From positions 1 through 64,000 of the forward strand of contig JAKSYS010000037.1 of the NCBI GenBank assembly GCA_022925895.1: DNA of 64,000 bases, read 5' to 3'. The notes beneath the pieces were generated by a model. It was not told where the DNA came from. It saw only the letters and a list, made by a program, of their open reading frames with translations, and did not search any database. Of this stretch, positions 1-64,000 are shown piece after piece (the stretch's first letter is position 1; each line of letters starts with the position of its first letter). Origin of the DNA: Fragilaria crotonensis (Eukaryota > Bacillariophyta > Fragilariophyceae > Fragilariales > Fragilariaceae). The position numbers and the translations under genes were made by a program.

Positions 1-3000
1 AATGGGCAGACAAATTGTTTTTACGAAGGTGCCGGAGCTGATGTCACAAGTTGTGAAGGTTAAGATGCGAGAAGTGCGAATACCTGGTCAAAACTGTTAG
101 GAGTTTCGGGCGGAGCCTTAGAATTGACAGAAGTGTTCATACCATATCGTCACGTGGAAATTTTTTCATCCTCAGGGGCTCCGGTGTTGAGCACAGATCA
201 GCGGAGTTTGGAGGAGTCACAGTCTCGGATATGGTTACGGGTGAAGAACATGAATTACAGTATTTGTCTCCGTATGAATCGCATAAAACACTTGGTCACT
301 ATAAAGAACCTGCCGGCACACAAACGATGCAGTTTCGCAAACTGTGGGAAAAAAGTAACGAATTGACATCATTCTTGTGGTCGCATCAAGTCACACGGGA
401 TGAGGCATGGACGTTTTACTTCTCGACTTATCTTCCCAGTGTTTCATATCCTCTGGGTAATTCGCATTTTACTGAACGGCAATTGACAAAACTGCAAAGG
501 AAAGCGATGAACATTTTATTCGCAAAATGTGATTATAATCGTGTGTGAAACGGGAGGTTCTCTTCGGCCCCTTGGAATTGGGTGGAGCCAATTTCAGAAG
601 ATTATATGATCAACAGGAATCGGCCAGATCGGTACGTTTTTGAGACATTGGCGATCACGCACACAGGTGGGCGAATTATTACGTATTTGTTGAATGGTGT
701 AATTATGCAGCAGGAATCTCAGATCGGTTTTAGAGGACACATACCCCTCTCCCTCATCTTGAATCCAAATGGGTCGGCGCGTTACGAACATACTTACAGC
801 ATTGGAGCGTACATTCAAGTCGATAATACTGGAATACCTCCTCTTGAAAGAGAGCACGATCAATATATTATGGAAGAAGTGGTTACGTCAGGCCAATTCA
901 ATGCAGCGGAAATCAAAAAGATTAATTATTGTCGCTTATATTTGCGAGCCGTAACAGTATCCGATTTGACGACTACGAAGGGAGATCAGCTTGACCACTC
1001 CAAACTGACGGGTGAACCATCTCTACAAAGTAGCCGACCTCGATGGCACTCAATCCACCAAGATAAACCTTCGATAGCAGAGTGGCGGCTCTGGAGGAAA
1101 GCAAACAAATTGTGGGCGTATCCGTCTGGAAGGTTGCTGGTCCCATTAGGACGTTGGTTGAGAAACCAACGTGACCGTCGAGGAGAATTTTCCGCGTACC
1201 AATATCGAAACCGTTTGGCAGTGCGAGTGGAGGGAGGATTTGTAATGTGTCACCCACAATCTTCAGCTCTATATCTTGAAACGGATCAAGTTGTCAAGTA
1301 TTGCGATATCCCGAATGAAGCCGTTCCAGTAACAGTGGTTCACAAGTCAGAGGCGTGCTGGGAAGTTACCCATCGTTGTGAAGCAATTTACAATGCTCCA
1401 AGAGTGGATTGGTCAACCTTTCATTCGTTTATTGATTCTTTGGAACCATGGGAGACAGATCTTCTTCGTCGCACCCGGCTGTATGTTGATCCTCGGTTGG
1501 CGGTGATGGAGCTTCAAGACAGTTTTCAAGCAGGAAGCGATGGGTCGTCAAGTATGGAAAGCAAGGAGCATTTGGGTGGTCAGTTCGAACAATGGCGGGC
1601 GAGCGATTGCTGAAGGGAGTGGTCCATCACGGGGTGCGGTAGACTCATATCGAGCAGAATGCAGCGGAATGCTGGCGTTCCTCAGATTCCTGATCCGCAT
1701 CGCTGAATACACAGATATGTTTGAACCATGGGTTGGTCGTATTGGGACAGATAGCCAGAGTATGTTGGACCGTTTATTCGGAAAGCAGGACGAATCGACC
1801 ATGGATTCCAAGGAATATAAAGTCAGTTCCCTACGATCATTGGATGTTTTGGATCCCGAATGGGATCTCTTGAATGAAATTCAAATAACCTTGCGGTTGC
1901 TCCCGGACGTGACGCTGGAATATGTAAGGACACCAAGACGATCACACTGAATATTCGCGGTTATCACTTATGGCACAGCTGAATGTCGATGCAGACAGGT
2001 TAGCAACGGGGTATCAGCAAGAAGTCGGGAGAATGTTTCCGCAAGTCCTAATGTCAGCAAATGCGGGAGCGTACTTGGTAGTGGACGAGGGACGGTTACA
2101 AACAAAATGGTTCAAAAAGTTCGGTATCTTGCCACGGTCCCTCACTACGGAATTATATTATGAAAAAGAATAATTGGGATGAGACGGTTATGCAGTATAA
2201 ATTGGAAAGCTCATGCTAAATTCATGAAGAGTCAAGTTGCAAGACGAGTGCATTTTTCAAAAATGGTTCACGAGTGTTACCCACGCACAGTCTGCGTAAT
2301 CGTTTCGATTCAGGAAGACGTACTTGTCCGTCATGTCCATCGGCGAATGAAACAAGGGATCATATTTTGCGATGCTCAGGACCGTCAGAGTTGATTGGAG
2401 AGACTATTTTTGGGATGTCTTGAGAGATTTCACGTACAGGAAAAAAACAAGTCCATTTTGGCTCATCTTCTTCGGAGGCATTATCACAGTGGTTTCAGGA
2501 AGTGGACAGTGACATCACAGTGTCACCCATTTTGTTCCCGATTGATGTTCGTGATGTGATTGCTCAGCAAAATGCGATAGGATGGCGACAAATTTTCAAC
2601 GCCCGATTTGGAAGCAGATGGAGTCGAGTCCAACAGAGTATTATCGTAAAGAGTCGACAGGTACCAGTGGTAATAAGCAGCGCACAGGCGAACGGTGGCA
2701 GGTAAAACTTATAAAACTGATCGGAAGAATTGGCTGGAACTCTGGAAAGTGCGGAATGCTGAGGTTCATGGTCATGATCATCGAACTCAAGCAGAGCCTT
2801 GCGCCGAGATGTTTCCAGACAGTTGGATGTGATATATCAACAGCGGGCACATTATGAACCACAAGTCCAACGGCTCCTGTTACCAGATGTTAACGAGCAT
2901 TTCTTTCCATCTCTTGGGCATTCAACCAATCAATTACTCTCAAACAATCCAATCGCAACACAACAAAGTTATTTCGATCACACTTTTGCTTCGACAACGG

Positions 3001-3075
3001 AGGCCCATTGCGTTTATAGTAGAGCACTTCTTGCGGCAATCAGAATCTGCTGAAACTTCTTCATTTACAAGCTCT
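1..3075 (+). mobile_element. LINE-like reverse transcriptase/RNase H remnant, 5' part outside the window
   Basis: This is the C-terminal part of a retroelement polyprotein, broken over several frames. In order it shows the end of the RT region (to about 545), a connector (582-1530) with LYLRAVTVSDLTT, an RNase H domain (about 1530-1950) with the expected acidic residues in GSDGS, YRAEC and GTDSQ, then LNVDADRLAT (1970 onward), a weak zinc-knuckle-like stretch near 2180-2400, and a tail with QQNAIGWRQIF (about 2560) and RQLDVIYQQRAHYEP (about 2815-2870). This module order matches RT/RNase H proteins I recall from diatom genomes. I infer a non-LTR (LINE) origin from the RNase H plus C-terminal zinc-knuckle layout and the lack of LTRs, but an LTR origin is not excluded. 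A second decayed copy lies at 59.1-60.0 kb. It is no longer functional. Confidence 0.7.
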
Positions 3076-3079
3076 TGAC

Positions 3080-4286
3080 AACGAATCTATGAAAGGTATA
3101 GGTTGACATTTCAGCTAATTATGATTGGCACAATAAGTGCCTTTAATGCTGCCAATGATGCTCAACCGCTGCGCCGATTGTTTGGCAGGATATCAGTGGA
3201 GAGTTACTGGGATAGTCGTGACAAAGCAACAAAATCTTTTCTTGGGAGCTCAAACAAGTGATGATGCACCAGCCAATGCGTACTTGAAGTTCAGCAGCAT
3301 ATTGAACAGCATCAGCATGGCAATAAAACAAGTGATGGGATGTAACAATTGATAAGCATAACGATGATAATCTCCAGCATTCTCCTTATGATATCTTCAT
3401 ATGTGCTGTTTAGCTTTTACCTTTGCGACGGAGGAGTTGAATTTGGTCAGCTGAGTAGAAAATTGCAGCACCCAAGTTGTTGCAGGTTGCAATAGGATTG
3501 GATTTGAAGCAGCTGCAACCAGCAAATCTACTGTTGCAGGCTGGAATATTGTGCCTGCAGGGTGACTTGCAAACAGCCACCACTTTCTGTTGTCAGACCC
3601 AAAGATCTACAAACATAAGAACCTCTGCCTGACCTATACTAGGAGGAGTATTTTCAGCTAGGAAAAGAAACACTGCCCCCTTGCATTGTTGATAAATGTT
3701 TTTTGAATTTTAGCTGATCTTCACAGCAGTTGAGCAGGCAAGAAGAAGGCACGAGCTGATGACTAATTACATTATTTCGTGTGCTTCCTACTTCTGGTAG
3801 CCGCGACAACAGGAGGTTCGGGAATCCTTGTTCAACTGGAAATATAATCTTGTGCAATCTACAGTACAGAGGAAGGAGTCTAAAACTATGACGCCCCCAC
3901 GGTACTTGTAGTAGGCATATATTACCCGTAGGGTACGACTGCGACGAGACACAACGGGCGGGGTCATCATGACCATGACCATAGACACTTTAAATACTAA
4001 ACGTTACTGTGTACTTCTACGACCACATAGACTCAGGATTGAAATCAGGATTTCACCCGGCAAATCAGTACAAGATGCGTAGTTGACTGTACTTCTACGG
4101 TATTCAGATCACATTTCACATTTCAGGCACCTTTCGCTCCTAGTAGTACTATACTCCGAGTACACCGGGGAAACTATTTGCAACTTATCGTTCCACCGCC
4201 GATCCGCTGGATCCCAATCGACGACATCGCATAAACCATAAACCCACATCTGTAACTTCCAACAACGCCTCTGAACAATTCCGACC
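3080..4286. other. Gene-free stretch upstream of the first small paralogous gene
   Basis: No supportable gene is visible. The stretch contains short GTAC-rich words near 4140-4165 and low-complexity GCAGGTTGC-like repeats around 3470-3560. The small ORFs in it have no recognisable domain. Confidence 0.5.
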
Positions 4287-4580
4287 ATGACTGTTCCAAA
4301 GCGAGTCCAATTTCCGGAAGAAGCAGTCGCGTCGATCCATGTCTATGAAGGGATGGACGACGACACAGTCAGCAGCATGTTCTACACTGTCAATGACTAC
4401 AACCGATTCCGAGTCGAACGGGCGCAGGAAGAAATCGAGCGAGAGAAGGCTGCCTTACGAATGAGCATGATTGATACCATCAAGATAAGGAGACCTTGCA
4501 GCCGGCGAGATTCACTAACCATGGGACGGAAGTCTGCGCGTCACGACAGTCATTCAAAAGGAATGGCGCTGGCAGCTTGA
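4287..4580 (+). CDS. Small RVxF/FYxxxDYxRFR-family protein (member 1)
   Basis: A 97-residue protein of unknown function and the first of six paralogues between 4.3 and 25.2 kb. It opens with a basic-V-x-F motif (KRVQF, residues 5-9), then an acidic stretch, then the family core FYTVNDYNRFRVER (about 32-45) leading into a charged, probably helical segment. The C-terminus is basic and serine-rich. The ATG at 4287 is chosen because it sits just before the conserved KRVQF, as in the other members. No signal peptide or membrane segment is seen. The N-terminal motif fits the consensus of protein phosphatase 1 docking motifs (RVxF); that is inference from pattern only. No intron is needed. Confidence 0.6.
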   Translation: MTVPKRVQFPEEAVASIHVYEGMDDDTVSSMFYTVNDYNRFRVERAQEEIEREKAALRMSMIDTIKIRRPCSRRDSLTMGRKSARHDSHSKGMALAA

Positions 4581-5353
4581 TGGATGGATGAATCATGGTC
4601 TACTCGCAATCCCCAGCGGATAAGAGGTTTTACTTGGAGTGCTGACAAGTTTTAGGGGTTGTATGGCATCAGTATTGACTGCTGTGCCTTCAAAGACACA
4701 TTCATTCATTGAACGATCCCATGAGGGAATTCTCTGTGACATTGAAGTAAACTGAAGCACACCCGCACTGGTGGTTTGCTTCACATGCGCATGTGCGTTT
4801 ACCAATCCAGATGTCATCTAGTTAAATCCCATTTACTCAATCAAGAGACTTACCTCGCATACCTGTTTGTATTGAGAACCTTGAATCGTAAGGCGTACTT
4901 TCTTCGACTCTTTCGTTCGGTCACCTTCACAGATTCAGCGACCTATCGTACCTCGTACGACGTAGTCTGAGTACCACAACAACGAGTATTTATTGGCCCT
5001 CTGAGGAGTCATGAAGGTTTTGTGACACACATCCGACATGGAGGAGTGTTTAAAAGCCCCATTTACCAAGACCAGCATGTGAAAAACGAGTGTCATGCAT
5101 ATTACATACGCACTCATTTACAAGAGTTCACCAAAGTATTTTGATTCGTTTTCTGATCCAGGAAACACGTTGAGACATTTCTCCGGGAATCTGACCTGGG
5201 GTCACGAGGTGTAGTTTCTGACTACAACTACAAGACGTATACTCGTATACTCAAATGCTAATCGTGAATGGTACAGTACTCCTTGTACACCTTGAAAAGG
5301 AGACTTTTCGGCTCACCCTCCCCATCGATGTCAATACTCGAGAACTTCGTACT
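4581..5353. other. Intergenic stretch left of the Crypton array
   Basis: No gene is recognised. There are scattered GTAC/TACTCG-type words (about 4950-5270). The Crypton-homologous sequence begins at about 5354. Confidence 0.5.
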
Positions 5354-7826
5354 ACGGATGTACCTAAAATTCATGAAACAAATAAAGCAACCATGTAGGG
5401 CTTCGTATATTCACCAAGTAGAAAAAACTCCGTGCTGTCGCCGTGCTAAAATGGAGGATTCCGGCTTACGACAGTACGTATAAATGGTAAGAAAAAGCTT
5501 CGTATCGTACTAGTACAGTAGAAAACATACTACGGCGAGCTAAATTCTAAAGTTGGGATTCAGAGTCCCATCCTTCTTATCCCTCTTCAGCCCATTAATG
5601 ATGTTGGTCACTGAAGTCTGACCACCATAGACAGCATAAATCTTGTCTATGGCGGTCTCTGCAGTATCCCCCATGCGAATCAATCTTGATACCAAGTCCC
5701 ACACAACCTTGCGTCGGCTGTACCGATGCTTTGAGCGACCTCGCTCAGTGTAGGAGAACAGTCTAGCTGCTTTCCTCCCACCGACTCCATGATGATACTC
5801 TTGCCAGAGGTCGTGAAGACTTCTGGGCGTCGGCATCAGCGTCGCCATCATTGCGAGGTCGTTCGCAGCAGCTCTTTCAGGCACCTCCTCCGCTCCTGCT
5901 TCGCCCTCGCCTCTCTCCCCACCAGCAGTCCGTCGCCTCGCAGGTTGCAATGCAATTCGCCTCACATTTCCATTCAAAATGCCAAAACACCGCTCCAGAT
6001 TCAATTGAATTCGATTGACCGCTGTCTTTAATTCCACATTGTCTTGTCGTAGGGACAACAAACCCGACTGCATACCCAACAATTGATTTCGCATTGTCAC
6101 ATTCGTCCCAAGCGCAGGCTGTCCAGCTACTCCATCCACATCAATTGCCCCAACCATATCAATGAAGACTGCTCCGTGATCGCCTGACACCGTCACCGCC
6201 ATCTTCTTGATTGGATTCATTTCAGGATCAACATCTGCCCCGCGAACATGTTCCCATTCCGAAAGAACGTCACGTTTGAAATCACCCGGAACGTACTCAT
6301 CAGCAAGCGGAGAGCAAATCAACCACAACAACGCCTTACCAAGTACAAGACACGCCGATTCTGGGAGTCGCTTCCTGATATTTGGAACGACTCGACTCAG
6401 AACGAATGTGTTCATCATAGTCGCGTCAAGTGTCTCGTCAGGCACATAAAAGCAAGGTCCGCCACCACACAACTTCTCAGCAACCTTCGCATCGGGAAAT
6501 GGAAGCTCAACATCATCATAGACATCGGATACTCTACCTGTTCCTTTCCATCTACCTCTGATATCTTTCTCGTCTTTAGTGACCCCACATCGTCGGGCAA
6601 ATGTCGCAGCATACTTTCGAATGCTGTGACTCCCAGCATAGACAATTCACCGTCACCATTCTCCTCCCCCTTGAATTCCTGGCGTCTGAACATACGTGTA
6701 AATAAAGATTGTATCATTGCCTTTGTCTTCAGTCCTCCATCTGGAACACGTACGTCATCGCTGATGCAAAAAACATATGGAGAATTCATTGCTGTCGGAT
6801 TCAACTTCAAATTTAATTCAAGCCACAATGCGAGTGAGCACAAAACACAATATACAGGATTCAGGGACCCCAACACAATCTGCCATGGTGCATCTCGTTC
6901 ATCGTCCACATTTTTGGACCAGTTCAATCTGGTTTTCAATGCATTTGGAAACGCATCGTGGACTCGAATATGCTCCAGTACAAGTTGAGTTGAGTCATCA
7001 ACTCGAGCTATCAAATGGAATTGGAAGTTCACCATCGCCGATATACCATACCTTTTCCAGAATACATCATGTGCACCTTCACCCCTCTGGCCTGCAGACA
7101 AAACATTACGATTCAAAAGGTCATGCATTACAACAAATTCCTGACCAAGCATGGGCCGTCGAGTCTGCGAATCCACCCCTTGTTTCCTTGCCTCTTTCTT
7201 CTTGACACGCTTGATCAGACCATTTACGAGCGCACTACGGGTAGGGTTACCTTCAGTTCTTGTCACACTCCACATGTCGCGATTAGGCATGAAATACGAG
7301 ATTGCTTTCTTGTCCATTGCCAAGGAGTTTGCTCGTGCTGAAATGGGATTCGCATCTCCCGCAGGTTCTGTTGTCCCAAAAGTCTTCAAATTCATATACC
7401 GCAGCACATCATTCGGAGTTATAGCAGCTAACACCTCCATTGCATGAACATGATCCCGATGATACTCACCTCCAACAGGACGATTGTGGAGAAAAGACAT
7501 GAACGAAGCAAGAATACATTTGTACTTTGTCAGAGTTTTGGTGTCAACCATTCTATCGACAAGTATTACAAATGAGCCAAAGGGTACCTTACGAAACTTG
7601 TCGCATTCGTTCCATATGTACCACATGTAAATTTACTGCAAGTGCAACGAAAGTCGCAGTTCCCAAACTGCTGGTACTATTGTTTGGACTGAGTATGGTC
7701 CACATAAATCTACCGAAAACGTCTTCAAGTACCCCAACTATGGTGCATAGTACCAGTAGTGCAAGATCCGGAATTTCGTGGAATCCTATAAGAGAAGTAC
7801 TACCTCGGTCGCATTTCCGAGGTAAT
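5354..7826 (-). mobile_element. Crypton element, unit 1 of a head-to-tail pair
   Basis: This unit, about 2.47 kb, includes the recombinase gene and both flanks and is followed directly by a second unit in the same orientation. Boundaries come from comparing the three junctions: the sequence TACGGATGTACCT occurs at the left edge (from about 5353) and at the internal junction (from about 7826), and a related TACCGG occurs at the right edge of unit 2 (about 11263). The 3' flanks (5360-5560 and 7833-8030) and the 5' flanks (about 7552-7826 and 10,979-11,262) are clearly homologous between units. No terminal inverted repeats are seen, as expected for Cryptons, which move through a tyrosine recombinase and a circular intermediate. 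Confidence 0.75.
5540..7551 (-). pseudogene. Crypton tyrosine recombinase, unit 1, frame broken once
   Basis: Closely similar to the intact gene of unit 2. The N-terminal half (7551 down to about 6640) and the C-terminal half (about 6640 down to 5540) lie in different frames. The frame changes near the SMLG-HS segment that should hold the HxxR catalytic pair, so the continuous product would lack part of the active site. The start at 7551 gives MVDTKTLTKYKC, which aligns with unit 2. The C-terminal GCR1_C-like DNA-binding region (LHDLWQEYHHGVGGRKAARL) is preserved. The break is probably a small indel of about one base; an assembly error is possible. Both units still differ at many positions, so they are not a trivial assembly duplication. 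Confidence 0.75.
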
Positions 7827-8012
7827 ACGGATGTACCTATAATTCATGAAACAAATAAAGCAACCATGTAGGTCATAGTATATTCCCCAAGTAGAAAAAA
7901 CTCCGTGCTGTCGCCGTGCTAAAATGGAGGATTCCGGCGTACGACAGTACGTATAAATGGTAAGAAATAGTTTCGTATCGTACTAGTACAGTAGAAAACA
8001 TACTACGGCGAG

Positions 8013-10043
8013 CTAAACTCGGAAGTTGGGATTCAGAGTCCCATCCTTCTTATCCCTCTTAAGTCCATTAATGATGTTGGTCACTGAAGTCTGACCGCCA
8101 TAGACAGCATAAATCTTGTCTATGGCAGTCTCTGCCGTGTCACCTTGCCGAATCAGTCGTCCCACCAAATCCCACACCACCTTTCGGCGGTGGTACCGAT
8201 GCTTTGAGCGACCTCGCTCAGAGTAGGAGAACAGTCTAGCTGCTTTCCTCCCACCGACACCATGATGATACTCTTGCCAGAGGTCGTGAAGACTTCTGGG
8301 CGTCGGCATCAGCGTCGCCATCATTGCGAGGTCGTTCGCAGCAGCTCGTTCGGGTACCTCCGCTGCGCCTTCGTCGTCTCCTCTCCCCCCACCAGCAGTC
8401 CGTCGCCTCGCAGGTTGCAATGCAATTCGCCTCATGTTACCATTCAAAATGCCAAAGCACCGCTCCAGATTCACCTTGATTACGTTAATCGCTGTTTTGA
8501 GCTCCAAGTTGTCTTGTCGTAGTGAGAGTAAACCTGATTGCATTCCCAACAACTGATTTCGAATTGCCACATTGTTTGTCCCGGGCACACCGCCATGTTG
8601 TCCAGCAACTCCGTCAACTTCAATTGTCCCAACCATGTCAATAAACACTGCTCCATGATCGCCCGACACCGTCACTGCCATCTTCTTGATCGGATTAAAC
8701 TCGGCATCATAGTCAGCACCACGAACATGCTCCCATTCCAAAAGTACATCTCGTTTGAAATCATTCGGAATATACTCGTCAGCAACTGGCGAGCAAATCA
8801 GCCACAACAAAGCCTTACCAAGTACAAGACAAGCGGAATCAGGGAGTCGCTTCCTGATATTCGGAACGACGTGACTCAGGACAAATGTGTTCATCATCGT
8901 CGCGTCGAGTGCGGGATCTGACACATAAAAGCAAGGACCACCACCACACAACTTCTCAGCAACCTTTGCGTCTGGGTAAGGAAGTTCAACGTCATCATAC
9001 ACGTCTGATACTCTACCTGTTCCCTTCCATCGGCCTCTGATATCCTTCTCATCCTTGGTCACTCCACATCTTCGCGCGAATGTAGCGGCATACTTTCGAA
9101 TACTGTGACTTCCCAGCATGGACACTTCACCTCCTCCTCTTTCGGCACCTTGTTGTTCGCCTCTGAATTCCTCACGCCTGAACAGGACAGTAAATGCAGC
9201 TTGAATCATTGCCTTAGACTTAAGTCCGCCTTCAGGAACACGTACGTCGTCGCTGATACCAAAAACGTACGGCGAATTCATTGCTGTCGGATTCAATTTC
9301 AGATTCAACTCAAGCCACAAAGCAAGTGAGCAAAGAACACAATACACAGGATTTAGAGAACCAAGCACAATTTGCCACGGTGCATCTCGTTCGTCATCCA
9401 CATTTTTGGACCAGTTCAACCTTGTTTTCAGAGCGCTCGCAAACGTGTCATGTACTCGAATGTGTTCCAATACTAGTTGCGTTGAGTCATCCACCCGAGC
9501 TATCAAATGAAATTGAAAGTTTGTCATCGCCGATATACCATACCTTTTCCAGAAAACATCATGTGCATTATCGCTCCTACGGCCTGCAGATAGAACATTA
9601 CGATTCAAAAGGTCATGCATAGCAACAAATTCCTGACCTAACATTGGACGTCGAGTTTGCGAATCCACCCCTTGTTTTCTCGCCTCCTTCTTCTTGACGC
9701 GCTTGATGAGGGCATTCACCAGCGCACTGCGGGTAGGGTTTCCTTCTCTTCTAGTCATACTCCACGTGTCGCGATTCGGCATGAAAAACGAAATTGCTTT
9801 TTTGTCCATTGCCAACGAGTTTGCTCGTGCCGAAATTGGGTTTGCATCCCCTGCCGGCTCCGTTGTCCCAAACGCCTTCATATTCAGATACCTTGACACA
9901 TCACTTGGGGTAATAGCAGCCAACACTTCCATTGCATGCACATGATCACGAGAATACTCACTTCCAACCGCTCGGTTGTGGACAAACGACATGAATGAAG
10001 CAAGAATACATTTGTACTTATTCAGAGTTTTGGTGTCGACCAT
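8013..10043 (-). CDS. Crypton tyrosine recombinase with C-terminal GCR1_C-like domain
   Basis: An intact 676-residue protein. The catalytic core of a tyrosine recombinase is visible: the first Arg in LIARVDD (Arg183), the HSIR pair (313-316), RGRWK (about 336-340, the His/Trp position), and candidate nucleophile tyrosines in SDVYDD (349) and PYPD (356). The C-terminal 90 residues (LHDLWQEYHHGVGGRKAARL onward, with GGQTSVTNIINGLKRDKKDG) resemble the GCR1_C DNA-binding domain found in many Cryptons. Such enzymes cut and rejoin DNA to excise and insert the element. The start at 10043 (MVDTKTLNK) is chosen by alignment with unit 1; the open frame continues upstream to 10196 only because an inserted element adjoins it, so longer N-terminal readings are likely artefacts. 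This is the only apparently whole recombinase here and could serve both units. Confidence 0.88.
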   Translation of the reverse strand: MVDTKTLNKYKCILASFMSFVHNRAVGSEYSRDHVHAMEVLAAITPSDVSRYLNMKAFGTTEPAGDANPISARANSLAMDKKAISFFMPNRDTWSMTRREGNPTRSALVNALIKRVKKKEARKQGVDSQTRRPMLGQEFVAMHDLLNRNVLSAGRRSDNAHDVFWKRYGISAMTNFQFHLIARVDDSTQLVLEHIRVHDTFASALKTRLNWSKNVDDERDAPWQIVLGSLNPVYCVLCSLALWLELNLKLNPTAMNSPYVFGISDDVRVPEGGLKSKAMIQAAFTVLFRREEFRGEQQGAERGGGEVSMLGSHSIRKYAATFARRCGVTKDEKDIRGRWKGTGRVSDVYDDVELPYPDAKVAEKLCGGGPCFYVSDPALDATMMNTFVLSHVVPNIRKRLPDSACLVLGKALLWLICSPVADEYIPNDFKRDVLLEWEHVRGADYDAEFNPIKKMAVTVSGDHGAVFIDMVGTIEVDGVAGQHGGVPGTNNVAIRNQLLGMQSGLLSLRQDNLELKTAINVIKVNLERCFGILNGNMRRIALQPARRRTAGGGRGDDEGAAEVPERAAANDLAMMATLMPTPRSLHDLWQEYHHGVGGRKAARLFSYSERGRSKHRYHRRKVVWDLVGRLIRQGDTAETAIDKIYAVYGGQTSVTNIINGLKRDKKDGTLNPNFRV

Positions 10044-10051
10044 GATAAGAA

Positions 10052-10978
10052 CAGGAGGTTCCGGAATATCTTCTTTTCGACGCTTTTGTCGACCGACATG
10101 AAAATAAGTGAAAACGATTACGACGAGTTTAGTGTTTTCCAACGGAATTTCGCATTTGACATGCGAACTAAGTTTTTTTATTTGATATGAATACACCTAT
10201 CTAAATTCTCCGTAGTCATGGAATAGTAGAAATGAACGAAAGACAAATTCGGCTCGAAAAAAAATGAAAGAAGGAATGGAAAAATGCATTGGTAACGACT
10301 GGTATGACAATCCGATGAATGAATTCTTCACGTTTGATTCTTTTATGGAATTACTTGAGATACTCCGATGCATTCGAATGGAATCTCTTAATTAGGAATC
10401 GTCAAGATACATATGTTTTCGAGCTGTTTCTTAAATTTTCTTAAGTTTTCTCAAACTTTCTTAAGAAACTTTAAGAAGATTTGAGTTGCTTATAAAATCT
10501 CAAATAATCTACGTGAACCTGGTATAAAATTACGCCTTCTTAAATCTTCTTAAATAATCTCAAACTTTCTCAATCGGACGTGAGAAAAAAGAAGTTTCTC
10601 ATATTTTCTTAAACTTTCTCATTCTTTCTCAACTTTACTTAACGCAAGATTCCTATCTGTAACTCTTGTTCGAAAACAATTTGTCCGAACGATAGTCTGC
10701 CAACTAGGACAAAATGAAATCACTATATTGTAGAACAAGCTCGAGAGTTCGAAGGTTAAGATGATATCGGTCGGACATAAATAGTTAATAGCCAAACAGA
10801 TTATACATAGTCGTTCTCGTTTTATACATAAAAGTCTCTGAGGTGCGTCACGTTTTGACATGAGATCTTCTCGTGAATTATAGAATTTCGTGGTTGAGAC
10901 ATTTTCAATATGCACTGACAAATTCCACGAATCCTGCTTGGAGTAAACGAAGTAGAGAAGGAATTCCGGAACCTCCAG
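10052..10978. mobile_element. Non-autonomous insertion with CTGGAGGTTCCGGAAT-type inverted termini
   Basis: Bounded by CAGGAGGTTCCGGAAT (10,052-10,067) and its near-perfect inverse (10,963-10,978); similarity extends inward to about 30 bp (CTTCT...TTCG). It interrupts homology between the two Crypton 5' regions, which supports a true insertion. The interior has no convincing gene but holds a run of TTCTTAAACTTTCTCA-like repeats (about 10,430-10,640). No clear target duplication is seen. Its termini resemble those of the MITE at 29,777-30,402. Confidence 0.65.
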
Positions 10979-11264
10979 TACTCTTGTTTTGTGCGAATGT
11001 ACTACAAACATGTAGAAGAGTACCTCGGGAAAAAAGTTGCATTCGTTCCATATACGAAGGACGTAAGTATACCGTAGGTGCAACAGATGTTGCAGATGCC
11101 AAAATGCTGGTACTATCGTTTGGGGTTGATATGCCCCACGCAAACGCACGAAAAACGTCATCAAGTACCCCTATTATGCAACATAGTACCAGTTCTAATT
11201 AATCCGCAAGATCCCTGGATTCCTATTGGATAGTACAACACCGGTTGCATTTCCGAAGTAATAC

Positions 11265-11751
11265 CGGGGTACTCGGAGTCCATGACAATTCAGTTAACGG
11301 TACTGGTACGATTGTATCATAAACTGATTTACAGTAGTTTATTTGTGAGGTAGAATTGGCAAACCGTCATTTACCAGACTTGTGGCTCGCTGCATGTTCT
11401 TATACAAGGTAAAATGACCTGAGTCACGAGCATTCCAGTTTTGGACACTCCTCAAATGGATATGGAGAACTGTCGAATACCGAGTAGTCATTATGTCAGG
11501 TAGGCACCCGATGCTTCACTTAGCTTAGCTTGATCATGACCTCATCTGGGGCCTGTCTGAACGACGTCGAGGGTCGTGTCCAAGTCTGTGTCACACGGGT
11601 CACGTGTCACGAATGCAGTCTTAGTTTCGTAGGACCGGCTTCTGCGTCACGAAATCTCAAACTAATGTTCCGTGCCATCTGAAAACTGATGATCATAACA
11701 TCTCCTTCCGAAAAACACATACTCCAACAAAAACAAAAAACAACAACAATC
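11265..11751. other. Intergenic stretch before the second small paralogue
   Basis: No gene is seen. It serves as the 5' region of the gene at 11,752; A-rich sequence (CAAAAACAAAAAACAACAAC) lies just before the start codon, typical of an A-rich leader. Confidence 0.45.
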
Positions 11752-12036
11752 ATGTCGAAGTCTGTTTCATTCGCAGCTTTTCCAACAACATCGTGTGTTG
11801 TCCCTCGTGTCGAAGCCATTGACATGGAGAATGTGTTTTACCAAGAACAAGATTACATCCGCTTTCGACGAGAGTTGTGGCAAGAACAAATGCTCGATTC
11901 TCGTGTCATGTCCAGGCGGCAGAGGGGTCATGAATTGCTCATGACAGAACTACCAAGAGTAGCCATGAAAGGCTGTGTGGTGGCACGTACTGGACCACAC
12001 CAGGTGATGCATCGTGGAATTGCACGAACAGCATGA
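11752..12036 (+). CDS. Small RVxF/FYxxxDYxRFR-family protein (member 2)
   Basis: A 94-residue protein of unknown function. It begins MSKSVSFAAF, giving the basic-x-V-x-F motif at residues 3-7, followed by VVPRVEAIDMENVFYQEQDY and IRFRRELW, the family core. The C-terminal half is basic and not conserved with the other members. The start at 11,752 is preferred over an upstream ATG at 11,689 because it places the V-x-F motif at the N-terminus as in its paralogues and follows an A-rich leader. No intron, signal or membrane segment is visible. Confidence 0.6.
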   Translation: MSKSVSFAAFPTTSCVVPRVEAIDMENVFYQEQDYIRFRRELWQEQMLDSRVMSRRQRGHELLMTELPRVAMKGCVVARTGPHQVMHRGIARTA

Positions 12037-12547
12037 TCTGCGAAGAAAACAGTCCAACAGCACACGACATAGTGCGCCGCAACTGTAACACCACTGTCAT
12101 GACATTTTTCCTGGTGCCGGTGCACCATTCACACATGCGATCAAAACGCAATCAAGGGGATTTTAGATAAACGTGCATATAGATCAAGGGAATATATCAT
12201 CACCCCGGAGATGGATTTTCGTTTCGATTTAGTTTCACGAACATGTGATGAGGGAATCCTGGCGCCTAATTGGCACCTTCAAGAAGCAAGATTAGTGGTA
12301 ACGGGTACCGTGGTAGCATCGCGGATTCACAATTAGGCTGGAGGATCGATTGGAAGTTGCCAATAGAGAATCTCTGTTTTTCTGTATTGGCTTGCTATTC
12401 TAAGATACCTGTTTCTATAAGGCACGCGATGACTAGTCGCAAGCATTACTCATCAGCGAGATCCCATCATCTAACGCTGGTGGTGTCATGGCGTGATGGT
12501 GGCGTACGTCGGAAAACGGGCGCCAATAGGCATTTTTATAATCATGT
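12037..12547. other. Intergenic stretch downstream of the desaturase gene
   Basis: No gene is recognised. It lies between two convergent genes, the small paralogue and the desaturase. Confidence 0.5.
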
Positions 12548-14164
12548 TCAAATAGCTTTGGACGCTGCTGCTGCTGGTGACTTTGTGTTCACAATGGCAG
12601 CCTGTTGATTAGGACGTCCCTTGGTAGGTGTAGCTCCCGGGACAGCATCCGCTTCGGCCACTTGCTTGTAAAGCTCCCAGTTCATCTTGAGAATTTGAAA
12701 TTCACCAGTCTCTCGGTATCCCCCAGGAATGTTGTTGTCAGTCGCAAACTTGATCATTCGTTCTCTCAATTTGGGATACTTGTTTCGTGGCATGGAAGGG
12801 AACAGGTGATGCTCCAACTGGTACTGCATTCCTCCCCACAGCCATTCCGAAAATGGATTCGTCATGACAGCATTGCGTGTGGATGCGAATTGGGCCGTGA
12901 CCCAATCGGACTGGAACTCATCAAACATTTCTTCCGACTGATGAGTCGGAGTCACAATGAGCGCGGACATGAGTCCGGACAAGAAGACAGCGGGGAGCCA
13001 GACCGTGATGGGGAACACGGACAAGAGAACTAGGTAGTGTCCCAACAGGGCCAGGAGTTCTGGCTTGGCGTCGGGGCGCTTCTGTTCGACGGCATCAATG
13101 GCCACCTTCATCGTATCCACTCTCCAGAGTGCAAACAAGAAGGAGAAAGGGATGAAGAAATACAAGTGTTGAAACTTACGCAGAGGCGAGTCGTTCTTTG
13201 GATCAGGAGCCCATTGAAAGAGAAAAGGGTCCGTAGCAATATCTTCATCAACACCCATTTCATTTGCTAATGTAAAAAGGATGCAGTTAGGATTGATTGT
13301 TCTCAAAACGGTATTCACAAGGCGTCACACCATTTACTCACTTAACGCATGGTGCTTATTGTGCTTGTCCGACCACCAAGTCGGTGCCAATCCTGCCGCA
13401 GCAGGGCAGAAGAGACGGAGTTTGTTACAAAAGTCATCAACGCCATGAATGTAATCATGGCCCAACCATCCCGCATTTGTCATGGCCAACGCCAGGAGAA
13501 GTGTCGAGACAGGCGGGACCGTGTGAGCAGTCAAACCTGCCGCAACGACCAGAGCAGTCCAGATGCCAAGGAGTTTGAATTCGTGCACAAAATCACGTTC
13601 CCACCATCCCTCGGCTTCCAATTCGGTGCGCAGCTGGCGAAAGGCAATTTGAGTTGCCGAGTCAGCAGGCGTCGTTGCCTCCAGCTGATCCGCAACCTTG
13701 GACTTGGGTAATCGCTGGTACATGTTGCGAGCCTTTTGGGAGTGGAAGGCGTCCATGACTTCTGTGGCATCGCGGCCATCGTAGTAGTCAATCCAGTGTT
13801 CGCCAGCTGGATGAGCCTTGCGCCAACCTGAATGTCGGGTGCAATTAGGATGAATGTGAAAAGGGCATTGTGGCGAACTGGCGCAAGACAGTCATGCATC
13901 GCACCGGTACGTACCACTCAAATCATACCACTGGCCATGAATGCGAACATCCAAACTAGTGCGACATACTTGTTCGTTACACGCGGGAACTTCAACGCAA
14001 TTGGCTTCTTCATCACATTGCCATCCAGATGGAGCAACGGAACCTCCGTTGACGATGGTATTTGGATCCAAAGTTGTTGCTTTTAACGCAGACTGGGGAC
14101 GTGGTGACTGCAACGCAGAAACAGAGGATACGATGGATACTCCTACAGCCAAAGTCAGCTTCAT
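12548..14164 (-). CDS. Front-end fatty acid desaturase with cytochrome b5 domain, plastid-type presequence
   Basis: Three exons: 14,164-13,915, 13,827-13,342 and 13,266-12,548, separated by GT-AG introns of 87 and 75 bp, giving 484 residues. The protein would insert a double bond between an existing one and the carboxyl end of a fatty acyl chain, using electrons from its fused cytochrome b5. The b5 domain shows YDLSGW and HPAG (89-92) with the second haem His in DAFHS (112). The three His boxes are HDYIH (207-211), HNKHH (239-243) and QLEHH (395-399); the Gln in the last box marks the front-end class. Hydrophobic spans flank them. Residues 1-30 form a hydrophobic signal followed by SVSALQS, which resembles the diatom plastid ASAFAP motif (Leu at +1 is less usual than Phe). 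Four Cys (50, 56, 62, 67) precede the b5 domain. Regiospecificity (delta-5, -6 or -8) cannot be read from sequence. Confidence 0.92.
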
Positions 14165-15854
14165 GTCAGTGTTTGTTGTTGAAGCCGCGATAATCAACAA
14201 TTGTCGAATATGAAAGCTTCTTCCGATGAATAGTGCAAGTCGCGAACGTGAGTGGACGGAATTGATGAGTCTGTGAGTAGATAGTCCGGTACTCGAGTAC
14301 CCTGTACCTACACAGTACAGTACTTTGTACAAGAGGGCGGAGTGACGCTGATGAAGATGAATTGACTGAGAGCAGCGATGAGCTCATGAGCTGGCTGTCT
14401 GTCAAGCGCAAAGAATGTACAGTATCAGGTACGCACGTCAACTTGATTATTGCATTGCGCCTACGGTTGGTACTACTGCTACTGCTACTGCTACGACACA
14501 ACGACAGTACTGGCACTCACACCACTCAAAATTGCACTTGAGTTGCTGATGATTGATGATCATTCAACACACCCATCTGTATCTGCTGTTTCTATGCATA
14601 CGATTCTACTTCCGGTCTAGTCACCCTACCTACCAAGCTTCTATGATACTACACATCTACACATCCATTGTTAAATAACGTATGCATAGAACGGTGCTAT
14701 CGCGTAGTGTAGTCCAGTGGCAGCTGGCAATCGGCACCGAAATATTGAATCAGATCTTTTATATTAAGCATACCCACTACCCACCTGTACCGTTGAGCGG
14801 CAGACGGTGTCTTATGTTGATTTGCGATTTGCGATTTGCGATCACTCCTCGCTACTGTATGCGTATGATACTACGGTATGTTTATGTCCAACGAAGGTAC
14901 AATATATATGATACTGTCGGAGACAGTACTATGCATAGCTCTTCAACGTTCCAACCCACTCGCGTAGACACAGTACCAGGAGCCAGGAGCACAACAGGTA
15001 CAAGTACTACCGCTCTACCGCTAAGAGCATGTCTTATCGTTGGGGGTACACCGGCCCTCTTGTGTACCCTGGGTACATCGATGTACCCTTCAAAAAAAAT
15101 TGAAAAATTGGCAATCTTTATCGTGTACTGTAGTACTGTGTACTGAACCACCGCGCAGTTTTCCGATTACCGGAGCGAGAACGGCGTGAGTGGGCACTGG
15201 GCACACGTGCACACAATTTGATACACTGCAAGTTGATAATTGTATCCAACATTGTTGGCATTCGCACAATGCTGATTGTGAGACTCTACTTGTACTTAAT
15301 AGTGGGGAGTGATAGTTGTATATCTATGCTGGGAGGGCGTGCATCCTTTTGAGGTGTCATCACAGTGCAGGATGCGTTTCGATTGCAGGGCAATTGTTGA
15401 GATATCCCATAATCCGAGTACAACTGCTCCAACGTTCGACGAAACACGAGGATCAGGTATTTGTACGTTTTGTGGTATTAAACATGCAGTGAAAAGCCAC
15501 AAAGGTCACTGTATATTCCCACTGGAGCAATGATACAGTACTGACCCCGGGTACATGAGGGGGGGTCAGATTTTGAAAATGTGACCCTAGGTCATCAAAA
15601 AGGTACATCATCTGGCCCCCAATTCGATGTACCCCTCATAAGAAATGCTTTTTTGAGAAAAAATCGAAAAATCAGGGATGTACCCCCCACGATAAGACAT
15701 GCTCTAAGGCATCAGTATGAGCAACAGAAAAACGACTACTCGCCGGTTCTAAAGTAGCTCATAGAACCAGGTATATCATTCTATTTCCTGTTCGTCAATC
15801 GACAAGCACATTCGAACCATGATGCCTGGTCCTACGTAGTACTCAAGAGTAACA
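14165..15854. other. Gene-free stretch upstream of the desaturase
   Basis: No supportable gene. The first few hundred bases probably include the desaturase promoter. There is a short TTTGCGA repeat at about 14,820-14,840 and many GTAC-rich words. Two similar sequences about the phrase CCTCATAAG/GATAAGACATGCTCTAA near 15,030 and 15,690 suggest small decayed repeats. Confidence 0.4.
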
Positions 15855-16593
15855 CCTAAAAATGGCTTAGAGCCATTAAATGGTACAATTCTCACGACCT
15901 CTAAAAAGTACTCAATATCAATTAAATTAGTCCTACACATATGGCAATGATGTTCCTTGCCATGTGGAGCAACTTCACTTTGCTGTGCTAAACACCAGTT
16001 TTGGACACCAGTGTCATGTTAATCACAATGGAAGTTGGTACCTCAGAAATTTTGCACCTCCCAATTATTACACCATTGAGCCCGGGCCTCCAATTTTACA
16101 TTGCATACCATGCAGTACTGGTTTGAGTGGATGTGAGAAATAAAGATAACATTATTGCAAAATACATTTTACTTGTTGTTCTTGAACAAGTTGGAATGGC
16201 AGTTGTACCTGGTACTACGGAGTACCGGTTGCAAACCGATACCAATGCTCAATGTACAATCAGCAAAGCAGTACCACCAACTGGTGTACATTTTTTGTCA
16301 AATGATGTAAAGTCATTCAATGGATGAATATAAAACACAATTAGGGTTTATTTAGAATCAATAAATTGCTTGGAGCCACTAAAACAAAAATGATGCTTCC
16401 AAAATCTTCAACAACTTCAATCTTCAACAACTTCATCAATTCTTTCTTCAGTGCACAAATGATTAAACCATGTGATACCTCAAAGCATTATCTAACTGTG
16501 TTCCAAGAAAACTGAATTGCATTCAACAGATTTTCATTTTGAAATTCTTAGTCCAATATGAAGTAATTTTAGTGGCTCTAAGCCATTTTTAGG
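15855..16593. mobile_element. MITE, copy 1 of a 740-bp family
   Basis: A 739-bp unit bounded by perfect 21-bp inverted repeats (15,855-15,875 and 16,573-16,593; CCTAAAAATGGCTTAGAGCC). No coding capacity. It matches copy 2 at 17.8 kb in size and in terminal pattern (CCTAAAAANGGCTTAGANCCA), so it is a non-autonomous DNA transposon. The autonomous partner is not in the window. Confidence 0.8.
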
Positions 16594-16809
16594 CGATACA
16601 ACATGTGTCAATTTTGCACTGCTACTGGAGCAACCCTGAAAACACAAATACACATTTCTCAACTGATGGCGCGCCAAGAATTGGCACTCAGCGCACGTGA
16701 AATGACCGCAGGGAAATGGAAATGACTCAAAATGAAGATGAGATTTTTTTAGATGTGGTAGCGCCATATTTTGGTTTTCCACATGTAACCATGGCCTCTA
16801 TATCAGGTT

Positions 16810-17385
16810 ATGTTGACGAAAAAACCAGTACCAAATGCCCAAAACTGTTGGGGGGGTACCCCCAAACTCTTTTGGGCTACGATGGGCGTCCACGTCGATC
16901 ATGTACCACGCACCCAAAATTGTGCACGACGAAGTCTACACGACAACTATACGAGCAACCGTGACCGACCGTCGGAGGGACGTTTCCCGCTCTTCTCAGT
17001 TTCTTTCGAGACCTCCTGTTGTTGTTCATTTCTTGTATCATGCCTCGGTATTGGCTGGAAGCGTCCTGAGCTGGAGTTTCTCCTACAACTCATTGAGGAG
17101 AGACTCCCAGCAGTTGGTGGTGACAAATGGGCGAAGGTCGCGGAATTGCAATCATCATCCTTATCATTCATGGTGGCTGACGACGCTTGCCATGACAAAG
17201 GAATGAAATCTGATGACAAAGACACATACAAAAGAAAATTATGTGCTCTCCCAAAACACTATCCTGAAACCAATCGTATTTCAGGGCTAAATGTTACTCA
17301 AATCTATAACAACCTAGCGATACACATACGGACCAGATTTGACAAAAACCGAGACATGATCACACATGATCGTTTCATGTGGTGA
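16810..17385 (+). pseudogene. Possible Myb/SANT-like (DUF6818-type) gene fragment
   Basis: The open frame contains WKRPELEFLLQLIEERLPAV followed by GGDKWAKVAEL, which resembles the first helices of Myb/SANT-like domains common in stramenopile proteins, where a W..xEL..LL..IEE.LP..G..W..V pattern recurs. A later segment (YKRKLCALPKHYPETNRISG) could be the third helix region but is poorly matched. The upstream part (16,810-17,030) looks non-coding. No clear start codon next to the domain is seen, so I treat it as a relic or partial gene. It lies between the two MITEs. Confidence 0.35.
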
Positions 17386-17814
17386 GACACACACACAAAA
17401 TAGATTGTTGCTCCACTATGTCATTTGATACGATACAACTGTGTAGTAGTCATAATGCCCCATTTTCCTGAAATGCTCGAGGATGACGTGAAATGAGAAC
17501 ATCAACGATGCGCAATTCAGTTGTCATTTGTAGTCGGAGTACATACTTCGCCAGTAGCTCGTACTCGAAATACTATTATCCTCTGTGTACTAGTACATGT
17601 AGACTACCTGGTATATACTTCAAAACTCAAAACGCAAGTACTAGGGTACCAGGTACTACGTAGTAGTTGCACCTTGTACAGTACCGTGAGCGAGTACTGA
17701 AGACTGGAGCCCCAAATAGCTGGTGTAAAAGTAATAAGTACTCCGAGCACTCGCACTATACAAGGGTCATTACAACGAATTAGGACAGTGTCCATGTCAA
17801 TGACATAAAAAGGA

Positions 17815-18554
17815 GATACCACCTAAAAAGGGCTTAGAACCAATAAAATGGCTTAGGACCATTAACGCGTTAAATTTTTTTGTGCCTACACAAAACGCTC
17901 GCAGTTTGTCGAATTTGACCGGTATTTGTATACAAAAGTTGCTCCTTTACCCACATCACACAAATAACTGACTGAGTGCAAAACGACATCTGACCTTCAT
18001 TTCAAAGGAAAATCGAACTGTCAGATTCGGCTGAGAATTACGCTGCCCCTCAAAAATTTCACGCATCGCGTTGGGCCAGCCATTTGATGATGCATTTAAA
18101 GTCTATATTTTCTTCATACTAGCGAAATAAATAGTAACTCCAATAACGTCAATATTGATCCTAAACTGGCCCATGTCAGTGGAACAAAAAATTCTTGGAT
18201 ATGTTGGTACAGAATCTACCACAGAAGTAACGTAGCAGTAATAATTGAGACATGCGGGATCATTCGGCGAATGCGTGAAAAAAAATTCCCGCCAACATAT
18301 AAATTTTACCTCATGTACGAATAAAATTGTATGTATGGCTTTGAACCAATGCAGTGCCAAACGAGGCAATTAAGAAGGTGAATGAATTGATAACTATCAT
18401 GTCCAGTACTTAATTGATTAACTTTTAGTGTGTAAAAGAAGCAAAATAAGCTTTCGTAAATGAGCTGAAGATGAAAAGGACGCATTTTGAGAAAGATACT
18501 GTGAGTCGAAAAATGCGTTAAATTATTGGTTCTAAGCCCTTTTTAGGTGGTATC
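17815..18554. mobile_element. MITE, copy 2 of the 740-bp family
   Basis: A 740-bp unit with perfect 32-bp inverted repeats at 17,815-17,846 and 18,523-18,554 (outer end GATACCACCTAAAAAGGGCT). Subterminal TTTAACGC words sit just inside both ends. No gene inside. The perfect terminal repeats suggest it is younger than copy 1. Confidence 0.85.
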
Positions 18555-19256
18555 ATCTTTCTCATCGAATGTTAGCAACCTGTTGTAATGTTATTGTCGC
18601 AATGAGCGCGAGCTCACGCCAGCCATCGCTCTGATGACCCCAAATGTTACAAACATGGTATGTACCGAGCGTAGAATTTGGTATCTCTTATGAAGGTTTG
18701 TCCGTCTATTATATCGCCCAGAACTACTCGGAGCATCATTTAAAAAGACTTTCCTGACTTTATGTTGCGTCAAAGGTGTTCCCTGTTCGTTTCCGGATGA
18801 CCCCGGAAACTGATATTCTCCCCTCCGTATTTATCGGAGCACAAATAAAAATTGTTCTGATTTCGATACGATGAATCGATGAATCATACTCGAGTACTTG
18901 AGTACCGGTAAAGGAAAGCAGTACTGTAGTACTTGTCTCTACTGGATTGCTGTACTCGCTTACTCGGACTGAAAATGTTATACAATCGTGCTATGCACTG
19001 TGCACGATGTCCGATTGAGGTTGATATCCGAACTTCGAATGAGAAAGAATTCCAGAATGTGACTGAATGCTGAGCATCTGAGTGCTCCGTAGTGCGTAAC
19101 GTCATGACTCAACATTGGGAACAGGGAACAGTCAGAGAACATCCTACGAACTCGGCGAAACCGGCATGATTCGCACAGCTCCAATTTGACAAACAGACTT
19201 CGTGACACAATTAATCTAACCCATCAATCAAAAACAAATCTGTTCGCGAATTCAAC
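18555..19256. other. Intergenic stretch before the third small paralogue
   Basis: No gene recognised. GTAC and ACTCGAGTAC words cluster at 18,890-18,960. Confidence 0.45.
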
Positions 19257-19625
19257 ATGACAGCTGCCGCAATCAATTCGTTATCAGGCACCAAGAGCAA
19301 GCGACGAGTAACCTTCCATCCCTTTGTTAAGGTGCTCGATATCCCACGTGCTGACCCAGAAACAAAGCATTTGTTGTGGTACACGAAATGCGAACTATTT
19401 TTGATCAGTTTGGAAATCAAACGCCAGATTCTGATTTACAAGGCTATTTCCTCACTGAGGAAGAAGAGAGATGAACCTGAAACATGCGCTGATGATGAAA
19501 CGTGCTATCCCGCGAAGCGCCAGAGATTATTACAAGGGCCTCTGGTGGGGGACACGACACTGACCGCCGGACCCATGCCACCGCTTGTTCCGGTTATGCA
19601 TGCCACAATGCAAATGGCCACCTGA
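19257..19625 (+). CDS. Small RVxF-family protein (member 3, divergent core)
   Basis: A 122-residue protein of unknown function. KRRVTF sits at about residues 15-20, then VKVLDIPRADPETKHLLWYT and a degenerate core, CELFLISLEIKRQILIYKA, where the D-Y-x-x-F-R of other members has become E-L-x-x-I-S. A short basic segment (PAKRQR, about 85-90) could be a nuclear signal. The C-terminus is rich in Pro and Met. The start at 19,257 gives an N-terminal extension of about 14 residues before the conserved motif, longer than in most members. It looks intact. Confidence 0.58.
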   Translation: MTAAAINSLSGTKSKRRVTFHPFVKVLDIPRADPETKHLLWYTKCELFLISLEIKRQILIYKAISSLRKKRDEPETCADDETCYPAKRQRLLQGPLVGDTTLTAGPMPPLVPVMHATMQMAT

Positions 19626-20019
19626 AAAGCACTGTCCAAGTCGGTTACATTTTCTTAATGCAAGCATCTCTCCCGAGACCTGCCAAAACGTTGATCAACC
19701 CAATTTGCGCACGCAACCTTCCCATTCGAGCATCAGTTTGCCACCTCGCTTGCAACCAGCGTTATTCTGACAGAACAGAGTCTGGATACCGGATTGAAAT
19801 CTTGAATGGCAGTGGCTCGCAAGTTTTTGACGAGAAAATCAGAAGGCTTACTTCGGATGTGATTAAGAAATAGAACAGTTTTTGAACTTGCTACACCTTT
19901 ATTCGCCTCCTGCCTGTAATTGTCTGTTTCGAAATCTGTACACCTGCTCGTCGGCACCCGGAAAGACGACAGCTTCGCATCTCGATTCGAATTGCTGGAT
20001 CTAGACGTGTACGTGAAAT

Positions 20020-20850
20020 GTTCGTCGTACGGCTTGTCCCTTCAACGGAGATTTACACGTGTCTAACGAGAGCACTGACACTATAGATTTAAGTGGAGCA
20101 GATGTTCTCGAATAAACTTTGCTTCATGACACGAATCCGAATCGGAATCTCATATGCCCTGCCATTGAGCTTTATTGGAAATATCCTAGTAGAATGGAGG
20201 ACTGCTCGCAGTGAATTTGTAAGTACTCGATTATGTTTGCAAAGTTGAGGTACTGTCGAGTATTGAACATACTTAGTAATACCCCGGCGAGTCTGGATTT
20301 TCCGGGCTTTGAAGAGCATCCTGATTACAAATTATTGCCTCATGCGTTTAATCAGCGTCCAGGTTATGTAGTTTCATACGTCGTTCTCATTAATGGTCGT
20401 CCTACATCTTTGTCACTTCAACAGAGATGTACACTTGTCTAACGAGAGCACTGACACGATAGATACAAATGGAGCAGATGTTCTCAAGTTAACTTTGCTT
20501 CATGACACGAATCCGAATCGGAATCTTTATGCCCCCCCATTGAGCTTTGTTTGAGGTATCCTAGTAGTAGACTCGAGGTGTGTCCCCAATGAATTTTTAA
20601 ATATGTTAGCAAAGTTGAGGTTCTGCCGAGTATTGAACATTAATAGTAATGCCCTGCCGAGTCTGGATTTTCCGGGCTTTGAAGAACGTCTTGATTACCT
20701 CTTGCGTCTTGCGTTTGATAAGCGTCCAGGTTACATAGTTTCAGAAGTCGTTCTCATTCAGAATCGTTCCATGTTCGTGAGTCACGACCATCGTTGTCAT
20801 ACTAGACTCGGGCAGAACTTCACAGTCCTGTGGAGGTCCTATGATATGGT
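20020..20850 (+). repeat. Tandem duplication, period about 370-376 bp, with a conserved short ORF in each unit
   Basis: About 2.2 copies. The CTAACGAGAGCACTGACAC segment recurs near 20,063 and 20,439. An ORF beginning M-x-AKLR-x-CRVLNI recurs at 20,233-20,442 and 20,603 onward, sharing SLDFPGFEE, RPGY and VVLI. The proteins match nothing I know. Many differences between units leave the amino acids of the first 60 codons largely alike, which hints at past coding function, but the second unit runs on past the homologous stop. Function unknown. Confidence 0.6.
20233..20442 (+). CDS. Hypothetical short ORF in tandem unit 1
   Basis: A 69-residue ORF with no recognised domain. It is listed only because its duplicate at 20,603 keeps the frame and motifs (AKLR, CRVLNI, SLDFPGFEE, RPGY). 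It may be a relic of a larger gene rather than an active one. Confidence 0.25.
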   Translation: MFAKLRYCRVLNILSNTPASLDFPGFEEHPDYKLLPHAFNQRPGYVVSYVVLINGRPTSLSLQQRCTLV

Positions 20851-20944
20851 CTGTAACTGGTATCACATGCGTATGCATACTGCGCTCCAGACGCGAACAA
20901 ATCACACTCGAACCAATCGTGTCGGAGAATTCCTAAACCGGTAG
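20603..20944 (+). CDS. Hypothetical short ORF in tandem unit 2
   Basis: A 113-residue ORF whose first 60 or so residues parallel the ORF at 20,233. The last 40 residues extend into sequence not shared with unit 1. No domain, signal or membrane segment is recognised. Confidence 0.25.
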   Translation: MLAKLRFCRVLNINSNALPSLDFPGFEERLDYLLRLAFDKRPGYIVSEVVLIQNRSMFVSHDHRCHTRLGQNFTVLWRSYDMVCNWYHMRMHTALQTRTNHTRTNRVGEFLNR

Positions 20945-21265
20945 TCCAGTCTACGGTACATTTTCATGTACAGATGTGTATGATAGGTTGGACGGCGAAC
21001 CGCCCACCTTCGCTCCGGCCTTTGCAGAACCTCCCATTCCCACTCGATGCTCACACCGTTTTGTGCTGAAAGTTTGGCGCAAGCACAGTAAAAACATCCA
21101 GTACTGGTAGCAGAATTCGAACCTTTGCGAAAACCAGCGATGACGTGATTTCGCGTGATTGACATATTCGAACACGAGTGTCGCAATCGTGCCAAGAGAC
21201 GACATTCAGTGCATCATACGCACCCTTTCCTTCCTGATCTCGTTTGTCATCCTTTGCTCTTGGCA

Positions 21266-21902
21266 ATGACGTCTTACCAAATGGAATCGCAGGATTGGAT
21301 TGAAGTGCAAGCCATTCCAGGAAACGATGTATGTGCTGATTGCAATGCGCCCAACCCAGAGTGGGCAGCAGTTTCCCATGGGATTGTCATTTGCTTGGAT
21401 TGTAGTGGAATTCATAGGTACGACTGAAACAAGAATGGCACTGCTGCTGTTGCTGCTGCCACTTGAGAGACAATGCAACCGCCATGGATCATCCTAACAT
21501 TTTGCAAAATTACAAAGAGGTCTCGGGACCCATATCTCATTCGTACGGTCCGTCACGATGGATTCCTGGTCAGAGAAACAGGTCGACGCCATGAAGAAAG
21601 GGGGAAACCTGAATCTGAACAAGTTTTTAGAAGAAAATGGAATAGCAAAGTTGACTCCCATTCGTGAAAAGTACGACAATGACACTGCCAAGCTCTACAA
21701 GCTGCAGCTTACGGCTCGTGTGGAGCGTCAAGCGATACCGACAACACTGCCACCTCCTCTCCAGACAAAAATAAAGGAATCCAAGTACCAAGGATTCGGA
21801 TCGTCACCGCCGCCTGCCAAATCCAGCACTTTGGCGACCGCTGCGAAATTTGCCGTGCCAGTGGCGCTCGGCGTTGTGGCGTTGTTCCTTGTGCGACGAT
21901 AG
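21266..21902 (+). CDS. ArfGAP-domain protein with C-terminal membrane anchor
   Basis: Two exons, 21,266-21,417 and 21,518-21,902, with a 100-bp GT-AG intron, giving 178 residues. The ArfGAP zinc finger is complete: Cys23-x2-Cys26-x16-Cys43-x2-Cys46, followed by CSGIHR with the catalytic-type Arg51 and, across the intron, [17 protein letters not shown]. Such domains stimulate GTP hydrolysis by Arf GTPases in vesicle coat cycles. After the domain (to about 120) comes a short Pro-rich linker and a hydrophobic C-terminal segment (about 159-175) ending in RR, which suggests a tail anchor in the ER or Golgi. Most ArfGAPs are larger and soluble, so this is a compact, possibly tail-anchored form. The splice choice is supported by the exact join of the conserved IHR-x-LGTH motif. 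Confidence 0.9.
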
Positions 21903-22117
21903 GGTTGCTGCTATAAAATAAATACTAAACTAATATGCTAAAGATTCGGAAATGATATGATACACTGATTGAACAATTCATGGTTTGAGACTTTATGTTC
22001 AAGTTTTACTTGTTTGTACGTTTGTACACGTTATTGAAGTCTGTCGTATGTTCAATGCTGTCGTGTGACGCCACAAAAACCGCAGGTAAAGATGCGTTCG
22101 TTGGGTATGGCTGTCCC

Positions 22118-22363
22118 TTACATTTCTTGATCTCTTATTTCATCTTTCAGGATCTGTTGCTCTAGATCGCTTTGTTGCTTCTTGATTTCCATCTTGATCA
22201 TGTGACGCGCATAGGCTCGTTCCCATCGTTTTTGTTCCTCCAATCGAAAACGCTCATAATCCTCCTCCTTGTAAAAGATCTCGTGTCTGACATCTTCATC
22301 AATAGGATCGAATTCCATGGTGGAAATGTGCTGAGCAAAGGAGATTCTTCTTGTTCTCGGCAT
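22118..22363 (-). CDS. Small RVxF/FYxxxDYxRFR-family protein (member 4)
   Basis: An 81-residue protein of unknown function and the only member on the minus strand; it converges on the ArfGAP gene. It begins MPRTRRISFAQH, with R-R-I-S-F at residues 5-9, then FDPIDEDVRHEIFYKEEDY and ERFRLEEQKRWERAYARHM, followed by a highly charged segment to the end that is probably one long helix. It is one of the clearest matches to the family core. The ATG at 22,363 is directly before the motif. No intron. Confidence 0.62.
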   Translation of the reverse strand: MPRTRRISFAQHISTMEFDPIDEDVRHEIFYKEEDYERFRLEEQKRWERAYARHMIKMEIKKQQSDLEQQILKDEIRDQEM

Positions 22364-23152
22364 TCTTGATGAACAAATGTGTGATGATGTGCGGTCGTGC
22401 AGTCGTGGCAGAAAGCAGATGGTAATTGTGAGGTCGGAGGAGAGGGGTGGCCAATGGCCAAACAGCAGGCTTGTGTCACAGTTGCAGTCTTGCGGATGGT
22501 CATCGAGCTTCTCGACCTCAGACGTGCGGTATTCTGAACCGTAAATGGCGGTTTTCTGTTTTCATTCGAACTAATAGATTGGTGTACTGTACGTACTCCT
22601 GTATTCGAATTTCGAATGTATCATACTCGGGGTTCTCGAGTACTTTTTAGCTATGGTTCACCAATGAACGTCGCGCCGATGTCCTACGACCTATGATCAC
22701 AGTTTTTCATATCGACTATCGAAAATGCCTTCTGCCAGCCTTTCATTCAGCCAGAGTAGCAGGAGTTTTGCGTTGGTGCCCCTTGCTTCATGATGTGATA
22801 GTCATCGGCATGAATTGAACGTCGTGCATTCTAGTAGAGAAGACTACCAGGTACTCTGTACCTCCTCCTCACTTAACAATTTTTGTTCGTGACTCTCGCA
22901 TTCAAAAGGCATTTGTGACAAATGACCAATTCAATTATCTAGAAACTTGGGACTTTTAGAGACTGCACAGAACACCAACCCGAGAGGAAGAGTCATTGTT
23001 CATCGTCAGATTCGGTTTTCTCGGCTAGTTACGCCTACTCAGCATTGCGGAGCAACTTCAAAGCAACGTGTACATGTACACAGCGTTCTTTCACAAAATG
23101 AAAACCATCGTTTGAATTGTAAAAACTCCTTCGCAGCAAACGATCGCACAAG
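22364..23152. other. Divergent intergenic stretch between two small paralogues
   Basis: Probably holds the promoters of members 4 (minus) and 5 (plus). No other gene is seen; GTAC-rich words occur near 22,585 and 22,850. Confidence 0.45.
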
Positions 23153-23473
23153 ATGAATGTAAGTTTCAGCGACGTTGTTCTTGTGGTTGAATTACCACGA
23201 CGGCGCCCAGAAGAGACGAACGTGTTGTTCTGGACGAACGAGGACTATCAGCGCATGAGAATTGAGCATCAGACGCAACAAACGCGGAAAGCCCGCGTAC
23301 GAATTCGAGAAATGAAACGACGCATGGTCTCTCGCATCCAAAGAGTTGTCGACGACGACGTCGCCGATGCCAAAACATTGCACTCCGTGGATGAATTCCC
23401 GCATGCAGACTCTGTGCGCCTAAATGTTGAACCAGAACCAATCAAGAATCCGCGCACTGCCTTTGCGGCATGA
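23153..23473 (+). CDS. Small RVxF/FYxxxDYxRFR-family protein (member 5)
   Basis: A 106-residue protein of unknown function. The start motif is M-N-V-S-F (residues 1-5; the basic residue is missing), then VELPRRRPEETNVLFWTNED and YQRMRIEH, followed by a very basic helix-like segment (RKARVRIREMKRRM) and a tail with TAFAA at the end. A long open frame on the opposite strand covers the same bases; I favour the plus-strand reading because of the family core. Confidence 0.6.
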   Translation: MNVSFSDVVLVVELPRRRPEETNVLFWTNEDYQRMRIEHQTQQTRKARVRIREMKRRMVSRIQRVVDDDVADAKTLHSVDEFPHADSVRLNVEPEPIKNPRTAFAA

Positions 23474-24807
23474 ACCGAGACAAAATTAATACTTCGAGTA
23501 CATCGATTAATCCATGGACAGAAGGACTCGATCAAGTTTCTCATCGAATTATCGGTCCTCAGAAGGTGGTGTGCTTTGGAAAATCGGCCCGAGAGCTTGA
23601 TTTTGAGAGTTTCACTTGAGTTTCTCTTGATGTCTCCCAGAATTTGAACAAAGTATCGTTTATTTGAGGTCAAGAAGAATGAGTTCTGCGTGACGCAAAT
23701 CGCCGATGAACGTCTGAAGGGGATCGCCTCGTTAACTGTCTCACTGTCGATGGGTATCGGAACTTGCATCACGACATGGTTATCAACCAGCGAGAATGCA
23801 CCGACGATGACTGGCCACAATGGGGTTTCAAAGTTAAATGCCTCTAGCATTGTGGTTACAGATGCTTTACTTGCTCTGTACCTGGAGTTTCCTTGTTGCG
23901 TGTAGAATGTTAATGCATCATGCATGTTGCCATCGTATCACAGCAGTCGTGTGAAGGACATTGACGACACCCGCCATGGGAGCGTTTTCGGATAATCTTG
24001 CTGTGTGTTGTCATTGTTATTGTCAGGGAGTACACGGTACCATTACCAGTTCTATTGACTGTCTCCTGTCCACGTGACCTGTGAACGGCAGCGTCAATCT
24101 TTTACCTCACACGCTGATTGAGTGAACTGAAAAAAGGATGCATGGGTGTGTGCGTGTGTGCTATAAAAGGGGCGTACTCCAGTAGTACTTGTCTGTGCTT
24201 TGTGGGATGTAAACAATGGAGGCGTTCGCTTCAAGGGAAACCAAATGCCGTGTGCAGTCCGTGTCGGTCCAGCCCGTGCACGATTAATGACATCGAGGCC
24301 CGAGGGGGGGTAGACAATATATTATTTCACACTACTCGCCCCCGTGCAATCGTATGAATATAGCGAAGCTATTTTATGATACCTGGTATCAGGTATGCAT
24401 ATGGAGCGAAAGTAGGGAGCAAACAATGTTTATGTATGCATATCCAAACAAGAATATGTGCATGATACAAGTCCTCTGGGCGTTGTACATAGCATGGTGT
24501 GGAGTTTCGGTGTATATGCATACTACATTTTCATTCATATATTGGTCTATCATACTTGGAACAAATAATATGATAGTACTCGGAGACTCCGAGTACACGC
24601 TGTACTCAAGCACTTTGAACTGAGGCGTGAGACAGGCGCGTGGCAATCGGTGCGCATATTAACCACGTTTCAGAGGATTGAGGAGCTGAAGTGCAGTCCC
24701 ATGCACGTTCCAAACTTTGCATTCGCGTCGATCCCTCCAAGGAAGCAAGATATGTTTTATATTTTTGCTTTATCGGCGGTCTCACATAATGATCTTGCTT
24801 CCAAACA
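23474..24807. other. Intergenic stretch between small paralogues 5 and 6
   Basis: No supported gene. An open frame on the minus strand (23,269-23,925) lacks any recognised domain. A TATA-like CTATAAAAGG lies at about 24,160, but no recognised gene follows it closely. Confidence 0.4.
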
Positions 24808-25164
24808 ATGAAGAGCGTACAACAAAACGAGACAGACGCCATGAACATGAACAAGATCGAAGTAGTACATGAGTCCAAAACAGTGCGATTTTCTTGTTGC
24901 GACGATGTTCTCTTGTTTCAACCGATCGTCGACCCGAAGTTGAAGACTGATCTTTACTATTCTTCGGAGGAGTTGTTTGTGATTCGCAAACGCTTTGAAA
25001 TTGTCATCGCGCTGCATCGACAAGCGGTGCGAGCACGAAAGCTGGATCAGGAACTGAAGGCGAAAATGGCCAATTTGAGTTCCTCACGCAAACGATCCCT
25101 ACCGAGCAAGGAGAACCCAGCTGCAATGAACAAGCGACGACGAACACGTGTCACTTGTGAGTAA
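24808..25164 (+). CDS. Small RVxF-family protein (member 6)
   Basis: A 118-residue protein of unknown function. SKTVRF (about 23-28) is followed by CCDDVLLFQPIVDPKLKTDL, YYSSEEL and FVIRKRFE, the family core with E-L replacing D-Y. Lysine/arginine clusters near the C-terminus (NKRRRTRV) look like a nuclear signal. The first ATG at 24,808 gives an extra 11 residues before a second in-frame Met, and either could be the start. No intron, signal peptide or membrane segment. Confidence 0.58.
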   Translation: MKSVQQNETDAMNMNKIEVVHESKTVRFSCCDDVLLFQPIVDPKLKTDLYYSSEELFVIRKRFEIVIALHRQAVRARKLDQELKAKMANLSSSRKRSLPSKENPAAMNKRRRTRVTCE

Positions 25165-25445
25165 AGATCCGCGTACGAGGACTCGAGCTATCATTGACAG
25201 AAATAATCTTTAAAATATTCTAACCAACAGCTTTGTTACTATCCCACTCTGGCATCCTCTTCTCCGTCAGAGACATGGATACCGCGCAACTGTACAATCC
25301 AACTTGCACATAATATCAGGAGTTGCCATGCTTAGACCCGTAAGGAAGCGTGACTGAGAACTTGGAACACGACCGCACACATGTTTAGGACAATTCAACT
25401 ACGCGTTGCACATCTGCCCGAGGAATATTGGGACAACCGCAAAGA

Positions 25446-25850
25446 TTAAAACTTTGCGGATTTCCTGAACCCCTTCGCAGGCTGCAATCCCGCATTGAGT
25501 AAACTATCAAGGTCGAGACTGGCTTGGCGTTCCTTCTTTTTCGGCTTGGGAGGTCCTGTGGTCGCAGGGGCTGGAGCCACTGGCGCGTTGGGATCATAGC
25601 CGACAAGAGATGGAAAACACTGGCCAGGATCTGTGAGAGATGGATGCTTGGCGACAAAGTGCTGGTAGAGAAGAGCTGGCGTGGCGTTTACCATGAAGGT
25701 CTGCATGCAGATGCTGCATTTGTAGTGCACAGCGTCCTTGGCAGCCTTGGCCGCAGCAGCCCTTCGTTCTTCCTCAGTCTTAAAACTACCCATCTTCTCG
25801 AGGTTTTTCTGTCGAGCCGCCGCTGATTTTTGTCCATTGCCTCCGCCCAT
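25446..25850 (-). CDS. At2g23090-like small zinc-finger protein
   Basis: A 134-residue protein. The N-terminus MGGGNGQKSAAARQKNLEK matches the start of a small, widely conserved eukaryotic family (plant At2g23090-like, related to SERF/4F5-type N-termini). A zinc finger follows: CSICMQTF with H-x-x-x-x-KH (about 45-70), then a Pro/Ala-rich linker and a basic tail. Family function is poorly known; nucleic acid or chaperone-like roles have been suggested for relatives, but nothing here decides it. The start at 25,850 is fixed by the conserved MGGGNGQK. The C-terminal 50 residues are longer than in plant members. Confidence 0.85.
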   Translation of the reverse strand: MGGGNGQKSAAARQKNLEKMGSFKTEEERRAAAAKAAKDAVHYKCSICMQTFMVNATPALLYQHFVAKHPSLTDPGQCFPSLVGYDPNAPVAPAPATTGPPKPKKKERQASLDLDSLLNAGLQPAKGFRKSAKF

Positions 25851-26945
25851 GTTGGAATATCAATACCTCGTTCGTCTGCTGTAATGGAAAACGGCTTGCT
25901 GCCTTGAAAAAATGCTACCGCGGGAATGTGATTGGCATTGGGCAACGACGAACGACGACGTGTGGAGCGTGGAATGACCAAACGTGATTGATCACACGGT
26001 TGGAGATTCGTGAAACGAATGGCCACAGGCGAAAACGGACGACTACCAAACCGCTTCATTTACTGTTGTTAGTTACTGCTAGTACAATGGTCTACCAGGT
26101 AGTATGTATATTGTACATGCACTATGCACAGGTTCTTGTATCAAACTTCCTCGTATCTGCTGCATGGCACTACTGGTACTGTGCATGACGTAATGACGTT
26201 ACATGAATCTCATTCGCCGCCCGCTCCGACCACCCAACGGCTCCGACAAACGGGGGATGCATGTCCTACGTACTACATCATACGTCCTCGCAACAGAATG
26301 ACGAATGAATTCAGGGTTCTTATGTACATTACGTAAGTCGGTGCTACGCATATTGAGTTATGACGTTATGACACTCGGAGTATGAGAAATGTCGGCAAAC
26401 TTCTGTCTCGCATGTCGCCGGTCATCCCCACAACCGGACCTCTCTTTTGTCGTTTACCCGCCTCTACCGAGAACAATCCTTGGTCGGCGCCTTGGTCGGA
26501 TCCGGTTCAGGAGGAACGTATCAACGTCGATGAGGTCTTTATCATTCTTTTCATCAGGTAACGGTGTTGGAATTCTGCTGTAAGCTATTGATACACCTGA
26601 ATCCTGAAATCAGATCCGCGAGGCTGGCATCGACGACTTTGAACAAAAAGCTTGTAGGGGGAGTGACGTGAAAAATTCATTTTCATCGAAATCTGCGAGC
26701 AATTCCTTGACCTTGTTTCTTCGCGTGAAGCATGCGTGGTTGCAGAGATCAAGTTCGATGGTTACTAAAGCTTCTCGTTTAACAGTGCTGGCAACAATCT
26801 CTCTTCCTTGTCAGTAGGCCTCCTATTACGAATGAATGGATCGCACAAGGGATAATCAACACCCATGCGTGTGTGGTCATAAACTGAGATGACAGCCCAT
26901 CCGTTCGATCAAAAAGACTTGGAAGATCGGCGCACCACTGTACCA
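25851..26945. other. Gene-free stretch left of the duplicated protease segment
   Basis: No supported gene. It is bounded on the right by the segment that is duplicated at 60.2 kb. Confidence 0.4.
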
Positions 26946-28610
26946 GGTACGGAACGGGTCGTGTAAGGTTTTCTTGATCTGTCATTATCGCTACCGAGGC
27001 AGGAAAGTGAGGGAATGTACCGATAGATGAAACCTTCGAGGTGCACTGCATACTCTTCGACGTTCACATGTATCATGCCAATGTCCAGTGCGCAGTCCGG
27101 ATTGGCATTCCATGGAGTGATGCTTCTTGATAAACTGTTCGTTCGCCCTGCATAAATGTGGCGACGGTGGATGGTCATAATCATAGGTGTCTACTGTGTA
27201 CGTTCATCTGTGGTGTCACATATACCTTATACCTGCACCCATCATCTTTGGTGCTGCGTGACTGACGTTCCATCCTACAGCTCCTATCCTGGTTCAGGTA
27301 ACAGTCTGATGTAAGTACATCTCGAGGATTTCGCATGGCAAGCTATTTGAACTGGATTGAGAAGCCTGAGCTTCGGCAGCTTTGTTAAGGTTCACTATTG
27401 GCGCTTTGAAGGCGAGGATTACGCTTACAACTTTGATTTTCATTTGGCGACATCCTCCGTATGCCTGTTCTGTATGTATACATGCAATTGCTCATGTCGT
27501 TGATTGCCTGACGACAATCCCGATACACGTTTGCGTCCAAATCTTACGCGCATGTGGAGGGCCTGAATTTGCTGTATTTGCAAACGTTGGTAGTAATCCA
27601 GGTTGCATACTTGGACACTCTTGTGTACACAGAGGGATAACGTCCGCAGCCAGCACTAGTACCATAAGACGTGATACCCACCTGCACATCGGCGCTTGCA
27701 CTTGAGCCACGAATAAGCAACGGACCTCCGGAATCTCCTTGGCAGGTGCCCTTGGAACTTCCAGCACAGATTTGATTCGCAATTTTGAAACCGAATCTAT
27801 TGAAATCGCTGCAAGAAGTAGCACCCAGTGCGTTGATCGAAACCGACATGAGGTAAGTTGCCTTTGTCTGAGGATGACTTGAGAAGCCCGAGCCCAATGG
27901 CGGTCAAGGCCGTACCAACAGCAGGGAATTCGCGGTCTTGCTGATCTTTGCCAACGTCACGCCCGTAACTCGTGTGTCAAGAAAAATTAGTGCAACGTCG
28001 TTGATCAAATTAGTGTGATCATAGGATGGATGGATAAGGTACCTGCTTGCCGTTCTGTAATACTCATAAGGAGAATCATAAATGCTTGTAGAATTGACCC
28101 AAGTGCGGATGCTATAAACCGAAGAATAAGGAGAGTCTGGAGTCAAACAATGGGCTGCAGTCAACACAACATCACTATTGATCAAAGTCCCTCCGCAGTT
28201 GCCGGTGGCGATGGTTGTCGAAGATACGTAGGTGATCATCAGTTGCGTGAAGTATGGATTCCTCTTTGGATCTGCCTTCACACCTCCGACGATTCGAGAC
28301 TCCAAATTTCGCACCTTGGTTGTTAGAACTTCGTCAGCTTCATCCATAGCCGAGCCAGTAACAACAACTTGAGATGCGGCTTGAAGAACAAGGCACAGCA
28401 AGGGAAGAAAAAGGCTGAGGCGTCCTGTCATGATGTTGTTTGCCGTGAAAAGCTTTTCTTTGGGAAAAAATGAGAGCAGTTGTGGTTCTGCCTTATCATC
28501 TGTATCCGCAGTGCTTTGCATTCGTGCCCTCCAAATCCCATCAATACGCGTTCGTTTCCAATCTTACAGTTCGAGGTACCTGGGTTAGTGTACCAGAGAC
28601 ATTGGCAATC
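26946..28610. repeat. Segmental duplication, copy 1 (protease gene plus flanks)
   Basis: Homologous over its length to 60,160-61,905 in the same orientation. Shared anchors include GGAACGGGTCGTGTAA (about 26,950 and 60,165), TGTGGCGACG (about 27,155 and 60,462), ATGCAATTGCTCATGT (about 27,482 and 60,785) and the 5' flank word CGAGGTACCTGGGT (about 28,574 and 61,875). The copies are clearly diverged with small indels, so the duplication is old. Confidence 0.75.
27544..28431 (-). pseudogene. Chymotrypsin-fold (S1) secreted serine protease, triad present, frame broken once
   Basis: A secreted S1-family endopeptidase. It has a signal peptide (MTGRLSLFLPLLCLVLQAAS), an activation site ESR-IVGG, the catalytic His in LTAAHC, Asp in NDVALI and Ser in GDSGGP. 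The residue six before the active Ser, which is Asp in trypsin, is Gly here, so true trypsin specificity is doubtful. The frame changes once, near 27,925; compared with the paralogue at 60.9 kb one base is missing in a run of Cs. This could be genuine loss or a base-calling error. The start at 28,431 aligns with the paralogue. Three partial copies of its 5' flank lie in tandem upstream. Confidence 0.8.
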
Positions 28611-29225
28611 GCACCTCTGCCTTGTACTCCGAGTATCTATCATATTCGCAACCCTTACCATTCGTACGCTTCATCTGTCCGCCGTAGCTACCCAATAGTT
28701 TCATGTCCCCAATATCCGCAATCCTTACCAGTCGTGCCTGACGAATCTCATCAATCCGGTCCTGCTCCGATCGTGCATTCCGAGGTACAGGTACTACTAG
28801 TACCTGGGTGCCAGGTAGTGCATCAGGTACCCGGGACGTTTGGAATCACACCACTGCCTGGTTGGTATCTACTACCACTACATATCCCCTACTACGGTGG
28901 TCGCAACGTCGCAACCCTTTCCATTCGTACGCTTCTTCTGCCCGCCGTAGCTACCCAATAGTTTCATAGTGTCATGTCCCCAATATCCGCAATCTTTACC
29001 AGTCGTGCCTGACGAATCTCATCAATCCGCGTCCTGCTCCGATCGTGCATTACGAGGTACTACTATGCATACAGGTACAATACCTGGGTGCCAGGTAGTG
29101 CATCAGGTACATGTACCCGGGACGTTTGGAATCACACCACTGCCTGGTTGGTATCTATCACATATCCCCTATGATTACTACGGTGGTCGCAACGTCGCAA
29201 CCCTTTCCATCCGTACGCTTCTTTG
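28500..29225. repeat. Tandem copies of the protease 5' flank, about 260-285 bp each
   Basis: Three related blocks follow each other. CCGCCGTAGCTACCCAATAG occurs at about 28,680 and 28,935; GTCGTGCCTGACGAATCTCA at about 28,730 and 29,003; and CAACCCTTWCCATNCGTACG at about 28,646, 28,913 and 29,200. They begin where the protease gene's upstream region begins, so the promoter-proximal sequence seems to have been multiplied. No gene inside. Confidence 0.7.
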
Positions 29226-29285
29226 CCCCGACATCCGACATGCGACATGCAGACATGCATGATGCATGCCGCATGCCCAGATGCC

Positions 29286-29622
29286 CAGGCATGGCAAAAA
29301 TAGGCGGGCGCCTGCCGCTACGGGCCTACCCGCCTAAAATCGAACTTGGCATGCCGCCTAAAGTTAACCTAAATATAGGTATTCGTGCCAGATAATCCGG
29401 AATACAGCAGACTCGGGTCAGATACGTGTCGTCGCGTCTACTATGCTGGGCCTATCGGCATGCTACTACTCGCTACTGGCACGACTTGCACTACTGGTAC
29501 TGTACCGTACCCCTAACCCCTAACCCCACCGCCTATATATGCGAAGTCGGCATGCCGCCTAAATTTACCATTTTTGGCGGGTGTAGGCGCGCCGGCCGGA
29601 TCGCCTACTTTTGCCATGCCTG
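29286..29622. repeat. Inverted-repeat element, 21-bp arms
   Basis: Arms CAGGCATGGCAAAAATAGGC (29,286 on) and its inverse at 29,602-29,622 match at 20 of 21 positions. Inside are two direct copies of GGCATGCCGCCTAAA (about 29,349 and 29,550) and a short CCCCTAACCCCTAACCCC run (about 29,510-29,527). It could be a small MITE; no target duplication is clear. Confidence 0.5.
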
Positions 29623-29776
29623 CGCATGCCCAATTAATTCGCATACAGTCTCTACTAGTAGTAGTACACCCAGTACGCCAATGCTTGCCAATACTTCAAT
29701 TTCGTGCCTATCATACGCCGACATACAATCCCATCAATCCGCGGCACCGCGGCCTTTTCCAATCGTACAGGGACAT

Positions 29777-30402
29777 CTGGGACATCCGGAATTCCTTCTT
29801 GAACCTCAGACTTTACCGAGAGTTTTTTTGGGCTGTCAAATCGAGTCACGTGGCACACGACCGCTTAATAAATAACGTCAATGGATACTGGCTGGCGTCA
29901 TGAATGCAAATGGGGGCTTGGCAGGCTCGGAGGTTATTTCTTCTCGTAAATAAGTCCACGATTAGAAATCTACTCATGAATAAGTTGATGAGAAGATTTC
30001 TTCTCTTGAATAAGTTGATGAGAAGATTTCTTCTCGTAGATAAGTTCACGATTAGATACCTTCTCGTTTTTAAGTTAGACTTCTACGAGAAAGTGTATTG
30101 ATAGGATGAAATCTTCTCTTAAATAAGTTCATAAGAAGATTTCTTCTTATGAATAAGTTCATGAGAAGAATTCTTCTCGTAAATAGGTTCACAAGTAGAT
30201 TTCTTCTCGTAAATAAGTTCACGATTAGATTTCTTCTCGTAAATAAGTTCGCCACGATGCCACGCTGGCTCGCACGCTAGCCAATACTCTTCCGACATCA
30301 AAATGAACATATTCAGTTTTGAATATTGTTGAAATTTCAGTTTCCAATCTACGTATATCTGTGTAACCCACTAACAGAATAAGAAGGAATTCCGGATGTC
30401 CC
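29777..30402. mobile_element. MITE with CTGGGACATCCGGAATTCC-type termini
   Basis: The arms at 29,779-29,800 and 30,381-30,402 are perfect 22-bp inverses. The left end starts CTGGGACATCCGGAATTCC. A further 15-bp inverse of the left end occurs at 31,312-31,326, so a larger nested unit (29,777-31,326) is also possible. The interior is largely a 30-bp minisatellite. The left terminus matches 22 of 24 bases at 61,930-61,953, beside the Harbinger genes. Confidence 0.65.
29936..30255. repeat. 30-bp minisatellite
   Basis: About ten degenerate units of ATTTCTTCTCGTAAATAAGT followed by TCACGATTAG. On the minus strand it can be read as a ten-residue NLFTRRNLLV repeat in more than one frame; since the period is a multiple of three this openness is automatic and is not evidence for a protein. 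Confidence 0.75.
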
Positions 30403-30689
30403 CGGAATTCCGGGTTAACCCAAACATTTCAAGTTTTTGGGGATACGAGTGATTTCTTGTTGGGAGCATGGCGGAACCAGTACAGAAGTACTGTACTGCA
30501 AGGCAGAGCTCCTACGAATTGTTTTGTCCCAAAACATATCTTATATGCACACCCACCTGAACAAAAAAATAATGTCGTTAACGGGATTTGTGGATATTTA
30601 TAACGATCATGTAATGCCAGAATAAGATGGAAGGCGCCAATATTCCCTCTGCGCCGGCCGGCCGCAAGCTCAAGTTTGGATGTATGGAC

Positions 30690-31020
30690 ATTGCTCTGAA
30701 CACGATTTCCATTGAACCGATTTCGATGAACCAGATTTCCGATGAACCGATTATGATGACCCAGATTTTTAATGAACCAATTTTGATGAACCAGATTTTT
30801 AATGAACACGGTTTAATGAACTTGAATTCTTAAGAATACAGTTATTGAACCGTGACTCCTTATGACCAAAGAAATGAATCTGGATTCTTAATTAACCAAA
30901 GAAAATAACCGTATTCTAAATGACCGAAAAAATGAATCGGGATTCTTAATGAAACGGAAAAATGAACCGGGATTCTTAATGAACCGAAATAATGAACCGG
31001 GATTTTTATTGAACTTTTTG
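30690..31020. repeat. Short-period minisatellite, GAACCRGATTYNTAAT-type units
   Basis: Degenerate 15-16 bp units (for example ATGAACCGGGATTCTTA) run through most of this stretch, fused into about 30-bp higher units towards the right. It is flanked by GC-rich GGCCGGC palindromic words at about 30,650-30,662 and 31,028-31,040. No gene. Confidence 0.7.
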
Positions 31021-32074
31021 CCCTTGCGCGCCGGCCGACCGATGAATCAACAGATACGCGCCTGCCTATCTCTTCGCGCGCCAGCCTACATGGTAATGAT
31101 TCCTATTTTCAATAACCGTTTTCCATCGATTGATTTCAAATACTGTACGTGTTTGGATACGTCTATAACGTTCTTTGTCAGCGTGTCTGTTGTATCTTCC
31201 ATCCAAAATCCAAATGATGCATTTTTTCGAGCTCTTTTCTAGTTCTAATATTTCGGTCATTTGATTGCATTGCTCCATAATTATGTCCTCCACGTCCTCG
31301 ACCACCCGGTTTTCCGGATGTCCCAGTACGAGGGTACAAGTACATGTACCTGGCCAGTGTACCTGGTACTACAGATACGGCCAGTGGCCAGGCTATTCTG
31401 TGAACCTACGTACAGGTAGTAGAGATGCGGCCTGTGGCCAGGCTATTCTGTGAACCTAATTTGTAGAGATAGTAGACGATAGTATACCATTTTGAGCGGT
31501 TTTTGAGGCGTTCTTCTACCATTTCGGGTAGGTAGATCTCGACTACCCGATTTGTACCTTGTATGCATACCAGGTACCTGTAAATCCTATAGGCAGGAAG
31601 TTGAAAAGTATACCACTCGTGACACCTGATGATATACTTTTCGATTACTACATACCTGGAGTGCAAGTTGACTGTTTTTCGGAGTACGTCGTAGGGAGTT
31701 TATACGTACGATGGCGAGTACAGGTACCTGGTACATCAGGGGGGCCAAATCTCTGGAGTCTGAATAATTATTTTTGACATTTTACAAATAAATATTTGAA
31801 TATCTTTCACCTTTATCGTTGGCTATTACTTAGAAAATTTCTAGATATTTATGTACAAAAAGTGAAATTACTGCAGAAGTATCTTGAAAGTTTTACACAT
31901 AATTCTGTACAAAGGCTTTCTCCCCCACCATTTGGCTTGACATTCCAAACTTTCCCGCAAATATTTCTAGTGTGACATTCCAAACTTTCCCGCAAATATT
32001 TCTAGTCTTAAGCTGGCACAGTACTGTACTACTACTGTGTGTTGTTGCCAGCACACTAACAAGCACCATTGTTA

Positions 32075-33742
32075 TCAAACTGATACTCCTCGAACTCCAT
32101 CGCCAGGTTGCTGCTCTCCATTCATCCCTGCACCTCCAGTGATGTTTGCGCGTGCTAATAACAATTCCATATTGAAATCATTGTAGACAATTGTTGGCTG
32201 AACAGTCGCCACAGGAATTACCTCAGCTTCTTCTCCAGATTGTCCACTTGCAGCGTCAATTCCAGAAGCATACCTGAACTTCATTTCTCCAAGAAGTCAG
32301 CGTCAAATGTTGCTCCATGTTCTTGACGGTTGCGAAACACGTCAATCATTAATGCGTTGAAACGCTCTAACCCTTCCTTCGACCAACTTTTCGTTCCGTA
32401 AGTTTTTCCAGTGTATCTTGCCTCATATAATTGTGGAGAACTATCGCGAGGTGGCATTGTGGCTGGAGGTCCCATTCTCTGTACCATCCAATCATGCACT
32501 TTGTCATGTACGATTCGATGCACACCATCAGGAAGGCCTCGTCCGTCAGTGTGAACCACTGACTCAGAGGCTGCCTTGTGCGATTCTCCATGTACTTGCT
32601 GTACCTGACGACAGCCTTGACAAGGCAGTCAAGGAAGTCAATGTATCTTTCTTTAGATGCTGGACTCCTCATTCCAGCAATCTGATTAAGTTCAAACGTG
32701 ACAGCATATCCATCTCGCCCCAGTATTTTATCTGTGAAATAGCAGTTGTCAGTACAGAAAGTCAATCACAGTTACCACCATCCTGAGCAATATGCACGCT
32801 CACCTCTAAAAAGTTGTTTGATGGTTTTGATGACATTATTTCTATGCCTTTTCAATGCATCATTAACATGTTTCTTGACTCCATCCCACCAAGTCTTCAC
32901 TTCATCCTCGCCTTCTATCTGGAGCTTGCTCGCCATGAACCTACAAATTGAGTGTGGACTGTTGCTGAAGTCAAGTTCAGCCAGAGTTGCAAACTTTGCT
33001 TCGGAAATAAGAGCTCTTTGACCACCTTGTCGCATGAACTCTTGGCTTACTTTTCTAAGCTTAGTTCTTGTCAGTCCATCATGATCACCCATTTCCAATC
33101 TTCTCCTTACCGTTTTCGTCAATGCAGTGCGGCTGCTATCCTCCCGTCGTGACGCTTCTTGCACCAATTCGCATGTGTGAATTCCTAAATCGCGTGCAAT
33201 ATCGTCTTGCCTTCCTATTGTTGTTGCTGCTGGTGGTGTTTGTTGTTGAACTTGCTGTCGCTGTTGTTGTTCTTGAAATCGTTCTTGAAGTCGTTGTAGA
33301 TATCGTTGCTCTTGTTGTCGTCGCCTTGTTGTCGCTCCTGTTGTGATCTACCAGACATTCCTCCAACTCCACTTCCTGGATTCGTGAAACCAGCATGTCG
33401 ACCAGCTGTTGCAGCTTGACTGCGGGTCATGATCATGGGTGACAATGCTGCAGTTTGACTTCGGGTCATGATCATGTGACAATGTTGCTGCATCTGTTGA
33501 CTGCGGGTTCTGCTGGGCGACAACGTTGCAGCTTGACTCCGTCGTATCATTTGCGAATTGCCAGAAGGCGATGGTGATCCTTTCCTTGCCAGTTTGAAGA
33601 TTGCCCCTAACTGTAACTGGCGCTGCGTTTGGAGGCCCAGCACCTTTCCATGTCCATGATCACGACTGCCACCACCTTGATTGCTGGTGGCCTCTTTTTC
33701 CCGCGCTCGACGACATCTTGGTTGACTGCAGGTACACACCAA
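32075..33742 (-). CDS. Gene Y' of element B, conserved transposon companion of unknown function
   Basis: A protein spread over several frames, with introns and/or frame breaks (a GTGAGC-like donor near 32,803 supports at least one intron). The N-terminal part (33,742-33,230) is low-complexity, with repeated MTRSQ-A-ALSP units and a Gln run. The middle has KHVNDALKRHRNNVIKTIKQ. The C-terminal half has LTDEAFLMVCIES, then YTGKTYGTKSWSKEGLERFN and ALMIDVFRNRQEHGATFD. The SDEAF-like and EGxxxFNALxIxVxxNR motifs are shared with gene Y of element A. I know no function; a DNA-binding or regulatory companion of the transposase is a guess. The start is uncertain, as no ATG is clearly indicated. Confidence 0.6.
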
Positions 33743-34796
33743 TCAGAGCAAGCTATATGGCAGGCTCGTCAGGTGTGGTGTAGCCAACTGTCATCAACAA
33801 GATCTCTTGTTGTTGACAACTATTGTCAAATATGATTGTGCTGCATCTTGCGGGATGGTGCTTTGTGTGCTGGTCTTGTAAAAATTCAACGCCCTCGAAA
33901 TCTGTGTTTTATGTATGTATTTCTTTATGAACTAAATTATTCAAAAGAATTATTTTCAAGTCTTTCGAGCGAAGGGCACATGCATTGCTCAATAAGTACA
34001 TCCATTTAAATTTCTACTTATCCATATGTAACGACGCTGTAATAGCCGTACCAAAGTAATGAAGTGCATATGACGGTAGAACTACACTGCAATGCTGTGG
34101 TAGAAATACCGTACTGTACTATTGTACTCGGAGTAATAAGTAACAGTAGCTATAGTTATACTGTATGCTATTTTTGGGTACTGTGTACTACTGTGCACAT
34201 CTGTACATTGTTTGTTGACGTTCCCACATGTTTATATGACAAGCTACTGGTACTGCCTCGGACATGTTATTTCCAATCGTTATATATGTATATAACATAT
34301 ACGTATTTAATCACCACACTATGAAGTGTATTCAAGATTCATACATGTGCATCCCTGCCATAGTTTTGTTTACGCGGAAATGGGACTTGAAGTCCTCACA
34401 TTTCTAAACTAAAAAAATAAAGAGAAATCGTTTCGTGTAAATAGCATTTTTTACTTGTGTGACACATGTCTTCTGGGAGTTAAACTTCCGTTCGCAATCA
34501 AAAATTCGTATGCGATTAATATATCCTATGTATCGATCTTGTTACCAAAGTTTCTTATCAATTCCTAGGAAGCTTCTAGTTTTTTTGTATACTGTGTTCG
34601 AAGTCCCACTTCATGCTGTTGGAGTCTCTACGTTTGGTCCAGTACTCTACCTACGCATTAAATTGGAAATCTCTATCTATTTTCTAGTACATTTGCTACG
34701 TATCCCGCCACTCGAAAGCAATTTGTTCATGTTACCACCAACATTGTTCACACCAACATTACTGCTGTGGAAGTCTTTTCATTGTCTGCAATCGTT
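33743..34796. other. AT-rich spacer inside element B
   Basis: No supported gene. It lies between the heads of Y' and X' and probably holds both promoters. TATATATGTATATAACATAT-like sequence lies near 34,280-34,300. Confidence 0.4.
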
Positions 34797-34945
34797 GGTG
34801 AACAACGACCAACTGCGACGACATCGTCAGATTGCGAGCGTTAGTGACACCGATCAACTGCGACGACAGCGTCAGATTGCTGCGAGCGTTAGTGACAACG
34901 ACCAACTGCGACGAGGACAGTGTCAGATTGCAAGCGTTCGTGTGT
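34797..34945. repeat. 51-54 bp tandem repeat, three units
   Basis: Units contain CAACTGCGACGA, GTCAGATTGC and GAGCGTTAGTGAC. It lies in the spacer between genes Y' and X' of element B. Confidence 0.7.
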
Positions 34946-35089
34946 TGCAGAAGCTGTCATATAGCAGACGACGCACTGTCAGCGTCTGCCTGCATTGCTT
35001 GAGTTCGGAATATCTGTCAAACGACTGTGACGACGGCGTTGAGTGCATCGTGTTCGGAATATCTTCCGACGAACGACTGGCACAACAAC

Positions 35090-35680
35090 TGCGACAACAG
35101 CGTTGGATTGCGAGCGTCTTGTTGGGAGTCTTGTTGCCAAAACTGCCATATAGCAGACAACGCAACTTGACGTCATCTTGCGAGCGCTATCTACGTTGTT
35201 GGGAGGACTCGGAGCGTCCTGTCGCCGAAGCTGCCATATAGCAGCCGACACGGCTTACGTCACCTTGCCTGCCCTGCAATCCCTGCGTCTTGTTGCCGAA
35301 ACTGCCATATAGCAGACGACGCAACTTGACGTCATCTTGCGAGCGCAATCTACGTTGTTGGGAGGACTTGGAGCGTCCTGTCGCCGAAGCTGCCATATAG
35401 CAGCCGACACGGCTTGACGTCACCTTGCCTGCCCTGCAATCCCTGCGTCTTGTTGCCGAAACTGCCATATAGCAGCCGACGCGACTTGACGTCATCTTGC
35501 GAGCCGCAATCGACATTGTTGGGAGGACTTGGAGCGTCCTGTCGCCGAAGCTGCCATATAGCAGCCGACACGGCTTACGTCATCTTTCCTGCCCTGCAAG
35601 TGCTGTCAACTTTGTTGGAAGCGTCTTGTTGCCGAAACTGTCATATAGCAGACGACGCAGCTTGACGTCGCCTTCGCTCA
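35090..35680. repeat. About 160-bp tandem repeat, 3.5 units, with half-unit substructure
   Basis: GTCGCCGAAGCTGCCATATA recurs at about 35,221, 35,380 and 35,541. In each unit a second, related GTTGCCGAAACTGYCATATA lies about 75-80 bp further on. TTGACGTCATCTTGCGAGC separates them. It ends just before the start of gene X'. It may be a promoter-linked or transposase-binding minisatellite. Confidence 0.75.
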
Positions 35681-37926
35681 ACTTCCATGATTCGCAATGA
35701 TGACAACGACCATTTGGCTACACGTGGTCGGACATCGATCTGTCGTTCGAGCGTTCTGAATCTTGGGGACAACCCGCGTGTAAACCCTGGAAAAGCTGCA
35801 GGTGGTGCACAACGAATGCCACGTTCGCGTGGCCGTAGGAACTACTACCCTGGCCATCCAAAGGTTCTGTCGCTTCTGTTGAAGTGTGTTCCCCTTGGTT
35901 TTCTGGGGAGTGTTTGTCGTGGCTTCAAGGCTGCGATGGATTCACGTCCAAAGATGCCTGATGATCTATGTATTTGTGGGACTCCACTGCGGTGGATTCA
36001 GGATTCTTTAAGAGAAAAACAGTATCATGTCACACAACTTCGTTCCCTTGATGAACTCTACTGTAGACCTGGTGTACATGACCATGTTTCGGAATTCTTC
36101 TTGCTAGATGTTATTCTTCATCGCGCGCGACCACAACTGGGAGAGGGTGTGGCTCCTCTGGCCGAACGAGATCCTGACGCTGTCGCTAATGCGTGCGTCT
36201 ACACTGACAGCGATGACGAGGATGGAAGGATTACGAGTACTGTGCGGTGCTTGCTTTCCTTCCCGGTGCTGGCACCTTGTATAGCCACCGTGAGCGACGC
36301 AAGGCTGAGACGGGTTTGCAGAATTCGTTTGTACAGCTGGACATGAGCTGGCTTCGACTCTCTCGGGCAACAAGTGAATCATCAGATACTGGAATGGACC
36401 GATTGGCCTTCGGTCTGGGTGGATACGTGAGAAAACTTGCCTCCGATGCCTCTGCAGATGGTGGATTTGTATCCGCTTGGAAAATATCCCGGAGTTATCA
36501 TCACGAAAAATTGAGTCGCCAGGTGTATTGGGCAAGTCAGTGCTCCGATGCTGACGGTCCTCGAATGCCACCTGATGTCATCGGTGGCATTGATATTGGT
36601 GCGTGGCATCCGGCTGATCGTGGGCAAGCTTTCAATGACCGCTTGGCGAGGTCAAACTCTGTCAGAATTGGGGGGAGACACTATGCTCCTGGCTGCCATC
36701 ACTTCCGCCTGCCCAGCGATTGTCTTGTGATTGATGGGGCTGATAATGCTGTGGTTGACATTGTTGTGGATATTGCACCAATTGGCAATTGCACATCTCG
36801 GAAGTCGATCATCATGGTTCGCCAGATCTTATCGCCAACTCTGGATCCATTGTGTAAGGGTGAAGCAGGGCGACCACTCATGGTTGAGGACTTGCGTTTC
36901 ATCACGTTACACAACTCTTTGTTGAGGACGCGTGTTCCTGTCGGCTCGGCTAGGGCCAGTCGCGGTGATCTTGGAAACATGCATCCGATTGGGACTCGCA
37001 TCCTTCTTGACGGAGTGACAACGGCAGAGTACGCTGCAAACTCGAAAGTTCCCCAGCGAATGTTGCGGAAGTTTGTTGAGTCGTTGGCTAAGATTGGTGC
37101 GAACTGCTTTCCGGAAGTTCTTGCCGTGATGCAAGATGCTGAAGGCGACACCGGTCTCCACCCTGTAACACCAATGGCTGACAAGGGAAGTGAAGATCGT
37201 GTGGCGTATTCCATTGACATGTCCGTGGACCTTGGAAACGCCTCCCACTTCGATGTGGGTGACTCCTCACAGGGCTTCTCGGTTTGGACTGAAGAAGCCC
37301 CTGGCAAGGCGGCGAACTGGTTTTTTGTGATGCCAAATCTATTCGGGAACAATAACGGTGCGCCATTCAATGGCGTTGCTGTCAAGCTATACATCAGAAG
37401 GTGGGTTTTTGTATCACTGACAATATATGTTAACTATTTGTTAAGAAATAGTAATATGTTGCTTGAAGTCACGTATATGTTATCACTATTTGTATGTATT
37501 TAGTCATTCTATACTGCGACATTTCTCAGAGTCATATGCTGTGGCAAAATATATTTATATAAAACCAATGTGTGTTACCTAGTAGCATCTATGCGTATAA
37601 CTTACCTTAACAGTTGCAAATGTAACAATGTTTCTCTAAACATTTTTACTTTATACTGAATACATGTGGTAAGAGTATCGCATGTGGATCATTAAATTGT
37701 TTGTTCTGAACAGACTCTAGATATTCATACGCCATATACATTTAAGCCATGTTTTTACGACCATCCATTGTTTGGTATTGGTTTGCGAAATTTTCAATCT
37801 TTTGGTTTTGGGGGAGACGAGCATTTTATGAACCAACCATTTCTTGTCTCCTTCCAAATATACGCTTACGCGGGAACAAAATTGTGATATTTTGTCTTAA
37901 CTCCACACACACTCTCATCCAACAAG

Positions 37927-40900
37927 ATGGTAACACCTGATCATTGTACGGTTTGCAACAAGAGTTTCAAGAGACTTTTGCACCACCTTAATCAGAGTTT
38001 ATGTAAATCTCATTACATGGCAAGTGACAAAGCAGCAACAACAGTGCCCTCCATTGTATCAAACATCGGCCACGTGAAAACCGGTAATTTGTTGCAAGGT
38101 GGTACTTCTCGCACTTTCCGTCCAAATTTGAGTTCTCCTTGTCCGATGGATTGCTTCCAGTATTGGAGAGTGGGGAATTGCTGGAAAGGCCGACGATGAG
38201 CTGCGTGTTGAAGATGTCAACGAAGTCGATGACTACATTATGTTTGACGACGACGGTATTCCCGAGCAAGGCGATGCTGACGATCAAGACATTTCAGAAA
38301 CTGAATCGGAGGAAGGTCCTGATCTCAGCGTTTTGGATTTGTACTTAAAACTGTTCAAGCTGCGAGCAAACCTGCTCGGTCTTGCGCGTTTTTCTCGGGA
38401 GGAAAGAGTCCAAATTGAGTTGTTGCAGCTTCTTAGGGATCTGAAGTGTCCTCTCAAAGCATTCACCCTAGTACTTAAGTGGGCTGCTAAATCAAACGGG
38501 AGCGGCCATTCATTCCGTGAGGGATTTCAACCAACTCGTGAGAAGGTGATCGCAAATTTATTTGAAAGGTACAACATGAAAGGATTAATCCCGAAAGAGA
38601 AGAAATTGTACCTGCCTTATACACAGAGGACCGTCTCGTTGATATTCTTTGACGCCAGTGAAGTATTCGCATCGCTACTCTCATGTCCCACGCTCAATCA
38701 AGATGGGAATTATTTCTTCGACAAAGCAAAGGATCCATTTGTTGCACCAGAAACATCATCCCACGTGGGTGACATCCATACAGGCCGTTGCTACAGAAAG
38801 ACATACGACGCCCTGATTAAGAAGCCTGATGTCGACATGCTCCTCCCCTGTATCATGGCAATGGACAAGACATACATCGACATGGCAGGCAGACTCCAGA
38901 TGGAGCCAATAACAATCTCTCATGGTCTTCTGAACCACTCAATACGTCGGCTCCCAATTGCCATGCGAATCCTCGGATACATCAATCACAGCACCCCCGC
39001 CCATCTCCCTTCAGATTCCGAAATAGATGCCGAGTTCAATGCACCCGCTGACTTGCCAAAGGGGACCGCCCGTGTTGAAGACCCGCTTCGGTGCCCCAAA
39101 GACGTAAGTTGGTCAACGTTAATCCTGAACGAGACACACATGCAGATCCAGTTCATCCTAGAGGAATCTGGTTTTTTGAGATTACAGAATCATGGTTTCC
39201 GATGGGATCTTAGCTACAATGGAAAGATCCACCCCGTCGTGTTCCACCCGTATGTACCCTTCATCATCGGTGACACAGAGGGGCACGACCGTCTTTGTGG
39301 TCACTACACCGCCCGATTTTCACAGATACAACAGCTTTGTCGCATCTGCGAATGTCCCACATACTTGAGTGGTTATTCCAAGTCCAACTTTCGCCACCGT
39401 GTTCCCAAAAAAATCGACGCTCTTGTGAGTAAGGGCCACACCGTTGAGCTCCAGTTGCTGTCCCAGAACTATCTTAAGAATGGATTCGCTGAGGTTAGGT
39501 TTGGTCTCCACAATCAGCGCGGAATATTTGAGCCTGCCCAGGCGAAATGCTCCATTTGATTTCCTCGGTTGGTTTAAATATTGCCTGCAGGCCTTCTCAG
39601 CCCAAGCTGGTCCCAATTCAAACGCATTGAAACAATACGATGTGCTGTGCGCTAAGTTGGGCAGATCATTGTCCAGACAGAGCGATCGCGACATCCCCGA
39701 ACGAACTTCCCAAGGGGTTTTCATCAGGATCCAATCTGATGGGGCACGAGATGACAGGGTGTCTTTTAGTCACATTATTTGCACTGCACACCACCTACTT
39801 CCGAGGCATCTTCGAGGTTGGGAAAAAGGTAGCTGTAGTAGGGGATGACCAGAGGTTTCGTTATGAAAACCACATTCAAGATTGATAGGAGTTGTTACAT
39901 CTCTCCTGGTGTGGCACCAATGGATGAAACAACCGATGATGTCAAAGAAGATGGTCAAGCGTTCGCACACCTGCTTGCAGTGGCTGATGCGTGTTGTCGC
40001 CGAAGTGGCGCCCCGTCCAGGAGCAATGGGAAACAATACGATCAAGACGCACTTGGTACTGCATCTGTGCGAAGACATCCTTGACCACGGTGTTCCCGAC
40101 AACGTGAACAGCGCCTACGCTGAGTCAGCTCACATCCCACTCGCGAAGGCGACATCCCGAAACACACAGAAGCGAGCCATATCCTTCACAAAACAAGCAG
40201 CCAATCGCTATACTGAAAATTTAGTCATTTCACTCGCTTCTACAGACGTAGAGAATGACGTCAAACGCAACGTCGACAGCAGTGCAGCTGACGTTGACAC
40301 CCCGCTTTCCGATGGTAAGGGTGGTCGTCGTTTTTACCTTGCATGGGAGGAAGGCAATGAACGCGCCACGTTTCGCTGGACTCGCCCGCGCTCCGGAGAC
40401 AACTTGGGAGATGGCCCATCTTTCGCACCGAGTAACGGCCTTTCTGAGTCGACATTGCCTGCCCAAAATGCCAAAGGGGAGAGCTCCCATGCTTCACGTC
40501 CTTCAACGACGAGGACGGCAACAATTACCGCGCCCATCCTTGCTACGACGGCAAGGCATGGAACGATTACGCGATGATCGAGTGGGAAGGGTACCCACAA
40601 CCCGAACCGGTGTTCATCCACACGTTCGTTGACCTCCGCGGGCTTCCGAAAGGAGACTCCATTGACATCAACTCGAATGGACAGACAAAATTGACAGCCG
40701 GGTTGTACGCCGTCGCCCACTCCTTCAATCCAGTTGACGAAGGTGACCTCAACACACCGAACACCCTCATAGGTCATTATACCCACATTTCCATTCCTTT
40801 AACGACAGACATCCAACCCTCTTCCTGGTGGATGTTGAGTCCATAAGGTCACCGGTACTAGGTATTCCGGATGTTCAATTTGGAGTAAAACCTCCAATGA

Positions 40901-41305
40901 ACGAGCGGCATTACCTGTTCCTGATCCGTCGCAAAGCAGAGTGGCCCCGTGCGTGGGATTCCTCATAAACAGGTGTCACCATGACTTGGAGCACGACGTG
41001 GATGACGACACCTGGTTTGAGGAGGAGTATGAGAAAGACGAATTGATCAACCGCCTGCCAAGTGGTAGGGAAATTTACAGTGTCAAGACCCCAGAAGACT
41101 TTGCCGCGGAGGTAGCCGCGGAAAAGCCGAAAAGGTTGCCGCCAAGAAGAAGGAGCACGCCGCCGCAGAGAAAGCATCCGCGAAGGCAGCGAAGGCCGCC
41201 GAAAACCCAGGCAAGAATTCGAGTGCCCCAGCGTCCACCGCACAACGGTTGGCGGGGAACTTTAAACGCAAACGAGTGGCCCCAGCAAAGACGGGTAAGG
41301 GGTAG
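37927..41305 (+). CDS. Plavaka-like transposase of element A
   Basis: A transposase spread over several frames (37,927-38,199; about 38,225-39,559; about 39,555-40,577; about 40,574-40,850; to 41,305), through introns or decay. The N-terminus has a zinc finger, HCTVCNKSFKRLLHHLNQSL. The core shows the first catalytic Asp in CIMAMDKTYID, a second in FIIGDTEGHDRLCGHY followed by a Cys-pair region (CRICECPT), and a late Glu in AYAESAHIPL. The C-terminal part has HTFVDLRGLP and HYLFLIRRKAEW and ends in a Lys/Ala-rich tail. This arrangement matches Plavaka transposases, a branch of the CACTA superfamily, which excise and insert by a cut-and-paste DDE mechanism. The stop at 41,305 lies about 60 bp from the end of gene X, tail to tail. 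Confidence 0.82.
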
Positions 41306-41368
41306 CCAGTAGGCAGTCCCCAAGTGTTGTCAGCTAGGAAGCTCACGCGGTAGTAGTAGAACCAGTAA

Positions 41369-44119
41369 TCAAAGTTGAACATGTTTATTTTTTTTCTTCG
41401 GTATCTTGTATCGTCCACCAACCTCCAGGTCAGTGATTTGCACCCGCCAGCCACCGAAAGTCAAGCTGTCACCGGCCGGTTGTCCATCTACCTTCCGTCC
41501 ACCCACGCAGGGTGTTCCGGCACTCACCGCCACGTTTGGTTTTCGAGAACCAGAATGCAGCTCACCACCACCGCCACCAACGGCTCCGTCTTCCCGGCCG
41601 TCCGCAGGGGACGGCGAATCACCAACATCACGTTCCCGTTTGCCAGAATGGAATCGCCGCACGGCATCGGAGCCTTCCGAACACAGTGGCAGCCCAATGG
41701 CAAGGAGCTCGACAGCCGCCTCAGCAGACGCCAACTCGCCAGCTTGCCAACCAGGCTTCGTGGCCGCGGCACCCCCGGTTTCAACCCGAGGGCTGCCCCT
41801 CCGGCGGGGTCTCCTCCTCCTCTTGTTCTGTCGCTTCCTGCCAGCTCTCTTCGAGCCAGCCGGAGAGGTGGCCCCGGGGGGACAGTAACCGGCAGCACAC
41901 AAGGCCCGTCCAGCCTTCACAATCTTCTCCTTTGCAGCCGTGAACGTTCCGTAAAGATGGTTCCGGAAGGAAGAGTCCCTCCCCCGGGTCACAAACCCAA
42001 ATTCCTTCCCATCCGGACAGGAAACAGACGAGCAGTGTCGGATGACCCTGCCATCCCAGCTGATGGCCACACCATGGCCAAGCTTCACCGCCATGCCCCG
42101 GAACTTGGTTCTTCCATCCGGTCTAACGCCGTACGTTGGGAAGAACAAAGTACCAGTTCTCCCACAGCCCGGCACTTCCTCCGTCCACAAACTGAAACCT
42201 TGCGAGGCGTCGTTCACGTCAAAGTGCGACGAATTCCCGAGGTTGATGCTCATGTCCAGTGTACCCAACCCGTTGGCGACGTTCCAACATCTCCATTCTC
42301 TCCCGAAGATTCTCGCGTACGTTACCGCAATCGTCGTTGACGACGCCAAAGTCAACGTCACCGTCACCCTCGTCATCATCGTTGTTGTTGTCTTTGTCGT
42401 TGTCACAATCGACGATGTGACCATCACCACCAAGGCCGTCCACCATCGGAAGGACGACGCCGTCCATCGGCGAAAGCGGACTCAAACCAGAGTTCCCCTC
42501 GGTGTCCCTTACGACAGAGTACACCTGCGGGAAGCAACGACCCCCAAGGATCGCCAAGTCAACGATGAGACCCCGGAGGACGCCGTCTACAACACATGCA
42601 TTCGCTGCGTACGGAATTTTGCTGTAAACAGGGGGGCCAGTGGGTGACTCCATCGTTTCAATCCTTGTTCCAAGCGCGAACATTGAACCAACATCAGCCG
42701 ACTTAGCCCTTGCAGTGCCCTTTGCCCCGACACCCGGATCTCCTGACACCGAGACGTCAGCCGCTCCAGCAACTCAAGGTGGTCATCGTGCGCGTCAATC
42801 TTCGTGACATTCCGGACCAGGACAACGGACTCACGATCCGAATGCCGACCACGCCAACGTGAATGTCAACGAAGTGGGTCTCGTCCGATCGATGACCCAG
42901 CAGGAGTCAGGTATATCATAGTGGTGGCTGCCATCAACGTAGTGCCGGCAATCAAACTTTGCGCTACTAGATGTCTTAAGTTGGTTCCGGAATTCATATG
43001 CCCGATAGTCGGGGGACGTTCCGCAGGTCAACGCCAGCAATGAAATCCGGTGGCAACATGGGTAATTCGGCGTCGTGGCACTGAACAGCCCTGTACACCA
43101 CCCGGTTCTGCAGGGAACAGTGCCTGTATCCCGTAGAGATTCTCCAGGCCGACACGCGGCGGTTCTCGCTGAGATAGCGAAACTGTGCGAGATGACTTGA
43201 CCGTAAGGCTCAGGGTTCCCACGGGATTCTGAATAGAACCGCCTCACAAAGCTGTCACTGCCAAAGGTATACGAAGGAAAGTCGTCGCTTGTACCCTCCG
43301 CCCTCCGCAAGCGGAGCCAGCTCATGTCATACGCCCTAACGCCCGGCACTCCAGCATCCCCAACGTGACGGTCCCGATGACAGTAGAACACTCCACACTG
43401 AGGCAGGAACAAAACCGCTGCCCTGTAGAAATAATCCATCTCAGGGCCAACATCTTCTGGTTTTCGGGACAGGACGTGACGAACTTCATCAAAATTGACG
43501 TCAGAAGACCGGCCACCGCCACGCTCCCCCCGCCTTCCCACAACCGTTCGACAATGTGGCCGGCGAAGGAGCCCGGTTGAGGATCACGTCCATCACGTAG
43601 AACTCGTTGAGGAACTCCGACTGGAGTCCAGACTCCGGGAACATGTCGGCAGCCGAACGCAATCTAAACGGCTTGCATCCAAAAGCTTCTGCAACGACAC
43701 TGATCGGAGTCTGACACAAGAATTCACTGCACCCAACCCCGCTCGCCGTCCTGAACCTTTGCCGGAATGCACTCCTCTCCTCCGGAACAACGGCCATGGA
43801 CAACAACGACATCATGCGTAGGTGAGTCGGGCGAGTCTGCCTCTCATCGCGGTGAGTGGGGAGGGACTTCCCCCCGTCCGCCACATCACCGACTCCTGGA
43901 ACACGTGGCGAGTTCCCAAGGTTTCTAACAGATGTCACGCTCGGGGGAAGTCTTATTCCCGGTCTCCGCGACCTTCTTCTTTGTGATCTTCTTCTTTGTA
44001 ACCTTCTTCTTCGCAACCTTCCTCTTCCCAGCCTTCTTCGTCCCAACCTTCCGTTCCCCATCCCTCCCCTCCACGACCACATTTTTCACAGCATCAACGC
44101 CACGTCGATCGGGCGACAT
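41369..44119 (-). CDS. Gene X of element A (2OG-Fe(II) dioxygenase-like), several frame changes
   Basis: It reads from 44,119 (MSPDRRGVDAV) through a Lys-rich N-terminus (KKKVTKKKITKKKV, possible nuclear signal), then NLGNSPRVPG, a segment ending NEFYVMDVILNRA, DMSWLRLRRAEG, YSKIPYAANACVV, and LGNSSHFDVNDASQGFSLWT, MAVKLGHGVAISWDG and RVIRHC. These line up with gene X' in order. HFD (His codon about 42,226) and RHC (His codon about 42,037) are spaced as in X'. A basic RKRQNKRRRRPRRRG stretch follows the putative catalytic region. At least three frame changes occur; some may be introns. In fungi, TET/JBP dioxygenases that oxidise methylated bases ride on KDZ transposons; by analogy X might modify nucleic acid bases or protect the element. 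That role is inference. Confidence 0.68.
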
Positions 44120-45253
44120 CGGGCTCTCTCCTGCTTCCTGGCAGGTGAAGGCCGCGCAATGCCAGTTCCAACCTCACAACAACCAGCCACAGAGGATGGT
44201 TGTCGCGAGCGCTCTCCAACAAAGACAATCAACACGCAATCCTGGCGTGGACTGTCTATTTGTTGAAAAGTCAGCGAGAACTATCCGACGGCGACGTGGT
44301 GATGTTGCAACAAACAGCAACCCAACAAGAGTACTTCATCAAAGTACTCTATCATCAAGTTGTGCTTTTTTGGTGTCACCATTCACCAAAGGTACTAACA
44401 AGCAGCAAAATCGATGTACTGTAAGTACTATGGCGAATGTAGGGCATTTTGCACCTGGGACTTCTTTCCAAGACCTCTAAATGCAGCATAAATATGTTAT
44501 TCATGTATATAACATTGAATTACGATATATACGCATTCATCGATTTTATTAAAATTATGTATGTAGTTAAATGAAAAAGTAATTACAGTACATAGCATTT
44601 TCATGTATAGATGATACATTCGTTTCCCAGGACAGGACTACATACTGGTACAGGTACACTATACTGCACCAGTATGTAGCAACAAATCAGTACGAACACA
44701 AAATTTAATGCTTGCTTAATACATGGATGTACATATATATGCAATTTACATCATGTATGCATACGCACCACGACACGCTCGAATGATTACCAAGAACTAG
44801 CTGCCGGTATGACACAGGTGTTGCATACTCCGAGTACAACAACTACTGGTAGTGAAACAAGATTGCAAGTCCGTCCACGCAAAAACAAGACTGCAGCGAT
44901 CATCATGTCATATATAATTTTCTAGTCACACATATTCATACAAGTATATGAAACGGAAAATGTCAGAAGCTAAATAGTGAACATGTAAGTGCATTCAAAA
45001 ACAATAAACGACTTGCACATGTTTTGTGAATATAAGTCGTAACTAATACAATTTTTGTCGAAGTCATGTACAGGTAGAAAATGAACAATTAGGGACAACT
45101 CATACAATTTTGAAAACTGGTGGGAGATTCAAAATCCCAAATTCATCACCCAAAATTACAAGTCGTCTCATACTTGCTGCAAATTGATACAACCACTGAG
45201 ACCGCTATTCTAACCCTTGCTTGCTTCTTCTTACATTTTGATTCATTCCTCAT
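44120..45253. other. AT-rich spacer inside element A
   Basis: No gene. It lies between the heads of genes X and Y, the same place as the minisatellite-bearing spacer of element B, and probably holds both promoters. Confidence 0.45.
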
Positions 45254-46987
45254 GCCGAAGAAAACTATATCTCCAACGAAGCAACCTTCAGTGGCTACTC
45301 GACCACGCCTCCACGCGCGACCAAGAACAAGACGAAGAACGCCGAACTTGAAACACCGACAACAAGAGCCAAGAGGAATGAGATGGCGGAACAGCAAAAG
45401 GCTGAAGCTGCTAGCTGCTAAAGCAGCTGCAAATACTGCAAAGCTGCGCTAAATCTGCGCTAAATCTGCGGCTAAATCTGCCGCTAAATCTGCGGCTAAA
45501 TCTGCGGCTAAATCTGCAGCTAAATCTGTTAAAGCATCGACGACTGCAGTTAACCCGGACCCACCAGTGCAGATCGCGACAGCAGTTAACCCAGACCCAG
45601 TGCAGATCACTGCAAAGGACGCAACGACGTGTTGTTCCTCCTCGTGGTAAGAAGAAGAGGAGGAAAGTGGCACCAAAAAGGTGGTGGTGGTGAGCAGAAG
45701 GAGCGCTCCTGAGGAAATTGATGACTCCTCCTACTCAGTTGAAGAGGTTGACGATGAAGAGTTTGAAGAGGTTGAAGAGTTTGAAGAGGTCCGAATCAGA
45801 TGATGACAGGGAGGATGAGGGGAAAAGTAATGCGGGTGATGACAACAACGTGGTGACACATGACATGTCAGATGATGACGACTCTGTTCACAGAATGGAT
45901 CAGTTTGTTAGAGATGTCGGGAAAACAGCAATGGATGCAAGACGACGTCTTGGTCAGGAGTTGAACCACTGTGCCCAGGAAGGCGCGGAGGATCCTCCAG
46001 ATGACAATGATACTCCAACGGCGAAGAAGAAGGTGTCGTCTACGCATGTTCAGCACGATGTATGCGATGACAATGAGTCCAATGCGCCGCCACGAGAAGA
46101 GAAGCACGTGAGAAATCGAATTGTGATATACGTCAAAAACGAGTTGTTCCGTCGATGTAAGTTTGTTAACAGTCCAGTTATGTTCCGAAAGGCGTTTCGA
46201 AAGGTGCTTGAAATCGAAAAGCCAAAAAATCATTTCCTTTTTCAGTTGACATACGAAATGTTTCAATACAGCGTTGAACCAGAAAAGGAGTACGTGTGAA
46301 CAAGCTGGTCTCAGAATTGTTCGGGCGCAATCAATAAGGATTTCAAACACGCGGCGAAGACTTCTTCACGTTTGAAGAATTCTGTGCTTAGGACAGCAAC
46401 AACAGACAGGGAGAAAAGGGCCTTCTTCTTCTTCTTCAATAACTTCTTGAGTGTGTATGTGGTGCAAATGCGTGGAGAATCGCGAAGAAAACAATGCTTG
46501 TATCGGAGGCGCGGCACAGCGACAATTCGAAAATGGTAACAACAAGTGACGAAGCGTTTGCATTGTTGCTGATTGACAACTATTTGGAAAAATGGAAAAC
46601 CGGCACGGAGTTGGTTGACAAAGACAACCCAACGGAAGCAGATGATGGGCAGAATATGACGACGAAGAAAACAAAGAGACAAGCGGGAAAGTACACTGAA
46701 AAGAAAAAGGAACCTGCAAGTATGGTGGGTGGAGCGATGACGGAATAAGACAGTTCAATGCACTGCGCATAATGGTTAAAGAGAACAGGGCATGCCCGCA
46801 GTCAAAAGACATGGAACGTGAGCTGCTGGCATTCTGCAGGACACGGGCAGGATTGAAGAATGCCCGTGGCGATGAGCGGCAAGAACAGCACGACGGTACT
46901 GGTGCTGACAACAATGCATTGGAAACAGCGGTAGCAAAGGTACCTGTGGAGGCAGCATGGGACTCGGATGACGAAAATGAGTCGTAG
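45254..46987 (+). CDS. Gene Y of element A, conserved transposon companion of unknown function
   Basis: Several frames joined by introns or breaks. It starts MPKKTISPTKQ (45,254), then has a run of AKSA units (45,440-45,530), an acidic patch (EEVDDEEFEEVEEFEEV, about 45,735-45,790), then EKHVRNRIVIYVKNELFRRC and KFVNSPVMFRKAFRKVLE, then MVTTSDEAFALLLIDNYLEK (about 46,533), KYTEKKKEPASMVGGAMTE and IRQFNALRIMVKENRACPQS, ending at 46,987. The SDEAF and FNALxIxVxxNR motifs recur in gene Y' of element B in the same order. The first half resembles chromatin or DNA-binding tails (Lys/Ala repeats next to an acidic block), but no named domain is recognised. Confidence 0.6.
45440..45530 (+). repeat. 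12-bp tandem repeat (GCGGCTAAATCT) inside gene Y
   Basis: About seven units coding for AKSA repeats, as in histone H1-like tails. The units differ by one or two bases. Confidence 0.8.
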
Positions 46988-47281
46988 TTGCTTGTGATTG
47001 CGACAGATGCTGCTGGCAGCCATAGTTCATTAAATGCATTAAAATGGTGAATGTTATGAAAACAAATGGCTAGGTTGATACAATGTATGCTGAAATGAGA
47101 ACACCGCAATGCGTGAAGAACAAATATATATGGTGACTTGTCCAAATATATGTCCAAGATATAGCATGATATCGCCATATGTGATTTTCTATAAGTATTT
47201 CATTTAAACAAATATGTTGACACACGATTTGATATGTAACAATATGTGTCACATTGTGAATATAATATTGCATCTATATTG
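46988..47281. other. Subterminal right part of element A, left of the Copia insertion
   Basis: AT-rich, with repeated ATATGT/ACATAT words like those at the left end of A. The remainder of this region continues at 53,726-53,867 after the Copia element. Confidence 0.55.
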
Positions 47282-47469
47282 TGTTAATATCACATGTGGC
47301 GTACTTGTATATGGGCATCGGTACGACAATATGATTATTGGACAGTAGCACGAACGACAGTATAAACTACGGAGGTCAGGAAAGGTGCACACATTCCAGT
47401 GATCGGTCGGTTTAACTATAGATATCTTTGACATGCTTATCAATATTTGATCATCACGTGGAATTAACA
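47282..47469 (+). repeat. Left LTR of the Copia element
   Basis: 188 bp, starts TGTTAATATC and ends GAATTAACA; nearly identical to the right LTR. Confidence 0.95.
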
Positions 47470-50400
47470 GTTTATCAGACCCAACAGCTCAATGGATAAA
47501 GATGGCGCTATCTGGTCGTTTGTGATTGAAGAACTACGACCGATTGGTCCATCATGGTCAATATGATGGATCCGATTTTGAGCAGGATTGTTGAGATTTG
47601 ATTCAGACGAGTAAAGTAACTCGAAGGACTCGATTGCCTATCATATGCCCCACTAATTTTTGGGCATCATATAAGGCATATATCGAATACACCAATAACA
47701 GCCAATAAGAAACCGGCTTGAGGTGACTCTTCTTCTAAGAATGGCAAGTCACATGATCTCCACGTCCGTTGTCACATATAAATCGACATTTATAAGATTC
47801 GCTTCTCTCTCACTATACCTTGTTTGTTTGCACACTTCTTCGACTTTTGAGCTTTTGCGCTATCTGACCACTAACCACAATGGAGAATGCCCTCGAACTC
47901 TGTGGCTTCAATGCCCAAACCATCCGATACCTTATAAGCCAAGGATTTAACTCACCAGACGACTTGTTGCTTGCAACAGAGTCAGAGTTGAACTCGATGG
48001 CGACTTCGGTCGCAAGGAATCCACCTAGGAACATGGCCCAAATCAACATGCCATTCATGGCGTTAAAGAATTTGAAGGGACTTCGTTTCTGGGCAGATGA
48101 AAGGAAGCGCACCGGTCTTGATGCAGACGCTGATGACTTCACAGGTGAAGACGTCGCGATCTCCACGGCAAAATGTCAGGAGTACAATGAGCTTAAAGAC
48201 GCCGCCAAGGATGAGGATGCATCGAAGCCGGACGCTTTGAAAAAGCTTACCGGGTGGGCTCTCTGGAACGAATCGTTCCAGAACTACCTCCGTCAGATCG
48301 TGGGTGCCGCAAAGATCCCTCTTATCTACTTGGCTAGAAATGAGAGAGATAATCCAGATGAACCCCTGATTCCCGCAAACTTCGGTACACCAACCGAATA
48401 CCTTATTGAGGCGACTATTTTCCGGGGGAGGCATTACGACATCGATAACCCCCGATTCTATCGCGAGTTAAAGTCGTTTACTGTTAACGGTGAGGGATGG
48501 TCGTACATTAAGAAATTCGAGAGGTCTCAAGATGGGAGGAGGGCGTACTTGGCTTTAAAGACACAGTGCGAGGGAACGGCATCAAAGATTACGCGCAAGA
48601 ACAAAGCGTATGCGTCAATCTCCAACGCCGTTTACTCGGGTTCACGTCGCCAATACAAATTCCAGGACTTCATCAATACCCATCAGACAGCTCACAACGA
48701 GATTCTTGATTGCGATCCCTCAGAGGCCGTCCCGGAATCTAAAAAGGTTGCAGATTTCTTAAAGGGTATTACCGATCCAAAATTGGAATCGGCCGTTTCG
48801 GTTGTGCTGGGTGATGTGAAGCTGTTGAATGACTTTCAGCTCTGTCAGCAGTACTTATCCACGACAGTCGAAAATCGAGCTACCCTTGAGAAGAGTAAGG
48901 AGCGGAACATCTCTGGATTGAAGAGCGGCGGAGAAAATCCGATCAGAAGGGAAAAGGAGGAAACTTCCAAAGAACTTTAAGTTGGAGAACAAGTGGTATC
49001 CCCGAAGATCTATCGCCTCCTCACCCAAGAGCAGCAAGATCAGCTCAGAACATGGAATAAGGATAAGGACGGCAAGAAATCGAAGGGGAAGAAGAGGTCA
49101 GTGGCAGCCCTTAAGAAGCAGATTAAAGATGTGCTAAAGGAGGTGGATAAGAAAAGGAGAAGGACGAGAGTGACGAGGACGAAGACGATTCGAGCGCTGA
49201 CGACGCTGCCGGAAAAGAATTCCGCCGCGGTGCGCACAATAAGAAGAAGGCGAAGAAGGACAGTGCCTGACATGAACACACTGTCGCGATGGTATCAAGG
49301 GCTGTGTATGCCGTAGACTATGACGCGATCACTAAAGGCGACCATCGCGCGGGAAGGTGTGAAATGGATTCTCACGCCGACACATGCGTCGCTGGAGGCA
49401 ACTGCGTCGTCTTGGAATACTCGGGGCGAAACGCGACGGTTGAAGCGTACTCGCCTGATTACCCATCAAAGACGGTACCAATCGCAACAGTGGCAACGGC
49501 ATATGACTGTCCAACTTCTAACGCCACATTTGTTCTGATTATCAATGAGGCACTTTTCTTCGGTGAATCACTAAGCTTCTCCCTCCTCTCCGAACCAATT
49601 ACGAGACAATGATGTGCATGTCGACGAACGACATAGACAGTATGCCCCCGACTCGATCTTCGGTCTTCATGTACCCTCTGAGCCCTTGACCATTCCTTTT
49701 GACCTCGAAGGCGTTATTGCTGGTTTTACCACGCGACTGCCGACACAAGCCGAACTCGACGATGTCGCACTCCATGTCGAACTGACGTCTGACGTCGAAT
49801 GGATTCCTAGTAACTTCGCGCTCTCGCTCGTGGAGGAGGATTCCAAGACGGACGATTCTACAATTTCAACTTTACGAGCTCGGCGCTTAAAAGTCCTCAG
49901 ATCCAAGTCCGATAAACATAGAATCAAAAGTTGCATAAGAACCCTCGAAGCTACACAATCTTTGTTTGAGATCGAGACCGCGAACGAAGTCGGAACGCTC
50001 GACAACGACCCTATACTGAGACGTGTCGCCGCACTGACAACGTACGAAGCGGATACAAAGGTGTATGCAATTCGAACCGGTGATGTGACTTCGGAAGTGA
50101 CACCCGAGAATGTCGCCAAGCGATGGTTGGTTGGGATCGAGACAGCGAAGAAAACCCAATGACGACACAAAAGGTTCGATCCATACCAAACCCAGCAACG
50201 CGGCGATTCAAAACGCAAATGGCGCACCTACGCTATCCGCGAATGGGTGGGATGTTTTATGCGACATAATGGAGCCCAAGGTGCTTTCTCTGAGTCCCAA
50301 AGGTACGCCCACGTGATTGAAACGGCCGTGGATTCGCGAAGGTATACCCGATGGAGAGGAAGAACGAATCAATTTATGCGCTCGACGATTTCGTTAAAAG

Positions 50401-53400
50401 GTTGGAATTCTGAGACATTGCTTTGCGACAACGACACGACAATGGAGGGGTGGCGGGAATGGAAGAAACGGATCCGGAAATACTCAATCGATCCGAAGTA
50501 TATGAACCCATTCGCCATTCCAGAACAAGGCTGAGTTGGACATAAGGGAATTAAAAGGATGGTACGGAGGTTACAGGATAAAATGAAATCGCCGAGGCGG
50601 CTTTGGAACTATTTGGTGAACTTATGCGCGAGGATCCGATCCTTTGTTGCTGGTTCACATCCGGACCTGAATGGCAGGAGCGCCTTGAACAGGTACACGG
50701 TTGACGCCAGACATCTCTCTGTACATCATGCACGGCTGGTATGAAGTCGTGGCTTTTCTTGATAGCGACAACGAGAGGAATTGGCATGCTGGCTTGGGCC
50801 AGCAGAAGACTATGGCGGAGGGACGCCGTGTTCCTCCTTCCAAAATCTGCCAAACCTATCGTGAGAAGTACAGTTTGGTCCCTGACCCGGAAGAGAAGGC
50901 CGACATGCGAGAGGATATCGAGGAGTTGCTGAAGTCGATTGACGAAAAGATCGGAAACGATCGGACTAACGACGAGGTGTTTGCGGAGCTAGGTAATGAT
51001 GTGCCCCACAAGTTGAGATACTCGGGATGGAATGACGCTGACGAACATGAGGCTGCAAAGCTTCGGGCCGACGCTGATGAATACACACCCGAGGCTTTCG
51101 ATAAATACTTGAGCGCTCAGATCGTCACCGATAGGGAGGTGAAATGCTTCGTGGCACCGTCAAAAGTCGGAAACGTGATAGCGACGGCAAGCCAATTGGA
51201 TCTCGAATCCGAATCCCATCCTTGACACGAGAGAATACATCGTTTGTTTTGAGGACGGACTGAAGACACTTATATGGCGAACCTAATCGCCGAGTGCATT
51301 TATTCTCAGATTGATGAGAATGGTCGACAACTCCTGTTGATGCAGGAAATTATCGATCACAAGAAGACATCGGATGCATATCCGAGGAAGATTCTTATTA
51401 TTCGACGAAGGCGGGCCCAAAACCAAAGCGTACAACTCGCGGATGGCGCCTGTTAGTCGAATGGAAAGACGGCACAAGTACCTGGGTATCCCTTGCTGAC
51501 ATAAAGGACTCATACCCGGTACAAGTGGCGGACTACGCGGTAGCGAACAAGCTGACGCAGGAACCTGCATTCCGATGGTGGGTGCCCTTCGTTTTAAAGA
51601 AACGGGAAAGGCTTCTGAAGAAGGTGAAAACCAAATACTGGTCGGTAACTCACAAATATGGACTCGAGCTTCCAAAGAGTGTAGCCCAAGCATTAGCGAT
51701 TGACAAGAGAACGGGGACAGACTTCTGGGAAAAGGCGATTGAGAAGGAGATACGAAACGTCTTTCCTGCTTTCGAATTCCTCAAGACTGACGACGGTACC
51801 ACCTGGATTCCAATTCGTCGAAACATATTTTGTCTTCGATATCAAGATGGACTTGACCAGGAAGGCAAGGTTGGTCGCGAGGCAGCATGACGGAAGCAAC
51901 GAAAGAGGAAACATTCGCATCAGTTGTCAGTAGAGATACTGTCAGACTATTCTTTCTCTTGGCAGCGCTTAATGACTTGGACGTCCTTTCATGTGACATT
52001 CAGAACGCCTATTTAGCTGCGCCTAACAAAGAGAAGGTGTGGACAAAGTTCACAGATCAGCTTGGCCCCGAATATAATGGAAAAAAGGCTATCATTGCGA
52101 AGGCGTTGTATGGTTTGCGTTCGAGCGGACGTTCGTTCCGTGATTATCTTGCAATGAACTTGCGAGAGCTTGGGTTCATTTCGTCAAAAGCCGACCCCGA
52201 TCTCTGGATGAGGAGCGCGAAAAAGTCGAACGGAGACCACATTTATGAATACGTGATCTCGTATGTGGACGATCTTGTGTTCCAAGGAATCGACCCGAAC
52301 GTCTTCATGGACGCGCTCGGGAAACGCTTTACGCTGAAACCCGGAAGCATAAAGGAGCCGGACACCTATCTTGGGGCAAACGTGAAGAAGTTTCGCATCC
52401 GAATAGCGATGACCCAGACAAGGTAAGGTGGGCATTTGAATCTTCGTCGTACGTGGCGAAGGCGATCAAAGATGTCGAGCGCGAGCTCTCAGAGGCCGAC
52501 ATGAGGCTTATGCCAAACGTAAGGACGCCACTAGCAAGTGGTTATCGGCCGGATCTTGACCTTTCCCTGAATTAGGAGCAAGCAGTTGAACTATTTCCAA
52601 GGGTTAATCGGGATATTGCGGTGGATCTGTGAGCTCGGAGGATTGATATCCTAATGCCTGTTTCAATATTGTCTCGGTACCTCGTATCCGCACGACAAGG
52701 GCATCTCGAGCAGGCCTTCCATATCTTCGCATACCTGAAGACACACTCGCGTTCAACGATGGTTTTTGATGATACGGTGCCGACTTATAAGAGTAAACGA
52801 TTCGTCAAGTGCGACTGGTCCGAGTTTTACCCAGATGCCGCCGAAGCCATACCAACCAACATGCCTCAACCGAGAGGGAAGAGGTATGTATGACCTGCTT
52901 TGTTGATGCGGATCATGCTGGATGCAGGAAACACGTCGGTCACATTCAGGAATCATTATCTTTGTCAATCGTGCGCCGATTTTATGGTTTTCCAAGAGGC
53001 AGAACACTGTTGAAGCCTCAACTTATGGATCGGAACTACTGGCGATGCGGATTGCAATCGAAATGATCGAAGGGTTGAGATATAAGCTGCGAATGATGGG
53101 CGTGCCTATCCCTGACGAGTGTGCAGTCTTCTGTGACAACTCAGCGGTGGTTACGAATTCACGGCCGGAGTCGACCCTGAAGAAAAAGCACGCCGCAATC
53201 AACTTTCATAGAGTCCGTGAAGCAATAGCTGCAGGAACCATCAAGATTGCTAAGGAGGATACGCGTTCAAACCTCGCGGATATCCTGACGAAGTTGATGC
53301 CTGGTCCTAAAATGAAGGAGTTATTAGCGAACCTCCTATGGTAATCGCAGCATGGGGACGTGACCCCGGGGACGTTGCTACGGGGACGCGGATAGATACT

Positions 53401-53537
53401 GTCCAAACAGTAGATCACTGCCAGGTTAATGGTTAAGGCTAGAAGTGGTCGGGGCCTCTGTCACAAGGATTTATAACGCCGGTTAATATGGGATGTTACG
53501 CCTCCGAATAACGTGGTTATATCGAAGTCGCGGGGAC

Positions 53538-53725
53538 TGTTAATATCACATGTGGCGTATTGGTATATGGGCATCGGTACGACAATATGATTATTGGACA
53601 GTAGCACGAACGACAGTATAAACTACGGAGGTCAGGAAAGGTGCACACATTCCAGTGATCGGTCGGTTTAACTATAGATATCTTTGACATGCTTATCAAT
53701 ATTTGATCATCACGTGGAATTAACA
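53538..53725 (+). repeat. Right LTR of the Copia element
   Basis: 188 bp; two differences from the left LTR, both within the first 30 bases. Confidence 0.95.
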
Positions 53726-54559
53726 ATTGTGAAAAGATACAATATATGTTTGAGACAACATATGTGTTAGCCACTTAACATACATGTGCAGAACTTGCGA
53801 TAGGGATGTCATTATCCGGTAACAATTCAAAGCATAAAAAATAGTTAACATATCCCACCTTCTGATGTACCATGGAACAGCCATCAGTTGGGATGGCCGA
53901 GTCATACGTCACTGTACGTCACTGACTTGTCCTGACGGAACTGGCAAGCCATATGGGGGTGGCGACCATCCCACACTGAACCATGTGTATGGTACATTCT
54001 CCGCCGCTAAAGAGCGGATTGTAAATGCAGGACGATGCAGGGCAGCTGCGGCTGCGGCTGCTGGATGTCCTGTCACAGCATCCGTGACGAAATCATTGCA
54101 CCGCACGTATGCGTGATGTTGTTGGAGCCGCTGGAGTTAACGGTGATGACAACAGCAATGATGACGATGACCTTGTTCCTTGGTGGATAGTGCTTCCACC
54201 TACGTCCCCAAAATTGAGGATGCGGACTGACGGGCATCCACCGCCCAAAGATGGCTCGAGGAACACTGGTTGTGTTTTTACGCGCAGAAGAAGGGTTGGG
54301 ATAAGGTACACCAACCTGATGAAGCGGTGACTGCTGATGACGACTCATCCCTATTCTCTCGTGATATTGATGATGAATATTCTGACCCGTGGCGATGGAT
54401 AACTCGATGGAGAGGGACATGTCAGTCCGATGAAGACCTTCATCCTCAGATGTTGTCGGGAGACCGCTCACAAGGGACACCAACTGAATCTATAACGGCA
54501 GCCATGCTGATGCAGGGCAACTACACGGTACCAAGAAGGAAGAGGTTGAGGTACTAATT

Positions 54560-57454
54560 GATACGTACTATAGTTGAAGAATGCGGATCACCACACAGAT
54601 TTGTAAAACAGAGATGCCCACTCTCCTTATCCTTCACGACAAAAACTGTGTCCGTAAGCTCGCAACCATCGACAAGTACATAACACAAAGAAACAAGTGC
54701 AGTGCTGGAAACAACGTAGAATTTTCGGTCAAAGGTCCACTCAGTGAACAATATGGACTCAAGCACCAGTGGGCTGATTGCAAGATTGGACCACGAGGTC
54801 GAATGACTTATCCTCCTGGGATGTCCACGTCGGTGAATACAACTGACAATACGACATGGGAAGTCATCCAAGTTTCTTGATCGTCTTCAAACCGAATCAA
54901 TGCCCAATCATACCAGGGATATCCATCACCTCAAAATTTGGATGGGCTCGAATGGAAATGCACTTCTCTTCTGAATCAACTTCGTACTTTGTGTATTCAG
55001 TGCTACACTCTATCGTACCCTCCCATTCTCATCCAAGTCAGTTTCACTGCACGATTGCACTATGAAAAGTGCAAGATTTGGTTCGAGGTGGATGGGTTCC
55101 TTGTTTCCGTTATGAAAACAACTTCACGAACCAAACGATTGTTCTGATTGGGATCACGGAAGCATCGGATGTGATAGCGAGTGCCACGACCTACTTCTTT
55201 CGTTGCTAGTGGACGTGATGTGTTGAGGGAGCGTTTTCACGGAATTCTTCTGCAAACACGGCATGCATTGTGTCTATGACTAATGTGTCGGCATTCTCCG
55301 GCGCACTGCTGGTCTATCGTCCGAATGCACTTTGTGAACGACGAGCAGGGCGCTTTGCATGGGCCTTGTGATGTTCCTCGGGTCGTGAGGCATTGTAACC
55401 ACGAGGTGCTCCAAACGTAGAAATGAAACGGACAATGTGTTTCAATTCGTGAATTTTGACACCTTCCAGCCATTACCAGCATCTCGTGGAGGTACTTCAG
55501 AATAAGAGACATGAGCCGTGTAATTGCATTTTCTGCCAAGGCTGCCTCCCAACTTTATCTCCTCCTATAGCGTCCCAATAGGTATCAGCATCCAGCCATG
55601 CCTCGAAGCACAGAAGGCATTCCATTGTACCCAGGACTGCCGGAAGATCGGGGATGTACCTTGAGATGGCATGCCATACCTCAGCCTGCATAGTCAGTGC
55701 AGCGAAAAGGAACAAAGTACCTGATTGTTCCGAGCACTCAATAAGTGTTGGTGATGCCGCGTGCGAAATCAGTTCGAGGAAAATCTTGACGAATAGTTTG
55801 AGGCATGTGACATCAAATTTAAGTGCCATGTCATCAAGGATTGCCAAGATCTCGGCGCCAAGAAAAGTCTTGAATGACTCAAGTACATACATGATGACAC
55901 CATGCTGTACAGTATGCATGACATCGATGACAGCACACATGAAGATGCCATGAGGATTACGTCCCATCTGGACACGGTTGAAGGCATTGTCAACCCTGTA
56001 CATCGAGAGCTGCTGAAGAAAATCGTCTGTCCCATTGCGACATGCATCATTGACATAATCCATGCGAAGAAAAGAACACTCAACATTTGGATTGTCAAGA
56101 TTGTCAAAAACACAATCACAGGACCGATGGTGACGCGGTGTACTTCTGTGGTGACTGTTTGTACGGCAGCAAAGTTGATCGCCTTGCTTACCATCATTAA
56201 TCACAAAAAGCAGTGGACAAACAATATCAACAACCACCCACTGACCGCCAAGTTTCAAAGGAACATTCTTCAAACGACCATCATTTCCAGCTTGTGCCTT
56301 TGACATGCCATTCAAAATTACGTCCATCACTGCATGAAAATTACGTGGTGCGTCCTTTGACTGTGCGTTATTAGCTTGAGAGTTCATTGCGGATGATCGT
56401 CCGCGATTCAAGTCGGGAACATAGCCTAGTACTCGCCAGGATGTGCTCTTTCTCCTGAGCTTCTCAGTGAAGAGAGATGTCGAAGGACACAGGACACACT
56501 TCAACATGCCCCTTGTTGTCAATGGCAGTCCCATCAATATAGAGGATGATAGGGACAAGTAGCTGATTCTTTCGAGTGATAAGTTCATGATAGAGCTCAC
56601 GGTAGCGGCTTCCAGTTTGTGCCTCACCAATTTTGTTGTTGCTTGGGAGGTACATTGATGTGGGATCCTCGTGGTTAAGCACAAGATTTTCTGGTGCCAT
56701 CAAGTCTTCATCCAGCAACGACAAAAGGATGGGAGCAAAGTCAAAGCAAGCAATCCCTTGAGGTTTGTCACGATCTTCAAGGGCAATGGAGATCACCTGG
56801 GGAGATGGTGGTGTGAATGTTGCAAAGCCTGATACATCCATCGGATGTTCGCCTGGACATAGCTTTTGGCTTGAAGTCAAAGCCGCTAGACTTTGCATTG
56901 TAAGCCCACATTAAAACTTTGTGCAGCATGTAGTCAGGACACTGGGCATCCTCCAGAATCTTCAAAGTTCAACAATGCATCGATGTTCAACATCATGTTG
57001 CAAAATCATCACTGCATGCCTCTCATTTGCACGAATGCGTTCCATCAAAGCATGGACAACTGCAGGAGATGCAGTATTGTCAATTCCAGGAAAGAGTGTC
57101 GTTGTTATTGGAAGTTGATCTAACTGCTGGGCGTTAAAACACATTTCATTCTTGTCATTTTCATTGTCATCATCATGCCGTCGTCATAGCCAGTTGTTCC
57201 ATAGTCAAATTCTTCGAATGGCATGTGCGTGGGAGGATTTGTGTCCATTCCTGGATTCAGGCGGGTTGATTCTACACCATAACAGGGACGTCGCACTGTC
57301 GAAACATTTCGGGGCAACCATCCACGCTTGCCCGAGTTCCTGACTGCTGCCTTTCCATGTAATCCTTACAGGATGAACTCCGCCAAAGGTGCATACGCAG
57401 TCCGCGTTCAGATTTAAACCTAGCATAGCAATTGATGTTAAAGCAATCAAACAT
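54560..57454 (-). CDS. Plavaka-like transposase of element B, frame changes
   Basis: It reads right to left from MFDCFNINCYARFKSERGLR (57,454; zinc-finger-like, with HLWRSSSCKDY), through SGFATFTPPSPQVISIALED, ENLVLNHEDPTSMYLPSNNK, and the catalytic-Asp region LLVPIILYIDGTAIDNKG, then FTEKLRRKSTSWRVLGYVPD, KLGGQWVVVDIVCPLLFVIN and NVECSFL, a long middle part (GIFMCAVIDVMHTVQHGVIM), a TIDQQCA segment (about 55,300) and a C-terminal YDWALIRFEDD near 54,900. The YIDGTAID and SWRVLGYVPD motifs are typical of Plavaka transposases. It differs strongly from the transposase of element A, so the two are separate lineages. Frame changes occur near 56,480 and 55,540 and in the C-terminal third. The left end is approximate. 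Confidence 0.75.
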
Positions 57455-57891
57455 GACAATTGTCAACAATGCCTGATGGTGCAACTTTGAGGTCTATTTT
57501 CTGAATTCACAACATAAGATGCATACTGCAACAAATTTTGGCGCGAGACATAGGCAACATAATCCTGAGTCTGGCGCGTGAAGAAAATTGCGCGGGCATC
57601 CTTGGAACTTGAGCATGAGTGAACATTGGCCCGGTGGTGACCCATTACAGAGAATTCAAGATAAATTACCATTGAATAATGCACAAAGAGTTATTATTGT
57701 AAAACAATATCTACAACAAAGCTACAAATATCTGAAAATCATACATTGCCAATAAATAGGAGAAATGTGTTTTGTTGTTCATATATATTTACAAAAAAGC
57801 AAACATTTCTCAGAAATAAGTAGAAATTGATGGAATATGTGATTAAAACCCACCGGGTGAAGTACAAACCAGAGATTTGGCCTCCCTGATG

Positions 57892-59108
57892 TACTGGAGT
57901 GCAAACACGTTCGCATACTGTATGACATACTGCATGATCTTATACCAGGTCTCAAAGGTACTGTAGTACCACTATTCATTGCTACTGTACAACAGTAGAT
58001 TAATCTTCTATACTGCCAAGGAGTGGAGAGTACATCCGCAATCAGTGGATCATTTGACAAAATATTGGGTTAAGGAGTTAGTTGCCAGTTATCTGGAAAG
58101 ACAGTAGCCTGCTGGTGTGGTGCATCTTAACAATTTTATAACAACAACATCCATATGCCAAGACTACTAATGGCCTTGTCCTTGTTAGTTGTTAAAGCAC
58201 TCACATGTTTATATTCAATATGGCAAGCTGGTCAGGAGTAGTTGGAGCACTTTGTGTTCATAAGATCAACCACTCCTGGAAGTCCGCGCCGCTGTGCATT
58301 CTTGATGATGATTATTATGTTGATATTGATGGCTAGAAATAAGATAATGATGAAGAGCAGGAAGAGATCAATGCAACCAGACTGTAGGCTAGCATGATAA
58401 ACAAAAGTGAAGTGATCAGAGGGGAGCAGGGACAATTCATGCACCAAACAAACATGGTTAGCTGAGGGAATGAAGCAAGATCATTGGGAACAAAAGAAAG
58501 TGATGGTTTTGGTGTAGAAGCTGGAAAGTATAGCAATCTATTTGGTTGGATGTAGTAATTTTTGTGTTATCTAGGTACTAGTACTATCATGTTAACTACA
58601 ATGCAGTGGTTTGTCATATTTTGTATGGCAGCACTACCGGCCTGTGACAGTTGCAGTGGTCTCAACAATTCAGCTACTAGGTAGTAGTGCCTAACAAATG
58701 CACTTCTGGCACTCATGCCAAGTAATGTGTTCGTAGGTTTGTACTCCGTTCTAGTACCTCTTGCAGGTATCATGTACTCGAGCATACGCATACCATACGC
58801 GACGTATAATCCAAGATCCAATGCGCGAGACAAGGTGGTACTGTGCACTGTGATATTTGTACTTGTTACTATGCGACTGGCATCTACTAGGAGGTACTGT
58901 ACCTGTTTGCAAAGTTCAACCACTCCGATGACAGAATGGTACCAGGCGTACTGTACAAGTACTCCGGAGTATACTTTTCTCTCGCACCTACAGGTAGAAC
59001 TTGTACTGTACTATGACATGCCGTCATGCCGTCCTCGACCTGACTGGTGCCCATTTCCGGAGGTTGCAGCTATGCTGATCTGATCAGCAAAGAATCTGCC
59101 TACTAGAT
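57892..59108. other. Intergenic stretch right of element B
   Basis: No gene is recognised. GTAC-rich words occur at 58,565-58,580 and 58,740-59,000. Confidence 0.45.
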
Positions 59109-60035
59109 TTGTGTTTTCGTCTCTCTGTGGTCTGTGGCATTGGCGATCGCAAACGCAGGTTGGGGAATTGTTACGGATCGTTCTCGAATGGTGCAATTAT
59201 CACGCATACCTTTCTCCCACGTCTCGAATCGAAGTGGATTGTAGCTTTACTAACTTACGTTCAAAGCTTCGGAGCATCGATCCACGTCGTTGTCGCCTGC
59301 GTCCCCCCTCTGGAACGGGAAAATGGCTTTTATGTCACGGAAGAAGGGGTGAAGTCTGGACAGTTCGAAGGATCGGAAATCAGACGGAGGGCTTTTATGT
59401 CACGGAAGAAGGGGTGAAGTCTGGACAGTTCGAAGGATCGGAAATCAGACGGAGGGCTTTTATGTCACGGAAGAAGGGGTGAAGTCTGGACAGTTCGAAG
59501 GATCGGAAATCAGACGGAGGTTTGATTGCCGATTATACTTACAGGCTGCGATGCAAATGACAAGTCGAAGCTGGGAGGCATACCACATTTTCAGAGTAGT
59601 CGGCCACGATGGCTTTCGATCCATCTGGAAAGTGCATCTCAAGAAGAGTGGAGGTTGCGGAAGAAATTCGGTCCGGAAATTTGAATGAACCGTTAGAATT
59701 CGATTGAGGAAACATCGTGAACGACGCTTGGAGCTTTCCGCATATGTCTAGAAAACTGTCGTGAAGTTAGAGTGACGGGAGGATTCGTGTTGTCTCGGCA
59801 ACGACGCTATCAGTGGATATCCCAAACGATGCGGTTCAAAGGACGGCAGTGCATAACGAAGATTCGTGTTGGTCCAACGCGAAGTTCCCCTACTGTTGCG
59901 AGTGTCTCGTGGTTGACATTTCACGAATTTGTAGAGCCTCTCGAACGATGGGAGACAGACCTCCTCCGCCCACACTCTGCTGCTTTTCGATCCCCGATTG
60001 GCGGTTATGGAACTTCAAAACACATTTTTTGAGCA
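59109..60035 (+). mobile_element. LINE-like RT/RNase H remnant, second copy
   Basis: A decayed fragment homologous to the connector part of the element at 1-3.1 kb. PPLEREN aligns with PPLEREHD there, VKSGQFEGSEIRR with VTSGQFNAAEIKK, and FVEPLERWETDLLR (about 59,920-59,970) with FIDSLEPWETDLLR. No RNase H part remains. It includes a local triplication at 59,326-59,520. Confidence 0.65.
59326..59520 (+). repeat. Three exact tandem copies of a 65-bp unit
   Basis: Units 59,326-59,390, 59,391-59,455 and 59,456-59,520 are identical as read (GCTTTTATGTCACGGAAGAA...). Since 65 is not a multiple of three, each copy shifts the frame, so the expansion came after the coding sequence had lost its function. 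Perfect identity suggests a recent event. Confidence 0.92.
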
Positions 60036-60118
60036 GGGAGCCAGGGAGTGATGACTGGTTGAAGATACTTAGCTCAGTACTACAGAGAAATGTTGCACGA
60101 AGTGCAGGACATTCGAAA

Positions 60119-60295
60119 GGTGAGGTTCTTGAAGCACTAGGATTATCGGCGCATGAACGTCAGGAACGGGTCGTGTAACGTTTTCTCGATCTAACGCTGT
60201 CTACCGAGGTGAGGTTCTTGAAGCGCTTGGATTATAGGAGCATGAATGTGGCACGGGTCGCGTAAGGTTTTCTCAATCTAACGCTGTCTGCCGAG
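60119..60295. repeat. Two tandem units of about 89 bp
   Basis: GGTGAGGTTCTTGAAGC recurs at 60,119 and 60,208, and AACGCTGTCTRCCGAG ends each unit. The corresponding place in the other duplicated segment (about 26,950-27,000) has one partial unit. Confidence 0.75.
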
Positions 60296-61905
60296 GCAGA
60301 AGAGCAAGGGAACGTACCGGTAAATGAAGCCGTGGAGGTACGTTGCAAGGTTTAAAGTCGACGTTATCATTCGGGTGTCCATTGCGCATTCAGGTTGGCA
60401 TTCCGTGTAGTGATGCTCCTCGATAAACTGTGCAGTGGCCCTTCACCGATGTGGCGACGTTGGATGGTCATGCTCATAGCTGTGTCCCTGATGGTACATG
60501 TGTGCGTGGTGTCGCCTATAACCAATACCGCATCATTCTTGGTGCTGCGAACCTGATTTTGGATCCATCATCTCCATCCTGTTTCAGGTAATAGTCTGAT
60601 ACTGGTAAAGTACATCTCTTAACGTACGTATGACAAGTTACTTGAATTCGACTAAGAAGGCTTAGCTTTCTATTATCACGTTCACTCTTAAGTATGATTA
60701 ATGGTGCTTTGGCAGCGAGGATTATGATTTCAACTTTGATTTTCCTGTGTCGACCTCCTTCGCATGCCTGTCCTGTATGTATCCATGCAATTGCTCATGT
60801 TATTAAATGGATGATGATAATGCCGTGAATCCATTTGATGTCATCGCCACGTTCGTGTCCACATCTTACGCGCAGGTGGAGGGCTTGAATTTGCTGAATT
60901 TGCAAATATTGGAAGTAATCCAGGTTGCATACTTGGACACACGTGTCCATGCAGATGGATAAAGTCCACAGCCAGCAGCAGTACCATAGGAGGCGACCCC
61001 CACCAGCAAATCGGTGCTTGCACTCGCACCACGAACAACCAGCGGACCTCCGGAATCGCCGTTACAGGTGCCCTTCGCACCACCAGCACAGATTTGATTC
61101 ACGCCTTTGAAACCAAATCGGAAGTAAGCGCTGCATGCAGAAGGATTCAGTGCGTTGATCGAAACCGACATGAGGTAAGTTGCCTTTACCACAGGGGATG
61201 ACTTGAGATACCCAAGCCCAACGGTGAACAGGGCCTTACCAATTGCAGGGGCAGAAGCGTTCCTGTTGATCTTCGGCATCGTCACACCCGTAACTCGTGT
61301 GTCAAGAAAAATCAGTGCAATATCGTTGGTATAAAGAGTCTTGTCAAACAAGGGATGAGTCACGGACCTGATTCCCTTCCTGTAATACTCGTAAGGAGAA
61401 GTATTAATGCTTGTAGCGTTGACCCAAGCGTAGATTCCACTCCGGGAGTCCGAAGGAGACTGTGGAGTTAAACAGCTGGCTGTAGTCAACACAACGTCAG
61501 TACCAATCAAAGTCCCTCCGCAGCCGTAGGTGTAAGGGGCGGACGAAGGTGAGTTGAACGCAACGCCCAGTTGCGTAAAGTATGGATTCCTCTTCGGATC
61601 TGCCTTGACACCTCCGATGATGCGAGATTCCAAGTTTCGCATCGGGGAATTTACAAGGGCTTCACCTTCATCCAAAGCCGAGGCAGCCACAACAACGTGG
61701 GATGCGGCTTGGAGGACCAGGAACAGCAAGAGAAGGAAAAGGCGTCCTGTCATGATGTTGTTTGTCGTGAAAAGCTTGACTTCGAAAAAAATGAGTGCAG
61801 TTGCGGTTCCGCAAAGCTTAGCGGTGTGCCCTCCGAATCCTATCAATCCGCGTTCGTTTCCAATCGTACAGTGCGAGGTACCTGGGTACTGTACCAGGGA
61901 CGTTG
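60160..61905. repeat. Segmental duplication, copy 2 (protease gene plus flanks)
   Basis: The counterpart of 26,946-28,610, same orientation. Homology covers the 3' flank, the gene, and the 5' flank up to the CGAGGTACCTGGGT word. Confidence 0.75.
60866..61753 (-). CDS. Secreted chymotrypsin-fold (S1) protein with the catalytic His replaced
   Basis: An intact 295-residue frame. A signal peptide (MTGRLFLLLLFLVLQAASHV) and propeptide lead to ESR-IIGG (44-48). The Asp (NDIALI, Asp144) and Ser (GDSGGP, Ser234) of the triad remain, but the usual A-A-H-C is T-A-S-C, with Ser93 in place of His. S1 proteases without this His are normally inactive, so this is probably a non-catalytic homologue, perhaps a binding or decoy protein, or a gene under decay. 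The residue six before Ser234 is Gly rather than the Asp of trypsin. Even-numbered Cys and a C-terminal PSTCA are kept as in the paralogue at 27.5 kb. The start at 61,753 is set by the signal peptide. Confidence 0.85.
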   Translation of the reverse strand: MTGRLFLLLLFLVLQAASHVVVAASALDEGEALVNSPMRNLESRIIGGVKADPKRNPYFTQLGVAFNSPSSAPYTYGCGGTLIGTDVVLTTASCLTPQSPSDSRSGIYAWVNATSINTSPYEYYRKGIRSVTHPLFDKTLYTNDIALIFLDTRVTGVTMPKINRNASAPAIGKALFTVGLGYLKSSPVVKATYLMSVSINALNPSACSAYFRFGFKGVNQICAGGAKGTCNGDSGGPLVVRGASASTDLLVGVASYGTAAGCGLYPSAWTRVSKYATWITSNICKFSKFKPSTCA

Positions 61906-62098
61906 ACAAATCGCAACTTCGTCGGGTGCCTGGGACATGCGGAAATCCTTCTTGCTGGGGTTAAGGATCACCGTTTTTCACCGTTAGTTTTTGTTTTAAT
62001 TATTTATACAAAACGATTACTTATATTTAAGATTGCCGTAAAAGGTCGGACTTGCGCGTGTGAGCTTGGCTTGCGTTTTTCCAAAACCTTCTTAGCAA

Positions 62099-62125
62099 CG
62101 AAGATGGTAAGAAAAACCATCTTCG
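62099..62125. repeat. Hairpin with 10-bp stem and 7-nt loop
   Basis: CGAAGATGGT (62,099-62,108) pairs with ACCATCTTCG (62,116-62,125). It lies about 180 bp upstream of the transposase start, among other CGAAGA words, and may be a subterminal transposase-binding site. Function is inferred. Confidence 0.55.
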
Positions 62126-62307
62126 CTCGAAGACGTTTGCTTCCGAATCTCTTCGTGCTAAGTATCTTCGCATTTTCTTCTTCGTTTCACGCCGTTTTCT
62201 ACTTGGATCGAAGAAGCACGTCACATAAAAATTTGGACTGTTTGGTCTCACATCATATTTGCCTTCTTATTTTGATGTAACACATTCATTAAACTTAAAG
62301 CAACATC

Positions 62308-63311
62308 ATGGATGCGGGGAATGTTGTGACACCCGACGACATGCTTCGCCTTGGTCTGATTGCCGTGGGCTTTGCTGAGGATCGAATTCAGAAGTTGGCT
62401 CGCATAACGAACCTGAAGCGCTTCCGTGCTCATTACGGGTCGAATCCCATCGTTTATGCCTACATATGGGCAGATTTGCTAAGTACAACAAATCCAGATG
62501 CTCGGATTGATGCTGCAAAAGCGGACTTCAATGCATATTTGATGTGCCTTAACTTCCTTAAATGTTATCCCAGCGAGTCTGTCTTGGCGGGCAGGTTTGG
62601 CATGTGTGAGACAACAACACGAAAGTGGCGTTGCTTCTTTGCAAGAAAAATTCAAGCATTAAAAACGGACAAGGTATGTTATCATGGCATGTGATTTGTT
62701 TCATATAAGAACTTGCACTACCCTCCAACACATGCTTTGTTGTGGCGCAGATTTTGTGGCCTAGTACGCGTTGGACCCCAGGTCATCCTGATTTTGTAAA
62801 TGAAGATGTGCCCGTATTTTTGTTGACAGTTGACGGAGTTCATTGTCGGATGCAAGAACCCCAGCATGCAACCAAATCGAAGGATCCGTCATTTTACTCG
62901 CATAAATTTAAACAAGCAGGTGTCAACTATGAACTTGGCATCTCCGTGTTTGATAATGCTTTGGTGTGGATGAATGGCCCATTCAAAGCCAGTCGACATG
63001 ATATTACAATTTTCCGACGTGCTGGACTACAAACGCAAATTCCTCAAGGCCATCGTATTATTGGCGACTCTGGATACACTGGAGAACCTGTTGTCATAAG
63101 TACTCCTAATGCACATGATCCTGTGGCATTGCGAAAATTCAAGAGCCGCGCTCGTGCACGTCATGAATCCTTTAATGGGCGTATCAAAAACTTCAAGTGT
63201 TTAGATGAGCGTTTTCGACATGGTGTGGAGCAACATAAAGTGGTGTTTGAAGCCGTATGCGTTATATGTCAATATCAATTGGAGACAGGCTCACCGTTGT
63301 TTAGTACCTAA
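62308..63311 (+). CDS. Harbinger-type DDE transposase
   Basis: Two exons, 62,308-62,673 and 62,751-63,311, with a 77-bp GT-AG intron, 308 residues. Exon 1 gives a helical N-terminal part with FGMCETTTRKWRCFF, a likely helix-turn-helix. Exon 2 carries the DDE_Tnp_4-like catalytic core: Asp150 in LLTVDGVHCRMQEP, Asp228 in IIGDSGYTGEP, and Glu261 in RHESFNGRIKNFKCL. These residues bind metal ions for DNA cutting and joining. The frame is complete and all three residues are present, so the enzyme may be active. The start at 62,308 follows an AACATC context. It converges with the accessory gene, their stops only about 25 bp apart. Confidence 0.88.
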
Positions 63312-63336
63312 ACTTTAGGGATTCATCGCCACGTAT

Positions 63337-63861
63337 TTATCGTCCATAATAACTTGTGATAAATTTGCGGCGTTTGTTTTCCTGATATATGTGACCCCGA
63401 AATTGATCCAATGTAAACAATTGATATTCAGTGCGTGTGGTGTTGTACAATGCTCGTGGTGTCATCTGAGTATGCAGTCCATTGGAAATGTCATCTTTAA
63501 GCAAACGTTCCGCATCCGATCCTTCCCAGCGCGGAACTCCATTGCTGCTATGTGTTGCTTGCGGTCGCAACTGTCGATCGTGCATCAACGCTACAGCATC
63601 AGAGGCGCGGCGGGCATTTTGACTTCTGGCAAGGACACGCATTGATGCCAACCGACGGGTAAACAAATCCACCGGAAACGCTGCGTACTCAGGGCGGGAT
63701 GCGTACACTTCGTGCGATCCCATTTCTCTTCCACTGACCGGGATCATTCCAGATGCTAGATCTCGTTCAAGTAGCTTTTTAGCTTCACTTTTGTTCCATG
63801 GTACGGCAGTGACGGGGCGAGCGCGGGATGGAGCTGGCAGACCAAAAATGTGCTCGTCCAT
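63337..63861 (-). CDS. Accessory protein of the Harbinger unit with two W..SxAxxLLxxD modules
   Basis: A 174-residue protein made of two copies of one module: residues about 22-75 (WNKSEAKKLLERDLASG ... SRPEYAAFPVDLFTRRL) and about 112-164 (WEGSDAERLLKDDISNG ... TRTEYQLFTLDQFRGHIYQE). Each has Trp, Ser, Ala-x-x-LL-x-x-D, Gly, then R-x-EY-x-x-F-x-x-D-x-F. I recall proteins of this two-module pattern from other protists, unnamed. Harbinger transposases usually need a second, Myb-like element protein for nuclear import and DNA binding; this protein may fill that role, but it is not visibly Myb. The start at 63,861 (MDEHIF) is the first ATG; the open frame extends only five codons further with no ATG. 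Confidence 0.7.
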   Translation of the reverse strand: MDEHIFGLPAPSRARPVTAVPWNKSEAKKLLERDLASGMIPVSGREMGSHEVYASRPEYAAFPVDLFTRRLASMRVLARSQNARRASDAVALMHDRQLRPQATHSSNGVPRWEGSDAERLLKDDISNGLHTQMTPRALYNTTRTEYQLFTLDQFRGHIYQENKRRKFITSYYGR

Positions 63862-64000
63862 AGTGACAAGGCTCAAATATTTGTGTCAATAGAATGTAGC
63901 ACCATGTCGGTTGTTCACATGTAATCTCGGGAATAGAAAAATTTGGACACGTTACACATTGAAACCCGCACGATTACGATTTAAATGTGTTTAAGCAATG

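What the first reader, a model, noticed from the sequence alone, without database searches (positions are those of the whole stretch)
31734..57891. Two members of one undescribed three-gene transposon family, one inserted in the other
Seen: elements A and B both begin CATCAG, both have TA on each side, and both carry transposase, X and Y in the same relative order and orientation. A lies exactly inside gene X' of B, and the coding sequence reads through K-L-Y-H-G-T when A and one TA are left out. Together they define the ends, size (about 10 kb without insertions) and gene content of a family. Known: the transposases fit the Plavaka branch of CACTA elements. Inferred: the trio is the functional unit, because it is kept in two lineages with quite different transposases.
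Basis: partly seen in the sequence, partly recalled or inferred. Interest (0 to 1): 0.93.

Follow-up and report, generated by a model that had tools for sequence, protein, structure and literature searches.

The report
Nested Plavaka transposons with shared genes
Two distantly related cut-and-paste transposons, one sitting inside the other, carry the same three genes in the same arrangement; one of the extra genes may encode an enzyme that helps the transposon escape DNA silencing, but that is not shown.

Summary
The anatomy in the finding is real. B (31734-57891) and A (37392-53867) both run CATCAG...CTGATG, have inverted ends (22 of 23 and 14 of 14 bases) and are flanked by TA. A lies in B's gene X'. 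Leaving out A and one TA restores a frame that aligns, across the joint, with A's own uninterrupted X, so A's ends and 2-bp duplication are secure. A copia element sits inside A. Net lengths are 9.7 and 10.0 kb. Both carry transposase, X and Y in the same order. X is 42% identical (249/588), the transposases 29% (105/365); Y is only weakly similar (33/98).

A's transposase is Plavaka (Pfam E 3.6e-8); B's is linked only through A's. The ends are those published in 2025 for fungal PlavakaB elements, some of which carry a TET/JBP dioxygenase gene (PMC12730594). So these are two families of a known clade, not one new family.

X has an invariant HxD...H pattern in its best-conserved stretch, suggesting a TET/JBP-like oxygenase. 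Pfam, PDB, profile comparison and AlphaFold gave no support, so this stays a hypothesis (about 0.4). No relatives were found, but no eukaryote collection could be searched.

The parts
31734..57891 (.). Element B, PlavakaB-like transposon, 26158 bp with insertions, 9680 bp without A and one TA
   Evidence: CATCAG...CTGATG, inverted ends 22 of 23 bases, TA on both sides
37392..53867 (.). Element A, PlavakaB-like transposon inserted in gene X' of B
   Evidence: CATCAG...CTGATG, inverted ends 14 of 14 bases, TA at 37390-37391 and 53868-53869; frame restored without it
32284..33742 (-). Gene Y' of B (approximate limits, frame breaks)
   Evidence: weak match to Y of A, 33/98 residues around 32633-32320, above shuffles and random stretches
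35747..37391 (+). Gene X' of B, part before the insertion of A
   Evidence: aligned to X of A, 249/588 residues for the whole gene
53870..54083 (+). Gene X' of B, part after A; holds the WDGRxIRHC motif at 53889-53915
55500..56968 (-). Transposase gene of B (aligned part, approximate limits)
   Evidence: 105/365 residues identical to A's transposase, score 169 against shuffle maximum 64 of 60; no Pfam match on its own at E up to 10
37921..41312 (+). Transposase gene of A, several frames (approximate limits)
   Evidence: Pfam Plavaka PF18759 E 3.6e-8, 33.4 bits, cut-off 26.3; frames
41869..43935 (-). Gene X of A (aligned part)
   Evidence: 249/588 residues identical to X'; HxD at about 42226, WDGRxIRHC at 42032-42058
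45694..46987 (+). Gene Y of A (approximate limits, several frames)
47282..53725 (+). copia-type LTR retrotransposon inside A, LTR pair at 47282-47469 and 53538-53725, ATTG on each side
   Evidence: LTR stretch 188 of 191 identical; RVT_2 E 2.3e-14 at 51857-52423
34937..35674 (+). Array of eight 54-nt repeats upstream of X' with CTGCCATATAGCAG

Best explanation
Two cut-and-paste DNA transposons of the PlavakaB branch of the CACTA-like (CMCT) clade, A inserted in B at a TA. Shown: the ends, the TA duplication at A, the nesting, and a transposase/X/Y trio in one order in both. Inferred: the transposase cuts at the CATCAG ends and inserts at TA; Y, weakly conserved with a shared WSxxGxxxFNAL motif, is a DNA-binding helper; X is an accessory protein kept by selection, most likely (about 0.4, more than any other single function I can name) an Fe(II) oxygenase of the TET/JBP kind that oxidises modified bases on the element and counters silencing, as proposed for TET-carrying transposons of fungi.
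For: Ends, TA and restored frame. A's transposase matches Pfam Plavaka above its cut-off. CATCA..TGATG with 2-3 bp duplications defines PlavakaB, and all TET-carrying Plavaka reported there are PlavakaB (PMC12730594). X is conserved more than the transposase (249/588 against 105/365), most strongly at its C-terminal end (30-residue blocks 13% to 73%, best window 80%), where an invariant HxD is followed after 62 residues by an invariant His and 12 residues later by an invariant Lys. CMD1 has His345, Asp347, His397 and Arg410 (PMC7854593 passages). The motif set appears in 44 of 2000 column shuffles, with limits chosen after seeing X.
Against: For X as TET/JBP: no Pfam match for X while 3 of 3 phage TETs tested match PF12851 (E 3.4e-6 to 5.2e-6, though below Pfam's own cut-off); no PDB relative (one chance hit, E 1.8); profile comparison with 11 phage TETs no better than shuffles (29 of 150 reach it, reversed X scores higher, HxD not in register); HxD segments of X rank 2 and 3 of 56 for TET2 but 41 and 48 for one phage TET and 14 and 26 for another; AlphaFold confidence 29.6 and 31.3; the arginine expected after the second His is a lysine. 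For PlavakaB: B's transposase has no Pfam match; no tree was made.
Confidence: 0.65

Rival explanations
1. X is not an oxygenase but another transposition helper (a second DNA-binding or assembly protein), and the HxD...H pattern is coincidence.
For: No library, PDB or profile method links X to oxygenases; motif in 44 of 2000 shuffles although limits were chosen after the fact.
Against: The pattern sits in the most conserved stretch of X, and fungal PE-type TETs were also barely visible to profile search (HHpred e-value 1.4 with CMD1).
Confidence: 0.45
2. X (and perhaps Y) moves sideways between transposon lineages, so the shared trio reflects exchange or parallel capture rather than one functional unit of common descent.
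For: X is better conserved than the transposase; exchange of TET/JBP genes between transposon superfamilies is reported in fungi (PMC12730594).
Against: Same order and orientation of three genes in both elements, and no DNA-level similarity around X.
Confidence: 0.2
3. B is not one element: its outer CATCAG/TA borders are a chance pairing and A was inserted into a host or other gene.
For: No empty site of B was available; B's transposase does not match Pfam alone.
Against: Inverted ends of 22 of 23 bases with TA on both sides, and the same trio in the same arrangement inside.
Confidence: 0.04

Closest known systems
PlavakaB DNA transposons of Agaricomycetes, TET-carrying in Agaricus bisporus and Gymnopus confluens (Kojima 2025, PMC12730594)
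   Same: Ends CATCA..TGATG, 2-3 bp duplications, Plavaka transposase (A by Pfam); an extra gene beside the transposase
   Different: X is not recognisable as TET/JBP by sequence and has HxD where the fungal PE type has HxE; a further gene Y in both elements; host is not shown to be a fungus
ESTA and PHISTA elements of rust fungi (PMC12730594)
   Same: TA duplications and an accessory TET/JBP gene; PHISTA has a third gene of no known domain
   Different: Other transposases; here A matches Plavaka in Pfam
Plavaka elements outside fungi: green alga Auxenochlorella (PMC12636532) and giant repeats flanked by a Plavaka transposase in Amoebidium (PMC11244446)
   Same: Plavaka transposase outside fungi (passages only)
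   Different: The passages seen mention no X- or Y-like gene
TET/JBP oxygenases (TET2, NgTET1, CMD1, phage gp2)
   Same: HxD...H spacing (62 in X'; 52 in CMD1, 50 in phage Nigel gp2)
   Different: No sequence or profile similarity found; lysine at +12 in place of the arginine

Membership tests
Plavaka transposons | Plavaka transposase domain (PF18759) | tested here: met
   A: E 3.6e-8, 33.4 bits over a cut-off of 26.3. B: not met on its own (no match at E up to 10), placed by alignment to A
PlavakaB | Ends CATCA..TGATG | tested here: met
   both elements; definition
PlavakaB | Target duplication of 2 or 3 bp | tested here: met
   A: TA, supported by the restored frame; B: TA on both sides, no empty site
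PlavakaB | Position in the CMCT transposase tree | not tested
   no reference transposases were at hand
CMCT clade | Acidic triad with C(2)C and H(3-4)H motifs | tested here: inconclusive
   by eye: CRIC in A but no second His; MHTVQH in B but no clear C(2)C; frame breaks in both
Canonical EnSpm/CACTA | Ends CAC..GTG with 3-bp duplication | tested here: not met
   CATCAG and TA; definition
TET/JBP dioxygenases | Detectable Tet_JBP domain (PF12851) | tested here: not met
   no match for X or X'; 3 of 3 phage TETs match, below the curated cut-off
TET/JBP dioxygenases | Iron-binding HxD/E...H triad in a double-stranded beta-helix | tested here: inconclusive
   motif present and invariant between two sequences; fold not predicted
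PE-type TET of fungal transposons | HxE instead of HxD | tested here: not met
   HFD in both copies; hallmark

The most novel reading that the evidence does not exclude
X is a highly divergent, transposon-borne TET/JBP-like DNA oxygenase of HxD type carried by PlavakaB elements in a non-fungal host, so that the link between PlavakaB transposons and erasers of DNA marks is either very old or arose twice. The lysine in place of the usual arginine would hint at an unusual co-substrate site.
Probability: 0.35. Interest if true: 0.8.

Novelty: new variant of a known kind. Interest (0 to 1): 0.55.

Why it matters
The nested insertion gives clean borders for a transposon group described mostly from fungi, and the comparison of two far-diverged elements shows that an uncharacterised protein (X) is kept more strictly than the transposase itself. 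If X erases or alters DNA marks, transposon-carried anti-silencing enzymes would reach beyond fungi, and that can be tested with a deep alignment and a simple enzyme assay.

Tried and rejected
Relatives: seven scans of viral contigs (X alignment, X core, both transposases as an alignment and singly, two motif patterns) and two of genome contigs gave no relative. Nine prokaryotic stretches with the short X motif showed only chance tblastn matches (best E 0.031 over 11 residues, run against 21 loci). Y was not scanned for. These collections hold viruses and prokaryotes, so this says nothing about rarity in eukaryotes.

Function of X: Pfam, NCBIfam, PHROGs, PDB, hhalign against 11 phage TETs, HxD segment ranking and two AlphaFold jobs gave nothing usable; the weak matches listed (E 0.15 to 1.8) point to unrelated families. 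No fold search was run because the models were too poor.

Rejected: canonical CACTA (wrong ends), one single family (too divergent). Subterminal motif counts were too small to interpret.

Papers: PMC12730594: abstract, parts 1-5 of 7 of the text, figure legends and passages; PMC7854593, PMC12636532, PMC11244446, PMC8226300: passages only. All others were seen as search listings. Two papers by Iyer and others (2014, 2013) are not held. Listings 16, 42, 45, 46, 90 and 108 (the last showing 10 of 2,049) showed no title or abstract on X- or TET-carrying Plavaka in algae, and 41, 81 and 94 returned no papers; this covers one open-access library and its shown rows only.

Full report
Anatomy. B spans 31734-57891 and A spans 37392-53867. 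The stronger proof is that A's own X gene, which has no insertion there, aligns straight across the joint (MAVKLGHGVAISWDGRVIRH in A, VAVKLYHGTAISWDGRVIRH in B). This fixes A's borders and a 2-bp duplication without another genome. B's outer borders have no such check. A in turn holds a copia-type LTR retrotransposon (47282-53725; LTR stretch 188 of 191 identical, ATTG on each side, reverse transcriptase domain E 2.3e-14). Without insertions B is 9680 bp and A about 10.0 kb.

Genes. A frameshift-tolerant alignment gave X 249 of 588 identical residues, transposase 105 of 365, Y 33 of 98. Scores against codon shuffles of the B partner: X 779 against a maximum of 60 in 40; transposase 169 against 64 in 60; Y 66 against 59 in 100. 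Y also beat 80 random window stretches against each partner (maxima 49 and 58). In A the order is transposase (+), X (-), Y (+); B has the same set inverted. The genes carry frame breaks in this sequence; whether that is decay or assembly error cannot be told here. A and B share almost no nucleotide similarity (one 35-bp match, in a blastn whose ends for A were set 1 and 8 bases too far out), so they are two families of one clade rather than one family.

Which clade. A's transposase matches Pfam Plavaka above its cut-off. B's matches no Pfam model at E up to 10 and is placed by its alignment to A's. Kojima (PMC12730594, parts read) describes PlavakaB in fungi with ends CATCA..TGATG and duplications of 2 or 3 bp, and reports that all TET-carrying Plavaka found there belong to PlavakaB. 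Both elements here fit the ends and the duplication. No tree was made. Plavaka transposases are also mentioned outside fungi, in a green alga and an ichthyosporean (passages).

What X may be. X is conserved more strictly than the transposase, and identity peaks at its C-terminal end: blocks of 30 residues run from 13% to 73%, the best window being 80%. That stretch holds an invariant HxD and, 62 residues on, an invariant His, followed by an invariant Lys at +12. CMD1, an algal TET relative, has His345, Asp347 and His397, with Arg410 thirteen residues on (passages of PMC7854593); phage Nigel gp2 has 50 residues between the two His. This suggested a TET/JBP-like oxygenase. The tests did not confirm it: no Pfam match for X while 3 of 3 phage TETs tested match PF12851, below its curated cut-off; no PDB relative (one chance hit in 98); profile comparison with 11 phage TETs reached or beaten by 29 of 150 shuffles and by the reversed X, against a positive control of 83.7; an ungapped HxD comparison in which X ranked 2 and 3 of 56 for TET2, but 41 and 48 for one phage TET and 14 and 26 for another; AlphaFold confidence 29.6 and 31.3. 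The motif combination turns up in 44 of 2000 column shuffles, with limits chosen after seeing the sequence. Kojima reports that the fungal PE-type TETs were likewise barely visible to profile search (HHpred e-value 1.4 with CMD1) and were recognised through predicted structures, so a negative sequence test is not decisive. I put X as such an oxygenase at about 0.4, and the full novel reading at 0.35.

Mechanism. Most likely the transposase cuts the element at its CATCAG ends and inserts it at TA (inferred from the clade and the borders), Y binds element DNA as a helper (inferred; only a shared WSxxGxxxFNAL motif and position speak for it), and X relieves silencing or has another accessory role (inferred). 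Keeping all three in the same order over a divergence that erased DNA similarity argues that the trio works together; sideways exchange of X, as reported for TET genes in fungi, is the main alternative and would fit X being the best-conserved gene.

Limits. No whole genome is held for the window and no eukaryote collection was available, so the diatom origin, copy number, empty sites of B and the spread of X and Y are untested. Host-type genes in the window (desaturase with cytochrome b5, trypsins, GCR1_C proteins) fit an alga but do not prove one.

Noticed in passing
34937-35674: Eight 54-nt direct repeats upstream of X'; the near-palindrome CTGCCATATAGCAG occurs six times exactly there and in none of the ten other stretches counted, and a related inverted copy lies at 33752-33771, upstream of Y'. 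Possible binding sites for an element protein.
   Followed up: partly
47282-53725: copia-type retrotransposon with 188-bp LTRs inside A; its coding region is split over several frames.
   Followed up: partly
5348-10200: Tandem duplicate of a gene with a GCR1_C domain (E 2.5e-7 and 6.5e-7), one copy a single 727-residue frame, the other split.
   Followed up: no
27907-28563 and 60869-61960: Two related trypsin-like genes on the minus strand lie on either side of element B (E 4.6e-14 and 1.7e-30).
   Followed up: no
12551-13891: Fatty acid desaturase with a cytochrome b5 domain, split into two open stretches.
   Followed up: no
59325-59520: Three perfect copies of a 65-bp tandem repeat.
   Followed up: no
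L012:223-1005: A Prochlorococcus phage protein annotated only as hypothetical matches Tet_JBP (E 3.4e-6, below Pfam's cut-off).
   Followed up: no
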